64,000 nt of DNA from Tribonema minus (taxonomy: Eukaryota; Sar; Xanthophyceae; Tribonematales; Tribonemataceae). Of this stretch, positions 1 to 64,000 are shown piece after piece. A model generated the notes under the pieces. The model had not been told where the DNA came from. It made no database searches and was given only the letters and a program-made list of their open reading frames with translations. The first letter of the stretch is position 1. Each line of letters starts with the position of its first letter. The DNA lies in the NCBI GenBank assembly GCA_017506865.1, contig JAFCMP010000085.1:186001-250000 (forward strand). Direction: 5' to 3'. The position numbers and the translations under genes are program-made.

Positions 1-85
1 AGACAGTCAACAGTGTCCATGCCTGATGGGCCGCGATCAAGCACACATGCGTGTGTGCATTGAATAAAGCGGCGCGTAGACGCAC

Positions 86-3000
86 CTGCACGGGCACGAT
101 GGTCATCGGCCGCATGCGCAGCGCCGGCGCCCAGCAGCCGTGCAGCACGAACGACAGGAACCCAATGACTGCGACGAGCATGAGCGGCTGCCCCAGCCCC
201 TGCGCGGACGTCTGCAGGTCCTCGCAGACCGCCCGCAGGTACACTGCCGCGTACATGTCGCCGACGAAGCCGCACATGGCGTACTGCAGCAGCGGCAACA
301 GCAGCAGCGGCAGCGGCAGCAGCAGCGGCAGCGGCAGCAGCAGCGGCAGCAGCACCAGCGGAAGCAGCAGCAGCGAGAGGAACATATAAGATGAGCTTTG
401 ACAAATGGGTTGCAGGCAACGCGCAAGTGCATATGACACGTCGTTGATGAAGCCGCGCATGGCGTACTGCACGACGGCGACAGCAGCAGCGGCAGCAGCA
501 GCAGCAGCAGCAGCAGCAATAAAATGTTGTTAAGCTTTGGAAAGTGAGTTGCATGTACACCGCCGCGTACATGTCGTCGACGAAGCCGCACATGGCGCAC
601 TGCAGCGTTGGCGCGGCGGCGGCAGCGGTGGCGGCAGCATCGGCAGCAGCGGCGGCGAGCACAGCAGCAGATGTGTCGAGTCCATGCGCAAGAGGCAGCG
701 ATGATCCGCGGGTGAGAGGGGGCGTGTCGTGCGCGGTGTGTTCATCAGAGCAAATGCACAATCGCGCTTGCTCAAAGCCGCGCGCGGTGCGCTATTCAAG
801 GCATGTTCGGTGCGATTCACACCCACTTTGGGAGTACGCGCGGCCGCAGCGGCTGGGCGAGCAGTATGTCAGCGCAGTTCTGCGCAGCACACATGGCAGC
901 CCCAGCCATTGCGCATAGCGCAAGGTGGAGTGCGCAGCCCAGATTAGGCTGCTGCAAATAGGTTGTGACCCCTCAGGCGAGTTTACTACTTTGAAGTACC
1001 TTTAAGGGTTACGGACAGCGCTAGAGTCAGGGTCAGGGTTAGGAATGCACAGGTCAGTCGGCCTCCCTGAGAGCCTTCATACTTCCTACAAGTCCGTGCC
1101 CTCACGGCGTAGGCAGCGCCTGCACATCGCGCGAGGCCTCTCGCGACGTCCTCAAGCACACGATGCATGCGTGCATACACACCTCGTTGGCGTGCGTTGT
1201 GACGTCGTTGATGCTCAGCACGTCCGCGGCGAGCTGCGCTAGCTCCGTGGAGTACGTGTCGGTGGCGTTGGTCATGTCCGCCGCCGCCGCGCCCGAGGTC
1301 GTCGCGGTGATGACGGCGTCTGCCTGCAAGGGTGTTGGAGTTATAGACTTGAAGTTAGATACTTGAAGTGCGCTAGTGCACCAACCGCGGCGAGCTGCGC
1401 CAGTTCCGCAGCGTATGTGTCGGTGGCGTTGGTCATGTCCGCCGCCGCCGCGCCCGAGGTCGTTGCGATGACAACGGCGTCTGCCTGCAGGGCGTCGAGA
1501 TTGATGGGACAAGGCATATTTGAAGTTTGAGCAAAGACTTGAAGTGAAGGACTTGAAGTGCGTTGGTCAGGTCCGCCGCCGCCGCGCCCGAGGTCGTGGC
1601 GGTGACGACGGCGTCCGCCTGCAGGGCGTCGAGAATTGGTGGGACGAGGGTATTGACGTTACAGATTTGAAGTTAAAGACTTGAAGTGACAGACTAAAAG
1701 TGCGCTGGTGCACCGAGCATGCACGCCCTTCAGAGTCACCGTCGGCGTCTGTCTGCAGGACGTCAAGAATGATGGGATGAGGGTATTGAAGTTAGAGACT
1801 TGAAGGTAAAGACCTGAAGTGCGCCGGTGGACCGAGCATACATGCCTTCCAGAGTCACCATCGGCGTCTGCCTACAGGGCGTCGAGGTTGGTGGGATTTG
1901 GGTATTGAAGTTAAAAACTTGAAGTGAAAGACTTGAAGTGCGCTGGTGCACCCAGCACGCACGCCTCTCAGACGTCTGCCTGCAGGGTCTCGACATTGCG
2001 GGCATGAGGTGCTTGCAGTAAAAGACTAGAGGTGTGCTGGTACATTGAGTATGCACGCCAACGCAAATTACCCGCAAGTTTCGGCCGCAGCCCCCCAAAG
2101 TCACCGCTGACACGCACCAGGAGTCCAACGCTATTGACAGTTCGCACAATGAAGATGAATGACAGTCCCCGCCTCCCCGTTGAGGACGCGCTGACAGCGG
2201 CAACGCCGGTCGTCTGCAAGGCGGCACCCTGTATACCTACTTGAAGTTACCCGTACGTTAAACATTTCCCCACAAATGCGGAGCAGCAGCATGCAGCTCT
2301 GCGGAGCGGCATTTGCGCGGGCTGCCGCTGCCTGCAGCATGCGCTGCACGTGCCGCCTGCGCGCGCTTCCGCTGGCGCGTCACCCGCGCGCACGCGCTTC
2401 CGCTACTTCAACGGCACGTCACCTGCACAACTTCAACAGCCGTGAGGCCAACACCAATTACTCATCGGCGAATCACCTGCACGTCTTCAACGGCCGCGAG
2501 GCCCGTTTCCATGATGCTCAGGCCGTACTGCACAGCGTCCAGTTTGGCGCGGAAGTTGTTGTTCAACAGGGCGCGAGCGTCAACAAACGCAGTGCGTTCC
2601 GCCAGCGCCGTCGTCGCATTGCACAGCAGGGCGCCCTGCACCAGGGGGCAAGGCGCAGGGCGTTCGCCATCATGAGCTGCGCGTGAGGTTGACGAACTGC
2701 ATTCTGAAGTGAAGGGCGAGGCATGCGTGAACCTCGACACTACCGCCTCTGTTGCAGCTGGTGTGCATCTGCGCGAGGCCGCCCGGCTTCTCCGAGGTTT
2801 TGCGCCGACGGCGTCCCGCTACAGTACTTTGCGCTTGTGAAGCAGGCGGCGCGCCGGTGCGGTCGCGCACGTCTCGGCGCCTGCGCAGCGCTGCCGCGGA
2901 TCGTCGATTCAGCGCGCGACGCTTGCGCGGCTCACTGCATCGCAATTCTAGTTGAAGTGCACACCCGGTGCCCCGCGCACTCACGTCGGTGACGGCGTCG

Positions 3001-6000
3001 TACAGCAGCGTCCCGGTCTCGTCCGAGATCTTGTCCTGGTCCGCGTCCACAAAGACGCCCCCTGTCGTGCAGAACTCGGCCAGGTCGACCACCGTGGCGT
3101 TCGCGAAGGTGAAGAAGCCGTTGTTGTAGACGTCGTACCTCGCGTCGTATGAAGCTGCCACGTCGAGGTTGGCGCGCACCGGCAGCATGAGGCTGTTGAA
3201 GTTGTCGAGCGCTGCTGCGTAGCTCGTGGTGATGGTGGAGTCGTCCCACCTGAAAGCTGGGTTCGGGCTGGGGGGGAGCAGGTGGGGGGGGGAGGTGGTG
3301 GGGGGGGGGGGGCGCAGGTTTCAGCTGCGCGCAAAGGCTGCAAAGGAAGTGCAGTGTGTGGCGGGCATCCTGGCTTTCAGCCTGTGCAGAGTGTTCATTT
3401 GCAATAGAAACCCCCGAAATCGAGCGCTGGTACCCGTTCCAGCGCTGGCGTGGCAGCTGGCGCGGCCCTACAGTGAGGTTAGTGTCAAGCACGCGTGCTT
3501 CTCCTGCGAGTGGTACGGGCTGTGCCAGGCGGCGTCTCCGCTGTGCTGCGTACGTACGCGTGCTGCGCAACCTTGAGCACTGACTGCGAGGTGGTCCCGC
3601 TTCTGCCCCAGCAATGCACGCATTCATCGCAGTTGCACGGTTCCAGCAGCGTCAGCGAGTGGGCTTCGTGGCGGCGCCTGTACCGGCCCGTGCAGCCGCA
3701 AAGTTGCTCAAAGGGCTACAACGTAACAACAGCCTGAACAACCATCCTCAGCGCCACCGCACCGGCAGCAACAGCGCGCTTGTACACATTTACACGTCAA
3801 CAGCAGCACAAAGCATGCGAGCGCCACATTAACGAAAACGCTCTGCCGTACGTTTCGGCAAGAGGCGGTGCCACGTGCGCTCGCGCTGCGGCACGGCGCT
3901 GCAGCGCGGCGCAGCGCTGTGCTGCAAGCCAGCGGCGGCGCGGCCAGCGTAGCAGCCCTGCGGCAGCGTCAGCGGCACTGCGGCAGCATCGGCGGCGCCG
4001 CAGCGGCGCCGCGGCGCGGCGGCGCAGCTCTGCTGCTCACACGCACCTGTCCGAATGTGCCGGATCGAGGTACTGGGCATCAAACAGCGCCTGCTGCGCG
4101 GGGTCGGTGCGGTTGAAGTTGGTGTCCGGCAGCGTCAGCCGCTTGGCGGTGACTTTGGCCAGCGCGGCGGCGGGGTCGTAGCCGTTGCGCGCGGCGGCCA
4201 TGTTAGGCAGCACGACGAGCGCGGCGGCGGCGGCGACGCTGGCGCTCGTCTGCAGCGCGCGCGGAGGGGGGGGGGGGGGGGGGGGGGGACAGCACCGCTC
4301 AGGCAAGGGGATGTCACCGTCCGCAGCTTTGTGGCGGGAGGTTCAGAGTGGACATGAGGTACCTCTTTCGACATGCACGGCCTCCCTTGATGGCTGCACG
4401 CTGGTGCCATTGGTGTTGCAAATATGAGGCCGGGCAGAGGCGGCACGTTCTGCGCACGGCAGCGACAAGTGCGCATACAAATTGCGTGAACCTAGTTTGC
4501 CGTTGACAGCGCTGCCACCGTCAGGCTAGCGGCAATTGAGCAGCAAGGCACCCTTGGGCTGCGGCGTGATGCGAAACAACGGCGACGGCGGCGCGCTCGG
4601 CGCGCAGCAGCAGCGGCAGAAACAGCATCAGCAGCAGCAGCGGCAGCGGCAGCGGCAGCAGCAGCAGCTGCTGCAGCAGCAGCACCAGCAGCAGCAGCTG
4701 CAGCAGCAGCAGCAGCTGCAGCAGCAGCAGCGGCAGCAGCAGCGGCGGCGCTCACCTGCGCCACCACCGCGCGCTCCGCGTCGATGGCCGGCGCGACGCT
4801 CAGCACGGCGTCCGCAACGTGTTGCAGCGGGCCGCGGATGTTGAACAGCGGTCCGAGCCCAAACAGGTCGACGAGGTTGTTGGTGGCAGTGGGCGCGTCG
4901 TTGGGCCGCCCATCGCACGTCAGGACGCCCACGATGGCGTCGCCCGCGACGATCGGCTTGGCGGAGGGCACCACCTGCAGCTTCTGCAGGGGCGGCGGCG
5001 GCGGCGGCGGCGGCGGAGGACCGCGGCGGCGGGGTGCGTCAGGAGGGCGCTGGTGATGCGGCGTGCGTACGCGCTCGCGGACAGGTGGAGGCGATGATGA
5101 TGCTGTGTATGTGCCTCTACTCTACGCAGCGCATGGCCTATCAGCACGCCTCGCGACAGCTCGCGCTGCGGTGCTGCGCCGCCACCGGTGCGGCAGAGCG
5201 AGCCGCAGCTCTACCACCGCGCGCTCACGGACGACAAGGGAGACTCAGCAAGAGGGTACAACTTGCAGTCCATGAGTTGCGCAAACGGCATGTATGTAAA
5301 CACACCTTGGGGAACTGCTCCACAATGATCTCCTTGTGCTGGTCGCAGAGGTCGCTATTCACGTGCTAGCCTACCAGCTAGTACCCTGTAGCACACGCAA
5401 ACCCTATTTCTAACCATAACCTTAATCCTAACACCTAACCCCAACCCTATCCCGAACCCTAACCCTGCCTCCCCCCAGATGCTCTTATCAAACCCTTTAC
5501 ACTCTTTACGCTCTTCAAGGCCTGATCCCCCGTACACACACCTTGGGGAACTGCTCCACGATGATCTCCTTGTGCTGGTCGCAGAGGTCGCTGTTCACGT
5601 ACGCGAGCGTCAGAAACAGCCCCCCCAGCAGGCAGTAGAACCCCTGCACCTTGTACACGAACGCCATGTTGAGGTACAGCGGGCGGGGGTTCTTGCACAT
5701 GGCGGTGCAGAACGCGAGCAGCACGAGGACGATGCCGGGGAGGAAGACGATGCCGCCGGCCGCGGCTGCTGCGGGCTTGATCCACTGGTTGAAGGCGTCG
5801 TCGACATCGACGGCAGCCCCCGTCTGCAAAGGCGGCATAGTACGCGCACGAAACAGAGAGGGGGGGGGGGCGGGGGGGGGGGGAAGGGAACAGGGGGGGG
5901 GAGAGAGAGAGAGAGAGGGAGAGGGAGAGATGCATTTGAGTCGGCAATTCAAGGGGGGGGGGGAGGTGTGTACTGCAGCGACGGTGCTACTAGGGTGGCA

Positions 6001-7478
6001 AACACCAATGCCCGTCTGCGATGCGATGCAGCGCGCACGCGACAGCACGTGTGTGAGAGAGAGAGAGCACAGACACGCGCATTCGAGTTGAAACATATAC
6101 TCGTACGGTCAATGTGGATCTATATGTGATTGGCACTGGTTGAAGGCGTCGTCTGTGTTGACGGCAAGACCCGTCTGCAATGCGGCGCACAGCGCGCGAG
6201 AAAGAGCGCGAGGGGGGGGGGGGGGGGGGGGGGGCATTTGAGTGAGCTTGCACAGCCACGTCAGAACCTGCAGTCAGAGAGGAACCTGCGCTCGGCCCGA
6301 GACCGCTTTGCACGCCCCCGAAACCCGCAGCAGCAGCAGCAGCGAGCTACTACTGTAACACTGCGCCCCCCCCCAACTTCCCCCTCGTGGCATAGCCTCC
6401 CTCTCGCGCACCCCCCATACTCTCTCCCTCGCGCACCTGGTACTTGTAGATGGTCCGCGTGAAGTTGCGAAGCTGCGTCAGGGTGGCGTCCAGGACGACC
6501 GTGACGCCCTCACGCAGGTCGGGCACGCCGTCGACCTCGTTGCCGTGCTCCGCGTCAATCTCCGACGCGACGAAGGTGGCACTGGCGCCGAGCGGCCCCT
6601 GCATGGCGTACAGGGTGGTGTTGGATGTCGCGGTGACGCCCGCCGTGCTCTGGGGTGGGGGGGGGGGAGGGACAGGGGGTGGGGGTGGGGGGGGCAAGGA
6701 GGGAGGGGCGGGGAGGGGTAGATGTGAGTCTGTGTACATGTGCGCCGAGCGGCCCCTGCATGCCGTACAGCGTAGCGTTCGATGTCGCGGGGACGGCCCT
6801 CGCTCTGCCACCGGGGGGGGGGGGGGGGGGCGGCAATGAGGGGGGGGGGGGGGGTACATGTGAGCATGCCGTACAGGGTGGTGTTTGATGTCATGGTGAT
6901 GCCTGCTGTGCCCCTGCCACGGGGGTGGGGGGAGGGAGGAGAAGGGAGGGGGGGGGGGGGGGGGGGCAAGCATGAGGCGGTCTACATGTGTGTGCTGATT
7001 GTTCGTCTCGCTGTGGGTGCGGAAAGTCCGGGGGATTGATGGGTTATATGCAGTGTTACGTTTGCTGGAAGGTGTCACCATCTCGTCCAGAATCAGACAC
7101 TGCTGAACTGCGCCGAGTAAAACCGCCATGTGGCGTCCTCAGTCACCTCCAACTTTGAAACGTGAACCTATTGTTTTATCAGTGCATGCGTGTCGTGGCG
7201 TGCAAGACAAAGGCATTTTGTAGCATGCAGTGAAATCAGCACGGCCGCCGTACTCTGTGCAGCCATACATACCTACTGCAGTCCAGCGCTCGCTCCCACC
7301 ACCGCTGCTGCGACGCGCTGTGCGGCGCTCGCCGTGACTTCATCTGTACAGCGCTCAGCTCGTCCACGTCAACGCTCAACACGATGGCACATCAACCCTC
7401 ATCATCATCCACAAGCGCAAGCGCACGCACGCCGTCCAAACCCTAGCGTGCCCTCTGCCGCAAAGCAAGGGCCACCGC

Positions 7479-7556
<78 letters not shown>

Positions 7557-10505
7557 GCGGCAGCAGCCGCAGCGGCGGCGGCAGCAGCAGCGCACTCACC
7601 GTAACCCCCGCCGCCGCCGCGTTCAGCTCGCCCACCGCGGCGACCGTGATCACCGGCAGCGTCAGCCCCAGGTCGTAGCGCCCAAACGTGCCCGTAGCGC
7701 TGTTGACGGCCGTTGAGTTGTCGGCGTGCACCTTGGCGGCCGCGAACGCCGCGATGGCGGGGGGGTAGCGCGGGTCGAGCGCCGCCCAGTCCGCCGCGAT
7801 CGCGTCGGACGGCGCCTCGATGACGGCGGGCGCGTCCGCGGCGATGCCGTACAGGAACGCCGCCGTGCCGTTGAGCACTGCGGTCGTCGCGCCGTACACG
7901 GCCTCGAGGAACGCGCCTGCGCACGTGCGTGCGGGGGGCGGGAGGGGGGGGGGGGGGGGAGAAAGGCGTGCGTGTTGTCCCGTGGCGAGCGATGACGCGG
8001 CGGCTGAGGTGCGCGAAAGAGATTGCGGGAGCGACGCTGAGAGTGGAATGCGCCCGCACGTGCACGCGCGGGAGAGAGAGGGAGAGCGCGCGCTAAGGGT
8101 TTTTGTTGTGAGGGACGACACGACGGCGGCGGCGGCGGCGGCGGCGGCGCATGCGAGGGGTTCTGGGCGCGGCGCTGAGAGTGAAATGTGCATGAGCGAG
8201 TCCAAAGCGCTGTCTACTGCTACTTAGTTTCCAGGCCTACACACGGCGTCCAGGAACGCGCCTGCGCACGCGCGCGCGCGCGCGGGAGAGAGAGGGAAAG
8301 CGTGCGTGTCGCGCAGAAGGTTCCCATGGTGAGCGATGCGTTGGTGGCGGCGGCGCACGCGGGTGGTTCTGAGAGCGCGGCTGAGAGTGCAATGTGAATG
8401 AACGGGCCCACGGCGCTTCCAAATGCTATGCGCGGCGGTCATGCAGGCGCCGGCGCTAGCGACAGCGCCGTCGGGGGAAGAGTAGGGCAGGGATGCCATC
8501 GCTGCACTGCTACTTCAAACATGAAGTTTACGGCGCTGAGGCCGCCGCCCGCACGCAACGTGGAGAGGTTCCGTTGTTGGACGACAAGGCCGCATGGCAA
8601 ATGATCTGGGTGTGATTACGAGCGTGAAACGTGGCTGAACGACTGCCGTGTGCTGTCATGGTGGGCACGCAAATGCACGTTGCCGCCGCGCCCGGTGAAC
8701 CCGTCGCCTAAACTTCCGTTGGTAATGGCCAACTCCTGAGCCCCTGATTTTGGCCTTGGACGCCGTCGCGCTTCCCTGCTCCAGCACGTCACCCGCAGTC
8801 AATCATATGCATACATATGCCGACCTCAATGCTGCGCGCAATACTGAGCGGGAGCAGCCCAAGAGAAAGAAAATGTTGCTCGTATTCCACAGCAGTGTTT
8901 TCAAAGGTCAGTAGAGAGCACCAGCGCTCACTAGCTGTATGACATGTATACACAGCCCTCGAGAATGGCCGTCACGATACAGGTAGGCTTCTCCTGGTTA
9001 TTTCAGTGAATAACATTGTTCATTGTTTGAATGTTTCAATTTTTTTCTGGTCTGGCGCAGTTCTGTTGATCCTTCCAAAGAACACCACTGTGTGCTGTTT
9101 CTGGCCCCGGTGCGACGCCGCCGCTGGCGCCTGTGGGCAGCCTGCGCTCCCTCTGCACTGCGTGTGCGCAGCTTTGCTGCTACTTAGAGCGCGCTTTCGC
9201 AGCACAACTGCCATGCGCACAAGTGACTGCTACTGTAGCTGAAGGCGGTGCGCCTCCAATGTGGTGTGCAAACAGAAAAGAGGTTATGAATGCGCTGTGT
9301 GCCTGCTGCGCATGGGAAGGCGCGCATGCCAGCTGATGATTACACTCACTTCAACGGAGTGACGTGACGGCAACCTTGAGTATCTGTGTGTGTGCGCGGG
9401 GGGGAGCACGAAACCGGCTTTGACTGAGGAGTACAAATTCAGCACTAATGTGCTCGTGTGTCATGCTGCAGGGGGGATGATACTTCAAGAGACACATTTC
9501 GCAGAATGAAAAAATGAAAAGATGTTCATATATATAATACGAGGCATGTACTCCACGGCGTCCAGAGTGCAACGCAATCAGCCCCAAACTGTATGCGCAA
9601 AGCATCAGCCAAGTCTCCACAGAGTGCCACTATACTGCTCAGCAGTGGCGCTGCATCCTGGCGTGCTATGATAGCCTCGACTGAAGCACAACTACTTGGT
9701 GTTCAGCAGCTAACTTGTGCGGTGCCACCGGTCCGCAACTCTCCTTGTCACCAAAGTAGAGCGCTACGATCTTTTGATTCGTTCTCACTCACCTAGGGAC
9801 TTGTCCTCGCACTCCCGTGCGCCGTCCTGCGCGCACACCGCCTTCTGCAGGTCCAGCGCAAACTTGTCGGCGCCGTCGTAGGCGTTGCCGAAGGCGACGT
9901 CAGTGCTCAACGCCTTCTCGTACGCCACGCCCGCGCACGCCGCGTACCCCACCACCAGCATCACCGTGCCCACCCACAGCAGCTTGCGCTGCTTGGTGAC
10001 CCTGTAGGCGATCGCCGCCTGGTCGTGGAACCCCTTGCCCTCCCCGATCTCCCTGTCTATGCGCCGCAGGCTTCTACATCTGCAGCAGAAGACTATCGCC
10101 AGGATGGACATCAGCAGGCCCAGCACGAACATCAGAGCGATGCCGAACCCCGCCGTGTGCTCCGATACTGTTGCGCCGTAGGCCTTCCATTGCTCCTGTG
10201 GCGCAGGGGAGCAGCAGTGGCAGGGCGAGCAAGGATGCCAGCTTTTGTAATGTCAGGAGATCCAGTGTTCTTTCATAGTCTCGTCTGTACCGGCCATTGT
10301 TGCTTGGCGTTCTTGACACACTGTGTCAAGCAGGAGCCTGCCTGATTGAATCGTGCGCCAACGCCAACTTTTGTTGGCAACTTCAAAGTCGTCTTTCATG
10401 AACGCGCGACGATTACGTACTCACCATCTGTGTCGAGTTCTCGAAGTCCCATTTGCCATGTGGGATGCCAGCGGCGTCGCTCAAAGAGCGATGCATCGAC
10501 ATCGT
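86..10505 (-). CDS. Five-transmembrane prominin/tweety-like glycoprotein (partial, 11 exons)
   Basis: Exons, 5' to 3' on the minus strand: 10505-10425, 10195-9793, 7916-7600, 6649-6437, 5823-5542, 4983-4756, 4249-4047, 3249-2985, 2635-2477, 1323-1183, 283-86. All phases agree, giving over 830 codons with no internal stop. Visible layout: a short N-terminal stretch with an NST sequon; TM1 (GIALMFVLGLLMSILAIVF) followed by the cysteine cluster CCRCR; TM2 (WVGTVMLVVGYAACAGVAY); a loop of about 300 residues with NGT, NST, NTT and NFT sequons; TM3 (IVFLPGIVLVLLAFCTAMC); TM4 in YCLLGGLFLTLAYV; a second loop of about 350 residues with NRT and several NAT sequons; and TM5 (LMLVAVIGFLSFVLHGCW). Five membrane spans, two large outer loops and cysteines after TM1 match prominin topology; tweety-type channels are similar. 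Family assignment rests on topology, not on sequence identity. The first exon was not found, and the 3' end lies beyond the window after a donor at position 85. Confidence 0.75.
296..516. repeat. CAG-rich arrays next to the last prominin-like exon in the window
   Basis: CAG-rich runs at 296-378 and 481-516. On the transcript strand these read CTG/CTGCCG and abut the acceptor of exon 283-86, so they occupy the pyrimidine-tract position. Confidence 0.85.
1386..2225 (-). repeat. Ladder of exon-start copies in the prominin-like intron
   Basis: The true exon starts at 1323. Upstream in the transcript lie copies of its acceptor and start: about 1386-1490 (nearly the whole exon), 1566-1630, 1735-1762, 1852-1882, 1970-1990 and 2190-2222. 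Successive copies are shorter and more diverged. Each keeps the CTGCAG acceptor context, and several are followed by ACTTGAAGT-type motifs. The two nearest copies still contain the GCGGCGGCGGACATGACC stretch. Confidence 0.8.
3270..3313. repeat. Poly-G tract, transcript-strand poly-C before an acceptor
   Basis: A G-run on the plus strand just upstream, in transcript terms, of the acceptor at 3250. Comparable tracts lie at 4265-4289, 5860-5903, 6211-6234, 6650-6700, 6811-6853, 6935-6967, 15240-15362, 15528-15544, 27800-27843, 29055-29070, 35341-35376 and 57890-57977, mostly 3' of minus-strand exons on the plus strand. Confidence 0.8.
4600..4750. repeat. Long CAG/CTG microsatellite at a 5' splice site
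   Basis: About 140 bases of interrupted CAG on the plus strand, read as CTG in the transcript. It begins within the donor region GTGAGCGCCGCCGCTGCTGC of the exon ending at 4756. Confidence 0.9.
5399..5466. repeat. Interstitial telomere-type repeat (CCCTAA)
   Basis: A degenerate AACCCTA run within the intron after exon 5823-5542. It follows a copy of that exon's end (about 5301-5360). Confidence 0.85.
7483..7596. repeat. CAG/CTG microsatellite at a 5' splice site
   Basis: An interrupted CAG array starting only a few bases inside the intron after the exon ending at 7600 (donor GTGAGTGCGCTGCTGCTGCC on the transcript strand). Confidence 0.9.
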
Positions 10506-10834
10506 CTGAACGCCAAAGGCTGCGCTTCCGTGCTGACACCAACAGTAGCGCTTTTGCCCAGCACTTGGCGCTAGTAGTTCTTTCCGCCAACGCCCATGCA
10601 CCAACGACGCCGCGTGCTTCAAGAGCGATACATGTCTGCGACGAAAACAAAACGAAGAAAACGGTTACATTTTTTAAACGCTCTAAAGGAGAGTCTTCTT
10701 CCTTCCTAATTTTGATGCGGTGATGATCAACTACATGCAGCTGAGGAAGATGATCATAGATAGGGAGGAGAGCAAACACTGAGCAGCGAAAGCCGCAGCG
10801 TGATCACGGCGATTTTCTTCCGGACAGCGCTATC
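10506..10834. promoter_or_regulatory. Divergent intergenic/5' region between the prominin-like gene and HSCB
   Basis: About 330 bases separate the first recognised minus-strand exon (ends 10505) from the HSCB start codon (10835). The stretch is less GC-rich than the flanking exons. It must hold the missing first exon or 5' UTR of the minus-strand gene. A pyrimidine-rich run ending in CAG lies near 10637. The bases after it resemble the true exon start at 10505, so it appears to be a decoy copy of that acceptor. I see no TATA box I would trust. Confidence 0.35.
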
Positions 10835-11728
10835 ATGAGCCGGCTAGCAGCTTCGGCGTTGTTCGGCCATCGATGCGCACCACACCTCAGAATAGCAGCA
10901 TCCGCGCACCACATCACACTGGTGCAGGGGCGGCAACAGCATCAGCAGCAGCAGCAGCAGCAGCAGCAGCCAGTAGCTCGTGCCACTAGCTGGGCCGCAA
11001 AACAACATGCAGAGCAAAGCGCACCCTGGCGGCCTGGACGCCATCCGAATTCCAACCCATGGAGCTCCTCCCCTCAAGCAGATCCTGACACGGCGCGGCG
11101 CTGCGGAAGCTGCGGTGCTCCCGTCAGCAAGGTAGGACTTTTCTGCGAGTGCGGCCGTATGCAGCCGCTCAGCCACTCCGCCATCAGCTACTTCGAGCTG
11201 CTCGACTGCCCTTTTGGCGTCATCATTGACCCTAAGCTGGTAGAGCGTCGGTTCTGGGCCCTGCAGAAGCAGCTGCACCCCGATCTGCATGCCGTTAAGT
11301 CCCAGGAGGAGCAGGCCATCAGCGCCGCCAACACCGCCTTCGTCAACCAGGCCTACCAGACCCTGCGGGACCCCGTCAAGCGAGTGCGCTACGTGCTGCA
11401 GCTCATGAAGGGCCAGGACGAGGCGGAAGCGGCCGCGCACGCGGAGCGCTCCGCCACGCCCCCCGACCCCGCCCTGCTCATGTTCGTCTACGACACGCGC
11501 GAGCGCCTCGAGCGCTGCGCCTCGGAGCAGGAGGCGCGGTACGTGCTGCGGGATGCGGAGCAGTCCATGGACGCGCAGCTGAGCGAGCTGAGGGGTGAGG
11601 TGGCGGCGGGCGATGTCGCTGCTGTGGAGCGCGGCCTCAACCGGCTGCAGTACCTGGCGAAAATCGCCGAGGAGGCGTGCAGCGTGGAGCACCGCCTCGC
11701 GGACGCTGCGGCAGAGGCGAGGGGCTGA
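10835..11728 (+). CDS. HSCB: HSCB/HSC20-type J-domain co-chaperone for Fe-S cluster assembly
   Basis: An intronless 297-residue reading frame from ATG at 10835. The family docks onto the Fe-S scaffold ISCU and stimulates mitochondrial HSP70 for cluster transfer. Visible: an Arg/Ala-rich, acid-poor N-terminus consistent with a mitochondrial transit peptide; a glutamine tract at residues 34-45 encoded by CAG repeats; a four-cysteine zinc-type knuckle (C90, C93, C104, C106), as in animal and plant HSCB; a J-domain from about residue 117, with the HPD triad at 138-140 inside LQKQLHPDLH; and a C-terminal helical region (about 200-295) corresponding to the three-helix HscB oligomerisation/scaffold-binding domain. 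Length fits the eukaryotic family. It is the only gene here with no intron and no exon-edge copies. It diverges from the prominin-like gene. Confidence 0.93.
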   Translation: MSRLAASALFGHRCAPHLRIAASAHHITLVQGRQQHQQQQQQQQQPVARATSWAAKQHAEQSAPWRPGRHPNSNPWSSSPQADPDTARRCGSCGAPVSKVGLFCECGRMQPLSHSAISYFELLDCPFGVIIDPKLVERRFWALQKQLHPDLHAVKSQEEQAISAANTAFVNQAYQTLRDPVKRVRYVLQLMKGQDEAEAAAHAERSATPPDPALLMFVYDTRERLERCASEQEARYVLRDAEQSMDAQLSELRGEVAAGDVAAVERGLNRLQYLAKIAEEACSVEHRLADAAAEARG

Positions 11729-14700
11729 GCGTGCTGCTGCTGCTGCGCCGCGCGCGGTGTGGCAGCGCTCAGCACAGTGCGCGCAGCAGAAGCGCGCTGC
11801 GCACGGCAGCGATCAGGCAGGCAGCGGCTGCTGTCACAGGGTCGCTGAGAGTGATCGGTACAGACAGCCGCACTGGCCGCAGCGCGCCGGAGCATGAGAA
11901 GCATCTCGCCTGCTGCGATGCGCGGCATTTAATGCACCGCCGCGGCGGTTGCGCGGATGTACCACAACAGAGCTCGGCTCGTGCTACGATGCTGGTCACC
12001 AACAGCGCTGCACAGCTGATGTCATATAGCGGCCTCAGTAGCCATCACTTGCAGTGCCAGTGAGAATGCATGCAGCAGCAGCAGTGGCAGCAGCACCAGT
12101 GGCAGCGGCAGCAGCAGCAGTTTGGCGGTGGCACTTTTTTGTGGTGGCGGTGCCGGTAACAGCAGGCGGCGCAGCACTCGCAGCAACGGCGGCGGCACAG
12201 CAGCAGCGGCGGCGGAGCCGCAGCAGCAGCAGAGAGGCAGCGGCAGCAGTGGCGCAATAATGGCGGCGCCGCAGCAGTAGTGGCAGTGGCAGCAGCGGCG
12301 GCGCAACAGCTATGGCGCCGCAATGGTAGCTGCGAGCGGCGGCAGAGCAGCAGCGCCAGGTACAGGACGCAGCAGCGGCAGCAACAGCAGCAGCAGCAGC
12401 AGCAGCGGCAGCAGCAGCAACAGCGGCAACATGGGTCAGCTGGCGGCGGCACTGCGCCCCGCAGCAGGTTCAATGTCTGCAGCTGGCAGCGCGCGCTGCG
12501 CAGAGCAGCAGGAGGTATAGCAGCGGGAGCTCGCCTGCTGCTCCAGGCGAGTGATGCATCCAGCGGCAGATCTCATTACGGCGGTGGGGGGGAGCGTGCG
12601 CAAAGTGCGGCGCACGGCAGTTGCTTCAAAACAGGTACAATTTCTGCGCAAGCAGCATCAGATAGGCGCCAGCAGCTGCGCGAGGCGTGAAGAGGGATGA
12701 AGACGGGGGAGGAGGTCTCGCCCCGAGGCACGAGCAGCAGCTGCAGCTGGCGTCGAGCGAGCGCGCCAAGGACACACAGGGGGTCTGCGGCAAGGCTCAG
12801 ACGACTAACGTGCCGCGCAGGCGATGGAGGCTTCGGTCTGCAACGTGCCGAAGCGCTGAGGCTGACTGCCCCCCCCCCCCCCCCCCGCGCGCGCCCTGAG
12901 GAGACGCGCGCCCCGCTCACAGCTGCGCATCATCAGATACGGCGCATGCAGGGCATGTTTATTTGGCGGGGAGGCAGCGATAACCAAGTACCCAACGCGC
13001 GCACAGACGCTCGCATGAGGATATGGCCACGGCTGTCCCAGGTGTTTTGGTTTACCAATGAAGACGTACTTATCTGCGCTACAATTCCAAAGCCGGCGCC
13101 GCTGCCACGGCCGCGCACCTTTATTGTCAGGGTTTTCGGGCGATGCCTGCTGCGATCAAGTTGCTGCACATCCCTTCAAGCGGTTTTCTGGCAGCCCTTT
13201 GAGACAAGGTTTTCTTAAGTGGCCGCTGCGGCTCGTGCGGCTTGCGTCACTCCTCAGCGTAGACTGCATGTGCATGCGCGTGCGCTGTGACACGCATCGC
13301 GGTAGCTTCAACACAGGGGGGGGGTCGCGCGCACTCCCTCACGTACGCTCTCCCACGGGGCGTCGTCGCAGCTTGTATCGGGCAGGTTTACCGCCGAAGC
13401 TCGTCTGTCGCGCACGCAGCACGCGTTTAATAAAGCTCCGCCTGTGAGTTTTGAGTGTTGTGAGTGATTTGTGTTCATCGACCATTTGCGCTGCTGCTGC
13501 TGCTGCTGCTGCTGGCGGTGCTAATCTGTCGCGCGCTGCGCGTGCATGTCAAAGTGCAACACCTGAGTACTGATGCATGTTTTTGGCTGCGTCAGCCTGC
13601 TGCTGCGCGCAAGGAGGTTCTGCCACTCTAGCCTATTGAGCACTGCTGTACTGAGCGTTGCTGCATTCGACTTCGCGCGGGCATGATATGCACATGGCGG
13701 AATTACAGGCGTTCTTTGCTGTGTGGGCATATTTTCCGGTCTCTAAGAGGGCGGGGGGGGGGGGGGGGGGGCGCGCAACTTTGAAGTTTAAGTTGAGCAC
13801 TGCTTAGGTTCATGCAGCGTCAGCGTGGGCACAACCTGCATTCCGCGCCGCAGAAGATTACTTGCCAGATGAAGTTTCAAATCCACAGAGCTACTGAGGC
13901 TCGAACGATGTTTGCATGTTACACCAGGTAGAGAAGACGCTGTACATTGCAAAACGGCACGCGTGCGCAGGTGGCAACGAGCACACGGATCACCTTTTGA
14001 CGCTGCCACCTGGCAGCACTGCATCTCATTGTTGCATTGCAAGTGGTCTCGTGTTTCACCACAATTCCTAATGAGTTCTGGGTCTAAACGGGGGGGCGTT
14101 GATTTACCATGCAAGTCAGCTGAACAGCATATTCCAGCATACTCACCAACAGATGGAGCCCTTGCGCCGCGTGTGCAGCCAGAAGCCCTCACACACATCA
14201 ACACCGCTGCTGCTGCCTGATGCAATCGCGTCAATGGTTGCACAGGAGGCCTGTGCGCGCATCACCATACATGTGCTGTCAGCTGTCAGCGCGTGTGGAT
14301 GGCTTATGTGTGCCGACCACCGCCGCTGCTGCCAACTCACTTGTGCCGTGTGCGCAAGGCAGCACTTGAGGGCACAGCGCCTGACAGCCACACGCGTCCA
14401 AGCACGCCAGCAGGCGTTAACGCCGTACCGTCGCTGGCGACGTGAGTGCCAGTATGCCTCCCGTGCCATGTGCATCGGAGTTGTGTTGTCTATGCAAGTG
14501 CACCTCAGCACCTGCGAGAGGCGAGTACCCCCGGGGCCGCTTCACTGGTCCGTGCCAGGCAGCCGCTGGCGAACATGCGCGCCGCGCGGCATCTAGTATG
14601 TCGCTGCGCTGCTGTCTCCAAGGCAGCGCTCCCGCTCATCAATCACCGGCGCCTCCCAGGATGGGGGCTCAGTACGGTGCACGGCATGCGCTCACACCGC

Positions 14701-15365
14701 GCATTGCGAGAGGTGCGTCACTCTCGAGCGGCTGTGTTGCGCGGCGGCGACGCGCGCCGTGCAGTGCCGACGCTCTGAGCGGCTGTACCTGCGGACTGTA
14801 CCAGCGGCGCCGCAAGACGCGAGCGTGTCTGCCTCTCCAGCGCGCAAGCAGGCACCGCTGACGCAGCTGCGTCGCCGCCAGCCGGTGATGCACACGAAGA
14901 AGTCCGTCCTCGCTTCCTCCTGGACACCTCATGTGACACGGCCGGGCGCACGCGTGCGAGCGTGTGCGAGTGGGGGGGCAAAGGCATCATGGCGCGTGAT
15001 TGCCCGTCGGTACAACGCGCCGCGGCGACGCAGCATCGCGCGCAAATGGCCGGGGCCTTGGGGATGCTGAGTGCTGTGGCTCCGCCGGCGACACCACCGG
15101 CTGGCCGCGTGCAGCTGCAACCTCACGTGACTGAGCACTGTGGCCTTGTCATCACCCCCCTGCCGCCCCCGCGGTGCCGGCGCCATGCGGCCACGTTGCA
15201 CATGCAGACGTCGGACAGCGCCGCTGCTCGGGCGAGCCGCGCAGGGGGGCGGGGTGGGGTGGGGGGGGGTGGGGGGGGCTTGAGGCGCCACATTGCACAC
15301 ACAAAGCATGGGCAGCCGTGCAGGGGGGCGCGGGGGAGCCGCGCAGGGGGGAGGGGGGGGGAGAT
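11729..15365. other. Convergent intergenic region between HSCB and the sulfotransferase
   Basis: This 3.6 kb stretch lies between two convergent 3' ends. It holds CAG-rich arrays (about 12066-12440), a CTG tract (13489-13515), a poly-C run (about 12871-12887), a poly-G run (about 13752-13771) and an AATAAA at 13429. Open frames occur on both strands but look like by-products of GC richness and CAG repeats. One stretch following a CAG at about 13041 reads FWFTNEDVLICATIPKPAP in plus orientation and could be an exon, but it has no partner. No gene, tRNA or mobile element could be recognised. Confidence 0.4.
12066..12440. repeat. Intergenic CAG-rich low-complexity tracts
   Basis: Several interrupted CAG/GCAGCGGCAG tracts 3' of HSCB. 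No exon is attached. Open frames across them are low-complexity by-products. Confidence 0.8.
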
Positions 15366-18300
15366 TCACCGGCGGCTGGCGAAGTGCAGCGTCGCGTCCG
15401 CGTACATGGTCGCAAAGACCTCCGCGCAGCCGTCCTCCGTCGCGCGCACCTCGTCGTCGCTGAGCACGTCGCGCCACTTGCCGATGCGCTCCGTGAAGTT
15501 GCGCGGCGCCGTGTCGTAGCCGTTTCCTGGGGGGGGGGGGGGGGCGTGAGGGCGCGGGCAGGGGGGAGCGGGGCATCGTCAGAAACAGGTCCATCTGCAA
15601 GTCAAGATGTGTACTTCAAGAAGTACAACATAAATGGCGAATAATGTCAATTCTCGACCATTCATAAATTCGAGAGAGCGTGGCAGGGCGGCAAGCCACG
15701 GCAGCGCCCGCGCTGCGGCACTGCACCTGAATGCCCCACCCCTAGCCCACCTCTGATCTGACCCTTCGCGTCGGGACTCATGACTCACTGACTCACTCAC
15801 TGACTCACTGAGTCACGACTCACCGTGGTTCGGCCGCGCGGACATGGCCGCCTTGTCGCGGCGGCACTGTCTGCGCTCGTCGTCGGGGCCCGCCACGCAG
15901 CCGTCGTACACGCGCGCCGCGCGCAGCACGTCGCGCGGCACCGGCGCGCCGATGCGCGCGTACACCATGCGCGCGCGGTCCTCCGCGTCGCCTGCGATTC
16001 ACGACAAGGGAAAAACGCGGGGCAGCGGCGGCGGCGGAGTGTGGGGATGAGCCACGGGGCTCAGCGGATGGGAAGCGGGGCGCCGAAGCAGGTGCTGCGG
16101 ACAATGGATGGGATCATGCGCTTCGCGATACATACCTGCGCGGCCCTCCGCGTCGCCTGCGAGTAGAGTCACGAGTCGAGTCACGCACGCACAGCGACGC
16201 TCCGCCGTCAGCAACAGTCTGTCCATCCGTGAACAGCCGCAACAGTCTATCCATCCGGTGAACAGCCGTTGCGACGAAGCCAGCGCAGCCATGGGGGTTG
16301 GCGGTGATGCAGCACTAGTCGCAGTTGCCTGCAAGGCCGCGCTTCGAGCGGTGTCTCGTCGGTGCTGCTATATTACGTCAAAAGCCGTGGTGCTGGCGCC
16401 GACGGACATGGTGCCCGCAGGGTCTGCATTCTGCCTCGTGGAAGCTGCGCAATTGATTCACAACCGACAGTATCAACCATGCGCGCGTGGTCCTCGCAAG
16501 AAGGGGCGGGGGGGGCGGCGACGGCGGCGGCGGAGCGCGCGCTGATGAGGCATGGGGCTTTGCGGATGGGAAGGGACGTCGAAGCAGCTGCGGACGAAGA
16601 ATGGGACATCATGCGCTTCGCAATACATAACTGTCCCATGAGGAACTGCGCTGCGCCATCAGCTTCATGCATAACATCATTCCATTAGATGACAATCATC
16701 CGTTCAAGGGCAGTCAATGAACCCGTCAGTCTCGCCGCTCTCCCTATTGCACTTACCTCTGTGAGGCCGCGCTTTGAAGTGCAACTTCAACTTTGCCGCT
16801 GCATATTGGCGGCCGCGGTGCCGGCGGCGACGGTTCCTAGTGCCCGCGAGATCTGCATGTTGCCTCCTGAGAACTAAGCATCGCGCGACGAGCGGCGACC
16901 GGGGTGCTAACTCAAGCCCTAACCCTAAACCTACCCTGCGCACTCAGAAGGGACACGGATGCTGTCAGCCTCGACCTACTACAGGGGAGCGATGTCGGAA
17001 AGAGCGGGTTTTAAAGCAAGGGTCAGGGTATAGGGTTAACACTAGGGTTTGCCCTAACCCTAACCCGTCAACCCTAGGGTTTGACCTTAGGTTAACCCTA
17101 ACACTGACCCATTAACGTTAACCCTAGGGTTCACCCTAACCCTAACTCTAGGCAGGGGTGTTTGTAGGGCCGCCGACGGCGACATGTGCAGAAGTGCAAG
17201 CCAGCCAAACCCTTACCCTAACCCTCACATTCGTCATCACCCTGCGCGGCTAGCAAGGGATGCGGTTAGAGTTAGGGTCAGGACAAGTGCTATCGCAGGG
17301 TGCCGGCCGATGCTTGCCGGCGAGGGCATCGCGCTGCAGCAGCAGGTACTGCGCACTGCAGCACGCATCACCACTTCAAGTGCGAATCCTTTGTCTACCT
17401 CCACAAAAACTGACCAGGGAGGTCCGCATACCGCAGCAGCGGGTGCTGCACACGCTGAGCGCTGCTGCACGCATCATTCATCACTTCAACCTTATATACT
17501 GCAACATTGACTCACCCGCGAGATCCTCCTACCGCAGCAGCAGGTTTTCGGCGCGCTGAGCGCTGCTGCGCACATCATCAAATGACTTCAACTGCATCAA
17601 CTTCATTATCAACTCACACGAAGTCTACCGTTGTTTCAATAATCACTTCAACATTGCTAAGTTCAACACCGACTCACCCGCGAGGTGCTCGTACCGCAGC
17701 AGCAGGTACTCAGCGCGCTGAGTGCTGCTGCGCGCATCATCCATCACTTCAACCGCAACAACTTCAACATCAACTGACCCGCAAGGTCCTGCGCACATCA
17801 TCACTCCAATCTTGTCAACTTCAACATTGACTCACCCGCGAGGTCCTCGTAGCGCAGCAGCAGGTACTCGGCGCGCTGAGCGCTGCTGCACACATCATCA
17901 AATGACTTCAACCACATCAACTTCAACATCAACTCACTTGCGACACCATCGATTCCGCCGCTGCAACTTCAACACCAATTCACTCGCGAGGTCCTCGTAG
18001 CGCAGCAGCAGGTACTCGGCGCGCTGAGCGCTGCATCATCACTTCAACCTTATATGCTTCAACATAATTTTATCTACTTCAACATTGACTCACCCGCGAG
18101 GTCCTCGTAGCGCAGCAGCAGGTACTCGTCGCGCTGAGCGCTGCTGCGCGCGTCGTGCATGATGTCGCCGCAGATGCTGCTGGCCCACGCGCGCGTCGCG
18201 TTGTACGTGCGCGACGTCGGGTGCATCCAGCCAATCCTGCAGGGCGCACGGGCGCACGTGATATGTACGGTTTACTTTGGATACTGCTTTAGTGACAATA

Positions 18301-21300
18301 TAGGCTCGGCACGGTCGGGCGATAGGAGCGGTCACACTTTCGGGGGGCATCGAGATGATCTTGCGAGCGGCATCTCTCTGTATATGTATGTACATGTCCG
18401 CGCGGTGTGTGTTTGTGTGTGTGTGCGTGTGTATGTGATACTTTCTTTGAAGTACATACTTGCAGTAAGTACACACATACACTCGAAGTATATGACTCCA
18501 TAGACTTCTGAATATACAATCGAAGTCAATGTGACAAAGCGCGACGCCAGCACGACGCATGGTTACCTCACCAGGTGCGCGAGCAGGTCAGGAGCTGCAC
18601 TCCGCCACAAGTACTGTGGCGTCCTCATACCATCCCGAGTACTTCGAAGTACTTGTATGCAGTTTATATGACCATGTGAATGTACTACATACCATCCCGA
18701 GTACTTCGAAGTACTTGTATGCAGTTTATATGACCATGTGAATGTACTATTCACAATGAAATCAACTCACCCGTAGCGCGACGTGAGCACGGCGCGCGGG
18801 TCCCTCACGAGGTGCACGAGCAGGTCGAGCCGCACTTCGCCAGAAGTACTTGGGGGTACTTGTACATGCAGCAGCATCTGCTGTATATTAAATACATGTA
18901 GAGCTATGTGAGTGTACTTTATCATCACATCAGCTCACCCGTAGCGCGAGGCGAGCACGGCGCGCGGGTCCCTCACGAGGTGCACGAGCAGGTCGAGAGC
19001 TGCGCATACATTCATGAGTATTGGTACATGAATGTACTTATTATACTTCTGAAGTATGCATGTAGCTCTGTGAGTGCACTTGATAAGAATATTAGCTCAC
19101 CCGTAGCGCGACGCGAGCACGGCGCGCGGGTCCCTCACGAGGTGCACGAGCAGGTCGAGCTGCACGCCGACGGCGTCGGCCGCCGCAAAGAGCTCGCCCA
19201 GGCGCCCCGTCATGCGGATGATCTTGGCCGCGACGCCGACCTTGCCGTGGCACTGCGACAGGGTCTCCTCCACCTATTTCCACGGCGCGTGCGCAGTTCC
19301 AACAGCAGGGATGTCAGTGCGAGTCGCGCGGTGAATTCATACCTCCACGTCAAAGTGTCACCTGCGGCGGCGGCGCCGTAGCTGGCCACGGCGCTGCGAC
19401 AGGTCCCGCTCCGCCTGCATCTTTCCCACGCAGTCCCAGAGGCAACGCTCAGAGGAGTCGCGTCGGTAGGCGGGTGCATGCGTGCAACGACAGGTTGGTT
19501 CTGTTTTGCCTGGTGGCGCTGCCGACCTCGCCGCGGCACTGCAGCGGGCTCTCCTCAGCCGCCCGTGCATCGGGCGGGCGGGGGCGCGTGCAACCGAACT
19601 TGTGCATCGCGTCAACTTCAACTTCAACACAACGGCACCGCGTCATGGAGAGTCACCTGCTCCGGCGTCGGCATGTCCCCCGGCGCGAACAGCGGCGGCG
19701 CCGCGTCCCCCTCCCTGCCGCCGCTGCCGCCGCCGCCGCCGCCATTGCCGTCATCAAACAGCCCCGAGGCACGCAGGAACTCCGCGGCGCTGCCCGTCGC
19801 CCACGTGTGGTCGCGCGTGCCGATCCACTGGCGCCGCTCCTTGATCGGGTCGCGCGCCGCGTCTGCGATCTCGCGCGCCAGCAGCTCCCACGGGCGCACC
19901 GTGCGCTGGCAGCCGACGACCTAAGCGGGGGAGGGGGAGGGGGGCAAGGGGGGGGGGGAGGGGGGGGTCAGGTGTGCCAGCGTGCGCGGCGCGGGCGGCA
20001 GCGCTCTGTGTGCGTTGGGGAGCGGCGCGCGTCTGCGATCTCGCGCGCCAGCAGCGCCCACGGGCGCACCGTGCGCTGGCAGCCCACGACCTGCGCAGGG
20101 AGGGGGGTGGGGGGGTGGGGTAGGGTGGCAGCGTGCGCAGCGACATGTGGGCAGCAGCACTCTGTGCATTTGGGAGGCGCGCGTGGCGGCGCAGCTTGCA
20201 GGGAGCGTGTGGCAGAGCGACGTCGTACTTCACCCCCTCCTGCTCCTCTTTGGTGTGTGGTCAAGGCCTGGGTTGACGTGCGGCTCGGCCAGGTTAGGGC
20301 TTGGTTTAGGGTTGGGCGCATGGCGCTGGGCGCATGGCGCGGACAGCTGCGTTGCGCACACTGTATACCCATCTACTTTTGTAGGACGAAGGACGCGAAG
20401 CGCACACTGCGCGTCGCTGTCCCGCGCTCTTTGTACTGTACTTCAAGTACTTGAAGTAGAAAGTATTGTCCCCGCACGCGCTGTACGCGCTTGGCATTGC
20501 GCTGTTCTTGGTGATAGGAGCGGAAGGCGGCGCAGTGCGCGCGCGCTCGCGCCGCCGCAGCGCTCATTGTTGCCCTGCAGTCCGTAATGTTTGGCATTGG
20601 ATTGCACTCTCACCACAACCGCTTTGTCGTTCTGGTTATCATTGACATATGGCAACTGCTTCTGTGGCCTATGTTTACCAGCGGTGTCGGCGACGAGCGC
20701 AGACGGCAGCACTGCGTACTGGCGTGCTGCGTGCTGAGCATTGCTGCACTGCGCTGTCCCTGCCCTGCACAGGTATCGTAACTCTGACTTCTTGCGCATT
20801 GCAGTGCAATCTCGCTCAGTACAAGGCGAGCCGGCAGCGGGCACGCAAGCTCCGACACCCAGATACGTCTCTCAGAGTACGCCGCCAGGCTGGCGGAGGC
20901 GCAGCGCACGTGGTTTTGCACGGAGCAATGCGCTCGCATTCAAGCACTAGTACCTACATACCTCGAAGAGCGCCGCGGGGCTGGCGGCGGTGCGGCGCAC
21001 GGGGTTGTGCACGAAGCAGTGGGCTCTCCTGGCCTCCAAAATGCAATCGCAGGACACTATTGGGCGCCATGTGTAAGTCATTGTTGCGCATCGTATTGAA
21101 AAAATATGCATCATAATATGATGATCATATTGAAATGTCGTACCTCAGAGAGCGCCGCCAGGCTGGCGGCGGTGCAGCGCACAGGGCTTGGCCATAGGGT
21201 TGAGGTTAGCCAAACCCTAGCCCTAAACTCTGACCCTAATCTCTAACCCTAACCCTAACCTACTACTTGCCTCAAACTGCGTCAGTACCTCCATACTAGT

Positions 21301-24300
21301 GTTGAATGTTGATCGGAATGGTCTGTTCGTACTGATGGATCCCTGATCAGATTTACCTCAAAGAGCGCCGCGAGGCTGGCGGCGGTGCAGCGCACGGGGT
21401 TGTGCGCGGAGCAGTGCGCAATGGTGCCGTCGCCGTCCCACGCCTCCATCTCCTTGGCGCGCGCCGCCTCCATCGGCGGCCACACGAAGCGCAGCGGCCT
21501 GAGAATGCGCGCGCAATGCATACGAGAGCGTTGCAGGCGTCAGAAGCGGGTTACTCCGGGAAGGTGCAGAGTGCGACGCCTGTTCGGCAGCCACTCGAAG
21601 CGCGGCGGCCCTTGCGCATACGCTCCACATGCCGTTGCGGGCAATGCACGCCGTTGCAGGCGTGAAAGGCGGATGACAGCGGGGTGCACTCACAAGCTGC
21701 CATTTCATACATACCGTTGTTGGTGACGCACAGCGATGCAGGCGTCAAAGGCGAAATACGGTTACAGCGCGCGCCGCGTCCATCAATCAATCAATTTATC
21801 CATCCATCGGCATCGGTGGCCACACGAAGCGCAGCGGCTTTCGCACGGACGCGCGCACGACGGGGCTCGTTCAACGTTGCCGGCATCAGAGGCGAACAAC
21901 AGCAGGAGGCCTTCGCAAGCGCGGGCGTGGTCCGCAATGCACAGCGTTGCGGGTGTCAAAGGCGTATTGCAGTTGCAGAGTGCCGCGTCTGTGGCGGCCA
22001 CACAACGCGCAGCGAGCGGCCTGAGAGCGCGCGCGCGCAGTGCATGCCGTTGCGGACGATACAGACCGTTGCAGGCGTCGGAGGCGGATGACGGCAGGGT
22101 GCATTCGCAGGCGCGCGCGGGCGATTTGTACTGTTGCGCGCGACGCACAGCGCCGCAGGCGTCAAAGGCGACTTACAGAAACAGAGATATTACAGTTACA
22201 GAGCGCCGCGTTCGTCGGCGGCCACGCAAAGCGCAGCGGCGTTCATGCGCACGCGAAACATACCGTTTGCGAGCGATACGTACCGTTGCAAATGTTGGAT
22301 GACATTGATACTGTCAGCGGCTTCGCCCCTGCCCCCCCATACCGCACAACAACAATAGATCGTTGATATGTTTGATACATGAACACTTTATGACACTCTG
22401 CCTGCCGACCTCTGGCGCAGCAAAACTGGCATGTCACTCACTCGTAGTAGTCCGTCGAGTTGAATTTTGACCAATCAGGGTGCTGCTGCGCCCGCCGCTT
22501 GACAACGATGCTGTCAGCGGCTTCGCCCTTTTCCCCCCCGATACACCAGCAGCACAATAGATGATCAACTCGTGAAGTTTACATTACACTCTTGCCTGCC
22601 GGCCTTTAGCGCAAGCAAAACTGGCACGTCACTCACTCGTAGTAGTACGTCCAGTCCGTGGAGTTGAAGGGCAACCCCACCAGGGTGCTGCCACCGCTTG
22701 ACAATGGTGCTGTCAGCGACTTTGCCTCTTCCCCCCATACCAGCACAACACCCAAATATCGTGATATTTTGGTAGAATACATAATATTTTGATGACACTC
22801 TGCCTGCCGGCCTTTAAGCGCAAGCAAAGCTGGCACGTCACTCACTCGTAGTAGTACGTCCAGTCGGTGGAGTCGAAGAGCGACCCCACCAGGGTGCTGC
22901 CGCTGCGCCCCTCGCTCGAGATGATAACGCGCTTGTGCGTCACGCGCGGCAGCGAGTTGTAGTCGAAGCCTGGCGGCGGCGACGCAGCGGTTTCGGCAGT
23001 TTCAGGGTGTGACGCTCCAATGAGTCGCGGCGGTGGCATGTTTACATTGCGAGGATTCGTTGCATTGCGGTGCAGCGTTCGTTACAGTTTCCCACTGTGG
23101 CATTCCACTGTTTGCGACGGTGACAGCTTTACGGCGTGGGGTGTTTGTAAACTGCTGATGATGCGGCACCGCTCAGCAACCGACACCTGGTCTGAGCGCT
23201 GCTGCTGTGCTCGCCGGAGCTGCCGGTGGCGAGACGCGCTCGGCAGTGTACGCACCGACATTTCGAAGCTGACATCTGCGTCAGTACAGTTCAACGCTGC
23301 TGGGACTCAGCATTCCTTATCAACACATTTAGCTCGATGAAAGGAAGCGTAGTGCGTTGACGTCGTCAGCTTCGGGACAACCTGGGCTAACCCTAACCCT
23401 AACCCCAACCCTAATCCTAACCCTACCAACCCTAATTCTAGCAACGTGCGGCGCTGCGTGCCAGATGTGGCATCTGTTCCAGCAGCAGCAGAGCGCCGCG
23501 CTGCTGCGCTTGAGCACTGTTGGTGTGCTGATCTTGTGTCAGCCGCTAGAATTTGCTCAGGCGCAGTGGCTACGACGGAACAAGCTGTGCGCTGACTATT
23601 GTGAAATGAGCCGCCATCTGCGAGTATGGTCGCTTCGTACGCGCAACACGCTGCTGGTCACAAAGTACTTAATTGCAGCCCCCCAGCGCTGAAATATTAT
23701 GGGGGGTGTCGGGGCGGTCGAGGCTACATTGAACGATCAGAAAAACAACGACCGGAAAAAAAAGCTCTAAAGCAGCGAGCCTTCAGGAGGAGACTGCGTC
23801 CGGCCATGGCGACCGCATGTGCCAGCCAGGCTGCTGTGCAAGAACCTGCAAGCCTGTGCCCTGAACTGCTACCAGAATCAGAACTCAATGATGCAATTCC
23901 TCTATCAGCGACGGCCACACACAGCGTCACGCGTGGCGGCTGTCTGCAGGGCAAGGGACTGCATGCGAGCGGAACTGGCAATGGGCGTCTGGCGCAACAC
24001 CCTACCCCTTATGCCCTGACTACTGGAGCACCACTCCGTGACGGCAAAACCCGTCATCGTGCTGATGCTGCCACAGGATCTCACACGAAGTATCACTGTA
24101 AACAAACATATGCGTGCTGTGCTGATGGGGAGTAGTGTCTGCTGTTGCGGGTGTGAAGCGGTGATGAAATGCAGATGACGCGCGGTCAGACAGCAGTCAA
24201 AGACAATTGCAGTGGTTCCCGTACTTATATGAGCCTCAGGACTGTCAAGGAAGTGTATCCCACAGCTGATGACATGTGAGCGCACCACACACACACACAT

Positions 24301-24742
24301 GAAGTCAAGCTTGATGTTCGCGACTTGCTTGTTTGCGTGCTGCTGGCCTGACGTGATGCACTCCACCACGTAGGCAAAGTTCATACCTGTCCAGCAGTAC
24401 TTACTAAACTAATCATGATAATCTAATCATGTCACACAGCTTCACAGGTGCAAGGTGGACAAGCTGGGTTGAAACATCTGTTTTGCAAGATGGCGCTACA
24501 TACGGAATTATCAAGGCTCTTTCACATTTACCTTGAAGACCACGAGCTTCTTCTGAAGGCATTTGAGCATGCTTGAAGATGAGGCCCGCCAGCATTACCG
24601 CCATTGCAGCACCAGCAACGGCCAAAACCTTGCTCGCGAAGCTGCGCTCGCTGCTCTCCAGTGTAGCACAGTGGCTGGCTGCCTCAGCACGTGCGTGCGT
24701 GTCCACCTGAGGAGATACCTCTCCACAGGTCGGATCGGACAT
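15366..24742 (-). CDS. Golgi-type carbohydrate sulfotransferase (CHST-like), 8 exons
   Basis: Exons: 24742-24532, 22969-22846, 21498-21357, 19920-19657, 19273-19101, 18236-18094, 15991-15824, 15526-15366 (stop TGA). Phases agree throughout and give 461 residues, a normal CHST length. Sulfotransferases move sulfate from PAPS to glycans in the Golgi. Visible: a short cytosolic N-terminus; a single signal-anchor at residues 39-56; a short stem; the 5'-phosphosulfate loop SSEGRSGSTL at 88-97; YYYEPLRFVW at 109-118, like the YEPL motif of GlcNAc/Gal 6-O-sulfotransferases; the 3'-phosphate motif RDPRAVLASR at 294-303; and RYEDLA at 347-352. A glycine-rich insert (about 223-233) is lineage specific. 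The acceptor of exon 2 is the least certain join, since an alternative AG 30 bases upstream keeps phase. Introns carry many exon-edge copies. Acceptor glycan unknown. Confidence 0.88.
17035..17285. repeat. Interstitial telomere-type repeats in both orientations
   Basis: CCCTAA and TTAGGG runs interleave at 17035-17155, 17208-17228 and 17262-17282 within a sulfotransferase intron. Some head-to-head junctions occur. Confidence 0.85.
17400..18093 (-). repeat. Tandem exon-end copies (RYEDLA junction) in a sulfotransferase intron
   Basis: About five partial copies of the 3' end of exon 18236-18094, at about 17412-17470, 17512-17575, 17672-17735, 17830-17890 and 17978-18030, with a spacing of roughly 100-160 bases. 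Each carries the coding end (TACCTGCTGCTGCG..., minus strand) and a GGTGAGTCAA-type donor, then intron sequence with TTGAAGTTGA motifs. They lie downstream of the real donor in the transcript. Confidence 0.85.
18626..18749. repeat. 62-bp tandem duplication with palindromic TACTTCGAAGTA
   Basis: Two adjacent identical or nearly identical 62-base units begin at 18626 and 18688. Each contains the perfect palindrome AGTACTTCGAAGTACT. They lie in the sulfotransferase intron between exons 19273-19101 and 18236-18094. Confidence 0.9.
18773..19000 (-). repeat. Exon-end copies (RDPRAVLASRYG junction)
   Basis: Two copies, at about 18773-18840 and 18942-19000, of the last 50-60 coding bases of exon 19273-19101 plus its GGTGAGCT-type donor. 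They differ from the true end at only a few bases and lie just downstream of it in the transcript. Confidence 0.85.
20020..20100 (-). repeat. Exon-start copy upstream of the sulfotransferase exon at 19920
   Basis: A copy of the first ~70 coding bases of exon 19920-19657 (the GGCTGCCAGCGCACGGTGCG region) with its acceptor. It is nearly identical to the true exon start. Confidence 0.85.
20871..21190 (-). repeat. Exon-end copies (AASLAALFE junction)
   Basis: Three copies, at about 20871-20935, 20960-21030 and 21143-21190, of the end of exon 21498-21357 (CGCCGCCAGCCTGGCGGCG region, minus strand). Divergence varies between copies. They lie between this exon and exon 19920. Confidence 0.8.
21570..22265 (-). 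repeat. Exon-start copies (PLRFVWPP junction)
   Basis: About four decayed copies of the start of exon 21498-21357 and its upstream intron bases, at about 21575-21660, 21810-21890, 21990-22075 and 22200-22275. Each keeps the CGCTGCGC...TGGCCGCC core. Each is followed on the plus strand by ACCGTTGC-like spacer sequence. Confidence 0.7.
22430..22690 (-). repeat. Exon-end copies (DWTYYYE junction)
   Basis: Two copies, at about 22433-22490 and 22625-22690, of the end of exon 22969-22846 and its GAGTGAGTGACGTGCCAG donor region. The following intron segment is also duplicated, giving a period of about 200 bases. Confidence 0.85.
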
Positions 24743-24882
24743 GACTGCGCTCGCGGTGCAAGCCAAAGCTGTGAGGCACAAACTTCATCAACACAAAAAG
24801 AACTTCTCAAGTCCAAACTTCAAACGTTGAAATTCATTCAGTTGGTTACGGTTGTTCTTACTGATGTTCTGGTTTGTCCCAG

Positions 24883-26269
24883 GCCCTCGTCTTCGCCAAC
24901 ACTTTTGTCAACAGCGAGCCCACCACCGTGGGGCAGCTGACCAGCAGGTTTGGTGTGTGGTGGTCTTCATCACCACCCTTCACTTTCTTCAACAGTTTCC
25001 GGCCGCCGCGCCGCTATTTCTGGTGAGCGCTGCTGCTGCTGCCGTTCTTTTCACTGAGACAGGTGCCCTTGGCACCACTTGCAGTCAACGTGAGCACATG
25101 CGCTTCTCTATGCGCAAGTCGAGATTATCAGTAGCCTGGTTCAGTGAGCAAGCAAAGCGTTTGCAGCCAACAGCATCCAACTCTGCCACCTGTGCTTGCG
25201 TTGGGGATCATGAGCGTCCACCACACTGCGGCCGCATGGCAACCAAGTGGCATCACTGCAGCGGTTGCGACGCACAGAGCAACTGCAAAGGCACAGTGCT
25301 GATGTATCAGTGATGTTGCATGGCAGCAATGCGTTGCTGCTCTGTCACTACTATGAGTGTTCGCACTGCGGGCAGTGGCAGCCGCCATACGCCTTGGTTC
25401 CTTGGAATCTGCAGCGCTGGTGCATGGGGCAAACGCAATGTATGCCCTTGCAGCCGTTGCGGCACCCGCATCATCGGCCCTTCCAGCCACACTGTGGAGC
25501 TGCAAGCCGTCGCTGCACGCACACAAATGCCTCGCTGCCACCAGGGCAGGTGGTGCGGCTGCTGCTGATGCGCTGGCTGCAGAAGGCATTGAGAAGGCTA
25601 GCTTCTGGTGTGCTCTTTGAAGGATGACTGCACCGATGCGCCTGGAGGGGTGAGCGCTGCTGCCTCATTGTGAAGTCCCTACTAGGTGTGATTTGCGCCG
25701 TCGTCGCACATCCAAATGAGCACTGCTGACTCGTCAGCCTGCGCCTTTGGGATGAGCGTTGCTGGACGCATAGTTGCTCAGGAGCCAGGGCATGCAACCC
25801 CAACAGCGCCACAACAGCAGGCATAGCAGGTGCAGGGCGGGCACCGCCTGTACGCAGCTGGGGCGGGCAGAAGTGCCTCTGCCTAAGGCCACCCTGCCAC
25901 CTCGCTGTCACTTGCTGCAGCTGCTGGTTGACATTCAACGAATTACCTCTGCCTAAGGCCACCACGCACCTCGGTGACATCACTGCTGCAGCCGCTAGTC
26001 AGCATTTAACGCCAGCCCCGCCAGCGCATGTTGCTAGCAGCCTGTGCTCTGGGTGCTGCATGCTGCAGGCCAGGTACACAGAGCGCTGCCTCGCGCTGGG
26101 CGCCGTGGTCGTGATGATGATCATGTGCTGCCGTGCTGTCAACGGCCGTGTGAGCAAGAACGGTGAGCACTTCATTGTGGCGTGCCCTGCTGTTGTCCAC
26201 GGTGTGATGCAAGGCATAGTTTTGCTTGTACGGGATTGTGCTCCTCCTCTACATGTGTCACCGGCATGA
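24883..26269 (+). CDS. Unidentified plus-strand gene with very short introns (tentative)
   Basis: Tentative pieces: 24883-25022 (preceded by gtttgtcccag, followed by GTGAGCGCTGCTGC), 25063-25089 after a 40-base intron, possibly 25157 to about 25313, then 26069-26162 (a strongly coding-like exon reading RYTERCLALGAVVVMMIMCC) and a last exon from 26214 after a 51-base intron. An AATAAA at 26361 could be the polyadenylation signal. One frame of the first piece is hydrophobic (VWCVVVFITTLHFL), so a membrane protein is possible. The middle joins are unresolved and no family is recognised. It faces away from the sulfotransferase start and converges with the LRR/EF-hand gene. Base composition is less GC-rich than its neighbours. 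The existence of a transcript is inferred only from splice-like sites and codon use. Confidence 0.3.
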
Positions 26270-26957
26270 GTTTGTGGCAATTTGAATTGCCAACAACAGG
26301 AAAGCAAAGGCAAGCAGCACTCGATGTGAGCGCCTCTCTCGTCCGACCACCCTGACCTTCAATAAATCATTTTGGACATTGTGGCAACAGCTGATGTTGA
26401 CTAAGGCATTTGCAACATGAGGAACACGAGAGCTTTGCTCTGAAACACATCAGCTGCATGTGCCATTGATAGTGCTTGCTGTCCAGCAGGCAGCAACATG
26501 CCATTGGGCGTGCCACTGTCGCCGCTCATTGCACATAAACAAGCGCCATGGGGGGGTATGACTACAGAGACGTGCATGCCTCCCGTTCATGATGAAATAT
26601 GTGACACAGAACATCATGATGGCAATGGCAGTGCACAGGCAAAGCCACGTGCGTTTCTGCAGAGCAGCACGTCTCAGCGGCCGCGCTGAGCAGCGGCACC
26701 GCAGCAGCGGAGAGCCCGAGGCCCAAAAGAACTGTGGAGTGCATTGGAATGTGTGCATATCAGCCCCAAATGGCCCTCAACCGTCCAGTCACTACTCCCA
26801 GCCAGCAAATGTCATGCACGCCTACATCTCCCCCTACAATCGGGAGTGCAACGACCTCTACCCGACATCAAATGCGGCAGACTCCGCGGCTTTAATGCAA
26901 CCACGAGACGCGCGCACGCGCAAGGCAAAAGGACGCGGCGCATTCAACTGCGGCACG

Positions 26958-29900
26958 TCAACCCCCCGTGCCAGCGCTCCGCGACTGCCGCGGCGGCGCG
27001 TGGCGCCGCGCCGTGCGCACCCGTACCAGCGCTCTGTACTCCTGCAACGGCACGCCGCTGTACGCGTGCGGCGCGCCCGCGCACGAGAGCGGCCGCAGCA
27101 GCGGCGCCGGCGCCGGCGGCACGCACAGCCCCGCGGACTGGATGGCGGCGCCGGCGACGCGCGCCGCCGCCGCTGCGACGGGGGACGCGCCGCCTGCGCA
27201 GTGCGCATGGAGTGGTGCGCGTGTGGCAGGGGAAGGGGAGGTAGTCAGTGTGGGATGGTTGTAAGGTGATGCTCAGTGCTTGGCGCCACGGTCGCCGTGT
27301 ACGCCATGCCAAAACAGGGAGGTTCGGGTAGTCGTGGTTGGAGAAGACAAGTAGTAACAGCACGTGGAAGGAGTGTCATGTGGAAAGCGCCTTGCTCAGG
27401 CACGCTTTCAACCTGAATACTCATTGTGAGCTGACAGCGCACAGCGCGCGCGCGGGCAGCCCGCGCCGCACGGCACTACGCACCGATGCGCAGGCTGTCC
27501 AGGCTGAGCGCTGCTGCAATGACGGCGCGCCCCTCCGCCTCCGCCACTCCCGTATTGGCCAGCCCCAGTGCCACCAGATTGATGAGCGCGAATATTGGTG
27601 GGGGTACGGCGGGGCCTCCCAGGGGGTTGCCGTCGAGGTCCAGTTCGAGGAGGGAGCGCAGGCCGCCGGGATTGGCCGGCAGGCGGCCAATGAGATTGCG
27701 GCTCAGGCTGAGGGCCTCGAGGCCGCGTAGGCGCAGCAGGCACGGGGGCACGGCCGTGAACTGGTTGCAGTCCAGCCTCAGCTGAGCGGGGGGGCAGCGC
27801 GGGGGGGGGGGGGGGGGGGGGGGGAGGAGACAGGGGGGGGGGGCAATGTCAATGGCAGGCTTGGACTGATGTTTTGAAAAACGGCGTCAATCTGAGCACT
27901 GGCTTTTTGCTTCCTTTTTTGTTCATCTGGTGTACACCTGCCGGGCCGACGCGTTGTGAACCGGCTATTCCTGGCTCGCAGGTCGTGCCGCAGCTCGCAT
28001 GCAGGTGTCCGAAGGCGCGCGGCACGGTGTTTTTGTAGGTCTGCACACGGAGCCCGCATAGCATCTGGAACAGCAGGCTTCACCACCTGGTGCCGCTGCC
28101 ACTAATCTGCATTGCAACAGCAGATTACTGCGGTGAGAAGGCACGCATTGTTGCCACCGGGCCATGGCACGATGCATGATCCCAGCTGACAAGCATCGCT
28201 CAGCACATCTCCTGGCATCGAAAAAGATCGCAAGCCGCTGTGTGCGGACAAGTAGCAACTTGTACAGCTAGATCAAGCGTGCCGCGTGACCCGCCATGAT
28301 GGCAGTGAACCAAATTTGATGCTCGCAAGAACTGTTTGAGGTGACCAAGACAGGAAGACACGCGCTCTCTGGCGGCGGACACGCGGCGCTCTATCGTCGC
28401 AGCTGCAGCATTGTGGCATCACGTGCTGCTCTGACGAATCCAACGTAACGCATTTCATTGGGGGGTCAACGCATCATCTACAGTGCTGCCAGCAGCCATG
28501 AACGTGTCACACCTTCTCCAGCAGCTGCAGCCCTTGCGGTGCTGCCAGTACTTCGACTCACGTATGACCCACTTTCACGTAGCGCCATGTCGCCCACTGT
28601 CGACCTGCCTCTACGGGTGACGCAGTGACGCGCACGTACATGAGCAGGGCAACGGCACTCCCACGGGGATCCCAATCTTCAGCAAGACGCATCACGTCTG
28701 TGAGCAACTCGCAAACGCAGCGCGAGTGCGCGCTGTCAGCGCAAAACGTATCTGTGCCTTCCGGCGTACCGCCACTTGCGCAACAAAGCGGCGTGCAGCC
28801 TGGAGGGCACCGATAATGCGTGCAGCTGCATCGACGACGCAGGCCAACTTCAAGGTGCCACAGCCAAAGCGCTGAGCGCTGACTCACCTCGCGGAGCCCC
28901 GTGCACAGCGCAAGCTCCGGCGGAAGGTCGCGCAGCCAGTTGCCCTCGCAGTGCAGCCGGCGCAGCGCTGTCAGCCGCCCCACCTCCGGGGGCACGCTCG
29001 TGAGGCAGTTGCCGCCGACCCCCAGCGTGTGCAGCGACGTCAGCGCTCCGATCTGGGGGGGGGGGGGCAGGGGGCGGCGATGGTGTTGTTAGGGGCGTCA
29101 CTTCTGCCGACATAATTGGTACGGTGAGTCAGCGAGAGCACGCGCGCGTACATGTGATTTCCAGTACGACTGACGCAGTTTACCGAGTGCTGTCGTGGAT
29201 TAGAGTTAGGGTTAAGGTTCAGGGTGAGGCACCAGGCAATGGGAACGCAGCAGGCGTGACCCGTGCCCGAGACACAGCCTTTCCATGCAACGCGGAGCGC
29301 GGTGCGGCGCGCTCGCCTTTGAGGGCAGACAATTTTTCAGAGGGGTGACCAGACAATTTTTCAGAGGGGTGACAGCGCGCGACTGTCGATCGGCCGCAGC
29401 TTCGGCCAGAGCGTGGTGACGTGCACAGCGCCAACACGCGGAGCCTTGGGTCAGCGCGGCGGGTGCGCTTTCTCAGCGCACACGCGCACGGAGCCGCTGA
29501 ACAGCAGGACAAGGCAGTGATGCTCGCAGCAGCGGCCCTGCCCCTCAGCTATTGCGGTCTGGTAACGATACCCTCTTTGGCAAAACAGCGCATTTGTGGC
29601 GGCGTCAGTTTACGACTGTCTCACTGCTGTAAGCAGGGCTCGCTTCAGGGGCAACGTTGTTGGTGAGCGCTGCTGCCAAGCACACGCGTGGCGATGCCCA
29701 TGGCGACCACACGGGCACGCAAAGCCGGCATCCTCGTTCCGCGCCTTCATGCACGTGATGGAAGCACCGAGCGTTTGAAGTACATCCTCAATCGGGCGAC
29801 CTCAACTCCTGTGAGGCCGGTGAGAGCTAATGGTATTGATGGGCTCCGTAGGCTACATGCTCACTTCAGCGCTTGAGTGCTACATAAACAGCAATCCGCG

Positions 29901-32900
29901 GAGGATGGGCTGTGTCACGCCCCAATCAGATTCCGTCGGAGAGTACAAGAGCAGCAGCATCATGCTCATGCTAAGCCTCACCTCGGGGGGCAGCGCGGGG
30001 ATGTCGTTGTTGGTGAGCCACAGCTCAGCGAGGGCGGTGATGCTCAGCGCGGCGGCGGGCACCGCGTACAGCACGGCGTCGCCGTCGCGGCGGTCGTGCC
30101 ACGTGCTCAGGTCCAGCCGCAGCGTCGCGCGCGCGGATGCGACGCGCCTCTGCAGCGGCGAATCGACACGCAGCAGCGCTCAGTGCATTTACTCGCGGTG
30201 CGGCGCATTCGCTCACAGTCAGGTGCAGCCGCAGCGTCGCGCGCGCGGACGCAGCGCGCTTCTGCAGCGGCAGATCGACAAGCAGCGGCGCTCACTCAAT
30301 ATGCGGTGTATTTGCTCGTGATGCGGTGTATTGTGTGCGGCGAGCGTCTGCCGTCCGTGCGGCCGTGTTGACGCAAGCTCTGATGCTCGTGTGTGCAGGG
30401 AGCACAGACCTGCATCTCTGATCCGGCCTCGTATCCCTGACCCTGACCCTGACTCCAATTTTGGGCCAAAAAGAAGCGCAGTCGCTCTGACGGTGCCATT
30501 TGCATGGCGCGCAACGTACCTTCACCCTCTTGTCGCCTTTGTCATCGCCATCGCCGTCACGCGCGCCCTGCGACGACGCCAGCTTCAGCCGCCTGCGCTG
30601 CTGGCTACGCTGGTGCGGACCCTTAGCGCTGCCGGCGCTCTCGGGGACGGCGGGCCGGGCAACTTCAAGTTGAACATCCGCGGCGAGCGCCTGCTTGAGT
30701 GTATCGCGGTACTGCCGCAGGCGCTGAGGGGTATCTTTGTGCCCCAACATGGCCTTGGCGGTCATGCCGATCTGTGAAGAGGGAGAACGCGTGCTTTAGG
30801 GTTGGGTAACACTGTTTATGCAGCAGGTCGTCTTTGGGGCGATGTGCCGTAGTAGAACGTGAAGCTGCTGCAGAGTGTCTCGAAATGAGCAGCAGGGGGG
30901 GGGGCGCTCATTTATCCTTCTGGCACAGCATGGCCTTGGCAGTCATGCCGACAGGCGGTAGTGCCGCAGAGCTTCAAGGTGCTGATGTGTCACAGATGAC
31001 AATGAAATGCTCGACACTGTTGCATTGCAGAGACGCTTGGGGCAAGCAGCGTGGAGTGCCGTTGCTGTTCGCTGTTCTGGTCTAGCATGACCTTGGCCGT
31101 CACGTCAATCTGCACAGGGGGAAACAGACAGGGGCAACACCTACATGGACACGCAATGCCAGTCTGCAAGGGGGTCAAGTGCCAGAGCAACAAGAGCGGC
31201 GGGGGGGGGTGCTCATGGTAACGCTCTTCTTGTGAAGTGACACTTGAACGACAATTGTGGAATCGATGGGCATGGTTGCAGGCGCTCAGCGTCATCGCTC
31301 TGGCCGAAAGGCTTCAAATCCCTGCGGCAGTCTGGAACCTGTGCGGCTACTGACATGGGGATAGCACTGAAGTGTCCACAGTCAGGGCTAGTCTGGCAGC
31401 ACGCACGCCAAAGCACTTGAGCTGACACATGGCAATGATCGAGCTGCGCTGACGTCGGCCGCATCTGGAATGAGCGCTGATGATACTTCAGATAAAACCT
31501 AGCCCTAACCCTAACCCTAACCCAAACCCCACACCCCAATTCTAACCCTAACCCTTGCCAAAAAGTCCAATACCGAACGTAACAATGGGGGGTGACCGAG
31601 TGGGTCGCAGGCAGCAGCATGCAAAACCAGAAGCACGCAGAGAGTCAACACGAGGCGCACGCGGCGGCGCCGACTGCACCTTGAAGAAGGCGTCAGGAAC
31701 TCGGGCATCTCGTTCCAGTCGAACATGGCCACGATGGCGCCCAGTTGCGGCGGCGTCTGTCATGAGCTGATTGCCAAAAGTACACAGCGTCTAAACTTTT
31801 TGCGCCCTAAGTGAGAATTGATGCATACAGTGCACGGACGGCCGAGCACACTGACAGTACTGCATACCAAGCACACTGAAAGTGCTGCACAGCACACCTT
31901 GAAAAAGGCGTTCAGGAACTCGGGAATCTCCACCGTGCCGGAGCGGTCGAGGTCAAACATGGCCATGATGGCGCCCAGCTGCGGCGGCGTCGGCCGTATC
32001 TGGAAGGACCTGTGGAGCTGGTCCTTCAGCTGGTAGGGCGTCATGCGGTACAGGCACCAGCCCTCGAGGCCGCCGGGACCTAGGGCCTGGCGGTCGTACC
32101 TGCGGCCAAGGGGAGGTGCGTGCGTGCCTCCTTGAGATAAGATATGCCTTGGTGTAGGACTGATGCCTTGGTATGCGAACGGCCGCTGTCCATGGATCTT
32201 GCTCTGCAGTGGTTGAGAGCTGTCTCCTTGGCACATGCAGGCGCAAGTGCACCACTTCAACTGCAACTATAACAGTGCAGCCGCAGCGCCCGCGCTCGAC
32301 GCGCATCGGAGCCCCGAACGCGCGCGCCCGCCGCTCAACCAGGACAATCATGCAGCTCTCAAGTCACCGTCATGAATTCGGGCAACCGTTATGTAACTGT
32401 TCAACTGTCATGCGTTTGTCACCTGGATGCGGCCTTCAAGACTGTCAGGCACCGGCACTTGTCGTGAACGTTGTGCAACTGTCGTGTAACTGTCGTGTAA
32501 CTGTTTTGTATCTGTCACCTGGATGCAGCCTTCAAGATGAGGTCGAGCGCCTCTTCCAGGTCGCGCTCCGTGAAGCTTGCGACGGCAGCCGCGGAGCGCG
32601 CCTCATACTCTGCCCTCTCCCGCTCTTCCCTGCATCATGCGGCGTCGGGGCGGAGAGCATGCGGGGGTAACAGAGTCAGCATCGTTCTTAGAGTCAGGGC
32701 TAGCGCAGGTACATATCGTTGACTGTTACGTACATGCACTTGTGGTTCATTCTTGCTCAGGGCGCGAAAAAACCCAGATGCCCCCCCCCCACACACACAG
32801 ATCGTCCATCTGTCCGCCCTTTGGACTCTGCCATGTGCGGCATCACTCGTACATGTATATGACTAAGGAAGCGGCACTATAGGGAGCAGGGCAAGGTGCA

Positions 32901-35900
32901 GGGCACTAGGGTTGACTAGGGTTGAAGCTAGGATCAGGGTTGTGGTAAGGCCGGTACCACACTGGTGATACTTCTGAAGTATCACACACATTTTGTGGGA
33001 GCATTCCGCAGACAACCACGTGTACGCGAGAGGGCCCCCGAGCATCTTGCACTGAGGCCACCACCTTGACATACGACAAGCACGATACGGGCACTCCCAC
33101 ACTCTCTTGCTTGGTAAATGACATGCTAACCCGAACCCTCATCTAACCCTGACCCCACCCCTAGCCCTAGCCCTAACCCTAACCACAACCCTTAATCGGT
33201 GCGCGCGCGCTCCCATGCGTCATAGACGACGCACACCGTCTAGCTCTAACAATCACGCTAATAACTGCCGGAAGGGGGAGGGAGGGCGGCTTCACCTAGT
33301 GCGCGCCTCATCCTGCCGCGCGCGTGCGGCGCGGCGGCGACGCTCCAGCGCCGCATTGCGCGCCGCAAAGCCCGTCTTGAAGAAGGAGAGCAGAAATTCT
33401 GCGCAATCGACGCTGCCATCACCATCCTTGTCAAAGTGCCGCATCAGAGCTCCGAGCTCGGGGCGCGTGAGCACGATGTTGAAGACGCGCTTCAGCTGCG
33501 GGGGGAGCGGGCAGCGATGGCGCTAGACTGTTGACCTTCCTTTTGCATTATTGCAGGCGATGCGGGATTTTGATTTAGTGTTCAGATTGGCGTTATTTGT
33601 GTTGAAGTGCCGCATCAGCACTCCGAGCTCGGGGCGCGTGAGCACGATGTTGAAGGCGCGCTTCAGCTGCGAGCGCGGCGGGCAATGGCGCTAGACTGAT
33701 GGCTGTCGTTTGCATGAACGCGGATGATGCGAATATTGTTTGAGTATTCAGGATTACGCCGTCCTTGTCGCAGTGCCGCATCAGCGCTCCGAGCTCGGGG
33801 CGCGTAAGCACAATGTTGAAGACACGTTTCTGCGGCAGCGGGCGACAGCGCTGGACAGGTGACCTCCATTTTCATTGTCGCAGCTGGTGCATTATGATCT
33901 TTGGTGCTCATAATGACGCCATCTGTGCTGCCAGAGGTCGGTATCGTATTCCCTGCAACGACACGGCTGCTGAGGCTCTGACGTAGACGCGGCCGATGCG
34001 GTCATTGAAGACAGTGCATGCGCCGAATGCTGCATCAGCGTGGCAGGCGTCGGGTGCTCCGGGTGCGTGAGCGCAATGCTGACGACGTGCTTCAGCCGCG
34101 AGTGCAGCGGGGACAGAGGACAATGGAGGTTTTTTCCGAAATGACATGGCTGACGCACTTTCTTTGACAGGTGAAGCGCTGCCGCAGACGCGCGCAGCGC
34201 GTGGGTGCCGCGGTTGAAGTGTCGCGTCGCGCTGAGGGCGCGCCAGCAAATGCCAGAAGCAGACAGGCCTCTAGACCCTTGCTACCAGGAACAGCACAGC
34301 GCATATTGTCATGGCACTGCAGACGGCAGATGCGATGTCTCAGGCTAGCGTGAGACCCTGTATGCGTGCTGTCAATCTGCGCTGACGACATCGCAGCGCG
34401 CCCTTCTGAGGTGTGCTGTCGATGAGCGCTGTTGCACGGCTTGGGCAGATATGCCGTTTCTATGCAGTTATTGCCGAGCACGTCCGCAGCGCTCCGAAGC
34501 ACGTCACGCCAGATGTTGAGCACTGCAGATGCGTAGTGTTGCAACGATCGGAGCGGCCCAGAACTCTTCACACGTCTGCTGTCGTGTACTTGTGGACTTG
34601 TATTAATAAAGGCATCAAGGGAGGACGGGTGTCCTATGCAATCAATCGTGAAGTTTGGTCCTCCGCAGCAGCGTAGCCTGCACTACATCTGTCGTGTACT
34701 TGCAAGTTGTCACCCACATCTTTGATACATACCCTATGGAGGATGTAATCATACCTGCTCTTTGAAGACGTGCGGTGCCATCTTGGCGCCCTCGAACGCG
34801 GCCAGGCTCATGGAGCTGGGATGATTCCGGTCATACCTGCGCACAGGCAGGCGAGCAGGTACGGGGCACGCGATGAAAAGCAAAACACCCAGTCGACACA
34901 CCGCGTGAAACGAATGCAGTCTGAAGCTGCGAGCATTGCTCGGCGCAATCATGGCATTTGCCGCGCCACTCAAGGGTCCCTTGATGCGCCGACGGTGGAG
35001 CACCATGCACGAGCGCCACACACAGCAGCCTCAACACCTGTAAGATTTCAGAGTGCCTGAGCACTGACGTGGACTGGACACAGGACCACACTGCAAAGCG
35101 CACATTGCGGGCACATAATCAAACTGTGAAGTGTACACTGCCGACTGCGTCTGAGTTAATCGCTCCTGCCCTCGACCAACGAGACCGAAGGGCAAATCAT
35201 GATCCTACTGCTGGGCTCGCCAACTTTAAGCATGCCCAACTGCATCCCCACTTGCCCCCTTATTCTGAAGTTCTGTGCCTGTAATAATGTGGCAACACCC
35301 AGTTCAAGTTTATGGTCCTGGCGCTATGAGTTCACCACTGGTGGGGGGGGGGGGCGGGGGGGGGGGGGGGGGGGGTAATGTATGTACTGGTGATGCTAAA
35401 GCAACCGTCACCGATAAGTGCAACGCCAAGTGCAACTCTGTGCACGCAGCTGCTCTTTGGTCTGCGACATTGCTATGCTCGGCAATTCTCTTGTAAGCGC
35501 ATACGCCAGCATATCAAGGGGTAGCAGCGGCGAGCATACATACCTCTCGGCTGCGCGTCTGAGCTTGGCCATCGCTGACTCGCTGTCTTGCTCCGTGAAG
35601 TCGTAGTCTACTTGAAGTTCGGCCCGCGCCCGCGCCTCCTCTTGCGCTTTTTCCTCTTCTTCCTGTCGTGGGCGGCCGCAGGAAAGGGATAAACAGAGGG
35701 GGGTGGTGGGGGTGCTCATCGTCAGTGGAAGAGGAGTAGAGAGTGGATGCATATATTGCGGTCAAGTACCAGTGCACGTATAGCAGTAGTGAGCTGTCCT
35801 CCCCGCACACTGACCAAGCACACGGTAACAACAGACATTGCCTGAGCAGTGATCAACCGCCATTTGAACACACCATCTGCTGCTGTGTACACCCCGCAGC

Positions 35901-38900
35901 GAGAACAGAGAACAAAAGCACAAGATTCACAGTTACTTCAAGCAATGCCCTTGAAGCACGTCATATGCACCAGCGCCTGCGCCGCGCGCGCCCGCTGGTC
36001 CTCTATGGCGGTCTTCCGAGAAACGAGACAAAAACTAAAGTTCACGGCTACTCAAACTTCAAGTTTGAAGTATGCAGTGCCACCCACGCCTGCGCCTCAC
36101 GCGCGCGCTGTTCCTCTATGGCCGCCTTCCAAATGAGAGAGAAAGTTCAAGTTTGTGGCTACTTGAAGTTGAAGTACGCAGCGCTCATCAGCGCCTGCGC
36201 CTCGTGCGCGTGCTGCGCCTCTGTGGCCACCTTTCGAGAGTGAGGAAAAAAAAATGAAGTTTATGGCTACTTGAGTATCACTCTTGCAGCACAGAGTGCG
36301 CACCAGCGCCGCTGCTCCTCTATGGCGGCCTTCAGAGAGTACAAGACAAAAATTTCAAGTTCACATTCACTTGAAGTTTACACTCACCAGCGCTGCGCCT
36401 CGCGCGCCCTTTGCTGCACAATGGCAGCCTTCCGCTAATAAGAGACAAAAGTTCACGGCTACTTGATGTTCAATCTTGAAGTGCGCCGTACTCACCAGTG
36501 CCTGCGCCTTGCGCGCGCGCTTCTCCTATATCGCCGCCTTCCGCTCACAAGGAACAAAGCTTCAAATTCATGGGCTACGACAACTTCAAAGTCGAAGTGC
36601 GCAGTGCTCACCAGCGCCTGCGCCTCGCGCACGCGCTGCTCCTCGATGGCGGCCTTTCGCCGCTTCGCGCGCTCGTCGAAGCCGAGCCGGAAGAACGTCT
36701 TGGTGAACTCGACGCAGTTCACGGTGCCGTCGCCGCTGACGTTGAAGTGGCGCATCAGCGCTCCGAGCTCGCGCGGCGACGGCCGCAGCCGGAACACGCG
36801 CGTCAGCTGCTCAGCGGGGCCAGCGAGGGCACGGACATTGTATTAGGGATGACATTTGAGGTTTGGGGTTGCAGTTGCACCTGGTATGCGATTTTTACGC
36901 TATCGCCGCCACTCCCCCCAAGGCTGAGTGCACACGTCACTCAGCGCCACACGCACCGTCCGGGCTTCGAAGCGCCCTCGCCCAGCGCGAACATGTATGC
37001 ACTTGCTGACGTAGGATGCGCACATTGCGAGAGCGGCGCAGGGCCTTCAAACTGCACCTCGCCCTCGAACGTGGCGCGGCCGCGCGCTCATTTCGCGCGC
37101 CCCAAGCAACTGCTTCGAAGTACAAGGAGTGCACTGCCTTCAAAGTACGCGGCACGCGTACCTAGTGAGAGCAGGGCAGCGCCGCTGAAAGAAACAACAA
37201 CCAGCCCCACCTGGTCCTTGAACACGTGCACCTCAATCAGCGCCATACCGACCACCTGAGCTTTGCTACGCCCTCTTTTCGCATGAATTACAACTACTTA
37301 CTAGATTCGGATGGAAGCAATGCGAGGGCAGGGCAACGCCGCCGAGCCGCAGCGCCGCCGAACAAAACAAAAAGAACAAGGCGCACCTGGTTCTTGAACA
37401 CGTGCGGCTGCATGCTCGTTTTGCGCCCTAAGCAATTACAAGGCACGCACTACCCTCAAAGTGCACGACGTGCGTACCATGCGAGAGCAGGGCAGCGCCG
37501 CCGGAAAAAAAGAAGAAGAAGACGCCGCACCTGGTCCTTGAACACGTGCGGCTGCATGCTCTCGCCGCCGAACCCCTCGAGGCTGAGCGCGCTGGGCGAC
37601 GAGGGGTCATACATGGCGGCGACCGCGCGCAGCTTGGCAAGCCCTGACGCCACGTCTGCGTCTGTGAAGGTGAAGTCCACCTGTGCCACATTGCAAGAGT
37701 TGTAGTGTTGTGATCTGTCAGTGCTCAGTGAGTTAGGCGCGTGCAGTCAGGCCGGACGCCTGAAACACGTCCGTCAAGGTGAACTTCAACCTATGCCGCA
37801 GTCAACCAGTAAATGTTCGTACTTCAAGTGGTATATAGGTGCTCAGCGAGTTGAGGTGTGCGATGAGGCTGGGTACCACGTCTGCGTCCGCAAGGCGTCG
37901 TCCACCTGCGGCACGCCTTGATTCGTATGACGACAGTGCTTAGTCAATTGCCTCGTGTTCCGCTCTGCCACCAGTGACCGTGCCTAGTGCATACTAACGT
38001 TACGATGTACACGGTTGTACACACCGTATGGCATCTGACACACAGGAGGTACTGCTGCGACCTTTTCCGAGAGCTACACAGAAGTGACCCTAAAGGTATA
38101 TCTTGCCACTTGCACGCAGCCGGTTTGTAGCAGCGGGCAAACCACAAGTAGTGTGCGAACCGGTGTCAGGGCGTGTACCGGTAGCAGCTCGCATACCAGT
38201 CAACGCACGCATGCCAGCATCAGCGGACGTAAAATGGCATCGCTGCGCAAACAGCTATCAAACTCAGTGCGCTCACCGGGTATCAGCGTGCATACCAGTA
38301 ACGACGGCGCGCGCACATGCCGTATCAGCGCGCACAACGGTAGATTCAGCGCGTATATCAGGTACCAGCGCGCATACCGGTACGCAAACCAGCGCGCATC
38401 CATCCACGCCTTGAGCTCATTCCTCCGGGCCTGTGCCTCGAGACATCAGCGCTCATCCTGGTTGGCATCAGCATGCATACTTCAAAATAAGCATACTTCA
38501 AGTATGCTTCAAAGTACCTTGAGCTCGTTCCTGCGAGCCTGCGCCTCGAGCCACGCCGTGCGCTCGGCGTCCGCCGCCTCCCGCTGCCGCTGCTCCGCGG
38601 CGCGCTTCTCCTGCAGGCGCCGGGCCCTCTCGCTGCGGCGGCAGTGCAGCGCGCAGCAGCAAAGAGTCAGAGCTGGACCAGGTACAGTCAGTTTTTTTGC
38701 CCCTCGAGCAAAAACAAATAAAAGTACAGTGAGGGATTGGCCATGTTATGAGACGTCCTCTTGGGACAAAGCGAGCAGAACACATCGATGATGCTCAGCG
38801 GTTCATGAATGCACGATGCGTGCCCTGCGGCGTGCTTCTCTTGCAGGCACCGGGCCCTCTCGCTGCGGTCGTTCAGCATGCGAATACAGCTATTCAACGT

Positions 38901-41900
38901 TGGTACGGAGGAAGGTGGCTGCAAGTCGAGCCGTATTGATGCCCAGCAATCACAGGCGCTCTCGCTGCGGCGGCGATATGATGGGTCTTCTGCAGGCGAA
39001 GCGAGAGGACACATTGGTGATGCTCAGCGGTTCATGAGTTTATGATGCCTCGCTGCAACCGATCAGCAGCGCGGCGAAGGCAAGGAAAGCGTGGCACAGT
39101 GAGTGGCGGCTGTGATGTGAGCTCAGGTGTCGTACGGGAGTAGCAAGCAGACCACGGCAATTTTCCGCAGTTTTGAAGTCACGAAGCTACGCCCCCACCA
39201 ATACCACGCCATGACAAAATGTGAGCAGAGGCCCCAGCGCAGTCTGCGGCGTCAGTGCGGTCCCCTGTCGTAGCGCTGCGTGAGCGCCGCGAGCTCTGAC
39301 ATTGTGGACTGCACTTCTGTCAACTTCAACTTCACTTAACCTCTCCGCCTCACAGCAACCCAATAGCCAACACATAAAACGAGCATGAGCTCACCGCAAC
39401 CTGGTCTTTGAAGAACGTGAGCAGAAAGTTCAACGTGGCAGTGTCCCACGGTGCCGTCGCCGTTCCTGTTGGACCACTGCACAAGCGCTGCGACCTCCGC
39501 CGCTGTCACCGTTACTTTCAGGTACTTCAGCTTCAATACACCCCTGCCGCGCTCGCGGACTTCTTCGACAAAGAAGGGCAACGCGCATGCGCAAACTCAC
39601 CGAAACCACGTCTTGAATAGGCGAGCAAAATCGTGTGTGGCAGTGTCCACCGTGCCGTCGCCGTCTCTTGTGGAAGCGCTGTACGAGTTCCGCGAGCTCT
39701 GTCACTGTCGCTACACTCCCACAAACTTCAACTTCAACAGCCCCCCCCCCCCCCCGACTCATCGCGGAAACCCAGTCTTCTTCTCAATGCAAAACGCGAG
39801 TGGAGACTCACCGGAACCCAGTCTTGAAGAACGTGAGCAGAAACATGGCGGTATCCACCGTGCCGTCGCCAGCTTTGTCGAAGTGTTGCATGAGCGCCGC
39901 GAGCTCCGTTACTGTCACTTCACCCTGACAAACTTCAACTTCAACAAGCCCTCCCCGCGCTCATCAATACCCAGTATTTTGAACACAAAGCACAAGCACA
40001 AACTCACCGGAACCCGGTCTTAAAAAAGGTGAGCAGAAATGTGGCGGTATCCACCGTGCCGTCGCCAGCTTTATCGAAGTGTTGCATGAGTGCCGCGAGC
40101 TCTGGTGGCGTCAGCCCGGTCTTGAAGAACGTGAGCAGAAACATGGCGGTATCCACCGTGCCGTCGCCAGCTTTGTCGAAGTGTTGCATGAGCGCCGCGA
40201 GCTCCGTTACTGTCACTTCACCCTGACAAACTTCAACTTCAACAAGCCCTCCCCGCGCTCATCAATACCCAGTATTCTGAACACAAAGCACAAGCACAAA
40301 CTCACCGGAACCCGGTCTTAAAAAAGGTGAGCAGAAATGTGGCGGTATCCACCGTGCCGTCGCCAGCTTTATCGAAGTGTTGCATGAGCGCCGCTAGCTC
40401 TGGCGGCGTCAGGCGTATCCTGAAGGTGCGCCGCAGCTGCTCGCAGAACACGGGCGCCGTCATCTTGGCGCCCTCGAATGCGTCCAGACCCACCGCCGCC
40501 GGGTGCGACTTGTCGTATCTGGCAGTTTGAAATGTGCAAAGAAGGGGTGAACAATGTTATTTGGCTGCCACTTGTGGTTGGTTTTAAAAAAAATATGCCA
40601 TATTTGCGCCCTCACTTAAGGTCAATCCCACCGCCGCCGGTTGCACGGTTGTTGTGTCGTCAAAAAGTGCGAAGCGCGTCAATGCAATCTACTCATGCTT
40701 GGGACAATACGCTCTGTGCAGCCCATGCTCTGCAGTGGGGTGTCCGGCGCCATCGCTGTTGAATGCGGCTTTCATACGTACTGTCAAATGTCACAGGGAA
40801 ACATGTGGTACAATTGACATACTTCAAGCTGAAGGACTGCGGTTCGAAGTGGGGGGCCCGCTGCTCTCCGCGATAGGATGGGTGCCAGGCTAGCGGCAAG
40901 GTGGCATCTAATCTTGACACTCGCCGGTCACCCCCCCCTCAGTGCTCAATCAAGAGAGCGTGCGCAGCCAACGTGCTCTGGCTCGAGGTTCAGCAGAAGT
41001 GCTGACACAGACCGTGGGTGCACGCGACAGGCGCAGTCCCTGCTGCGCGTCAATTTCAATTTGACCCTCTCCTGCCCCGACCCGCCCGGGGTAGAACTCA
41101 CTGTCAGCCTAGGCGTTCCCCCGGCAAAAGGCCCGCCACTGTTACGCTGCGTGTGCATTCCTTGCGGACCTTTTGGCAGCCTCGTGCGAGCTCACCGAGC
41201 GAGGCCTCCAGCACCTCTGGCGCGCAGTGTCGCGCAGACGGCTTTCTCTGTCCTCTGACCTACCTCAAATCTCGCTCTACGCATGTTGAACCAGGCACAG
41301 TTGGGCCACACCCGCCCTACCAGTAGAGCAACATCAGCGGCCTTGAATGCGCAAGAGCTTAGCTAGTGCGCTGTCCGGGTTCTACTGCATGTACTGCATG
41401 CGTGGCCATCTTGTGCGCCCTCTGACCGACCCCTATCTCCCCCTCGCCAACGCACAGCTTGACCCCCCCCTCAACCCCTCTGAATTCGTCAGTATGTTAT
41501 GTATAGCACGCCTGACATCGGCCTCCGTTGGCATAGCCAGCGCACCCCCCAGGTCCTCCGGTGCGTGCGGCACGTGTAGCCCCCTCTCTGCCGTCTATAC
41601 TCGACACACACATTGCATCATTTGTGCTGCTGGTGAGTCAACTTCAACTTCTACAACGCGGAAGTGACACGTCGAGACTAAAACAAATAGCGCTGAACTT
41701 CGACATGTGAGCAGATGTGTAGATGCATTGTACGCCGGATCTGACAGCGGCCTTCGTGAGATTAGTCAGCGCGCTCTCCACGTCCACCGGCACGTACGGC
41801 ACTCACAGTCCCCCCAGAAAAGAACGTTACTGCTGGTGAGTAAACTTGAACTTCTACAAGGGGCGCGCACCTGACGGCGGCCTCCATGAGCTTAGCCAGC

Positions 41901-44621
41901 GCGCTCTCCACGTCCTCCGAGGTGCATACATGTCACATGCCACCCCCTCTCCGCCATCTATACTTGACACACACTGTGAAACCATGTACTTGAAGTATAA
42001 CATTGCTGCTGGTGAGTCAACTTCAACTGTATCATCGGGACACGAACCTGACGGCGGCCTCCATGAGCTTGGCCAGCGCGCTCTTGAGGTCCTCCGGCGT
42101 AGGGTTAGGGTTAGGATTAGGTTAGGGTTAGGGTTAGGGTTAGGGTTAGGGTTAAGGCTAAGTGTACGGCACGCGCAGCCCCCTCCCCGTCTCTCATTCT
42201 CAGAACACATCGAGACTCAGCACATGAGTACGTCAACAAGTGTGCAAAAGGGCTATATATACACTGCACCTGACAGCCGCTTCCATGAGCTTAGCCAGCG
42301 CGCTGTCCATGTCCTCCGGCGCATACGGCACGCGCAGCCCGCTCTCCGCCTCCCATCCTCAAAACATATTGAGACTCTTCAAAGTATCCCCATAACATCT
42401 TGAGACTCAGCAAATTGCTCACATCAGCATGTGAAATGTGCAAAAGTGCTCGCTATATACTGCACCTGACGGCCGCTTCCATGAGCTTAGCCAGCGCGCT
42501 GTCCATGTCCTCCGGCGCATACGGCACGCGCAGCCCCCGCTCCGCCTCCGCGGCGGCGCGCTCCTCCTCACGCGCGCGCTGCGCCTCCAGCTCGTCGCGG
42601 CGCGCGCGGTCGCGATGCAGCTGCTCCCTGAGCATCACCAGCGCACGGATTTGCAACGCAATCAAGCGCAGAGATGGTGAGCACCCAGATTCACAACTGC
42701 ACCTTGAAGTAATTGCCCGAGGCGCATGGATGCGCTGCGCCTCCAGCGCGTCGCGGCACGCGCGGTCGCGGTGCAGCTGCTCCCTGAGCGTCACAGCGCG
42801 CACGGAGATTTGGAGAGTAAACTTCAAGGCACAGCTGTTCATCACCGCACTGCAGCTGCTCCCTGAGAAATCACCAGCGCAATGATGTACAGTGCGACCA
42901 CGCGCAGAGCTGTTGAGCACCCAGATCGCCATGCACGGAGGGTCAACTGCAACTTGAAGTCAGACCCTATGTCGCCGGGTCTTTAGAAGCGCCAAGCGGG
43001 GTGCTCATTCTAGAACGCCGCATTTACTTCGCGCTCGCGTCGGAGTGCTGCACTGCACACAGGAGCGCCATAACCTCACCTGCGGCGATGCAATCTCCTC
43101 AACGAGAGTCAGGGTGAGGGTAGAGTGAGGGTTAGGGTTAGGCGGTGGCACGCGATGCACTTGGCAGGACTCCAAGCCACAAACATGCACCGACCGCAAG
43201 GAATACTCGAAGCACGCCCGATCTGCAACAGAGCATCAGAGCAGCGCACAGCACCTTCGCAACCGCAGAAGCGGCCATGAAAAGAAAGTCGTCATCAGCG
43301 GCGCCAGCCCCATCAATATGAGCAGCATCGTCACCTGTTCTTCCGCTCCCGCTCGGCGTGCCCCAGCTGCAGGAAGTGCAGCAGGAACACGGAACCGTCC
43401 AGTGCCGCCTCATCACTGTCGTTGTCGTGCGCTGCCACGGCCGCAGCGCTCAACTGCAAGGGGGTAGCGCTCAGCTCCGGCGGGGGGGCGAGCGCAAGGG
43501 GGCCGTTCTTGTGTGGCAGCACCGCGGCGCTGCTGCCGCCGGCCCTGCGCAGCTCGCCCCTGAAGATGAAGTGCAAGAGGTGAAATGTGACAAGCAATGG
43601 AGTGAGGCAAGCAGCGCATGCTGAGTGTTTTTGTGTGTCGGTGTTTCTCGGGTGAATCTGATATTTGCGGCGGGCGGCGCCCCGTGGCACTGCTCAGCGA
43701 CAGTCTTGCCTCGTACCGCAAGCCAGGTGCAGCAGTGCACGCCGCGCAGTCATGTTGACAGTTGTTTGAAGTGCTGCCACAGATGGCGCGTGACAAGGCA
43801 TCGCCCCGCACCAATGAGACATGCCGGACCATGTATGCCATTGATGAAGGCCACTTCGTCTTTCTTCGATTGTGAACTGCAAGGGTTGCAGCAGCCTCTT
43901 GACAGGGCTCTTATCTTCGCCACCACGGACGGTCACAACATGGGTACCAGCAGGAAAAATCGATTTGATGTTTGCTCAGATTGCAGCTGCCTTCTGAACA
44001 CCTTCACAACAAGCGCACTGTCCTTACCAGGTCCATGCTTGTGGGAGTGTTGAAACATGTTGCTGCCTGCAAACATGACTGGCGTGAGCATGCTCTGATG
44101 CCATGACCTCAGACAGCATCACTTCAAAAGATACAACTCTCAGACCATGCAGGACGTCAAGCATGGGGTGGATCACATTTTGTTGGCGTGGCATGCGCCA
44201 GATATGGCCACATCTACAAAATGCACTTTGGCGTCATGATGAATGCACATGGTTGTATGCATCTTGCCTGCTGTACTGATCATGAACTCCGCCAAAAACC
44301 TGCAGGATTCACATTCTTCGGTTCCATCTGCACTCACTTGGCAGAGAAGAAGGTGAAGACGGCATCAAGCTCATCCGCGCTGAGTTTGACACAGAACAGC
44401 CTCCACAGCATGCTCCTGAGCTCCGCTCGGCGGAGCCTGCTGCCAGCAAAGCCCTCCCGGAACACTCCATCCCTCCCAGGATCATACGCCAGCGACGCTC
44501 TCTGCAGCTTCTTCAACGCTCGTTGCAGTGGTGGAAGCTGTTTCTCAGAGTCATGGTGCGCACCACTGTTGTGGTGCTCAGGCTTCCTGCCGTACTCGCC
44601 ATCAGGCAGACCGTCGGCCAT
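26958..44621 (-). CDS. Multi-EF-hand/coiled-coil plus leucine-rich-repeat protein, 17 exons
   Basis: Exons: 44621-44338, 43559-43335, 42627-42466, 40518-40306, 38632-38518, 37680-37531, 36806-36612, 35662-35544, 34836-34755, 33495-33296, 32629-32519, 32099-31898, 30771-30520, 30149-29982, 29052-28888, 27781-27484, 27193-26958. Phases agree and encode 1058 residues from ATG at 44621. Five repeat units each read: helix with LxKLxxAA, YDxxxPxxxxLxxF, a helix, LxxLMxHF, a calcium loop, then FFKTGF and an Arg/Glu-rich helix. Loops: unit 1 degenerate with an insert; unit 2 at 273-284 (DKAGDGTVDTAT, lacking Glu12); unit 3 at 405-416 (starts with Asn); unit 4 at 537-548 (DKDGDGSVDCAE, canonical); unit 5 at 668-679 (DLDRSGTVEIPE, canonical). 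A basic linker leads to leucine-rich repeats (about 786-980) with LxxLxxLxLxxNxL spacing, then an alanine-rich tail. No signal peptide or TM, so probably a cytosolic or ciliary calcium-responsive scaffold (inference). The last splice skips an in-frame TAG just after 27484. Confidence 0.85.
31085..31115 (-). repeat. Exon-start copy upstream of LRR/EF-hand exon 30771
   Basis: The plus-strand bases here repeat the first ~28 coding bases of exon 30771-30520 (IGMTAKAML) with a GCACAG-like acceptor. A second, shorter copy lies at about 30925-30955. Confidence 0.7.
31500..31556. repeat. Interstitial telomere-type repeat (CCCTAA)
   Basis: A CCTAACCC-type array in the LRR/EF-hand intron before exon 30771. 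A similar array lies at 33126-33195, next to the exon ending at 33296. Confidence 0.85.
33600..34090 (-). repeat. Exon-start copies of the canonical EF-hand exon
   Basis: Copies of the start of exon 33495-33296 (LKRVFNIVLTRPELGALMRH) at about 33603-33672 and 33770-33833, and more decayed at 34020-34100. The first is nearly identical to the exon. They lie upstream of the true acceptor at 33496. Confidence 0.8.
35960..36560 (-). repeat. Array of exon-end copies (RKAAIEEQRVREAQAL junction)
   Basis: Six copies of the end of exon 36806-36612 with a GTGAG-like donor, at about 35968-36017, 36083-36135, 36185-36242, 36295-36335, 36385-36435 and 36493-36545. The true junction is at 36612. The intervening intron repeats (about 100 bases) each contain ACTTGAAGT/ACTTCAAG motifs. 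Confidence 0.85.
39440..40305 (-). repeat. Array of EF-hand exon-end copies with a 298-bp recent tandem duplication
   Basis: Copies of the end of exon 40518-40306 (DKAGDGTVDTATFLLTFFKT) lie at about 40120-40205, 40020-40100, 39823-39910, 39605-39700 and 39405-39490. A 298-base unit starting at 39823 repeats from 40121 almost without change. Copies nearer the true exon are cleaner. Confidence 0.9.
41160..42345 (-). repeat. Array of exon-end copies (SALAKLMEAAVR junction)
   Basis: Partial copies of the end of exon 42627-42466, at about 42265-42345, 42040-42100, 41865-41925, 41735-41800 and more weakly at 41505-41565. The copy at 42040-42100 is broken by TTAGGG repeats that begin within the copied exon text. 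Confidence 0.8.
42100..42158. repeat. Interstitial telomere-type repeat (TTAGGG) inserted at an exon-edge copy
   Basis: About nine near-perfect TTAGGG units start where the copied exon text at 42040-42100 stops. They are in the opposite orientation to most other arrays in this gene. Confidence 0.9.
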
Positions 44622-45097
44622 TTCTACTTGCTCCTCTGCTTACGCCACGTTGGTGACATGGAACGAGCACAGCAACACAATCAACATCAACCTCGCCGAC
44701 GCACGTGGCATACGGAGCTATACGTGTGCGCGGCACACAGGCACCGCGTCTTCATCACGTCTAGAGAGTGAACGTTTCAGATTTTGTAACGCCTGAACAG
44801 CTACAAATTTAAACTGGCGACGATCTCTGCTCGCACATCTCGGCTTCTGCAGTTGTTGTGCTGTGCTGCTGACACAGGAACGGCACTGGCAACGTCAGGC
44901 TGTACTTCAGTGTTCCAGTCTTGTACACGCTAGACCGGCATCACCGTGCACGACAGCAGGGCGTCTCACCCAAAGCAACCGACCTAGCTACAGTGGCTCC
45001 ATTCTGCTATCTGGCATGGCGTGCTAGTGGGATCGCTTTCAGACTTGCAGTGCTGTGGGTTTACTGGCATTTATTTTTGAAAGGACTGGCGGCAACC
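44622..45097. promoter_or_regulatory. Shared divergent promoter region of the LRR/EF-hand and MHYT genes
   Basis: Only 476 bases separate the two start codons (44621 minus, 45098 plus), so both 5' UTRs and promoters must lie here or overlap. The region is less GC-rich than the exons. It lacks exon-edge copies, CAG arrays and telomeric repeats. No core promoter motif could be assigned with confidence. Confidence 0.45.
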
Positions 45098-48000
45098 ATG
45101 TCGGCGCAGGAGCAGCTGCTGCTGGAGAACTGGAATGGCTTCGTCATTTTCATCTCATTCGTGGTGAGTGGTGCAGACAGCGTGCAGCTCAACACACTGC
45201 ATGCCTCATAAAAATTCCTGTTCCTGTGGCGACGCAGACGTGAAGCTGATGCTGCGGGTGTCCTGTTGTATGTGTTGGTGCGCAGGTGTCTAGCATGGGA
45301 GCTTACAGCGGGGTGTCGGTGCTGGACCACCACCGATGGCGCGATGGTACCAAGGTGAGCTAAAGATGCTCGCTGTCACCAACACGTCAGCTCACGTCGG
45401 TCACCGCCCTTTAGTACCTGTGACTGCGGGTGAATAAAACAGCGCACGCTGAAAATCTGGCCCTATCATGTTGTCCCCTCGATAACTCCGACCCTCAGCG
45501 TTGTCCTAGCCCTAACCCTTTTCAAGACCGTGGTCTGGTGGACAAGATAGCGTACATCCTGCGGCGCCTCTCGACTAGTGCGTGTTCAGCCTCGCGTGCT
45601 ACCCGAGCCCTCTAGTGGTACTTGACCCTTACCCTAGCCCCAACACCAACCCTAATTCTGATTCTGGCCAGGTGGACAAGACGGCGTACATACTGCGGCG
45701 CCCGCTCGACTGGTGCGCGTTCAGCCTCGCATGCTACTCCAAGTGTTCCCAAAGCACTATACCTGATCCCACCTCTAACCCCAACCCCAACCCTTATTCT
45801 TATTCTGGCCAGGTGGACAAGACGGCGTGAATGCTGCGACGCCCGCTCGACTGGTGCGCGTTCAGCCTCGCGTGCTACCCCAAAAAGTCCTGTCCTTCAA
45901 GACCCAACACATCCTGTACTTCATAACCTAACCCCAAGCGCTTAATCCCTGCCTCTGATCCCTGGCCAGGTGGACAAGACGGCGTACATCCTGCGGCGCC
46001 CTCTCGACTGGTGCGCGTTCAGCCTCGCGTGCGGCGCCATCTGGTGCATGCACTTCCTCGGCATGTCGGCGCTGTCGCTCAACCTGCCCGGCACGACCGC
46101 GCACGTCACGATGGAGTACCGGCTGTGGATGACGATACTGTCGATACTCGTGTGCGTCGCGCTGCTGCGCGCGGGCATCGAGGTCGCGGTGAGGGACGTC
46201 TTCGCGGGGCCGGAGCGCGTCACGCGCCTCGCGCGCATCGTCAGCGAGCATGTGAGTACTGTTGAAGTTTAGGTGGAAGTCGAAATTGAAGGGTGCGTCG
46301 CGCTGCTGCGCGCGGGCATAGAGGTCGCGGTGCGGGACGTCTTCGCGGGGCCGGAGCGTGTCACGCGCCTCGCGCGCATCGTCAGCGAGCACGTGAGTCC
46401 TTAACTGAACTGTTGGATTTGAAGTTAAAGTTGAAGTTGAACTGTTTGTCGCATTTCTGCTTAGAGGTCGAGGGATATCTTAGCGGGGCCGGAGCACGTC
46501 ACGCGCCTCGCGCGCAACGTCAGCGAGCATGTGAGTGTCGATGTAGAGCTTGTTGAAGTTGAGATTGAAGTACGTCAATTGTGAACTGATTCCCTGTGCA
46601 GGATCTGCATTGCAGTGATGCATACTATGCAGTTTTAACCCTAAATTTAACCTTAACCGTAAGTTTACCCTAACCCCAACCCAGTCAAGCATACCATGCG
46701 GTCTACCAAATTAGAATGAATGAGTTCATGTTTTCGATTGCGAGAGTTGCAGTGCACGCGCAGTGCGATGACGTGTACCACAACACCTCGAGTTTGTAGC
46801 AAGTATCAAATCAGAGAGCGAGACCCTGTTCTCCTGATCAAGCACGCCTGTATGCACGTACATACATACCCATGATCATGCGTCCCTGCGCGCGCGTGCG
46901 CAGGTCGCCAAGCGCAACACCATCAAGGACATGCGCTCCGCGCACCACCGCCGCCGCATCGTGCGCATCGCGTACTTTGGCCAGCTGCAGCACCTCATTG
47001 GCGGCGCGGCGCTGACAGCCCTGGGCGTCGTCGTCATGCACTACATGGTGAGCGCTGCTGCTGCGCTTGGGGCAAGTTGAACTTGAAGTTGAAATTCATA
47101 TAACGTACGGGGTGAGAATGAGTCGAAGTTGAAGTCTGTATAATATACGCTCACGGCGCTGGGCGCCGTCGTCACGCACTACTCTGGGTCTGGAGAGCGT
47201 TGACAAAGGCCTTGTGTGGCCTGAACACAAGGGAACCGCAGCCGTGATCTGTGACGAGTGCGTGGGTTATCACGACATGTGCACCAGCACTGCATGCGCA
47301 TGCATGAACAGATTGTTGATGCACCGCGTGCGCACGTCGCCCGGCGCACTCTGCGCAGAGTACGAAGGCTGCGCGTGGCATGTCTGCTTTACAACCTGAC
47401 CTGAACTCTGACCCTAACCCTTACTCTTACTCTAACCCTAACCATCGCCGTGCCCCTGAGCTTCGACGCGTGCTGCAAAGGCGCTCGAGGCCACGACAGC
47501 TGCTCCTCTTCAGGGCAGAACTACGCTGCATCCAGAACTTACGCTAAGGTCTCCGTGCGCATTGTTCAAAGCGCGTCACGCAGGAACCTCAACCCTCATC
47601 CTTACTCGAACCCCAACCCTACCTGTAACCCTAAGCTGCGCCTCAGACACGCACTGCAAAGGCACCCGATGCCTCGACAGTCCCTCTCTGATGCTGCTTC
47701 CAGAACTGACGCGACTAAATGCGCGCGCTTCGTTCACTGCGTCCACAACTGATGACGCGACTTCAGCTTTCGTCAAGACTGACTCCGGGCGCTTCTTTAC
47801 AACGCGCGTCGCGCGCGCAGGGCATGGAGGCGATGACGGGCGCGTTCTTCATCGAGTGGAACTGGGGGTGGGTGGCGGGGTCGTGCGTGATCGCCTTTGT
47901 CGTCGCGCTCGCGGGCTTCTGGATCCTCTTCCGCCTGCTGCTGTGGAAGGCGAGCGTGACGTGGCTCAAGCCGGTGAGCGCCGCTGCTGCCGCTGCTGCT

Positions 48001-49741
48001 GCTGCTGCTGCTGTCAAATCTGAGTGTTGAGACGCTTCGATGTGATTTTAGACACGGAGCACGGCTGCTGTTGCGCCGCATTGAGCATCCCTAAATGGTC
48101 TTTTAAAACCTGTTTCGCCTGCTGCTGTGGAAGGCGACCCCCGATTTGGCCCAAGCCGGTGAGCGCTGCTGCGCTTGCAGGGTAGGTATGCATGGGTATA
48201 TATTGCGGCTGCTGCGGAAGGAGACTCCTGATGTGGCTCAAGCCGGTGAGCGCTGCTGCTGCTGCTGCCACCGAACCTTTGGCATATTTGATTATCCGCA
48301 CTCGAGCGGAGCACAGCTGCTGCTGCGCAGCCCATCGCATTGCTCAGCGCGGCGTCAGAGCCGGCGAACGCGCACTGGCTGAGCGCTGCTGCTAGCGCTA
48401 CTTAGCGCGTGGCTGAGGTTGGTGAGCGCTGCTGCTTCAATTGCTCGTTGTGGGGGCTCCAGCGCCGGCGAGCGCTGCTGCAACCGATCCCTCAGCATTG
48501 TGTGCAATCGTGGTCAATGCAGACAGAATCACCTTCCAATTTGAGTTCCACGCTTCAGGACAACAAAGGCAAACATCGTCTTCAACCACAGACTTCAACG
48601 GCCTTGTACCACTCCTCTCTGCAGGCCTGCGCCATCGTCATCGGCATTGCGGTGTGTGCCATGCACTACACTGGTGTCCTCGCCGCGCGCTACGTTTACG
48701 ACCCCGCTGCCACTGCCGACGACGGCAGCTTCCAGGTGCGCGCGGCACAAACTTGAAGTTGAAGTCCGCATGCACACACTTGAAGTACATAAGTTGTGCG
48801 CACAACGTACCTCTTAAGAGAAAGATGCACACACGCGACAACGCCGCCATCGCCGATGGCGGCAGCTTCCAGGTGCGCCAGCGCCGTGTGCACGGCAAAG
48901 TCGAAGTATGCACGCACACACTTGAAGTACACAAGTGGAGCGCACAACGTACTTTCCAGAAATATACACACACGCGACCCCGCCGCCAGACGGCAGGTTC
49001 CAGGTACACCAGCGCACGGCAAATTTGAAGTATATACATGTGCATGCACACACTTGAAGTACAATATTCAGTGGTCATTGCCTGTGTATTTCTAGAGTTC
49101 GCAGTAGTACTTGTGTACGGTGGCCCCAACGCCAGTTGCTCAATGCATCAGATGCGACTCTTGCAGGGAGGCAGTGTGGGGTGTGTGAGCAGCTCGCCTT
49201 TCCTGTCGCTGTCTGACTGAAACCCATGCAGGTCACCTCGAGCGTGCAGCTTGACCGCGCGTCCGCCGTCTTTGTGCGTGCCACGGCGTGCCAGCCCCCT
49301 TCACGTGTGTTCTTAAACATGTCACTGTCTCACCCCCACTCTCACTCCTCTCTCTTGCCCGCGCGCGCGCAGGTCACCTCGAGCGTGCAGCTCGGCCTCG
49401 CGTCCGCCGTCTTCGTGTGCGCCATGGCCGCGGAGCGCTGCGTTGTTCAGGACCTGCGCGCCGCCTACGCGCAGCTGCACGACACCAACCTCTTTGCGAT
49501 GCTCGACTCGAGCCGCAACGGCAGCGGCACGCCGCACCCGCGCACGCCCGGCGGCGGCGGCGGCACGCGTGGCTCGCACAGCGGAACCCCCAACCCCCGC
49601 GGGGGGAGCCCCTGCCACTCGGGGGCGGAGAGGGGGACGCCCGTCACGTCGAGCGTTGCTGAGCACCGCGTCAGTTTCACCGAGGGGCGCGGGCCAGAGC
49701 GCGTTGCTGCGGTTGCGCTGGGGGCGGAAGCCCTTGCTTGA
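45098..49741 (+). CDS. MHYT-domain seven-transmembrane putative sensor protein, 7 exons
   Basis: Exons: 45098-45163, 45286-45354, 45970-46251, 46904-47047, 47821-47973, 48625-48735, 49373-49741. All phase-0 joins; 397 residues from ATG at 45098 to TGA. The MHYT family is a seven-helix membrane module proposed to bind a metal (copper) through conserved Met/His and to sense a diatomic gas; it is best known in bacteria fused to signalling domains. Visible: MHF at 72-74 in GAIWCMHFLGM, MHYM at 184-187 followed by GMEAM, and MHYTG at 251-255. These three Met-His pairs sit at comparable helix ends, as the family requires. Seven hydrophobic spans can be counted. The tail (about 300-397) is Gly/Ser/Pro-rich and apparently disordered. 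No GGDEF, EAL, kinase or cyclase domain follows, so any signalling partner is separate. Shares a promoter region with the LRR/EF-hand gene. Confidence 0.87.
45535..45885 (+). repeat. Exon-start copies with telomeric repeats in MHYT intron 2
   Basis: Three copies of the start of exon 45970 (GTGGACAAGACGGCGTAC...), at about 45535-45600, 45668-45732 and 45811-45880. Each is preceded by CTAACCC-type telomeric sequence and a GGCCAG acceptor. The repeat unit of about 140 bases therefore contains telomeric DNA, acceptor and exon start. Confidence 0.9.
46290..46535 (+). repeat. Exon-end copies after MHYT exon 3
   Basis: A ~100-base copy (46293-46392) of the end of exon 45970-46251, nearly identical and keeping a GTGAGT donor, then a shorter decayed copy at about 46470-46535. 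Both lie in the intron before exon 46904. Confidence 0.9.
48110..48480 (+). repeat. Exon-end copies with CTG-rich donors after MHYT exon 5
   Basis: Copies of the end of exon 47821-47973 (CTGCTGTGGAAGGCG...GGCTCAAGCCG) with GTGAGCGCTGCTGC donors at about 48115-48172, 48205-48265 and 48400-48435. They grade into short CTG tracts. Confidence 0.8.
48835..49015 (+). repeat. Exon-end copies (ADDGSFQ junction) after MHYT exon 6
   Basis: Two copies of the end of exon 48625-48735 with a GTGCGC or GTACAC donor-like end, at about 48835-48885 and 48975-49005. Both are followed by intron bases with ACTTGAAGTAC. Confidence 0.8.
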
Positions 49742-51644
49742 GTTTGTTTGCGCAGAGGGGGGTATGGAGGTGGGGTTGAGGGCGGTATTGGGGGGGGGAG
49801 GGGGGGAGGGGGGGGGGGGGGGGGGGGGGGGGGAGGGGGGGGAATGGGGCCTTTGTTACTATGCGCGGCTGTACAGAGTACGTGTTGGGGATATGCCCGA
49901 GGTGATGATGAGCAGTCGTCGGGCTTCAGCATTTCGCAAGGTCTGCAAAAAAAACTACTGGAAATGGCAGCACTAATTGACGCGGCTCCTTCCAGCTGTG
50001 CGCAGCATGATGGCACAAGCGCACGCAAGTAGGGTACAGCCGAGGAGAATGCTCTTTCAAGACGTAGTTCCAGTGAGGAGCCCAAAAGAGAGGGGAAGGG
50101 GGGGGGGAGCACCCGGGTTTGAAAGATTGAGAGTATCGAGGGTTTGACACAAGGTCCTGTGTTGCGCACATGGAACAGTGCTCTAAGAGGGAGTGCCAAG
50201 GTGGCACCGCCGGTGTGTGCCATGCACGCCCCCTCTTCGTCTGTGCAGTTTCCTGGTGGAAGTCGCAATTGCAGGGGGTATGACTGATTGTTGTGTTACG
50301 AAAACGTTGCTTGCACAGTTTGTGACACTGCTCCCCTACAGAAATACACACGTGTGCTCGGAGAGGCTTCATCCCGAGCTGCACCATGGAGGCAGCCTGA
50401 TCAAACAACGAAGTCTTTGTTGCCGTCCTTGGATATGCTTGTCAGACTTTTTGCTGTTGTCATTTACGCTGCTTTGCAATTGCGTTGTGCGCACCACATG
50501 GTTTGGAAGTAGCCGCGTGGTCATTCGTTCATTATAATACTACTTGTGCATTGTGCATACATGCGTGCTTGTCTTGCATGCTCTCATTCTGCTGAAAAAC
50601 GTGTGCGGCTTCGATGTAGTTGTTGGCTTGCATTGTGTGCGCCGAGGCAGGGGTCAAGTGAAGACAACATCTGTCGCTCTCATCTTGTGATGATAACTTC
50701 AAGTTGAAGACTCGACGTGACATATAGTGCAGGGGCGGGCTGGACGGCGTATGTGTCTCTCATTTTGTGACTTCAAGTGCAAGACTTCAAGTGCAAGTTG
50801 AAGATATGATGTGACACGCAGGGCGAGGCTTCGACTCGCAAGGCTTGTCGTGCGTATACTACAACTTCAACACTTCACAAGTGCAGTTGTTGCGCAGCAC
50901 AGCTCAGCAGACATATGCGCAACAAGCAGGCAGCAGCAAGAGGAGGGGAGGCGACACGAAACGTGCATTGCAGGGGGGGGCGACGCGGTGCTGCTGTGCC
51001 GCACAAACTCACGAGCTTTCTTAACATGAATGTGCCGTCCGGCGCTGCTGCCACAAGAGGCGCGCACGCGTGGAATCGGGGCGCCCTCAGTGGTCGGCAC
51101 TCCATGCATGCGGAATGAGCCATGAAGTGGCGTTTGGCGTTGTCAAAATTGTTTTTGCTGGTCAGTTGTTTTGAGGCTCCCTGGACAAAAATTGGTCGTC
51201 TGATGCATGCGTGCACGGCTCCCGCTGGCAGTTTCTGGGCAAAAATGTGTGCGCGCGGCAGCACACGAAACTGGCTGTGCGGATGCCGCCACAAAACCCC
51301 CCTTCCCCCGCCCCCCCCCCAAATCCCCCTTTCACACATACACACGCACACACACTGGCGCTCAAAAGTCCCCCCCCCTTGGTGTTATGAAGTGATGATG
51401 GCTACACAGCTGCCCCCCATCCCCCCTCCCCCCCCTGAGCACTGACACGCGCAGGTGCACTTGAGCTGCGCCTCACAGCGCACGCTGCGCGCAAAAAGCA
51501 GCCGCAGCGCCGCCCAGCGCGATGCTTGCGTCAATGCGGCCCAAATCACGTGCCTCGGCGCAACATCAGCACTCCTCATCTGCGTCGAATCGTGCACGCG
51601 CAAGCCGTAGCTGCGGCTGAGCGGCACCTCTGGCGCTGCGCGCC
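49742..51644. other. Convergent intergenic region between the MHYT and C2 genes
   Basis: Contains the probable 3' UTRs of both genes. A long poly-G stretch (about 49791-49841) lies just after the MHYT stop, and C-rich runs occur at 51300-51440. Open frames on both strands (for example minus 50408-49926) show no recognisable domain or splice support. The motif ACTTCAAGTTGAAG occurs at 50697 and similar motifs near 50775-50800 and 50862. Nothing else recognised. Confidence 0.4.
49791..49841. repeat. Long poly-G tract after the MHYT stop codon
   Basis: About 50 bases of almost pure G immediately downstream of the MHYT coding sequence. This is the only large G-run on a transcript's own sense strand in the window. 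Confidence 0.85.
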
Positions 51645-54600
51645 TTAAGCAGAGGCGGTTGCAGGCTTGGCACCTGCGGCGAGGATGGCACAGGGGCGTG
51701 TATTGAGCCGTGTTGCAAATGCGCCGTCGCGCGGCGTTGGCGTCAAGCGCGGGTGTATAGGTACAGGCATAGTCATCGAGCTTTGTGTCCCTTCATGATG
51801 AGACAAGACGTCGACCCCTCCCCTGCAGCGCGCGTGACAAGGTATTGGTCACCGCCAGCACCGACAATGCTCCTCACCGAATCAACGGCGGAGCCCACGG
51901 CGGCGCCAGCGGCGCGCGGGTCGATGGTATATACTTCAAGTATACTTTGGACAGGGGCAGTTGGGTTATTTTTACCATGACTGCTGACAGGGGCAGTTCG
52001 TTTGTTTTATCATGATTGCTTAAGCAGCACAACGCATGCGCCGAGCGCTGGGCCATCACGTGCACTCGTCCGAACCGCACTCCAGTATCAAGCACTTTGC
52101 GGCCAGTGCTTCTCGGCACAAATAATTTTGTGCTGAGCACCTCGACATCTTGTACACTCTACCAGACCGCACCCGCACACGTGAACCTGGGAACTGCAGC
52201 TGCACTCACCCCCAGCGCCAACAGTGCTCCTCACGGTGTCGACGGCGGCGCCCACAACGGCGCCGGCGGCGCACATGACGAATGGGGTCGATTATACATG
52301 GAGGTACGTACCTCCATGTATTTGTAAAGGGGGCGGTCGGTTGTTCCGTCATGATTGCTTTCACAGCACAAACAAAAACTTGTGCTGAGCACCTCCGCAT
52401 CTTGTACACTCGACCAGACTGCGGCCGCCAACGTACAGCTGTGTACTTCAACTGCACTCACCGCCAGCGCCGACGGTGCTCCTCACGGTGTCGACGGCGG
52501 AGCCCACCGCGGCGCCGGCGGCGCGTGCGAATGGGGCTGCTCATAATGTATACTGCAAGTATACCACACATATTTTACACCCAATGACCTCCAACATACA
52601 GCTGCGTACTTCAACTGCACTCACCAACAGTGCTCCTCACGGTGTCCACGGCGGAGCCCGCCGCGGCGCCGGCGGCGCGCTTCACAGTGTCGGCGGCGTG
52701 CGCCGCGGCGCCGGTGGCGTCGCTCGCCGCGTGCAGCACCGCGTCGGCCGCGGAGTGCGCCGTGCCATGCACCTAATCGCGTTCGGCAGCAATCGGCAGG
52801 CGGTCGTTAGCTTGTCACAGTGCAGTCCCTCCTGGCTTGACATCGTGCAAAGTATGGCTGTGCAATCATGGTTGGAGTACCAGACAGAGGCAGCAACGCT
52901 GCGGCACTAGTGGCGTCGCTCGCCGCGTGCAGCACCGCGTCGGCCGCAGAGTGCGCCGTGCCGTGCACCTTATCGCGTTCGGCAGCAATCAACATTGAAA
53001 ACATCTGTGATGAGGCATTGGCTCGGGTCGCCAGCTTGACGTCAATTGATTGTGCTCCCTCATGCTTTAAGCGACAGCGAACGAGAAGTACACAGCGCGG
53101 AGTGCGGCTGCAGCAGCGCTCGTGTGCGCACCTTGTCGACGATGCCCCCGATGAAGCCCTGCACGCTCGCCACCGTGCCATGAACCGCGTCACCCACGGC
53201 GCGCCCGTCGCACAGTGCGCTGTGGTACACAGTGCGTTGGACTTCACAGTACACTGGAGTACACTGGAGTACACAGTGCACAGTGCGGAGTGCGGCTGCA
53301 GCAGCGCTCGTGCGCGCACCTTGTCGACGATGCCTCCAATGAAGCCCTGCACGCTTGCCACCGCGCCGTGCACCGCGTCACCCACGGCGCCGCGCGTCGC
53401 GCCGGCGGTGGTCATGATGGTCTCCACCGGCCTGATGTCCTGCGCACGAGGCGGCGGTGCGAGGAAAATTGAGGACTTCAGCAATGTTAACTGCTGGCAT
53501 CGCAGGAGATAGCGGCGCAGCGCAGCGGCACACAGACGCCGGTACAGGGAAACAGCGTGTGTGCCTGAGACGGTCGTGCGCATGGAACGCTCGCAGCGCT
53601 GTGCGTTGTGTCCACGGCGGAGGTGAGGGCCACCTTGCGCAGCCTGCACAGCGCCAGCGGGGCAGCTCACAGCTTGACGTGTCCTGGGTGCGATCCGTAC
53701 GATTCCAACCCCGTTGACTTCTTCGGCCTTGTCGACAGACGTCGCGCGCGCTGGAGCGATCCCGCAGAGGACAGCGCATTCAATTCAGCGCGCACCTCAG
53801 TACATGCATTACTTCCAAATATTTCATTCTTGTCGTTGACATGCTGCCAGGATTAGTGCCCCTCTTCCGACAGCTTGAGCAAAGGGCGCACACGTTTCCG
53901 CCTTGAGCGCGTCGTTAGCATGGCACACGGTGCTCTGAGCATCACCCACCTTCCTGCCTTCCTGCTCACTGCCCCGAGCGCAGCGCGATGGCCGCGACAG
54001 CCGCACAGTTGTCATCACAGTGCTCAGCGCCGCGCCCTTCTTTAGCACAGGGCCAGCGCACCTCGAGTGTACCATCGGCGTTGTCTTAGGGTTAGGGTTA
54101 AGGTTAGGGTTAGCAGAGCGCTGCGCAGGCGAAGCACGCCTCAAGCACGAGCTTGATGTTGCGCGGCGCGCTGAGAGCCGCACCCTGCGTCCTTCCCATG
54201 ACTCCGATCACAGCTCTGGCGCGCACTGTACGTGCCGTGCGGAGAGCACACAGTCGAGACGCACCTTGATCACGTTCTTGGCGTTGCACAGCGAGGTCGG
54301 CGTCTCATCCTTCTTGTCCACGAGCTCAGCACGCCTCGGATCAAGGGCGTGTAAGACTCAGATCAAGAACACCCCTAATGACACACAACTCAACAACACA
54401 TAGTTGGCGTTGCCTGGGACGCCGAGCGCCTCTCCTACTGCCTGTCCCAGGCCTCGACGACACCACGGCCTGCGCGTTGCAGGTTAAAGCCTAACCCTAC
54501 CCCTAACCCTAGAGCCCTCACAACCACAGCGCGAGCGCACCGTGATCACATCCTTGGCGTTGCACATCGTCCTCAACGCCCTGACCTTCGTCCTGCCCAC

Positions 54601-57600
54601 GACGGTTCAAGCGCGCGCCAACCGCACTGCGCGGAGAGCACACAGTCAAAAGCGCACCTTAATGACGTTCTTTGCGTTGCATATGCTGCTCAGCGCCTCG
54701 TCCTTCTTCCTGTCCACGAGCTCGTCGACGTCGTTGAGCGCCCCCTCGATCTGCCTGTCAATGCTGTCGACGACGCGCGTGCCGTGGCCTTCCGCGCCCT
54801 CTTCGGGTGCGCCGTGCTGAAACACAGAGAAAAGGGTTAGGGTTCGGGTCAGGGTTATTGATTATTGATGCACATAGGGTTAGGGTCAGGATTTAGTGGC
54901 CTTCCGCGCCCTCCTCCGATGCGCCGTGCTGCGGTGGGAGCAGGAAACACAGAAAAAAGGGTTAAAGTGAGGGTTATTAACCATTGACGCACATAGGGTT
55001 AGGGCAAGGGGCAGTGACCTTCCGGGCCCTCCTCCGGTGCGCCGTGCTGCGGCACCAGCAGGAGCAGAAAACATGGAAAAACAGGTTAGGGTTAGGATCT
55101 AGGGTTTGTGATCGTTGACACACATCAGGCGCCCTCGATGCCCCTCCTGCGCGCATCTTGGTGCCGCGATGCTGTGGACGACGCGTGTGCAGCCATGACG
55201 CTCGGCGCCTCTGCTCGACGTGCGCGTCTCACAACTTCAACTTTCTCACTCGTGCAATCCTCAAAACTTCACTTTCATCATGGCACGTGTACCGTTCCTC
55301 AGACGCGCCGTGCTGCGGCGGCCGCTATGGCGGGGGTCAAGAAGAGAAAACGCATCATGAGGCAAACTGGGGCAGTGCAGAGGCGGCGTCGCTGTGGTGC
55401 TGCAGCCGCCGTCGTCAGCGGCGCGACGGATGGTAACAGGTCGTGATTCAAACGATGAACTACTTAACGGTCCCAATGTCGACTGCGGCAGCGGAAGGGA
55501 TGGCAAGCGGCATGATAGAAGCACAAGAGATGAACTATCGGCGCAGCCCGCAGCGGGCGCCCGCGTTACGGGGAAGAGAGAGGGTGAAGCATCACATGAA
55601 TTGAAGCGTGATTCATCAAGGCAAACCAAAGAGCGGGGGGCTGGCTGGGGCACTGCAGCGACTGTCGGCACGCACGCTCTAACTCAGCGCGTACTTGCAG
55701 CAGCGCTCAGATTATGCAGCGGCCACCGCCAGATTCCATGTGCTGCTTCTCCCACGCTGGTGATCTACCGACGCCTGCTCACGCGCAGACGACTAGTCCA
55801 CGCCTCAAATATCAGCGTTAAGTGTGCTAGTGCCGGACATTGTGACCCCCATCGCGTTTCGCGACCGCAAAAGCGAAGTGCATGGCATGGCGCGCCTGCG
55901 GAGGACACTCTACAGTAGTGTCTTTTCGGCCGCGGGCCGCCGCCGCCGTCTGCTGTACAGCGCGCGTACCGGCGGCGAGCGGGACGTCGTGCCTTTAACT
56001 TCAAGTCAGGAGATCTCACAACTTCAAAGTCAGCAGCAAACCCCCCATTTGAGGGATGGCAACGTCGCTGCCCACAGCAATGCGACGCCTGATCAGCTGC
56101 AACAGAGGAGCGTCATTGGCGACGTCCACTGGCAGCAGCGCTCAAATCAAGCTTGAGTGGTGTCCTCTGCAGGATGAAGTGGCGGTTCTGGCGTCTTCAA
56201 CTTTGACTACACTTCAACTCCAGGATGCCAGCACCACCGTCCACACAAATGCCACGTCTGATCAACTACAACTGAGGAGCGCACCCGACGTCTACTGGCA
56301 GCAGCGCTCACCTTTGCCTTGAGCGGCGTCCTCTGCAAGATGAAGACGGTTCTGGCGTCTTCAAGAGTTCAACTAGAGCCAGGAGCTCACTCCCAACGCT
56401 GGGACGCCAACACCACCGTCCACACAAATGCGACGTCTGATCAACTTCAACTGAGGAGCGTCACCGACGTCTACTGGCAGCAGCGCTCACCTCAGGCTTC
56501 AGCGGCGTCCTCTGCAGAATGCTCTCCAGCACGCCCTCCCAGATGGGCGAGACCATCTTGACGAGCGGCAGGTGCGCGACGGTGCCGTATACCTACCAGC
56601 GGGGGCAGAATCCAATCACTTTAGTATGCGAACACTGCAGAGTGCCTGATGGGATTGCTCGCTTTCCTGCACTTTACAAGCACATGAACGCTGGAAATTT
56701 GCAGTGAAACGATGGGAAGGATGATGACAAACGCCTTCACGCAGGGAGTGTAAGACAAGTGACAGAACAAGAACAAAGAACCTCTGGTGGCTCGAGTGAA
56801 AGGCGAAAAATCATTGGCCCCCTGCATGTTGGTTATCATGCGACGCACGAGAAAACGGTCTCTGAAAGCATGATGTGCTCTATCGTGTGGTCCATCTTGG
56901 CCATGCAGCGCGCCTCCGCAGGGCGTAGCGCGCGCATCAAACTGCGGCGCAAGCCGCGCACGCGCGTTTCTACGCCAGCGCAGCGCGCACACTCGCCGCG
57001 CCCCCGCGCGTTGAGTACAACACAATGAATGCAGTGAACGGTGAACCTCGGTAACGCCCTGCACCCTGTCGCAACGGACAGCACCATGAATCACAACACA
57101 ATCAATGCAGTAAACAGTGAAACAGTTAACGTCAGGCAAGCCACCATCGTGACGGTTCACACCATTGTCGCGGCGGCGTAGTACGACTCCACGCGCAGCA
57201 CCGACACAGCGACGAAGCACCTCCATGTGCAAAACGCATCGTATATACTGGCACGCGGGCAGGCCATCGCGATAGAAACTGGTCCGTGCCCTGAATGGTC
57301 ACGCCCGGCAACCTGCCGTGACTTCTTAGTAGTTCTTGCCATTTTCGCGGCGGCGTAGTACGACTCCACGCGCAGCACCGACGGCCGCCGCCCCGTTCCC
57401 ACGCCAGCGCAGCGCAAACTCGCTGCAGCCCGTGCGATGAGTACCACACGCTGAATGCAGTAAAAAGCAATCACTTGACGCACGGCACCCAGCCGTGACG
57501 GTTCTTACCATCTTCGCGGCGGCGTAGTACGACTCCACGCGCAGCACCGACGGCCGCGGCCCCGCCAGTTTCGCGGCACCCCAGTCGATCAGGTCGCCCG

Positions 57601-60600
57601 CGCCGGCGCCGAACTCCGGCGGCGGCAGGTGCGCCGCTGCCGCCGCTGCCGCCGTCGTCGTCGCCGCAGCAGCGCTCTTCGCGACGGCAGCGGGCTGCGC
57701 GACGAGCGGCGGCGCTGTCGGCGCCTCGGCCCACGCGCAGTCAAAGTAGAGGGTGCCCACGGAGGCGAGGGGGTCGGCGGCGGCGGCGCCGGGGGGGAGG
57801 AGCGCGTGGGGGGCGCCCAGGGGGACGGCGCCGTCCCAAATCTTGCCGAAGGGGATGGTGACCTGGGGGGCAGCGGCGGGGGATGGGGGTGTGGGGGGGG
57901 GGGGGAGGGGAATGGCGTGGAGCATCGGATCAGAGGGGAGCAGCTGCGACTAGGGGGGGGGGGGGGGGGGGGGGGGGCCTCGTGGCGCTGGTGGCAGCTG
58001 CAGGCATCTCTGATGTGACAGAGCGGCGAAGGCACAGCGGCAGACACATTGGTTGTGGAAAATGTGTGATCTTAGGCCTGGTGCCCACGCCCTTCCCCCC
58101 CTTGCGGTTGGGAGGAGCGCCAGCTCTAGAGCCCACCGTGGGCAACGCAGAGCACTGGGCGCACAGCGGCTCCGGTCAGTGACTGGATCCACAGCGTTTG
58201 CGAAAAGGTGAGCAACTGCCTCAATGCCACTCACTGGTAGTGTCGAGTACCAGCACCCGCTTCAGATTAGGGTTAGGGTTAGCCCTATCCCTAACTTCAA
58301 CCCTACAACCCTGCCCCACATGATGTTTGTGAACCAAAGGCAGCCTTCAGAGCAGCACGCACTAGCACGCGCCGCAGCGGCCAGCGGGCGACACACACGT
58401 GCAAACGATGTGAGCTGGATACCCCCAGCCACGACGATGTGCTACTCTGCAGGAACAATGAACTCAGATTGTAGATTTCGAACTTGAAGATAGTCACAAC
58501 ATAAAACAATATACTGAAACTAAAATTTCATTAATAAGGAAAAAAATTCCACAGTGTTGAATACGGCTCACCACTCCGATGACCTCAGTGGCGCCGCCGG
58601 CCTCGCTCACGACCTCCTACACGATCTCGCCGCTCTCCTACGCATCAACACCAAAAATGCCTCTGCACAAATCAAGTTCAAGTGTGACTCACCACGCCGA
58701 CGACCTCCAAGACGCCGCCGGCGTTGCTCACGACCTCATGGCCTTGCTCACGACCTCATACACCATCTCTTTGCTCTCCTCCGCATTAACACTCCGCATT
58801 AACACCAATGTCTCCGCACACATTAAGTTAAAGTACGACTCACCACGCCGCCGACCTCCGCGGCGCCGCCGGCCTTGCTCATGACCTCCCACACTATGTC
58901 GCCGTTCTGCTCTGCATCAACAGTGCGTCTCTGCACAACATTAAGTTGAAGTTGAAGTACAAAACTCACCACCCCGACGACCTCCGCGGCGCCGCCGGCC
59001 TTGCTCACGACCTTGTACACAATCTCGTGGCCCTCCTCCACATCAACGCCGGTGAGTCTCTGCGCACATCAAGTTGAAGTACAACTCACCACTCCACTGA
59101 CCTCTGCGGCGCCGCCGTCGGTGTGGCGGCGCCGTCGAGTGTCTTTGAAAACCAAGTTGGAAGTGTGACTCACCATCCCGACGACCTCCTCGGCGCCGCC
59201 GGCCTTGCTCACGACCTCGTACACGATCTTATCGCTCTCCTCCGCGTCGACGTCGAAGGCAAAGCTCGCGTGCCAGCGCGGCGCCGTCGTCGCCGCAATA
59301 GTCGCCGTGCAGTGCGCCTCGCCCTTGACCGTCACGCGCACGAACGTGCTCGGCGCTTCCTCGTGGGTCTCCAGCGCGGGGCCCCCTGCGCGCGCATGAA
59401 TGCGTGGTTGGAGTTAATTCTTGAAGTATGTTATTGAAGTGCATACCTCGAAAATGCGTATTTCCTCAAGATACTGACGTGCGCGGCGCGCTCAGCTCGT
59501 GTGCTGTACTACATCAGTTGTGACGAACCGCACGAGGTGCGTATAGCGTGCGCGGACGAAATTCATTCCGCAACACTCAGCGCATGCCGGCGGATTGAAG
59601 CAGGTGACAGCCACGTCGGCCGCTGTGCCATGGGCTTCCTTTGGCTGCGACGATCTGGCAACAAGCCCGCCGCCAATGTTTCCAGTTTGTCTGAAGTCAT
59701 CGACGCGCGTCTGATGCAGCACCCGCACAGTTGTCGCGGCAGACTGCTAGCGCCGCCGCGCCGCACACAGCGTTGCCACCCAGAGATGCTGCCGGAATCG
59801 TCTGCTGTCGGCGCAGCAAAAACAAAAGTGCCAGTCGACTTCAAAGCTTGTGACCCCAGCCACGCGTCAGTTACCTTGCGTGCCATGCCTTGCGGTGGCA
59901 TCATGCAACCTCAAGGCTGTGCACGCTGCGTGCGCAAACGCACTCCGTTGCGCCTTCCCTGCCTCCTCCGCTTTACACAGCCTTGCGACATGCGCTGCCA
60001 AATGCCTAATCGTGAATTAATTCAGGGTCGCCGAACTGGTCCACGCGCTGTCAAATTCATACTCATTAGTTACTCTGAAAGTGGACACTGCATCTGATTC
60101 TTGGTGCACTCACCCTGGTGGGTCGTCATGACGGTGTGCTTCCCCTTGCTCCCCTTGTTCTTGTGCTTCCCCCCCTTGGCGGAGCGCTTCGGCGACTTGG
60201 GGCCCAATGTCAGCGACTTAGGGGCTAGCGCCGCTGCGCACGCGGCACAGCAAGCACACGCAGCAAGGAACTCCGATAATGTTTTTCTTTCCGCCAGGCC
60301 TCATGAAGATTGCGCAGCCATAGAAGGGGCAACGAGGACGCTCAGCGCTCAGCGCTGGGTCAAGCGGCAGCTGTCCGCTTGCGGTGCACCTCTTGCTGCG
60401 ACGCACACTGCGCCACTGGCTGGTGACGGGAGCTAGTGCCGCTGCAGAGCACTGTCATCGCAGGAGGCTGAACCTTCGCTGCGCTGCTTTCAAGCATCAG
60501 GGTTCATCCAGACCCGCTTAAAATGCCAGCATAGATGATGGGGCGTTTGAGGTGCAGCAAGCTCAACAATCAGCGTAGAATCTGGTGTGCTTCAACAACC

Positions 60601-60954
60601 ATGTTCTTTGTGCTGGAGTTCTGAAGGAATCCAAGCAGTACCCGCCAGCTCTGAGCAAGATCCTGCAACAATGGCTGAGTGGCTGATGACACCAAGTGGT
60701 GGCTTTGGATCCTATAACCAGCTATCGAGCCTCTTTCATCCTTCAGAAGAGTCTTCATGAGGTCTGCTGCCTCACTCTCTGAGCGACCAGTGACCCTTTG
60801 GCATGAACATGATCCGTGCCTGACAACTCACCATTCACGTCGATGACTTTGGTCATCAGAAGTCCCTCCGCTCTCTGCACATCCGTCTGCAGCTGGCCAC
60901 GCATATTGAGCGCTCCTTTGTGATTGTCCTCTGCGGCTTGTGGATGATGCTGAC
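51645..60954 (-). CDS. C2-domain protein with lysine-rich loop and alanine-rich tail (5' end uncertain)
   Basis: Exons: about 60954-60832, 60233-60114, 59385-59174, 57862-57509, 56592-56491, 54816-54658, 53439-53320, 52772-52625, 51673-51645 (stop TAA). Phases agree and give at least 454 residues. The C2 fold is spread over the first four exons: GLLMTKVIDVNA (strand 1), a Lys/Gly-rich insert with KGGKHKNKGSKGKH, STFVRVTVKGEAHC, then PRWHASFAFDVDAEESDKIV and GMVTIPFGKIW. C2 domains bind membranes, often with calcium; here most of the acidic loop residues are not obvious, so binding through the basic loop is possible (inference). Next come an Ala/Pro-rich linker, a short segment VAHLPLVKMVSPIWEGVLES and a charged helix. 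The tail is rich in Ala, Val, Asp and His, resembling LEA-type amphipathic helices. A symmetric 93-base candidate exon (56941-56849) could be inserted without shifting frame. The start codon is unresolved. A 62-codon open stretch (60758-60570) in intron 1 is unexplained. Confidence 0.72.
51868..52555 (-). repeat. Exon-end copies upstream of the final C2-gene exon
   Basis: Copies of the end of exon 52772-52625 (GGCTCCGCCGTGGACACCGT...), at about 51868-51925, 52215-52270 and 52465-52530. Each has a GGTGAG-like donor and a conserved run of intron sequence including the ACTTCAA/TTGAAGT motif. Confidence 0.8.
54240..55320 (-). repeat. Exon-end and exon-start copies around C2-gene exon 54816-54658
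   Basis: Exon-end copies lie at about 54262-54335 and 54538-54600. Exon-start copies lie at about 54893-54940, 55014-55065, 55130-55165 and 55285-55330. The start copies carry telomeric TTAGGG runs in each unit (54836, 54877, 54983, 55086). Confidence 0.8.
57130..57440 (-). repeat. Exon-end copies (VESYYAAAKM junction)
   Basis: Two copies of the end of exon 57862-57509, at about 57165-57212 and 57335-57395, each with a donor-like GT or GC after the ATG codon. The downstream intron segment is repeated with them. Confidence 0.8.
58565..59105 (-). repeat. Array of C2 exon-end copies (VSKAGGAEEVVGM junction)
   Basis: At least five copies of the end of exon 59385-59174 with the GTGAGT donor, at about 58568-58645, 58687-58770, 58840-58915, 58965-59050 and 59085-59115. 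Each retains GGCGGCGC and most of the coding end. Spacers contain AAGTTGAAGT-type motifs. Confidence 0.9.
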
Positions 60955-63061
60955 CTGCTGCGGGTTCATGGGGTAGGGCAGGTGACCATCATGCAGATCG
61001 ATGCAAGTCTTGCGCGTCGCATGCAGTCGGATGCTCGGGCCTCACCTGGTTCGCACAGCTGGGCTCTCTCTTTCTTTTGATTTTTTTTCAACTTCACTTC
61101 ATGTTTGAAGTGCTGGGACTTGAACTTTGATTCGTGACAAAAGAGTCAATGAGTGTGTGTCCGCACGGCGGGCAACGACGGGGCCAGAGGCTTATTCGAC
61201 ACCCGGTTTTTCGGCTGCACGGGAACCAATTCCAGTGGCCAAGTTCGGGCTGTCACTGCGACATTCGCACAGCCGCAATAGCGACACGTGGCACTTGGAA
61301 GTGAAACTGCAGTTTCGCGGCAGAGAAAGTTGGGGTGAGGACACATGCGCGGCAGCGGCGGACGGAGGGCACCTGCAGGTTTCAACTGGGCCCGCGGCGC
61401 TGGATGCGCATCGGACGAGGAGACATGCAAGCGCGCTGCTGCGAGCGGCTGGCCATGGACCACCGGCGGCGGCGGCCAGCGCGCACAGCGCGCGCTTGTG
61501 CCGCTGCGACGCCCAACTGCGCGCAGCCGCACGAATACCTCATCCTCCTGCGGTCACCAACAACTGCCCCTCAATGGCGCAGTCTATGACGGCACCTGCA
61601 CGCGTTTCTGTCGCTGCGACGTGGGCTGCCGCTGCGACGAGGATGCATGGCACGGCTGCCACACACAGGAACGTTAGCATCCTGCGGCGGTCGCGGGCGC
61701 ACGGCTGTGTGTGGAATGAGAATGTGTGCACGGTCGCGGTCCAGAGGGTCATTCAGAACTGCTGCGATGGGCATGCGCTGGTGGCTGCCCAGAGGAAGAA
61801 GGCAGGATTCTTGTGAGAGTGTGTGTAGGATGCAACGTGTGGATCTCCGCAACATCAAAAGGCTGTCAACTGTGGAGCGAGCGCTGGCAAATGGCTGCCT
61901 CAGCGGCGATGATTGTGTGCTTTGTTACGTGCAACTGTGGCACAGGGCGAAGACTTCTCTGGCACATGGTTCTGTTAAGCGTGTGATAGCAAGCTTGCGG
62001 CTCGTTGAATGGGCGGAGATGAATTAAGAGCGTATGCTCCAACCAAAGTCACCTCAAGGGTAAATCATGGCACCAATGAGCTACCACTTTAACAAAATGT
62101 GAAGGTTTGCCTGCAACAGAAGCACAAGCAACTCATCACTGACAGTAGGTCTCACGCTGCGTGTCGTACTTTTTTTGTTTATGTTTTCAACACCGTTGTG
62201 CCACTTCGTACCGATGCAATCATTCATCATCAGACATCGCGGGAGGGTCAACGGTGAGACCGACCGGGTACAAACTCCATCTCTGGACCACTGGCAGGGG
62301 CCGCTGCCAAGCCTGCTTATGCGCACCTGTATGGCATTCATGCATGCATGCACATGCATAAGCAATTGGCTGGACCTGGACTTGGCCGGGGTGCAACTGG
62401 CCTTGCCAGCTGGCATTAGCACAGAACATCCTTCTCAACAAACTGTCAGCGAGGCCAATGGTGGCGCCGGCAATGTGTGCGGTGACCTCAGCAAACTAAT
62501 GTGCGCTGCTGTTGTGGGCGCAAACAAGTCGCCCGGGCGGTGACTTGGCGAACGAGCCATCGGTGGCACCGATTTCAGGCAGGTGCGAGGAGCACTGACA
62601 CTTTGCAAATGGAATGAAAGTATGCCACCCACCCACGTGGTACCTCACAATGCGTGCTACAGTGTTTATCAGGACACATGGCCTGAATACTAGAAGTGTG
62701 ACACAATCATACAAGTGGCTTGGGCGCCCTGACACCGCGGTGGACCGCCTATCGCACGCGGAGCAGATGGAGCTAGATCACATGTATGCACTGGGACGTG
62801 GCGGTGCCACCTTGAACATGAAGCAATCTGAAGGGGAGGGGGGCAGGATGAGGCGGGGACTTCGACGTTGCTGCAGGGATGCGAGCTCGCATATGGCGTG
62901 CAGGTGTTGAACACCGTCACACAGGCTGCGTCGCGTTTCGCTCGCACCAGAGTCAGCGCTCAGCGTTACGCCTGCCGCTCTTGGCCTCTCCAGGCCAGTG
63001 TCAGTGCTCAACTCTGCTGCTTCTCCACGGCGGCTAACATGGCCACGAGAGACACGCGCAA
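60955..63061. other. Region upstream of the C2 gene and downstream of the oxidoreductase gene
   Basis: A donor-like site (AACCAG|GTGAGG on the minus strand, near 61047) could end a 5' UTR exon of the C2 gene. Plus-strand open frames at 61127-61816 and 62175-62543 are moderately coding-like but have no recognised domain or splice context. From about 62950 to 63045 there are decayed fragments resembling the last oxidoreductase exon (63105-63180), lying beyond its stop codon. No RNA gene or mobile element is recognised. Confidence 0.35.
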
Positions 63062-63340
63062 TCAGTCCACCTTTGCAGCGGCGCGCGGCGCGCTGCCGTC
63101 AAAGTCCTCAACGCTCAGCGCTATGCCCGCCGCCCTGAGCCTCTCCACGGCAACCATGCCGAGGCCACTGGCTGGGGTGAGCACGCCGCCGCCGCAGCTG
63201 GGCAGCTTATCGCTGTCCAACGCCAGAGCCAGACCGCACTCCGCTAGCATCACTGCAGTCTCCTGTTGGGCGTCGCCGCACGTGGTGCTGATGGTCACCT
63301 TCGCTCTCTGGCCGTTGTCCCCTTCGCCTAGTAGGGCAAC
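63062..63340 (-). CDS. Saccharopine-dehydrogenase-like oxidoreductase, last exon only
   Basis: Terminal exon from an acceptor (AACACTGCAG, exon start 63340, phase 0) to TGA at 63062; 92 residues. It reads RAKVTISTTCGDAQQETAVM, then LAECGLALALDSDKLPSCGG and GVLTPASGLGMVAVERLRAAG. The pattern TAxMLxExxLxL...GGxxTPAxxxGxxxxxRLxxAGI matches the C-terminal part of saccharopine-dehydrogenase-like (SCCPDH/trans-acting enoyl reductase) proteins, where this strand-helix segment closes the dinucleotide-binding enzyme. The reaction cannot be told from this piece. Upstream exons lie beyond the window or were not found; a possible exon end (AAGCGCGCGCGCAAG followed by GT) is at about 63956. The 91-base tandem duplication at 63411-63592 is in the upstream intron. 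Confidence 0.6.
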   Translation of the reverse strand, partial: VALLGEGDNGQRAKVTISTTCGDAQQETAVMLAECGLALALDSDKLPSCGGGVLTPASGLGMVAVERLRAAGIALSVEDFDGSAPRAAAKVD

Positions 63341-63410
63341 CTGCAGTGTTGATGACACAGGCGGTGCACAACCATCGATGTGCAAGAGGCTTGTTGGTGT
63401 GCTGCTGTTG

Positions 63411-63592
63411 GCTTTCCAGTGCGCATGCTGCGCAGTAATGTTCCATCTGCGCATCAGCGGCGCGTGCATGATAGTATGCTCGGAAAGGTCTACTGTATGA
63501 GGCTTTCCAGTGCGCATGCTGCGCAGTAATGTTCCATCTGCGCATCAGCGGCGCGTGCATGATAGTATGCTCGAAAAGGTCTACTGTATGAT
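63411..63592. repeat. 91-bp near-perfect tandem duplication
   Basis: Units begin at 63411 and 63502 and differ at one base near their end (CGGAAA against CGAAAA). They lie in the intron upstream of the oxidoreductase last exon, so this is a young duplication. Confidence 0.92.
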
Positions 63593-64000
63593 CACCAGTT
63601 GCTCAAGACCCCTAATGATTTCTGCAGTCAGGTTTGGTGCTTGCTAGCAACAGATGCTAAGATACAGGTGATTTGCTTCCAGCACATGATCGGGCAATTG
63701 TGAACTGAGTTTGATTGAATAGTAGCAGGTTATGCAAGTTATGCATCTCGAATTGTCGTAATCGACCTTCCATGTGCTGAAGGGGCGGCTTCAGAATCAC
63801 TGATGGTGCTTTGTTGTTGAAATGGCCCTGTTGTTGCTGAGTCACAGGAGAGAGTTCATGGGCAACTTGACAAGGACACGATAAGCGCGGCGTGGAAAGA
63901 CAACTTCTGAGCTTCAACTTCAACAGAAGCTGCGCAAGTCCGAGAGCCTGCAAACCTTGCGCGCGCGCTTTGCAGCCGGAGATGACTGAGCTTTCACAGA

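Follow-up and report, generated by a model that had tools for sequence, protein, structure and literature searches.

Genes and intron arrays in the window

The window, a 64-kb stretch of Tribonema minus DNA, was found to contain the multi-exon genes listed in Table 1, whose exon models were obtained with a codon-usage gene finder. Exons of the window are matched by two public T. minus protein models. No Pfam family was found for six minus-strand reading frames within 2673-8223, in the region of the prominin-like gene, which takes its name from the earlier note.

The introns of these genes contain partial copies of the edges of the adjacent exons. The arrays, described earlier for four traced genes and the prominin-like gene, were confirmed in all five multi-exon genes of the window (5/5). 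The curated set comprised 39 arrays with 87 copies in all; 25 arrays lay in the window. Over their matched exonic stretches, the copies in the window were 74-100% identical to the exon, and arrays spanned 9,522 of the 38,568 bp of modelled intron. Several of these arrays were also reported by Tandem Repeats Finder, with periods of 102-298. The units are arranged head to tail, and breakpoints are common to the copies in several arrays and not in others.

Table 1. Genes of the window and the exon-edge copies in their introns.
Gene	Feature	Exon edge	Position	Strand	Remarks
Prominin-like	gene		86..10167	-	arrays at several edges; codon-usage gene finder
Prominin-like	three direct copies (235-352, 436-518, 551-670)		235..670	-	parent edge ambiguous
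Prominin-like	acceptor-side array	start 1323	1224..1976	-	copies at 1484 and 1618; further, more decayed repeats beyond
Prominin-like	donor-side copy	end 5542	5296..5364	-	97%; intron homology just ~10 bp
Prominin-like	acceptor-side copies	start 6647	6742..6910	-
Sulfotransferase-family	gene		15366..23039	-	PF00685 in public model; six arrays in curated set
Sulfotransferase-family	donor-side array, 5 copies	end 18094	17415..18034	-
Sulfotransferase-family	donor-side array, 3 copies	end 19101	18534..18997	-
Sulfotransferase-family	acceptor-side copy	start 19920	20028..20090	-
Sulfotransferase-family	donor-side array, 3 copies	end 21357	20871..21186	-
Sulfotransferase-family	acceptor-side copies	start 21498	21811..22240	-
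Sulfotransferase-family	donor-side copy	end 22846	22637..22692	-	clear homology of intron part
EF-hand/leucine-rich-repeat (LRR)	gene		26958..43559	-	homologs with EF-hand domains, some also with LRR domains
EF-hand/LRR	donor-side copy	end 31898	31680..31757	-
EF-hand/LRR	acceptor-side array, 2 copies	start 33495	33605..33832	-
EF-hand/LRR	donor-side array	end 36612	35971..36544	-	4 copies counted; weaker extras by eye
EF-hand/LRR	donor-side copy	end 37531	37387..37417	-
EF-hand/LRR	acceptor-side copy	start 38632	38821..38862	-
EF-hand/LRR	donor-side array, 4 copies	end 40306	39601..40204	-	contains 298 bp block duplicated at 98%
EF-hand/LRR	donor-side array, 5 copies	end 42466	41512..42353	-
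EF-hand/LRR	acceptor-side copy	start 42635	42732..42791	-
MHYT-domain	gene		45098..49741	+	PF03707 in public model
MHYT-domain	acceptor-side array, 3 copies	start 45970	45538..45875	+
MHYT-domain	donor-side array, 2 copies	end 46251	46293..46530	+	public model has both as exons
MHYT-domain	donor-side copies	end 47973	48109..48268	+
MHYT-domain	donor-side copies	end 48735	48840..49015	+
MHYT-domain	acceptor-side copy	start 49373	49232..49287	+
No assigned family	gene		51447..60216	-	eight arrays noted, four of these by eye
No assigned family	donor-side copies	donor near 52626	51861..52525	-	by eye
No assigned family	acceptor-side copy	start near 52772	52897..52990	-	by eye; same exon as donor near 52626
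No assigned family	donor-side copy	end near 53320	53087..53211	-	by eye
No assigned family	donor-side copy	end modelled at 54646	54253..54327	-
No assigned family	acceptor-side copy	start 54816	54896..54928	-
No assigned family	copies near exon 56491-56592		56072..56337	-
No assigned family	donor-side array, 2 copies	end 57509	57163..57395	-
No assigned family	donor-side array, 4 copies	end 59174	58572..59051	-

Locality and orientation of the copies

Self-comparison of the window (at least 55 bits, no more than 2 kb apart) gave 97 local direct repeat pairs and no local inverted pair; the six regions together gave 237 direct and 2 inverted. The copies follow a side rule in which the end of an exon is copied downstream and its start upstream. 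Across five regions the matches were classed as 69 END, 29 START, 40 direct INT and 17 WHOLE, with one misplaced END and one inverted. Most of the direct INT matches (34/40) lay in regions C10 and C60, where long exons repeat internally, and the WHOLE matches were from very short or mis-called exons.

As a control, 187 exon edges were compared with 96 introns at 45 bits. The edges' own introns gave 68 direct matches, from 32 edges, and no inverted ones, or approximately 365 matches per million query-intron bp vs 0.26 in the comparison introns. The 9 matches elsewhere bear out the proposal that the copies match the local exon and not other introns. The curated copy list was compiled without regions C10 and C60, both of which entered the self-comparison, the END and START classes and the edge control; the control was run without regions C30 and C200. 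In the copy list, the listing of copy starts and the control, 11 model exons judged to be array copies or on the wrong strand were removed as queries, while intron lengths and exon overlaps were computed with the unpruned models.

Arrays are carried by many genes, as might be expected of mobile elements of the introner type or of errors in the assembly. However, the arrays match their own exon, 8 of 77 matches falling in the gene's remaining introns and 1 in another gene, and the exonic identities are mostly unlike those of assembly duplicates, so that neither origin is seriously to be expected. Possible duplicates of the assembly type are a 298 bp block at 39817-40412 (98%) and a 62 bp repeat at 18626-18749 (100%). 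The decay of copies with distance suggested earlier was seen as a weak trend (Spearman -0.25, p 0.02). In 15 of 25 arrays the best copy was the nearest one, and one paralog array showed the opposite trend.

Homologs, public models and paralogs

Homologs of three window genes join the exons at the outermost sites and lack the copies. The alignments covered 7 of 59 matches (P0001 and six others), 4 of 29 and, for the EF-hand/LRR gene, 9 of 30; the last comprised seven positions and five joins, with 40306 and 38632 forming one join and 42635, at the model start, being uninformative. No inserted repeats were found in any aligned homolog, including the transcript-assembly protein P0062. No new exon or intron was seen to arise, since the homologs join their exons identically and lack the copies. 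Copies are nevertheless treated as extra exons in two public T. minus models: JKP88DRAFT_288001 includes four, and of the five blocks inserted in JKP88DRAFT_287999 four match array copies.

Three paralogous MHYT genes have arrays at one shared junction (junction 1). These arrays are 0.71-0.98 identical to their own exon vs 0.60-0.69 to the exons of the paralogs and are independent of one another.

Splice sites and reading frame in the copies

The donor GT was intact in 50 of 58 copies and the acceptor AG in 15 of 20, after 6 donor-side and 3 acceptor-side copies whose reference lacked GT or AG had been dropped; the exonic identity predicts 46.0 and 16.0, respectively. Most copies thus carry a splice site, as the earlier note held for every copy, and some have lost it. 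The copies could serve as decoys, with half-exon splice sites that rival the real ones and so tune splicing or intron retention, and the survival of most splice dinucleotides, the recurrence of arrays at one junction shared by three paralogs and the excess of junction arrays over simulation (below) are all in keeping with this. However, retention close to chance does not support a decoy function, and the recurrence in paralogs could itself be chance, since many edges in this genome carry arrays. The competing decoys proposed earlier are quite improbable on these counts, and so far nothing points to an activity of the copies.

The copies may instead be real small exons of T. minus, as in the public models, which would give proteins with short internal repeats. 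In addition to the two models, differences between copy and exon are most frequent at the third codon position (0.178 vs 0.075 and 0.086 at the others), as are differences between copies (0.251 vs 0.162 and 0.160). Furthermore, in the stretch examined, a frame break or stop was found in 2 of the 31 copies that are at least 90% identical vs 16 of 47 others. However, the frame is shifted by 20 of 24 gap runs, which are not multiples of three, and the inserted segments are absent from the aligned homologs, P0062 included. Inspection of the listing by eye revealed no acceptor consensus at the starts of donor-side copies, and when a copy donor was used in place of the real one a stop was met in 55 of 59 cases. 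Synonymous change in the true exon after duplication is also expected to yield a third-position excess. Coding constraint on the copies was not retained as an explanation, and real exons are considered improbable. The spacings between copies fall 30/31/26 into the three classes modulo 3.

The duplicated unit

Homologous intron parts were detected in 39 of 80 adjacent pairs (z>4). Of 24 young adjacent pairs, a permissive extension gave 17 in which homology took up 80% or more of the spacing and 5 in which it took up less than 60%; in the unit alignments, 19 of 31 young pairs had intron homology (counted from the listing). A stricter test against the real junction gave intron homology in 11 of 34 young copies, where 33.8 were expected, and in 24 of 52 older copies, where 27.6 were expected, so that the older copies agree with expectation. 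In 16 copy-copy pairs with intron homology, the mismatch was 0.136 in the exon and 0.212 in the intron, which is of similar order; over all copy-copy pairs it was 0.191 in exonic vs 0.475 in intronic columns. Gaps were roughly ten times rarer in the exonic than in the intronic parts of copies, a contrast to which detection bias and low-complexity introns may contribute.

The copying of exon sequence alone was considered, as identity fell just past donor +6 and the strict count was 11 of 34, but was reduced to a rival reading when the permissive and unit alignments gave intron homology in about half of the pairs or more. Break repair could also place short junction patches in the intron by templated insertion, with no tandem duplication involved. 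The little flanking homology of some young copies, such as the one at 5306 (59 bp of exon and ~10 bp of intron homology, with a spacing of 236 bp) and the 5 pairs below 60% coverage, would fit such patches, as would the outcome of the stricter test, in which 23 of 34 young copies showed no significant intron homology with the real junction. Templated insertions often occur in both orientations, however, whereas no inverted matches were found in the own introns, and the unit-long homology of 17 of the 24 young pairs also argues against them, leaving this route very improbable.

Simulation, detection bias and intron length

When duplication sites were placed uniformly in a neutral simulation, each junction array was accompanied by 1.7-2.3 intron-only clusters that would be detectable; an earlier simulation at a lower rate gave intron-only and junction counts of 11 to 6 and 7 to 1. 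The observed ratios of intron-only to junction clusters were 5:29 in the window, 13:15 in C120, 2:5 in C60, 5:2 in C30 and 0:2 in C10. The simulation also predicts intron homology for most young pairs (34/37, 20/23 and 21/24), and the observed number of copies per array (87/39) exceeds the ~1.1-1.2 simulated. The intron parts alone reveal 9 of 39 arrays, so many intron-only duplications must escape detection. After correction for this bias, approximately 9-14 intron-only arrays are expected in the window (25 x 0.702/0.298 x 4/25 or 9/39) vs 5 clusters seen; pure detection bias explains much of the junction excess, perhaps not all of it.

Donor-side arrays outnumbered acceptor-side arrays (25 vs 14 arrays; 64 vs 23 copies), whereas the simulated ratios were about even (27:33, 27:20 and 13:15). 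The asymmetry is suggestive and might arise from harm done by upstream acceptor copies.

The median length of introns with arrays was 1126 bp (n=27) vs 520 bp for those without (n=79), and fell to 626 bp when the array span was removed. The excess length of array introns is thus close to the array span, in agreement with the earlier proposal that introns lengthen by tandem duplication across splice junctions. In a separate observation, donor halves of introns were rich in G-runs and TTGAAGT and acceptor halves in C-runs. Pairing of the intron ends was rejected, as the donor and acceptor motifs were not associated within individual introns (Fisher p = 1.0 and 0.78).

Discussion

The arrays are probably the remains of serial small tandem duplications across exon-intron junctions. 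The copies are local, direct and side-specific, about half of the adjacent pairs share intron homology, the homolog joins tested are free of copies and paralogs carry independent arrays at one junction. A duplicated unit, mostly of 100-240 bp, would span the splice junction. Duplication across a donor would keep the original exon and donor upstream and add an extra exon tail and donor to the intron; duplication across an acceptor would place an extra exon head upstream. Such duplications would be tolerated because the outermost sites can still be spliced together, as presumably occurs in T. minus itself. The intronic copy would then drift, probably neutrally, and renewed duplication, or unequal exchange between copies, would enlarge some arrays, so that the intron ratchets longer. 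Candidates for the molecular step include fill-in repair at staggered breaks, slippage and unequal exchange; published work traces small tandem duplications to break repair (PMC8355091).

Serial duplication leaves unexplained that junction arrays exceed intron-only ones beyond the neutral simulation and that many young copies lack a clear match in their intron flanks. Tandem duplication might start preferentially at exon-intron junctions that are transcribed, or be kept preferentially when it crosses them. In that case splicing, acting perhaps by way of RNA-DNA hybrids or of nicks linked to the spliceosome, would be mapped in the DNA and would drive inward growth of the intron from the exon edges. 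This is a speculative and rather unlikely extension.

Duplication inside genes has reportedly been treated in earlier work by Rogers and by Gao and Lynch in 2009. Introner elements are repeated intron-associated sequences in algae and resemble the arrays in tying repeats to introns; they differ in that no family is common to the loci here (1/77 matches in other genes, among the 96 sampled introns). Decoy exons in intron retention are splice-site-bearing, exon-like sequences within introns, a likeness that extends to the copies, for which evidence of use, conservation or regulation was not found. Minisatellite-like tandem arrays share the head-to-tail units, often with shared breakpoints, but here a constrained exon edge lies at one end of the array and a splice junction inside the unit. 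A close known process, tandem internal gene duplication, is described in a report that includes a potato RdRp case (PMC4974935). Like the present arrays, it involves local direct duplication within genes, with intron-exon structures and splice signals included; here, in contrast, an existing intron is lengthened by multi-copy arrays of apparently unused exon edges, and apparently no new intron or exon results. The earlier statement that no named class matches the arrays was thus too strong. The process belongs to a known kind, and junction arrays of this density were not found in the partial literature searched.

Intron length varies widely, and growth in progress is rarely seen. A copied exon edge provides a datable marker, since selection holds the exon while the copy drifts, and the arrays thereby record duplications that are hard to see inside an intron. 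The arrays can also mislead annotation; should RNA show the copies to be unused, two public models would contain false internal protein repeats. Brown algae are relatives of Tribonema within the stramenopiles. In Ectocarpus, the median intron is 524 bp on autosomes and ~46% of the genome is intronic (PMC12477816). The introns of brown algae are unusually long, and duplication-driven growth is therefore testable across the group.

Gene models and genes of the window

The genome around the window comprises 158.18 Mb in 554 contigs. Genes were modelled with a finder written for this analysis, which is based on codon usage and exploits the G/C preference at third codon positions (~0.90). The models are approximate, and 11 modelled exons were classed as copies within arrays or as exons called on the wrong strand. 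The exons of two window genes agree at, or close to, 100% with two public proteins of the yellow-green alga T. minus, JKP88DRAFT_288001 and JKP88DRAFT_287999. No Pfam family was found in the prominin-like gene when six minus-strand reading frames were searched. The neighbours of the HscB-like co-chaperone gene are intron-rich.

Genes and other features of the window
Feature	Position	Description	Basis
Prominin-like gene	86-10167	minus-strand reading frames searched	codon-usage finder; name from the earlier note
HscB gene	11159-11728	single exon	Pfam HSCB_C above cut-off, DnaJ slightly below cut-off
Sulfotransferase-family gene	15366-23039		codon-usage finder; public model JKP88DRAFT_287999 matched
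EF-hand gene with leucine-rich repeats	26958-43559		codon-usage finder
MHYT-domain gene	45098-49741		codon-usage finder
One further gene, no family name			codon-usage finder
Tandem repeat	18626-18749	62 bp, perfect, intronic	
Tandem repeat	63410-63591	91 bp, 98.9% identical, outside gene models	
Telomere-like hexamer tracts (examples)	5400-5470, 16900-17270, 42100-42154		
Donor-side array	53087-53400	tallied as extragenic cluster	by eye

Exon-edge copies are local

Comparison of the window with itself returned 97 local direct repeat pairs and no local inverted pair. When whole exons were compared with their surroundings, exon ends recurred downstream and exon starts upstream, which bears out the side specificity described earlier; interior direct matches numbered 40, of which 34 came from the comparison regions C10 and C60. 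The locality control matched 187 exon edges to 96 introns from four regions. In their own intron, 32 of the 187 edges gave 68 direct matches and no inverted match, versus nine matches in all other introns combined, an own-intron excess of ~1000-fold per base. The copies are local, as had been claimed. Of the nine matches elsewhere, one is in another gene and eight are in other introns of the same gene, which speaks against a mobile element.

At an E-value cut of 1e-4, copies in the adjoining intron were found for 30/93 edges in the window, 13/44 in region C120 and 3/30 in C60, and for 0/40 in C10, where genes consist of large exons separated by short introns; region C30 holds two curated arrays. 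Exon-edge copying thus extends beyond the window, but unevenly.

Anatomy of the arrays

The curated set holds 87 copies from 39 arrays. Successive junctions in it have a median spacing of 162 bp (quartiles 130 and 204), and the spacing is 100-240 bp in 78 of the 87 copies. Per-position identity of the copied exon part close to the donor is roughly 0.8-0.95 on average, and intron-part homology at z>4 is present in 39/80 adjacent pairs. Copies have common breakpoints in several arrays, as expected if earlier copies gave rise to later ones, and their own breakpoints in others. Median intron length is 1126 bp with arrays (n=27) versus 520 bp without (n=79); minus the array span, the array-bearing introns have a median of 626 bp. 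The two tandem repeats in the table are recent duplications without any modelled exon.

Arrays are also present in two MHYT paralogs, L021 and L022, both on another contig. At junction 1, where identity between the paralogous exons is no higher than 58-69%, the copies match their own exon at 0.71-0.98 and the exons of the other paralogs at 0.60-0.69. This points to independent origins of the arrays in the paralogs. The comparison is confined to junction 1 because the paralog exons at junction 2 are too similar to discriminate and the reference positions of both paralogs at junction 3 are nine bases late. In one paralog the copies farthest away have the highest similarity, contrary to a simple form of the decay with distance noted earlier. 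Additional MHYT-like genes are suggested by matches, three at C151:29186-56390 and one at C45:366465-372932.

Test for maintenance of the copies

Each copy had been described as carrying its splice site and as a possible competitor in splicing. Donor GT is kept in 50/58 copies and acceptor AG in 15/20, the remainder having lost theirs, versus 46.0 and 16.0 predicted by the identity of the exonic bases alongside. Of 24 gap runs, 20 shift the reading frame, and frame breaks or stops occur in 2/31 young and 16/47 older copies. Mismatch at third codon positions is ~2x that at first and second positions, an excess that would also be expected of neutral copies, provided that the real exon continued to acquire synonymous changes. 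There is no positive sign of copy function, and the proposal of competing decoy sites finds no support in these counts.

Origin of the arrays

Over all copy-copy pairs, mismatch is 0.475 in intron parts and 0.191 in exonic parts. For the 16 pairs that show intron homology, intron and exonic parts differ modestly in substitutions (0.212 versus 0.136) and strongly in gap openings per site (0.078 versus 0.008); the gap difference may come from slippage-prone introns and from the way in which copies were chosen. Intron homology was observed in 19/31 young copies versus 34/37, 20/23 and 21/24 in simulations. A few young copies have nearly no matching flank, the pattern that templated patch insertion would give.

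The array-forming process belongs within tandem internal gene duplication. The model of Rogers and the survey by Gao and Lynch are cited in PMC4974935, and a break-repair origin of small tandem duplications is documented in PMC8355091. The earlier statement that no named class fits goes too far for the process; as to the arrays, the titles and abstract openings found in a partial open-licence literature contain no description of junction arrays in introns.

Neutral duplication was simulated as uniform duplication plus drift. Under random placement, the junction-spanning share of tolerated duplications would be 30% in the window and 19% in C120. Exon-edge copies are more visible because the real exon, held by selection, stays still; 9/39 arrays are detectable from their intron parts alone. 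The simulations gave 1.7-2.3 intron-only clusters per junction array, and the observed ratios of intron-only to junction clusters were 5:29 in the window, 13:15 in C120, 2:5 in C60, 5:2 in C30 and 0:2 in C10. The excess of junction arrays is suggestive and not proven, because the simulation contains no low-complexity sequence and the C120 and C30 gene models may omit exons.

Among sampled genes, donor halves of introns carry GGGGGGG at 3.27 versus 0.44 per kb and TTGAAGT at 1.68 versus 0.35, and acceptor halves carry C-runs at 9.2 versus 0.79 per kb; the donor-half motifs and acceptor-half C-runs do not co-occur inside the same introns. Modelled introns often contain telomere-like CCCTAA/TTAGGG hexamers, at 0.74 and 0.67 per kb, and 40 kb of modelled exons contain none; some of the tracts lie between array copies.

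Array copies and public gene models

The repeated segments of the public T. minus MHYT model were found in 0/6 homologs aligned. The public sulfotransferase model has five inserted blocks, 4/5 matching array copies by tblastn and the fifth located, by eye, at a decayed exon-start copy near 19527; P0062, a homologous transcript-assembly protein 54% identical, is without any of the five. For the EF-hand gene, nine homologs are free of insertions at five exon joins, where six of the gene's arrays lie; homology is weak around the join at 36612. Homologs of all three genes support joining at the outermost sites without the copies, as originally read. Replacing the real donor by a copy donor would lead to a stop codon in 55/59 cases. 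The array copies are not exons in the relatives aligned, and some use in T. minus itself may occur.

In JKP88DRAFT_288001 and JKP88DRAFT_287999, the public models of the MHYT-domain and sulfotransferase-family genes, array copies are annotated as exons. Similar false internal repeats may exist in other models of the public proteome.
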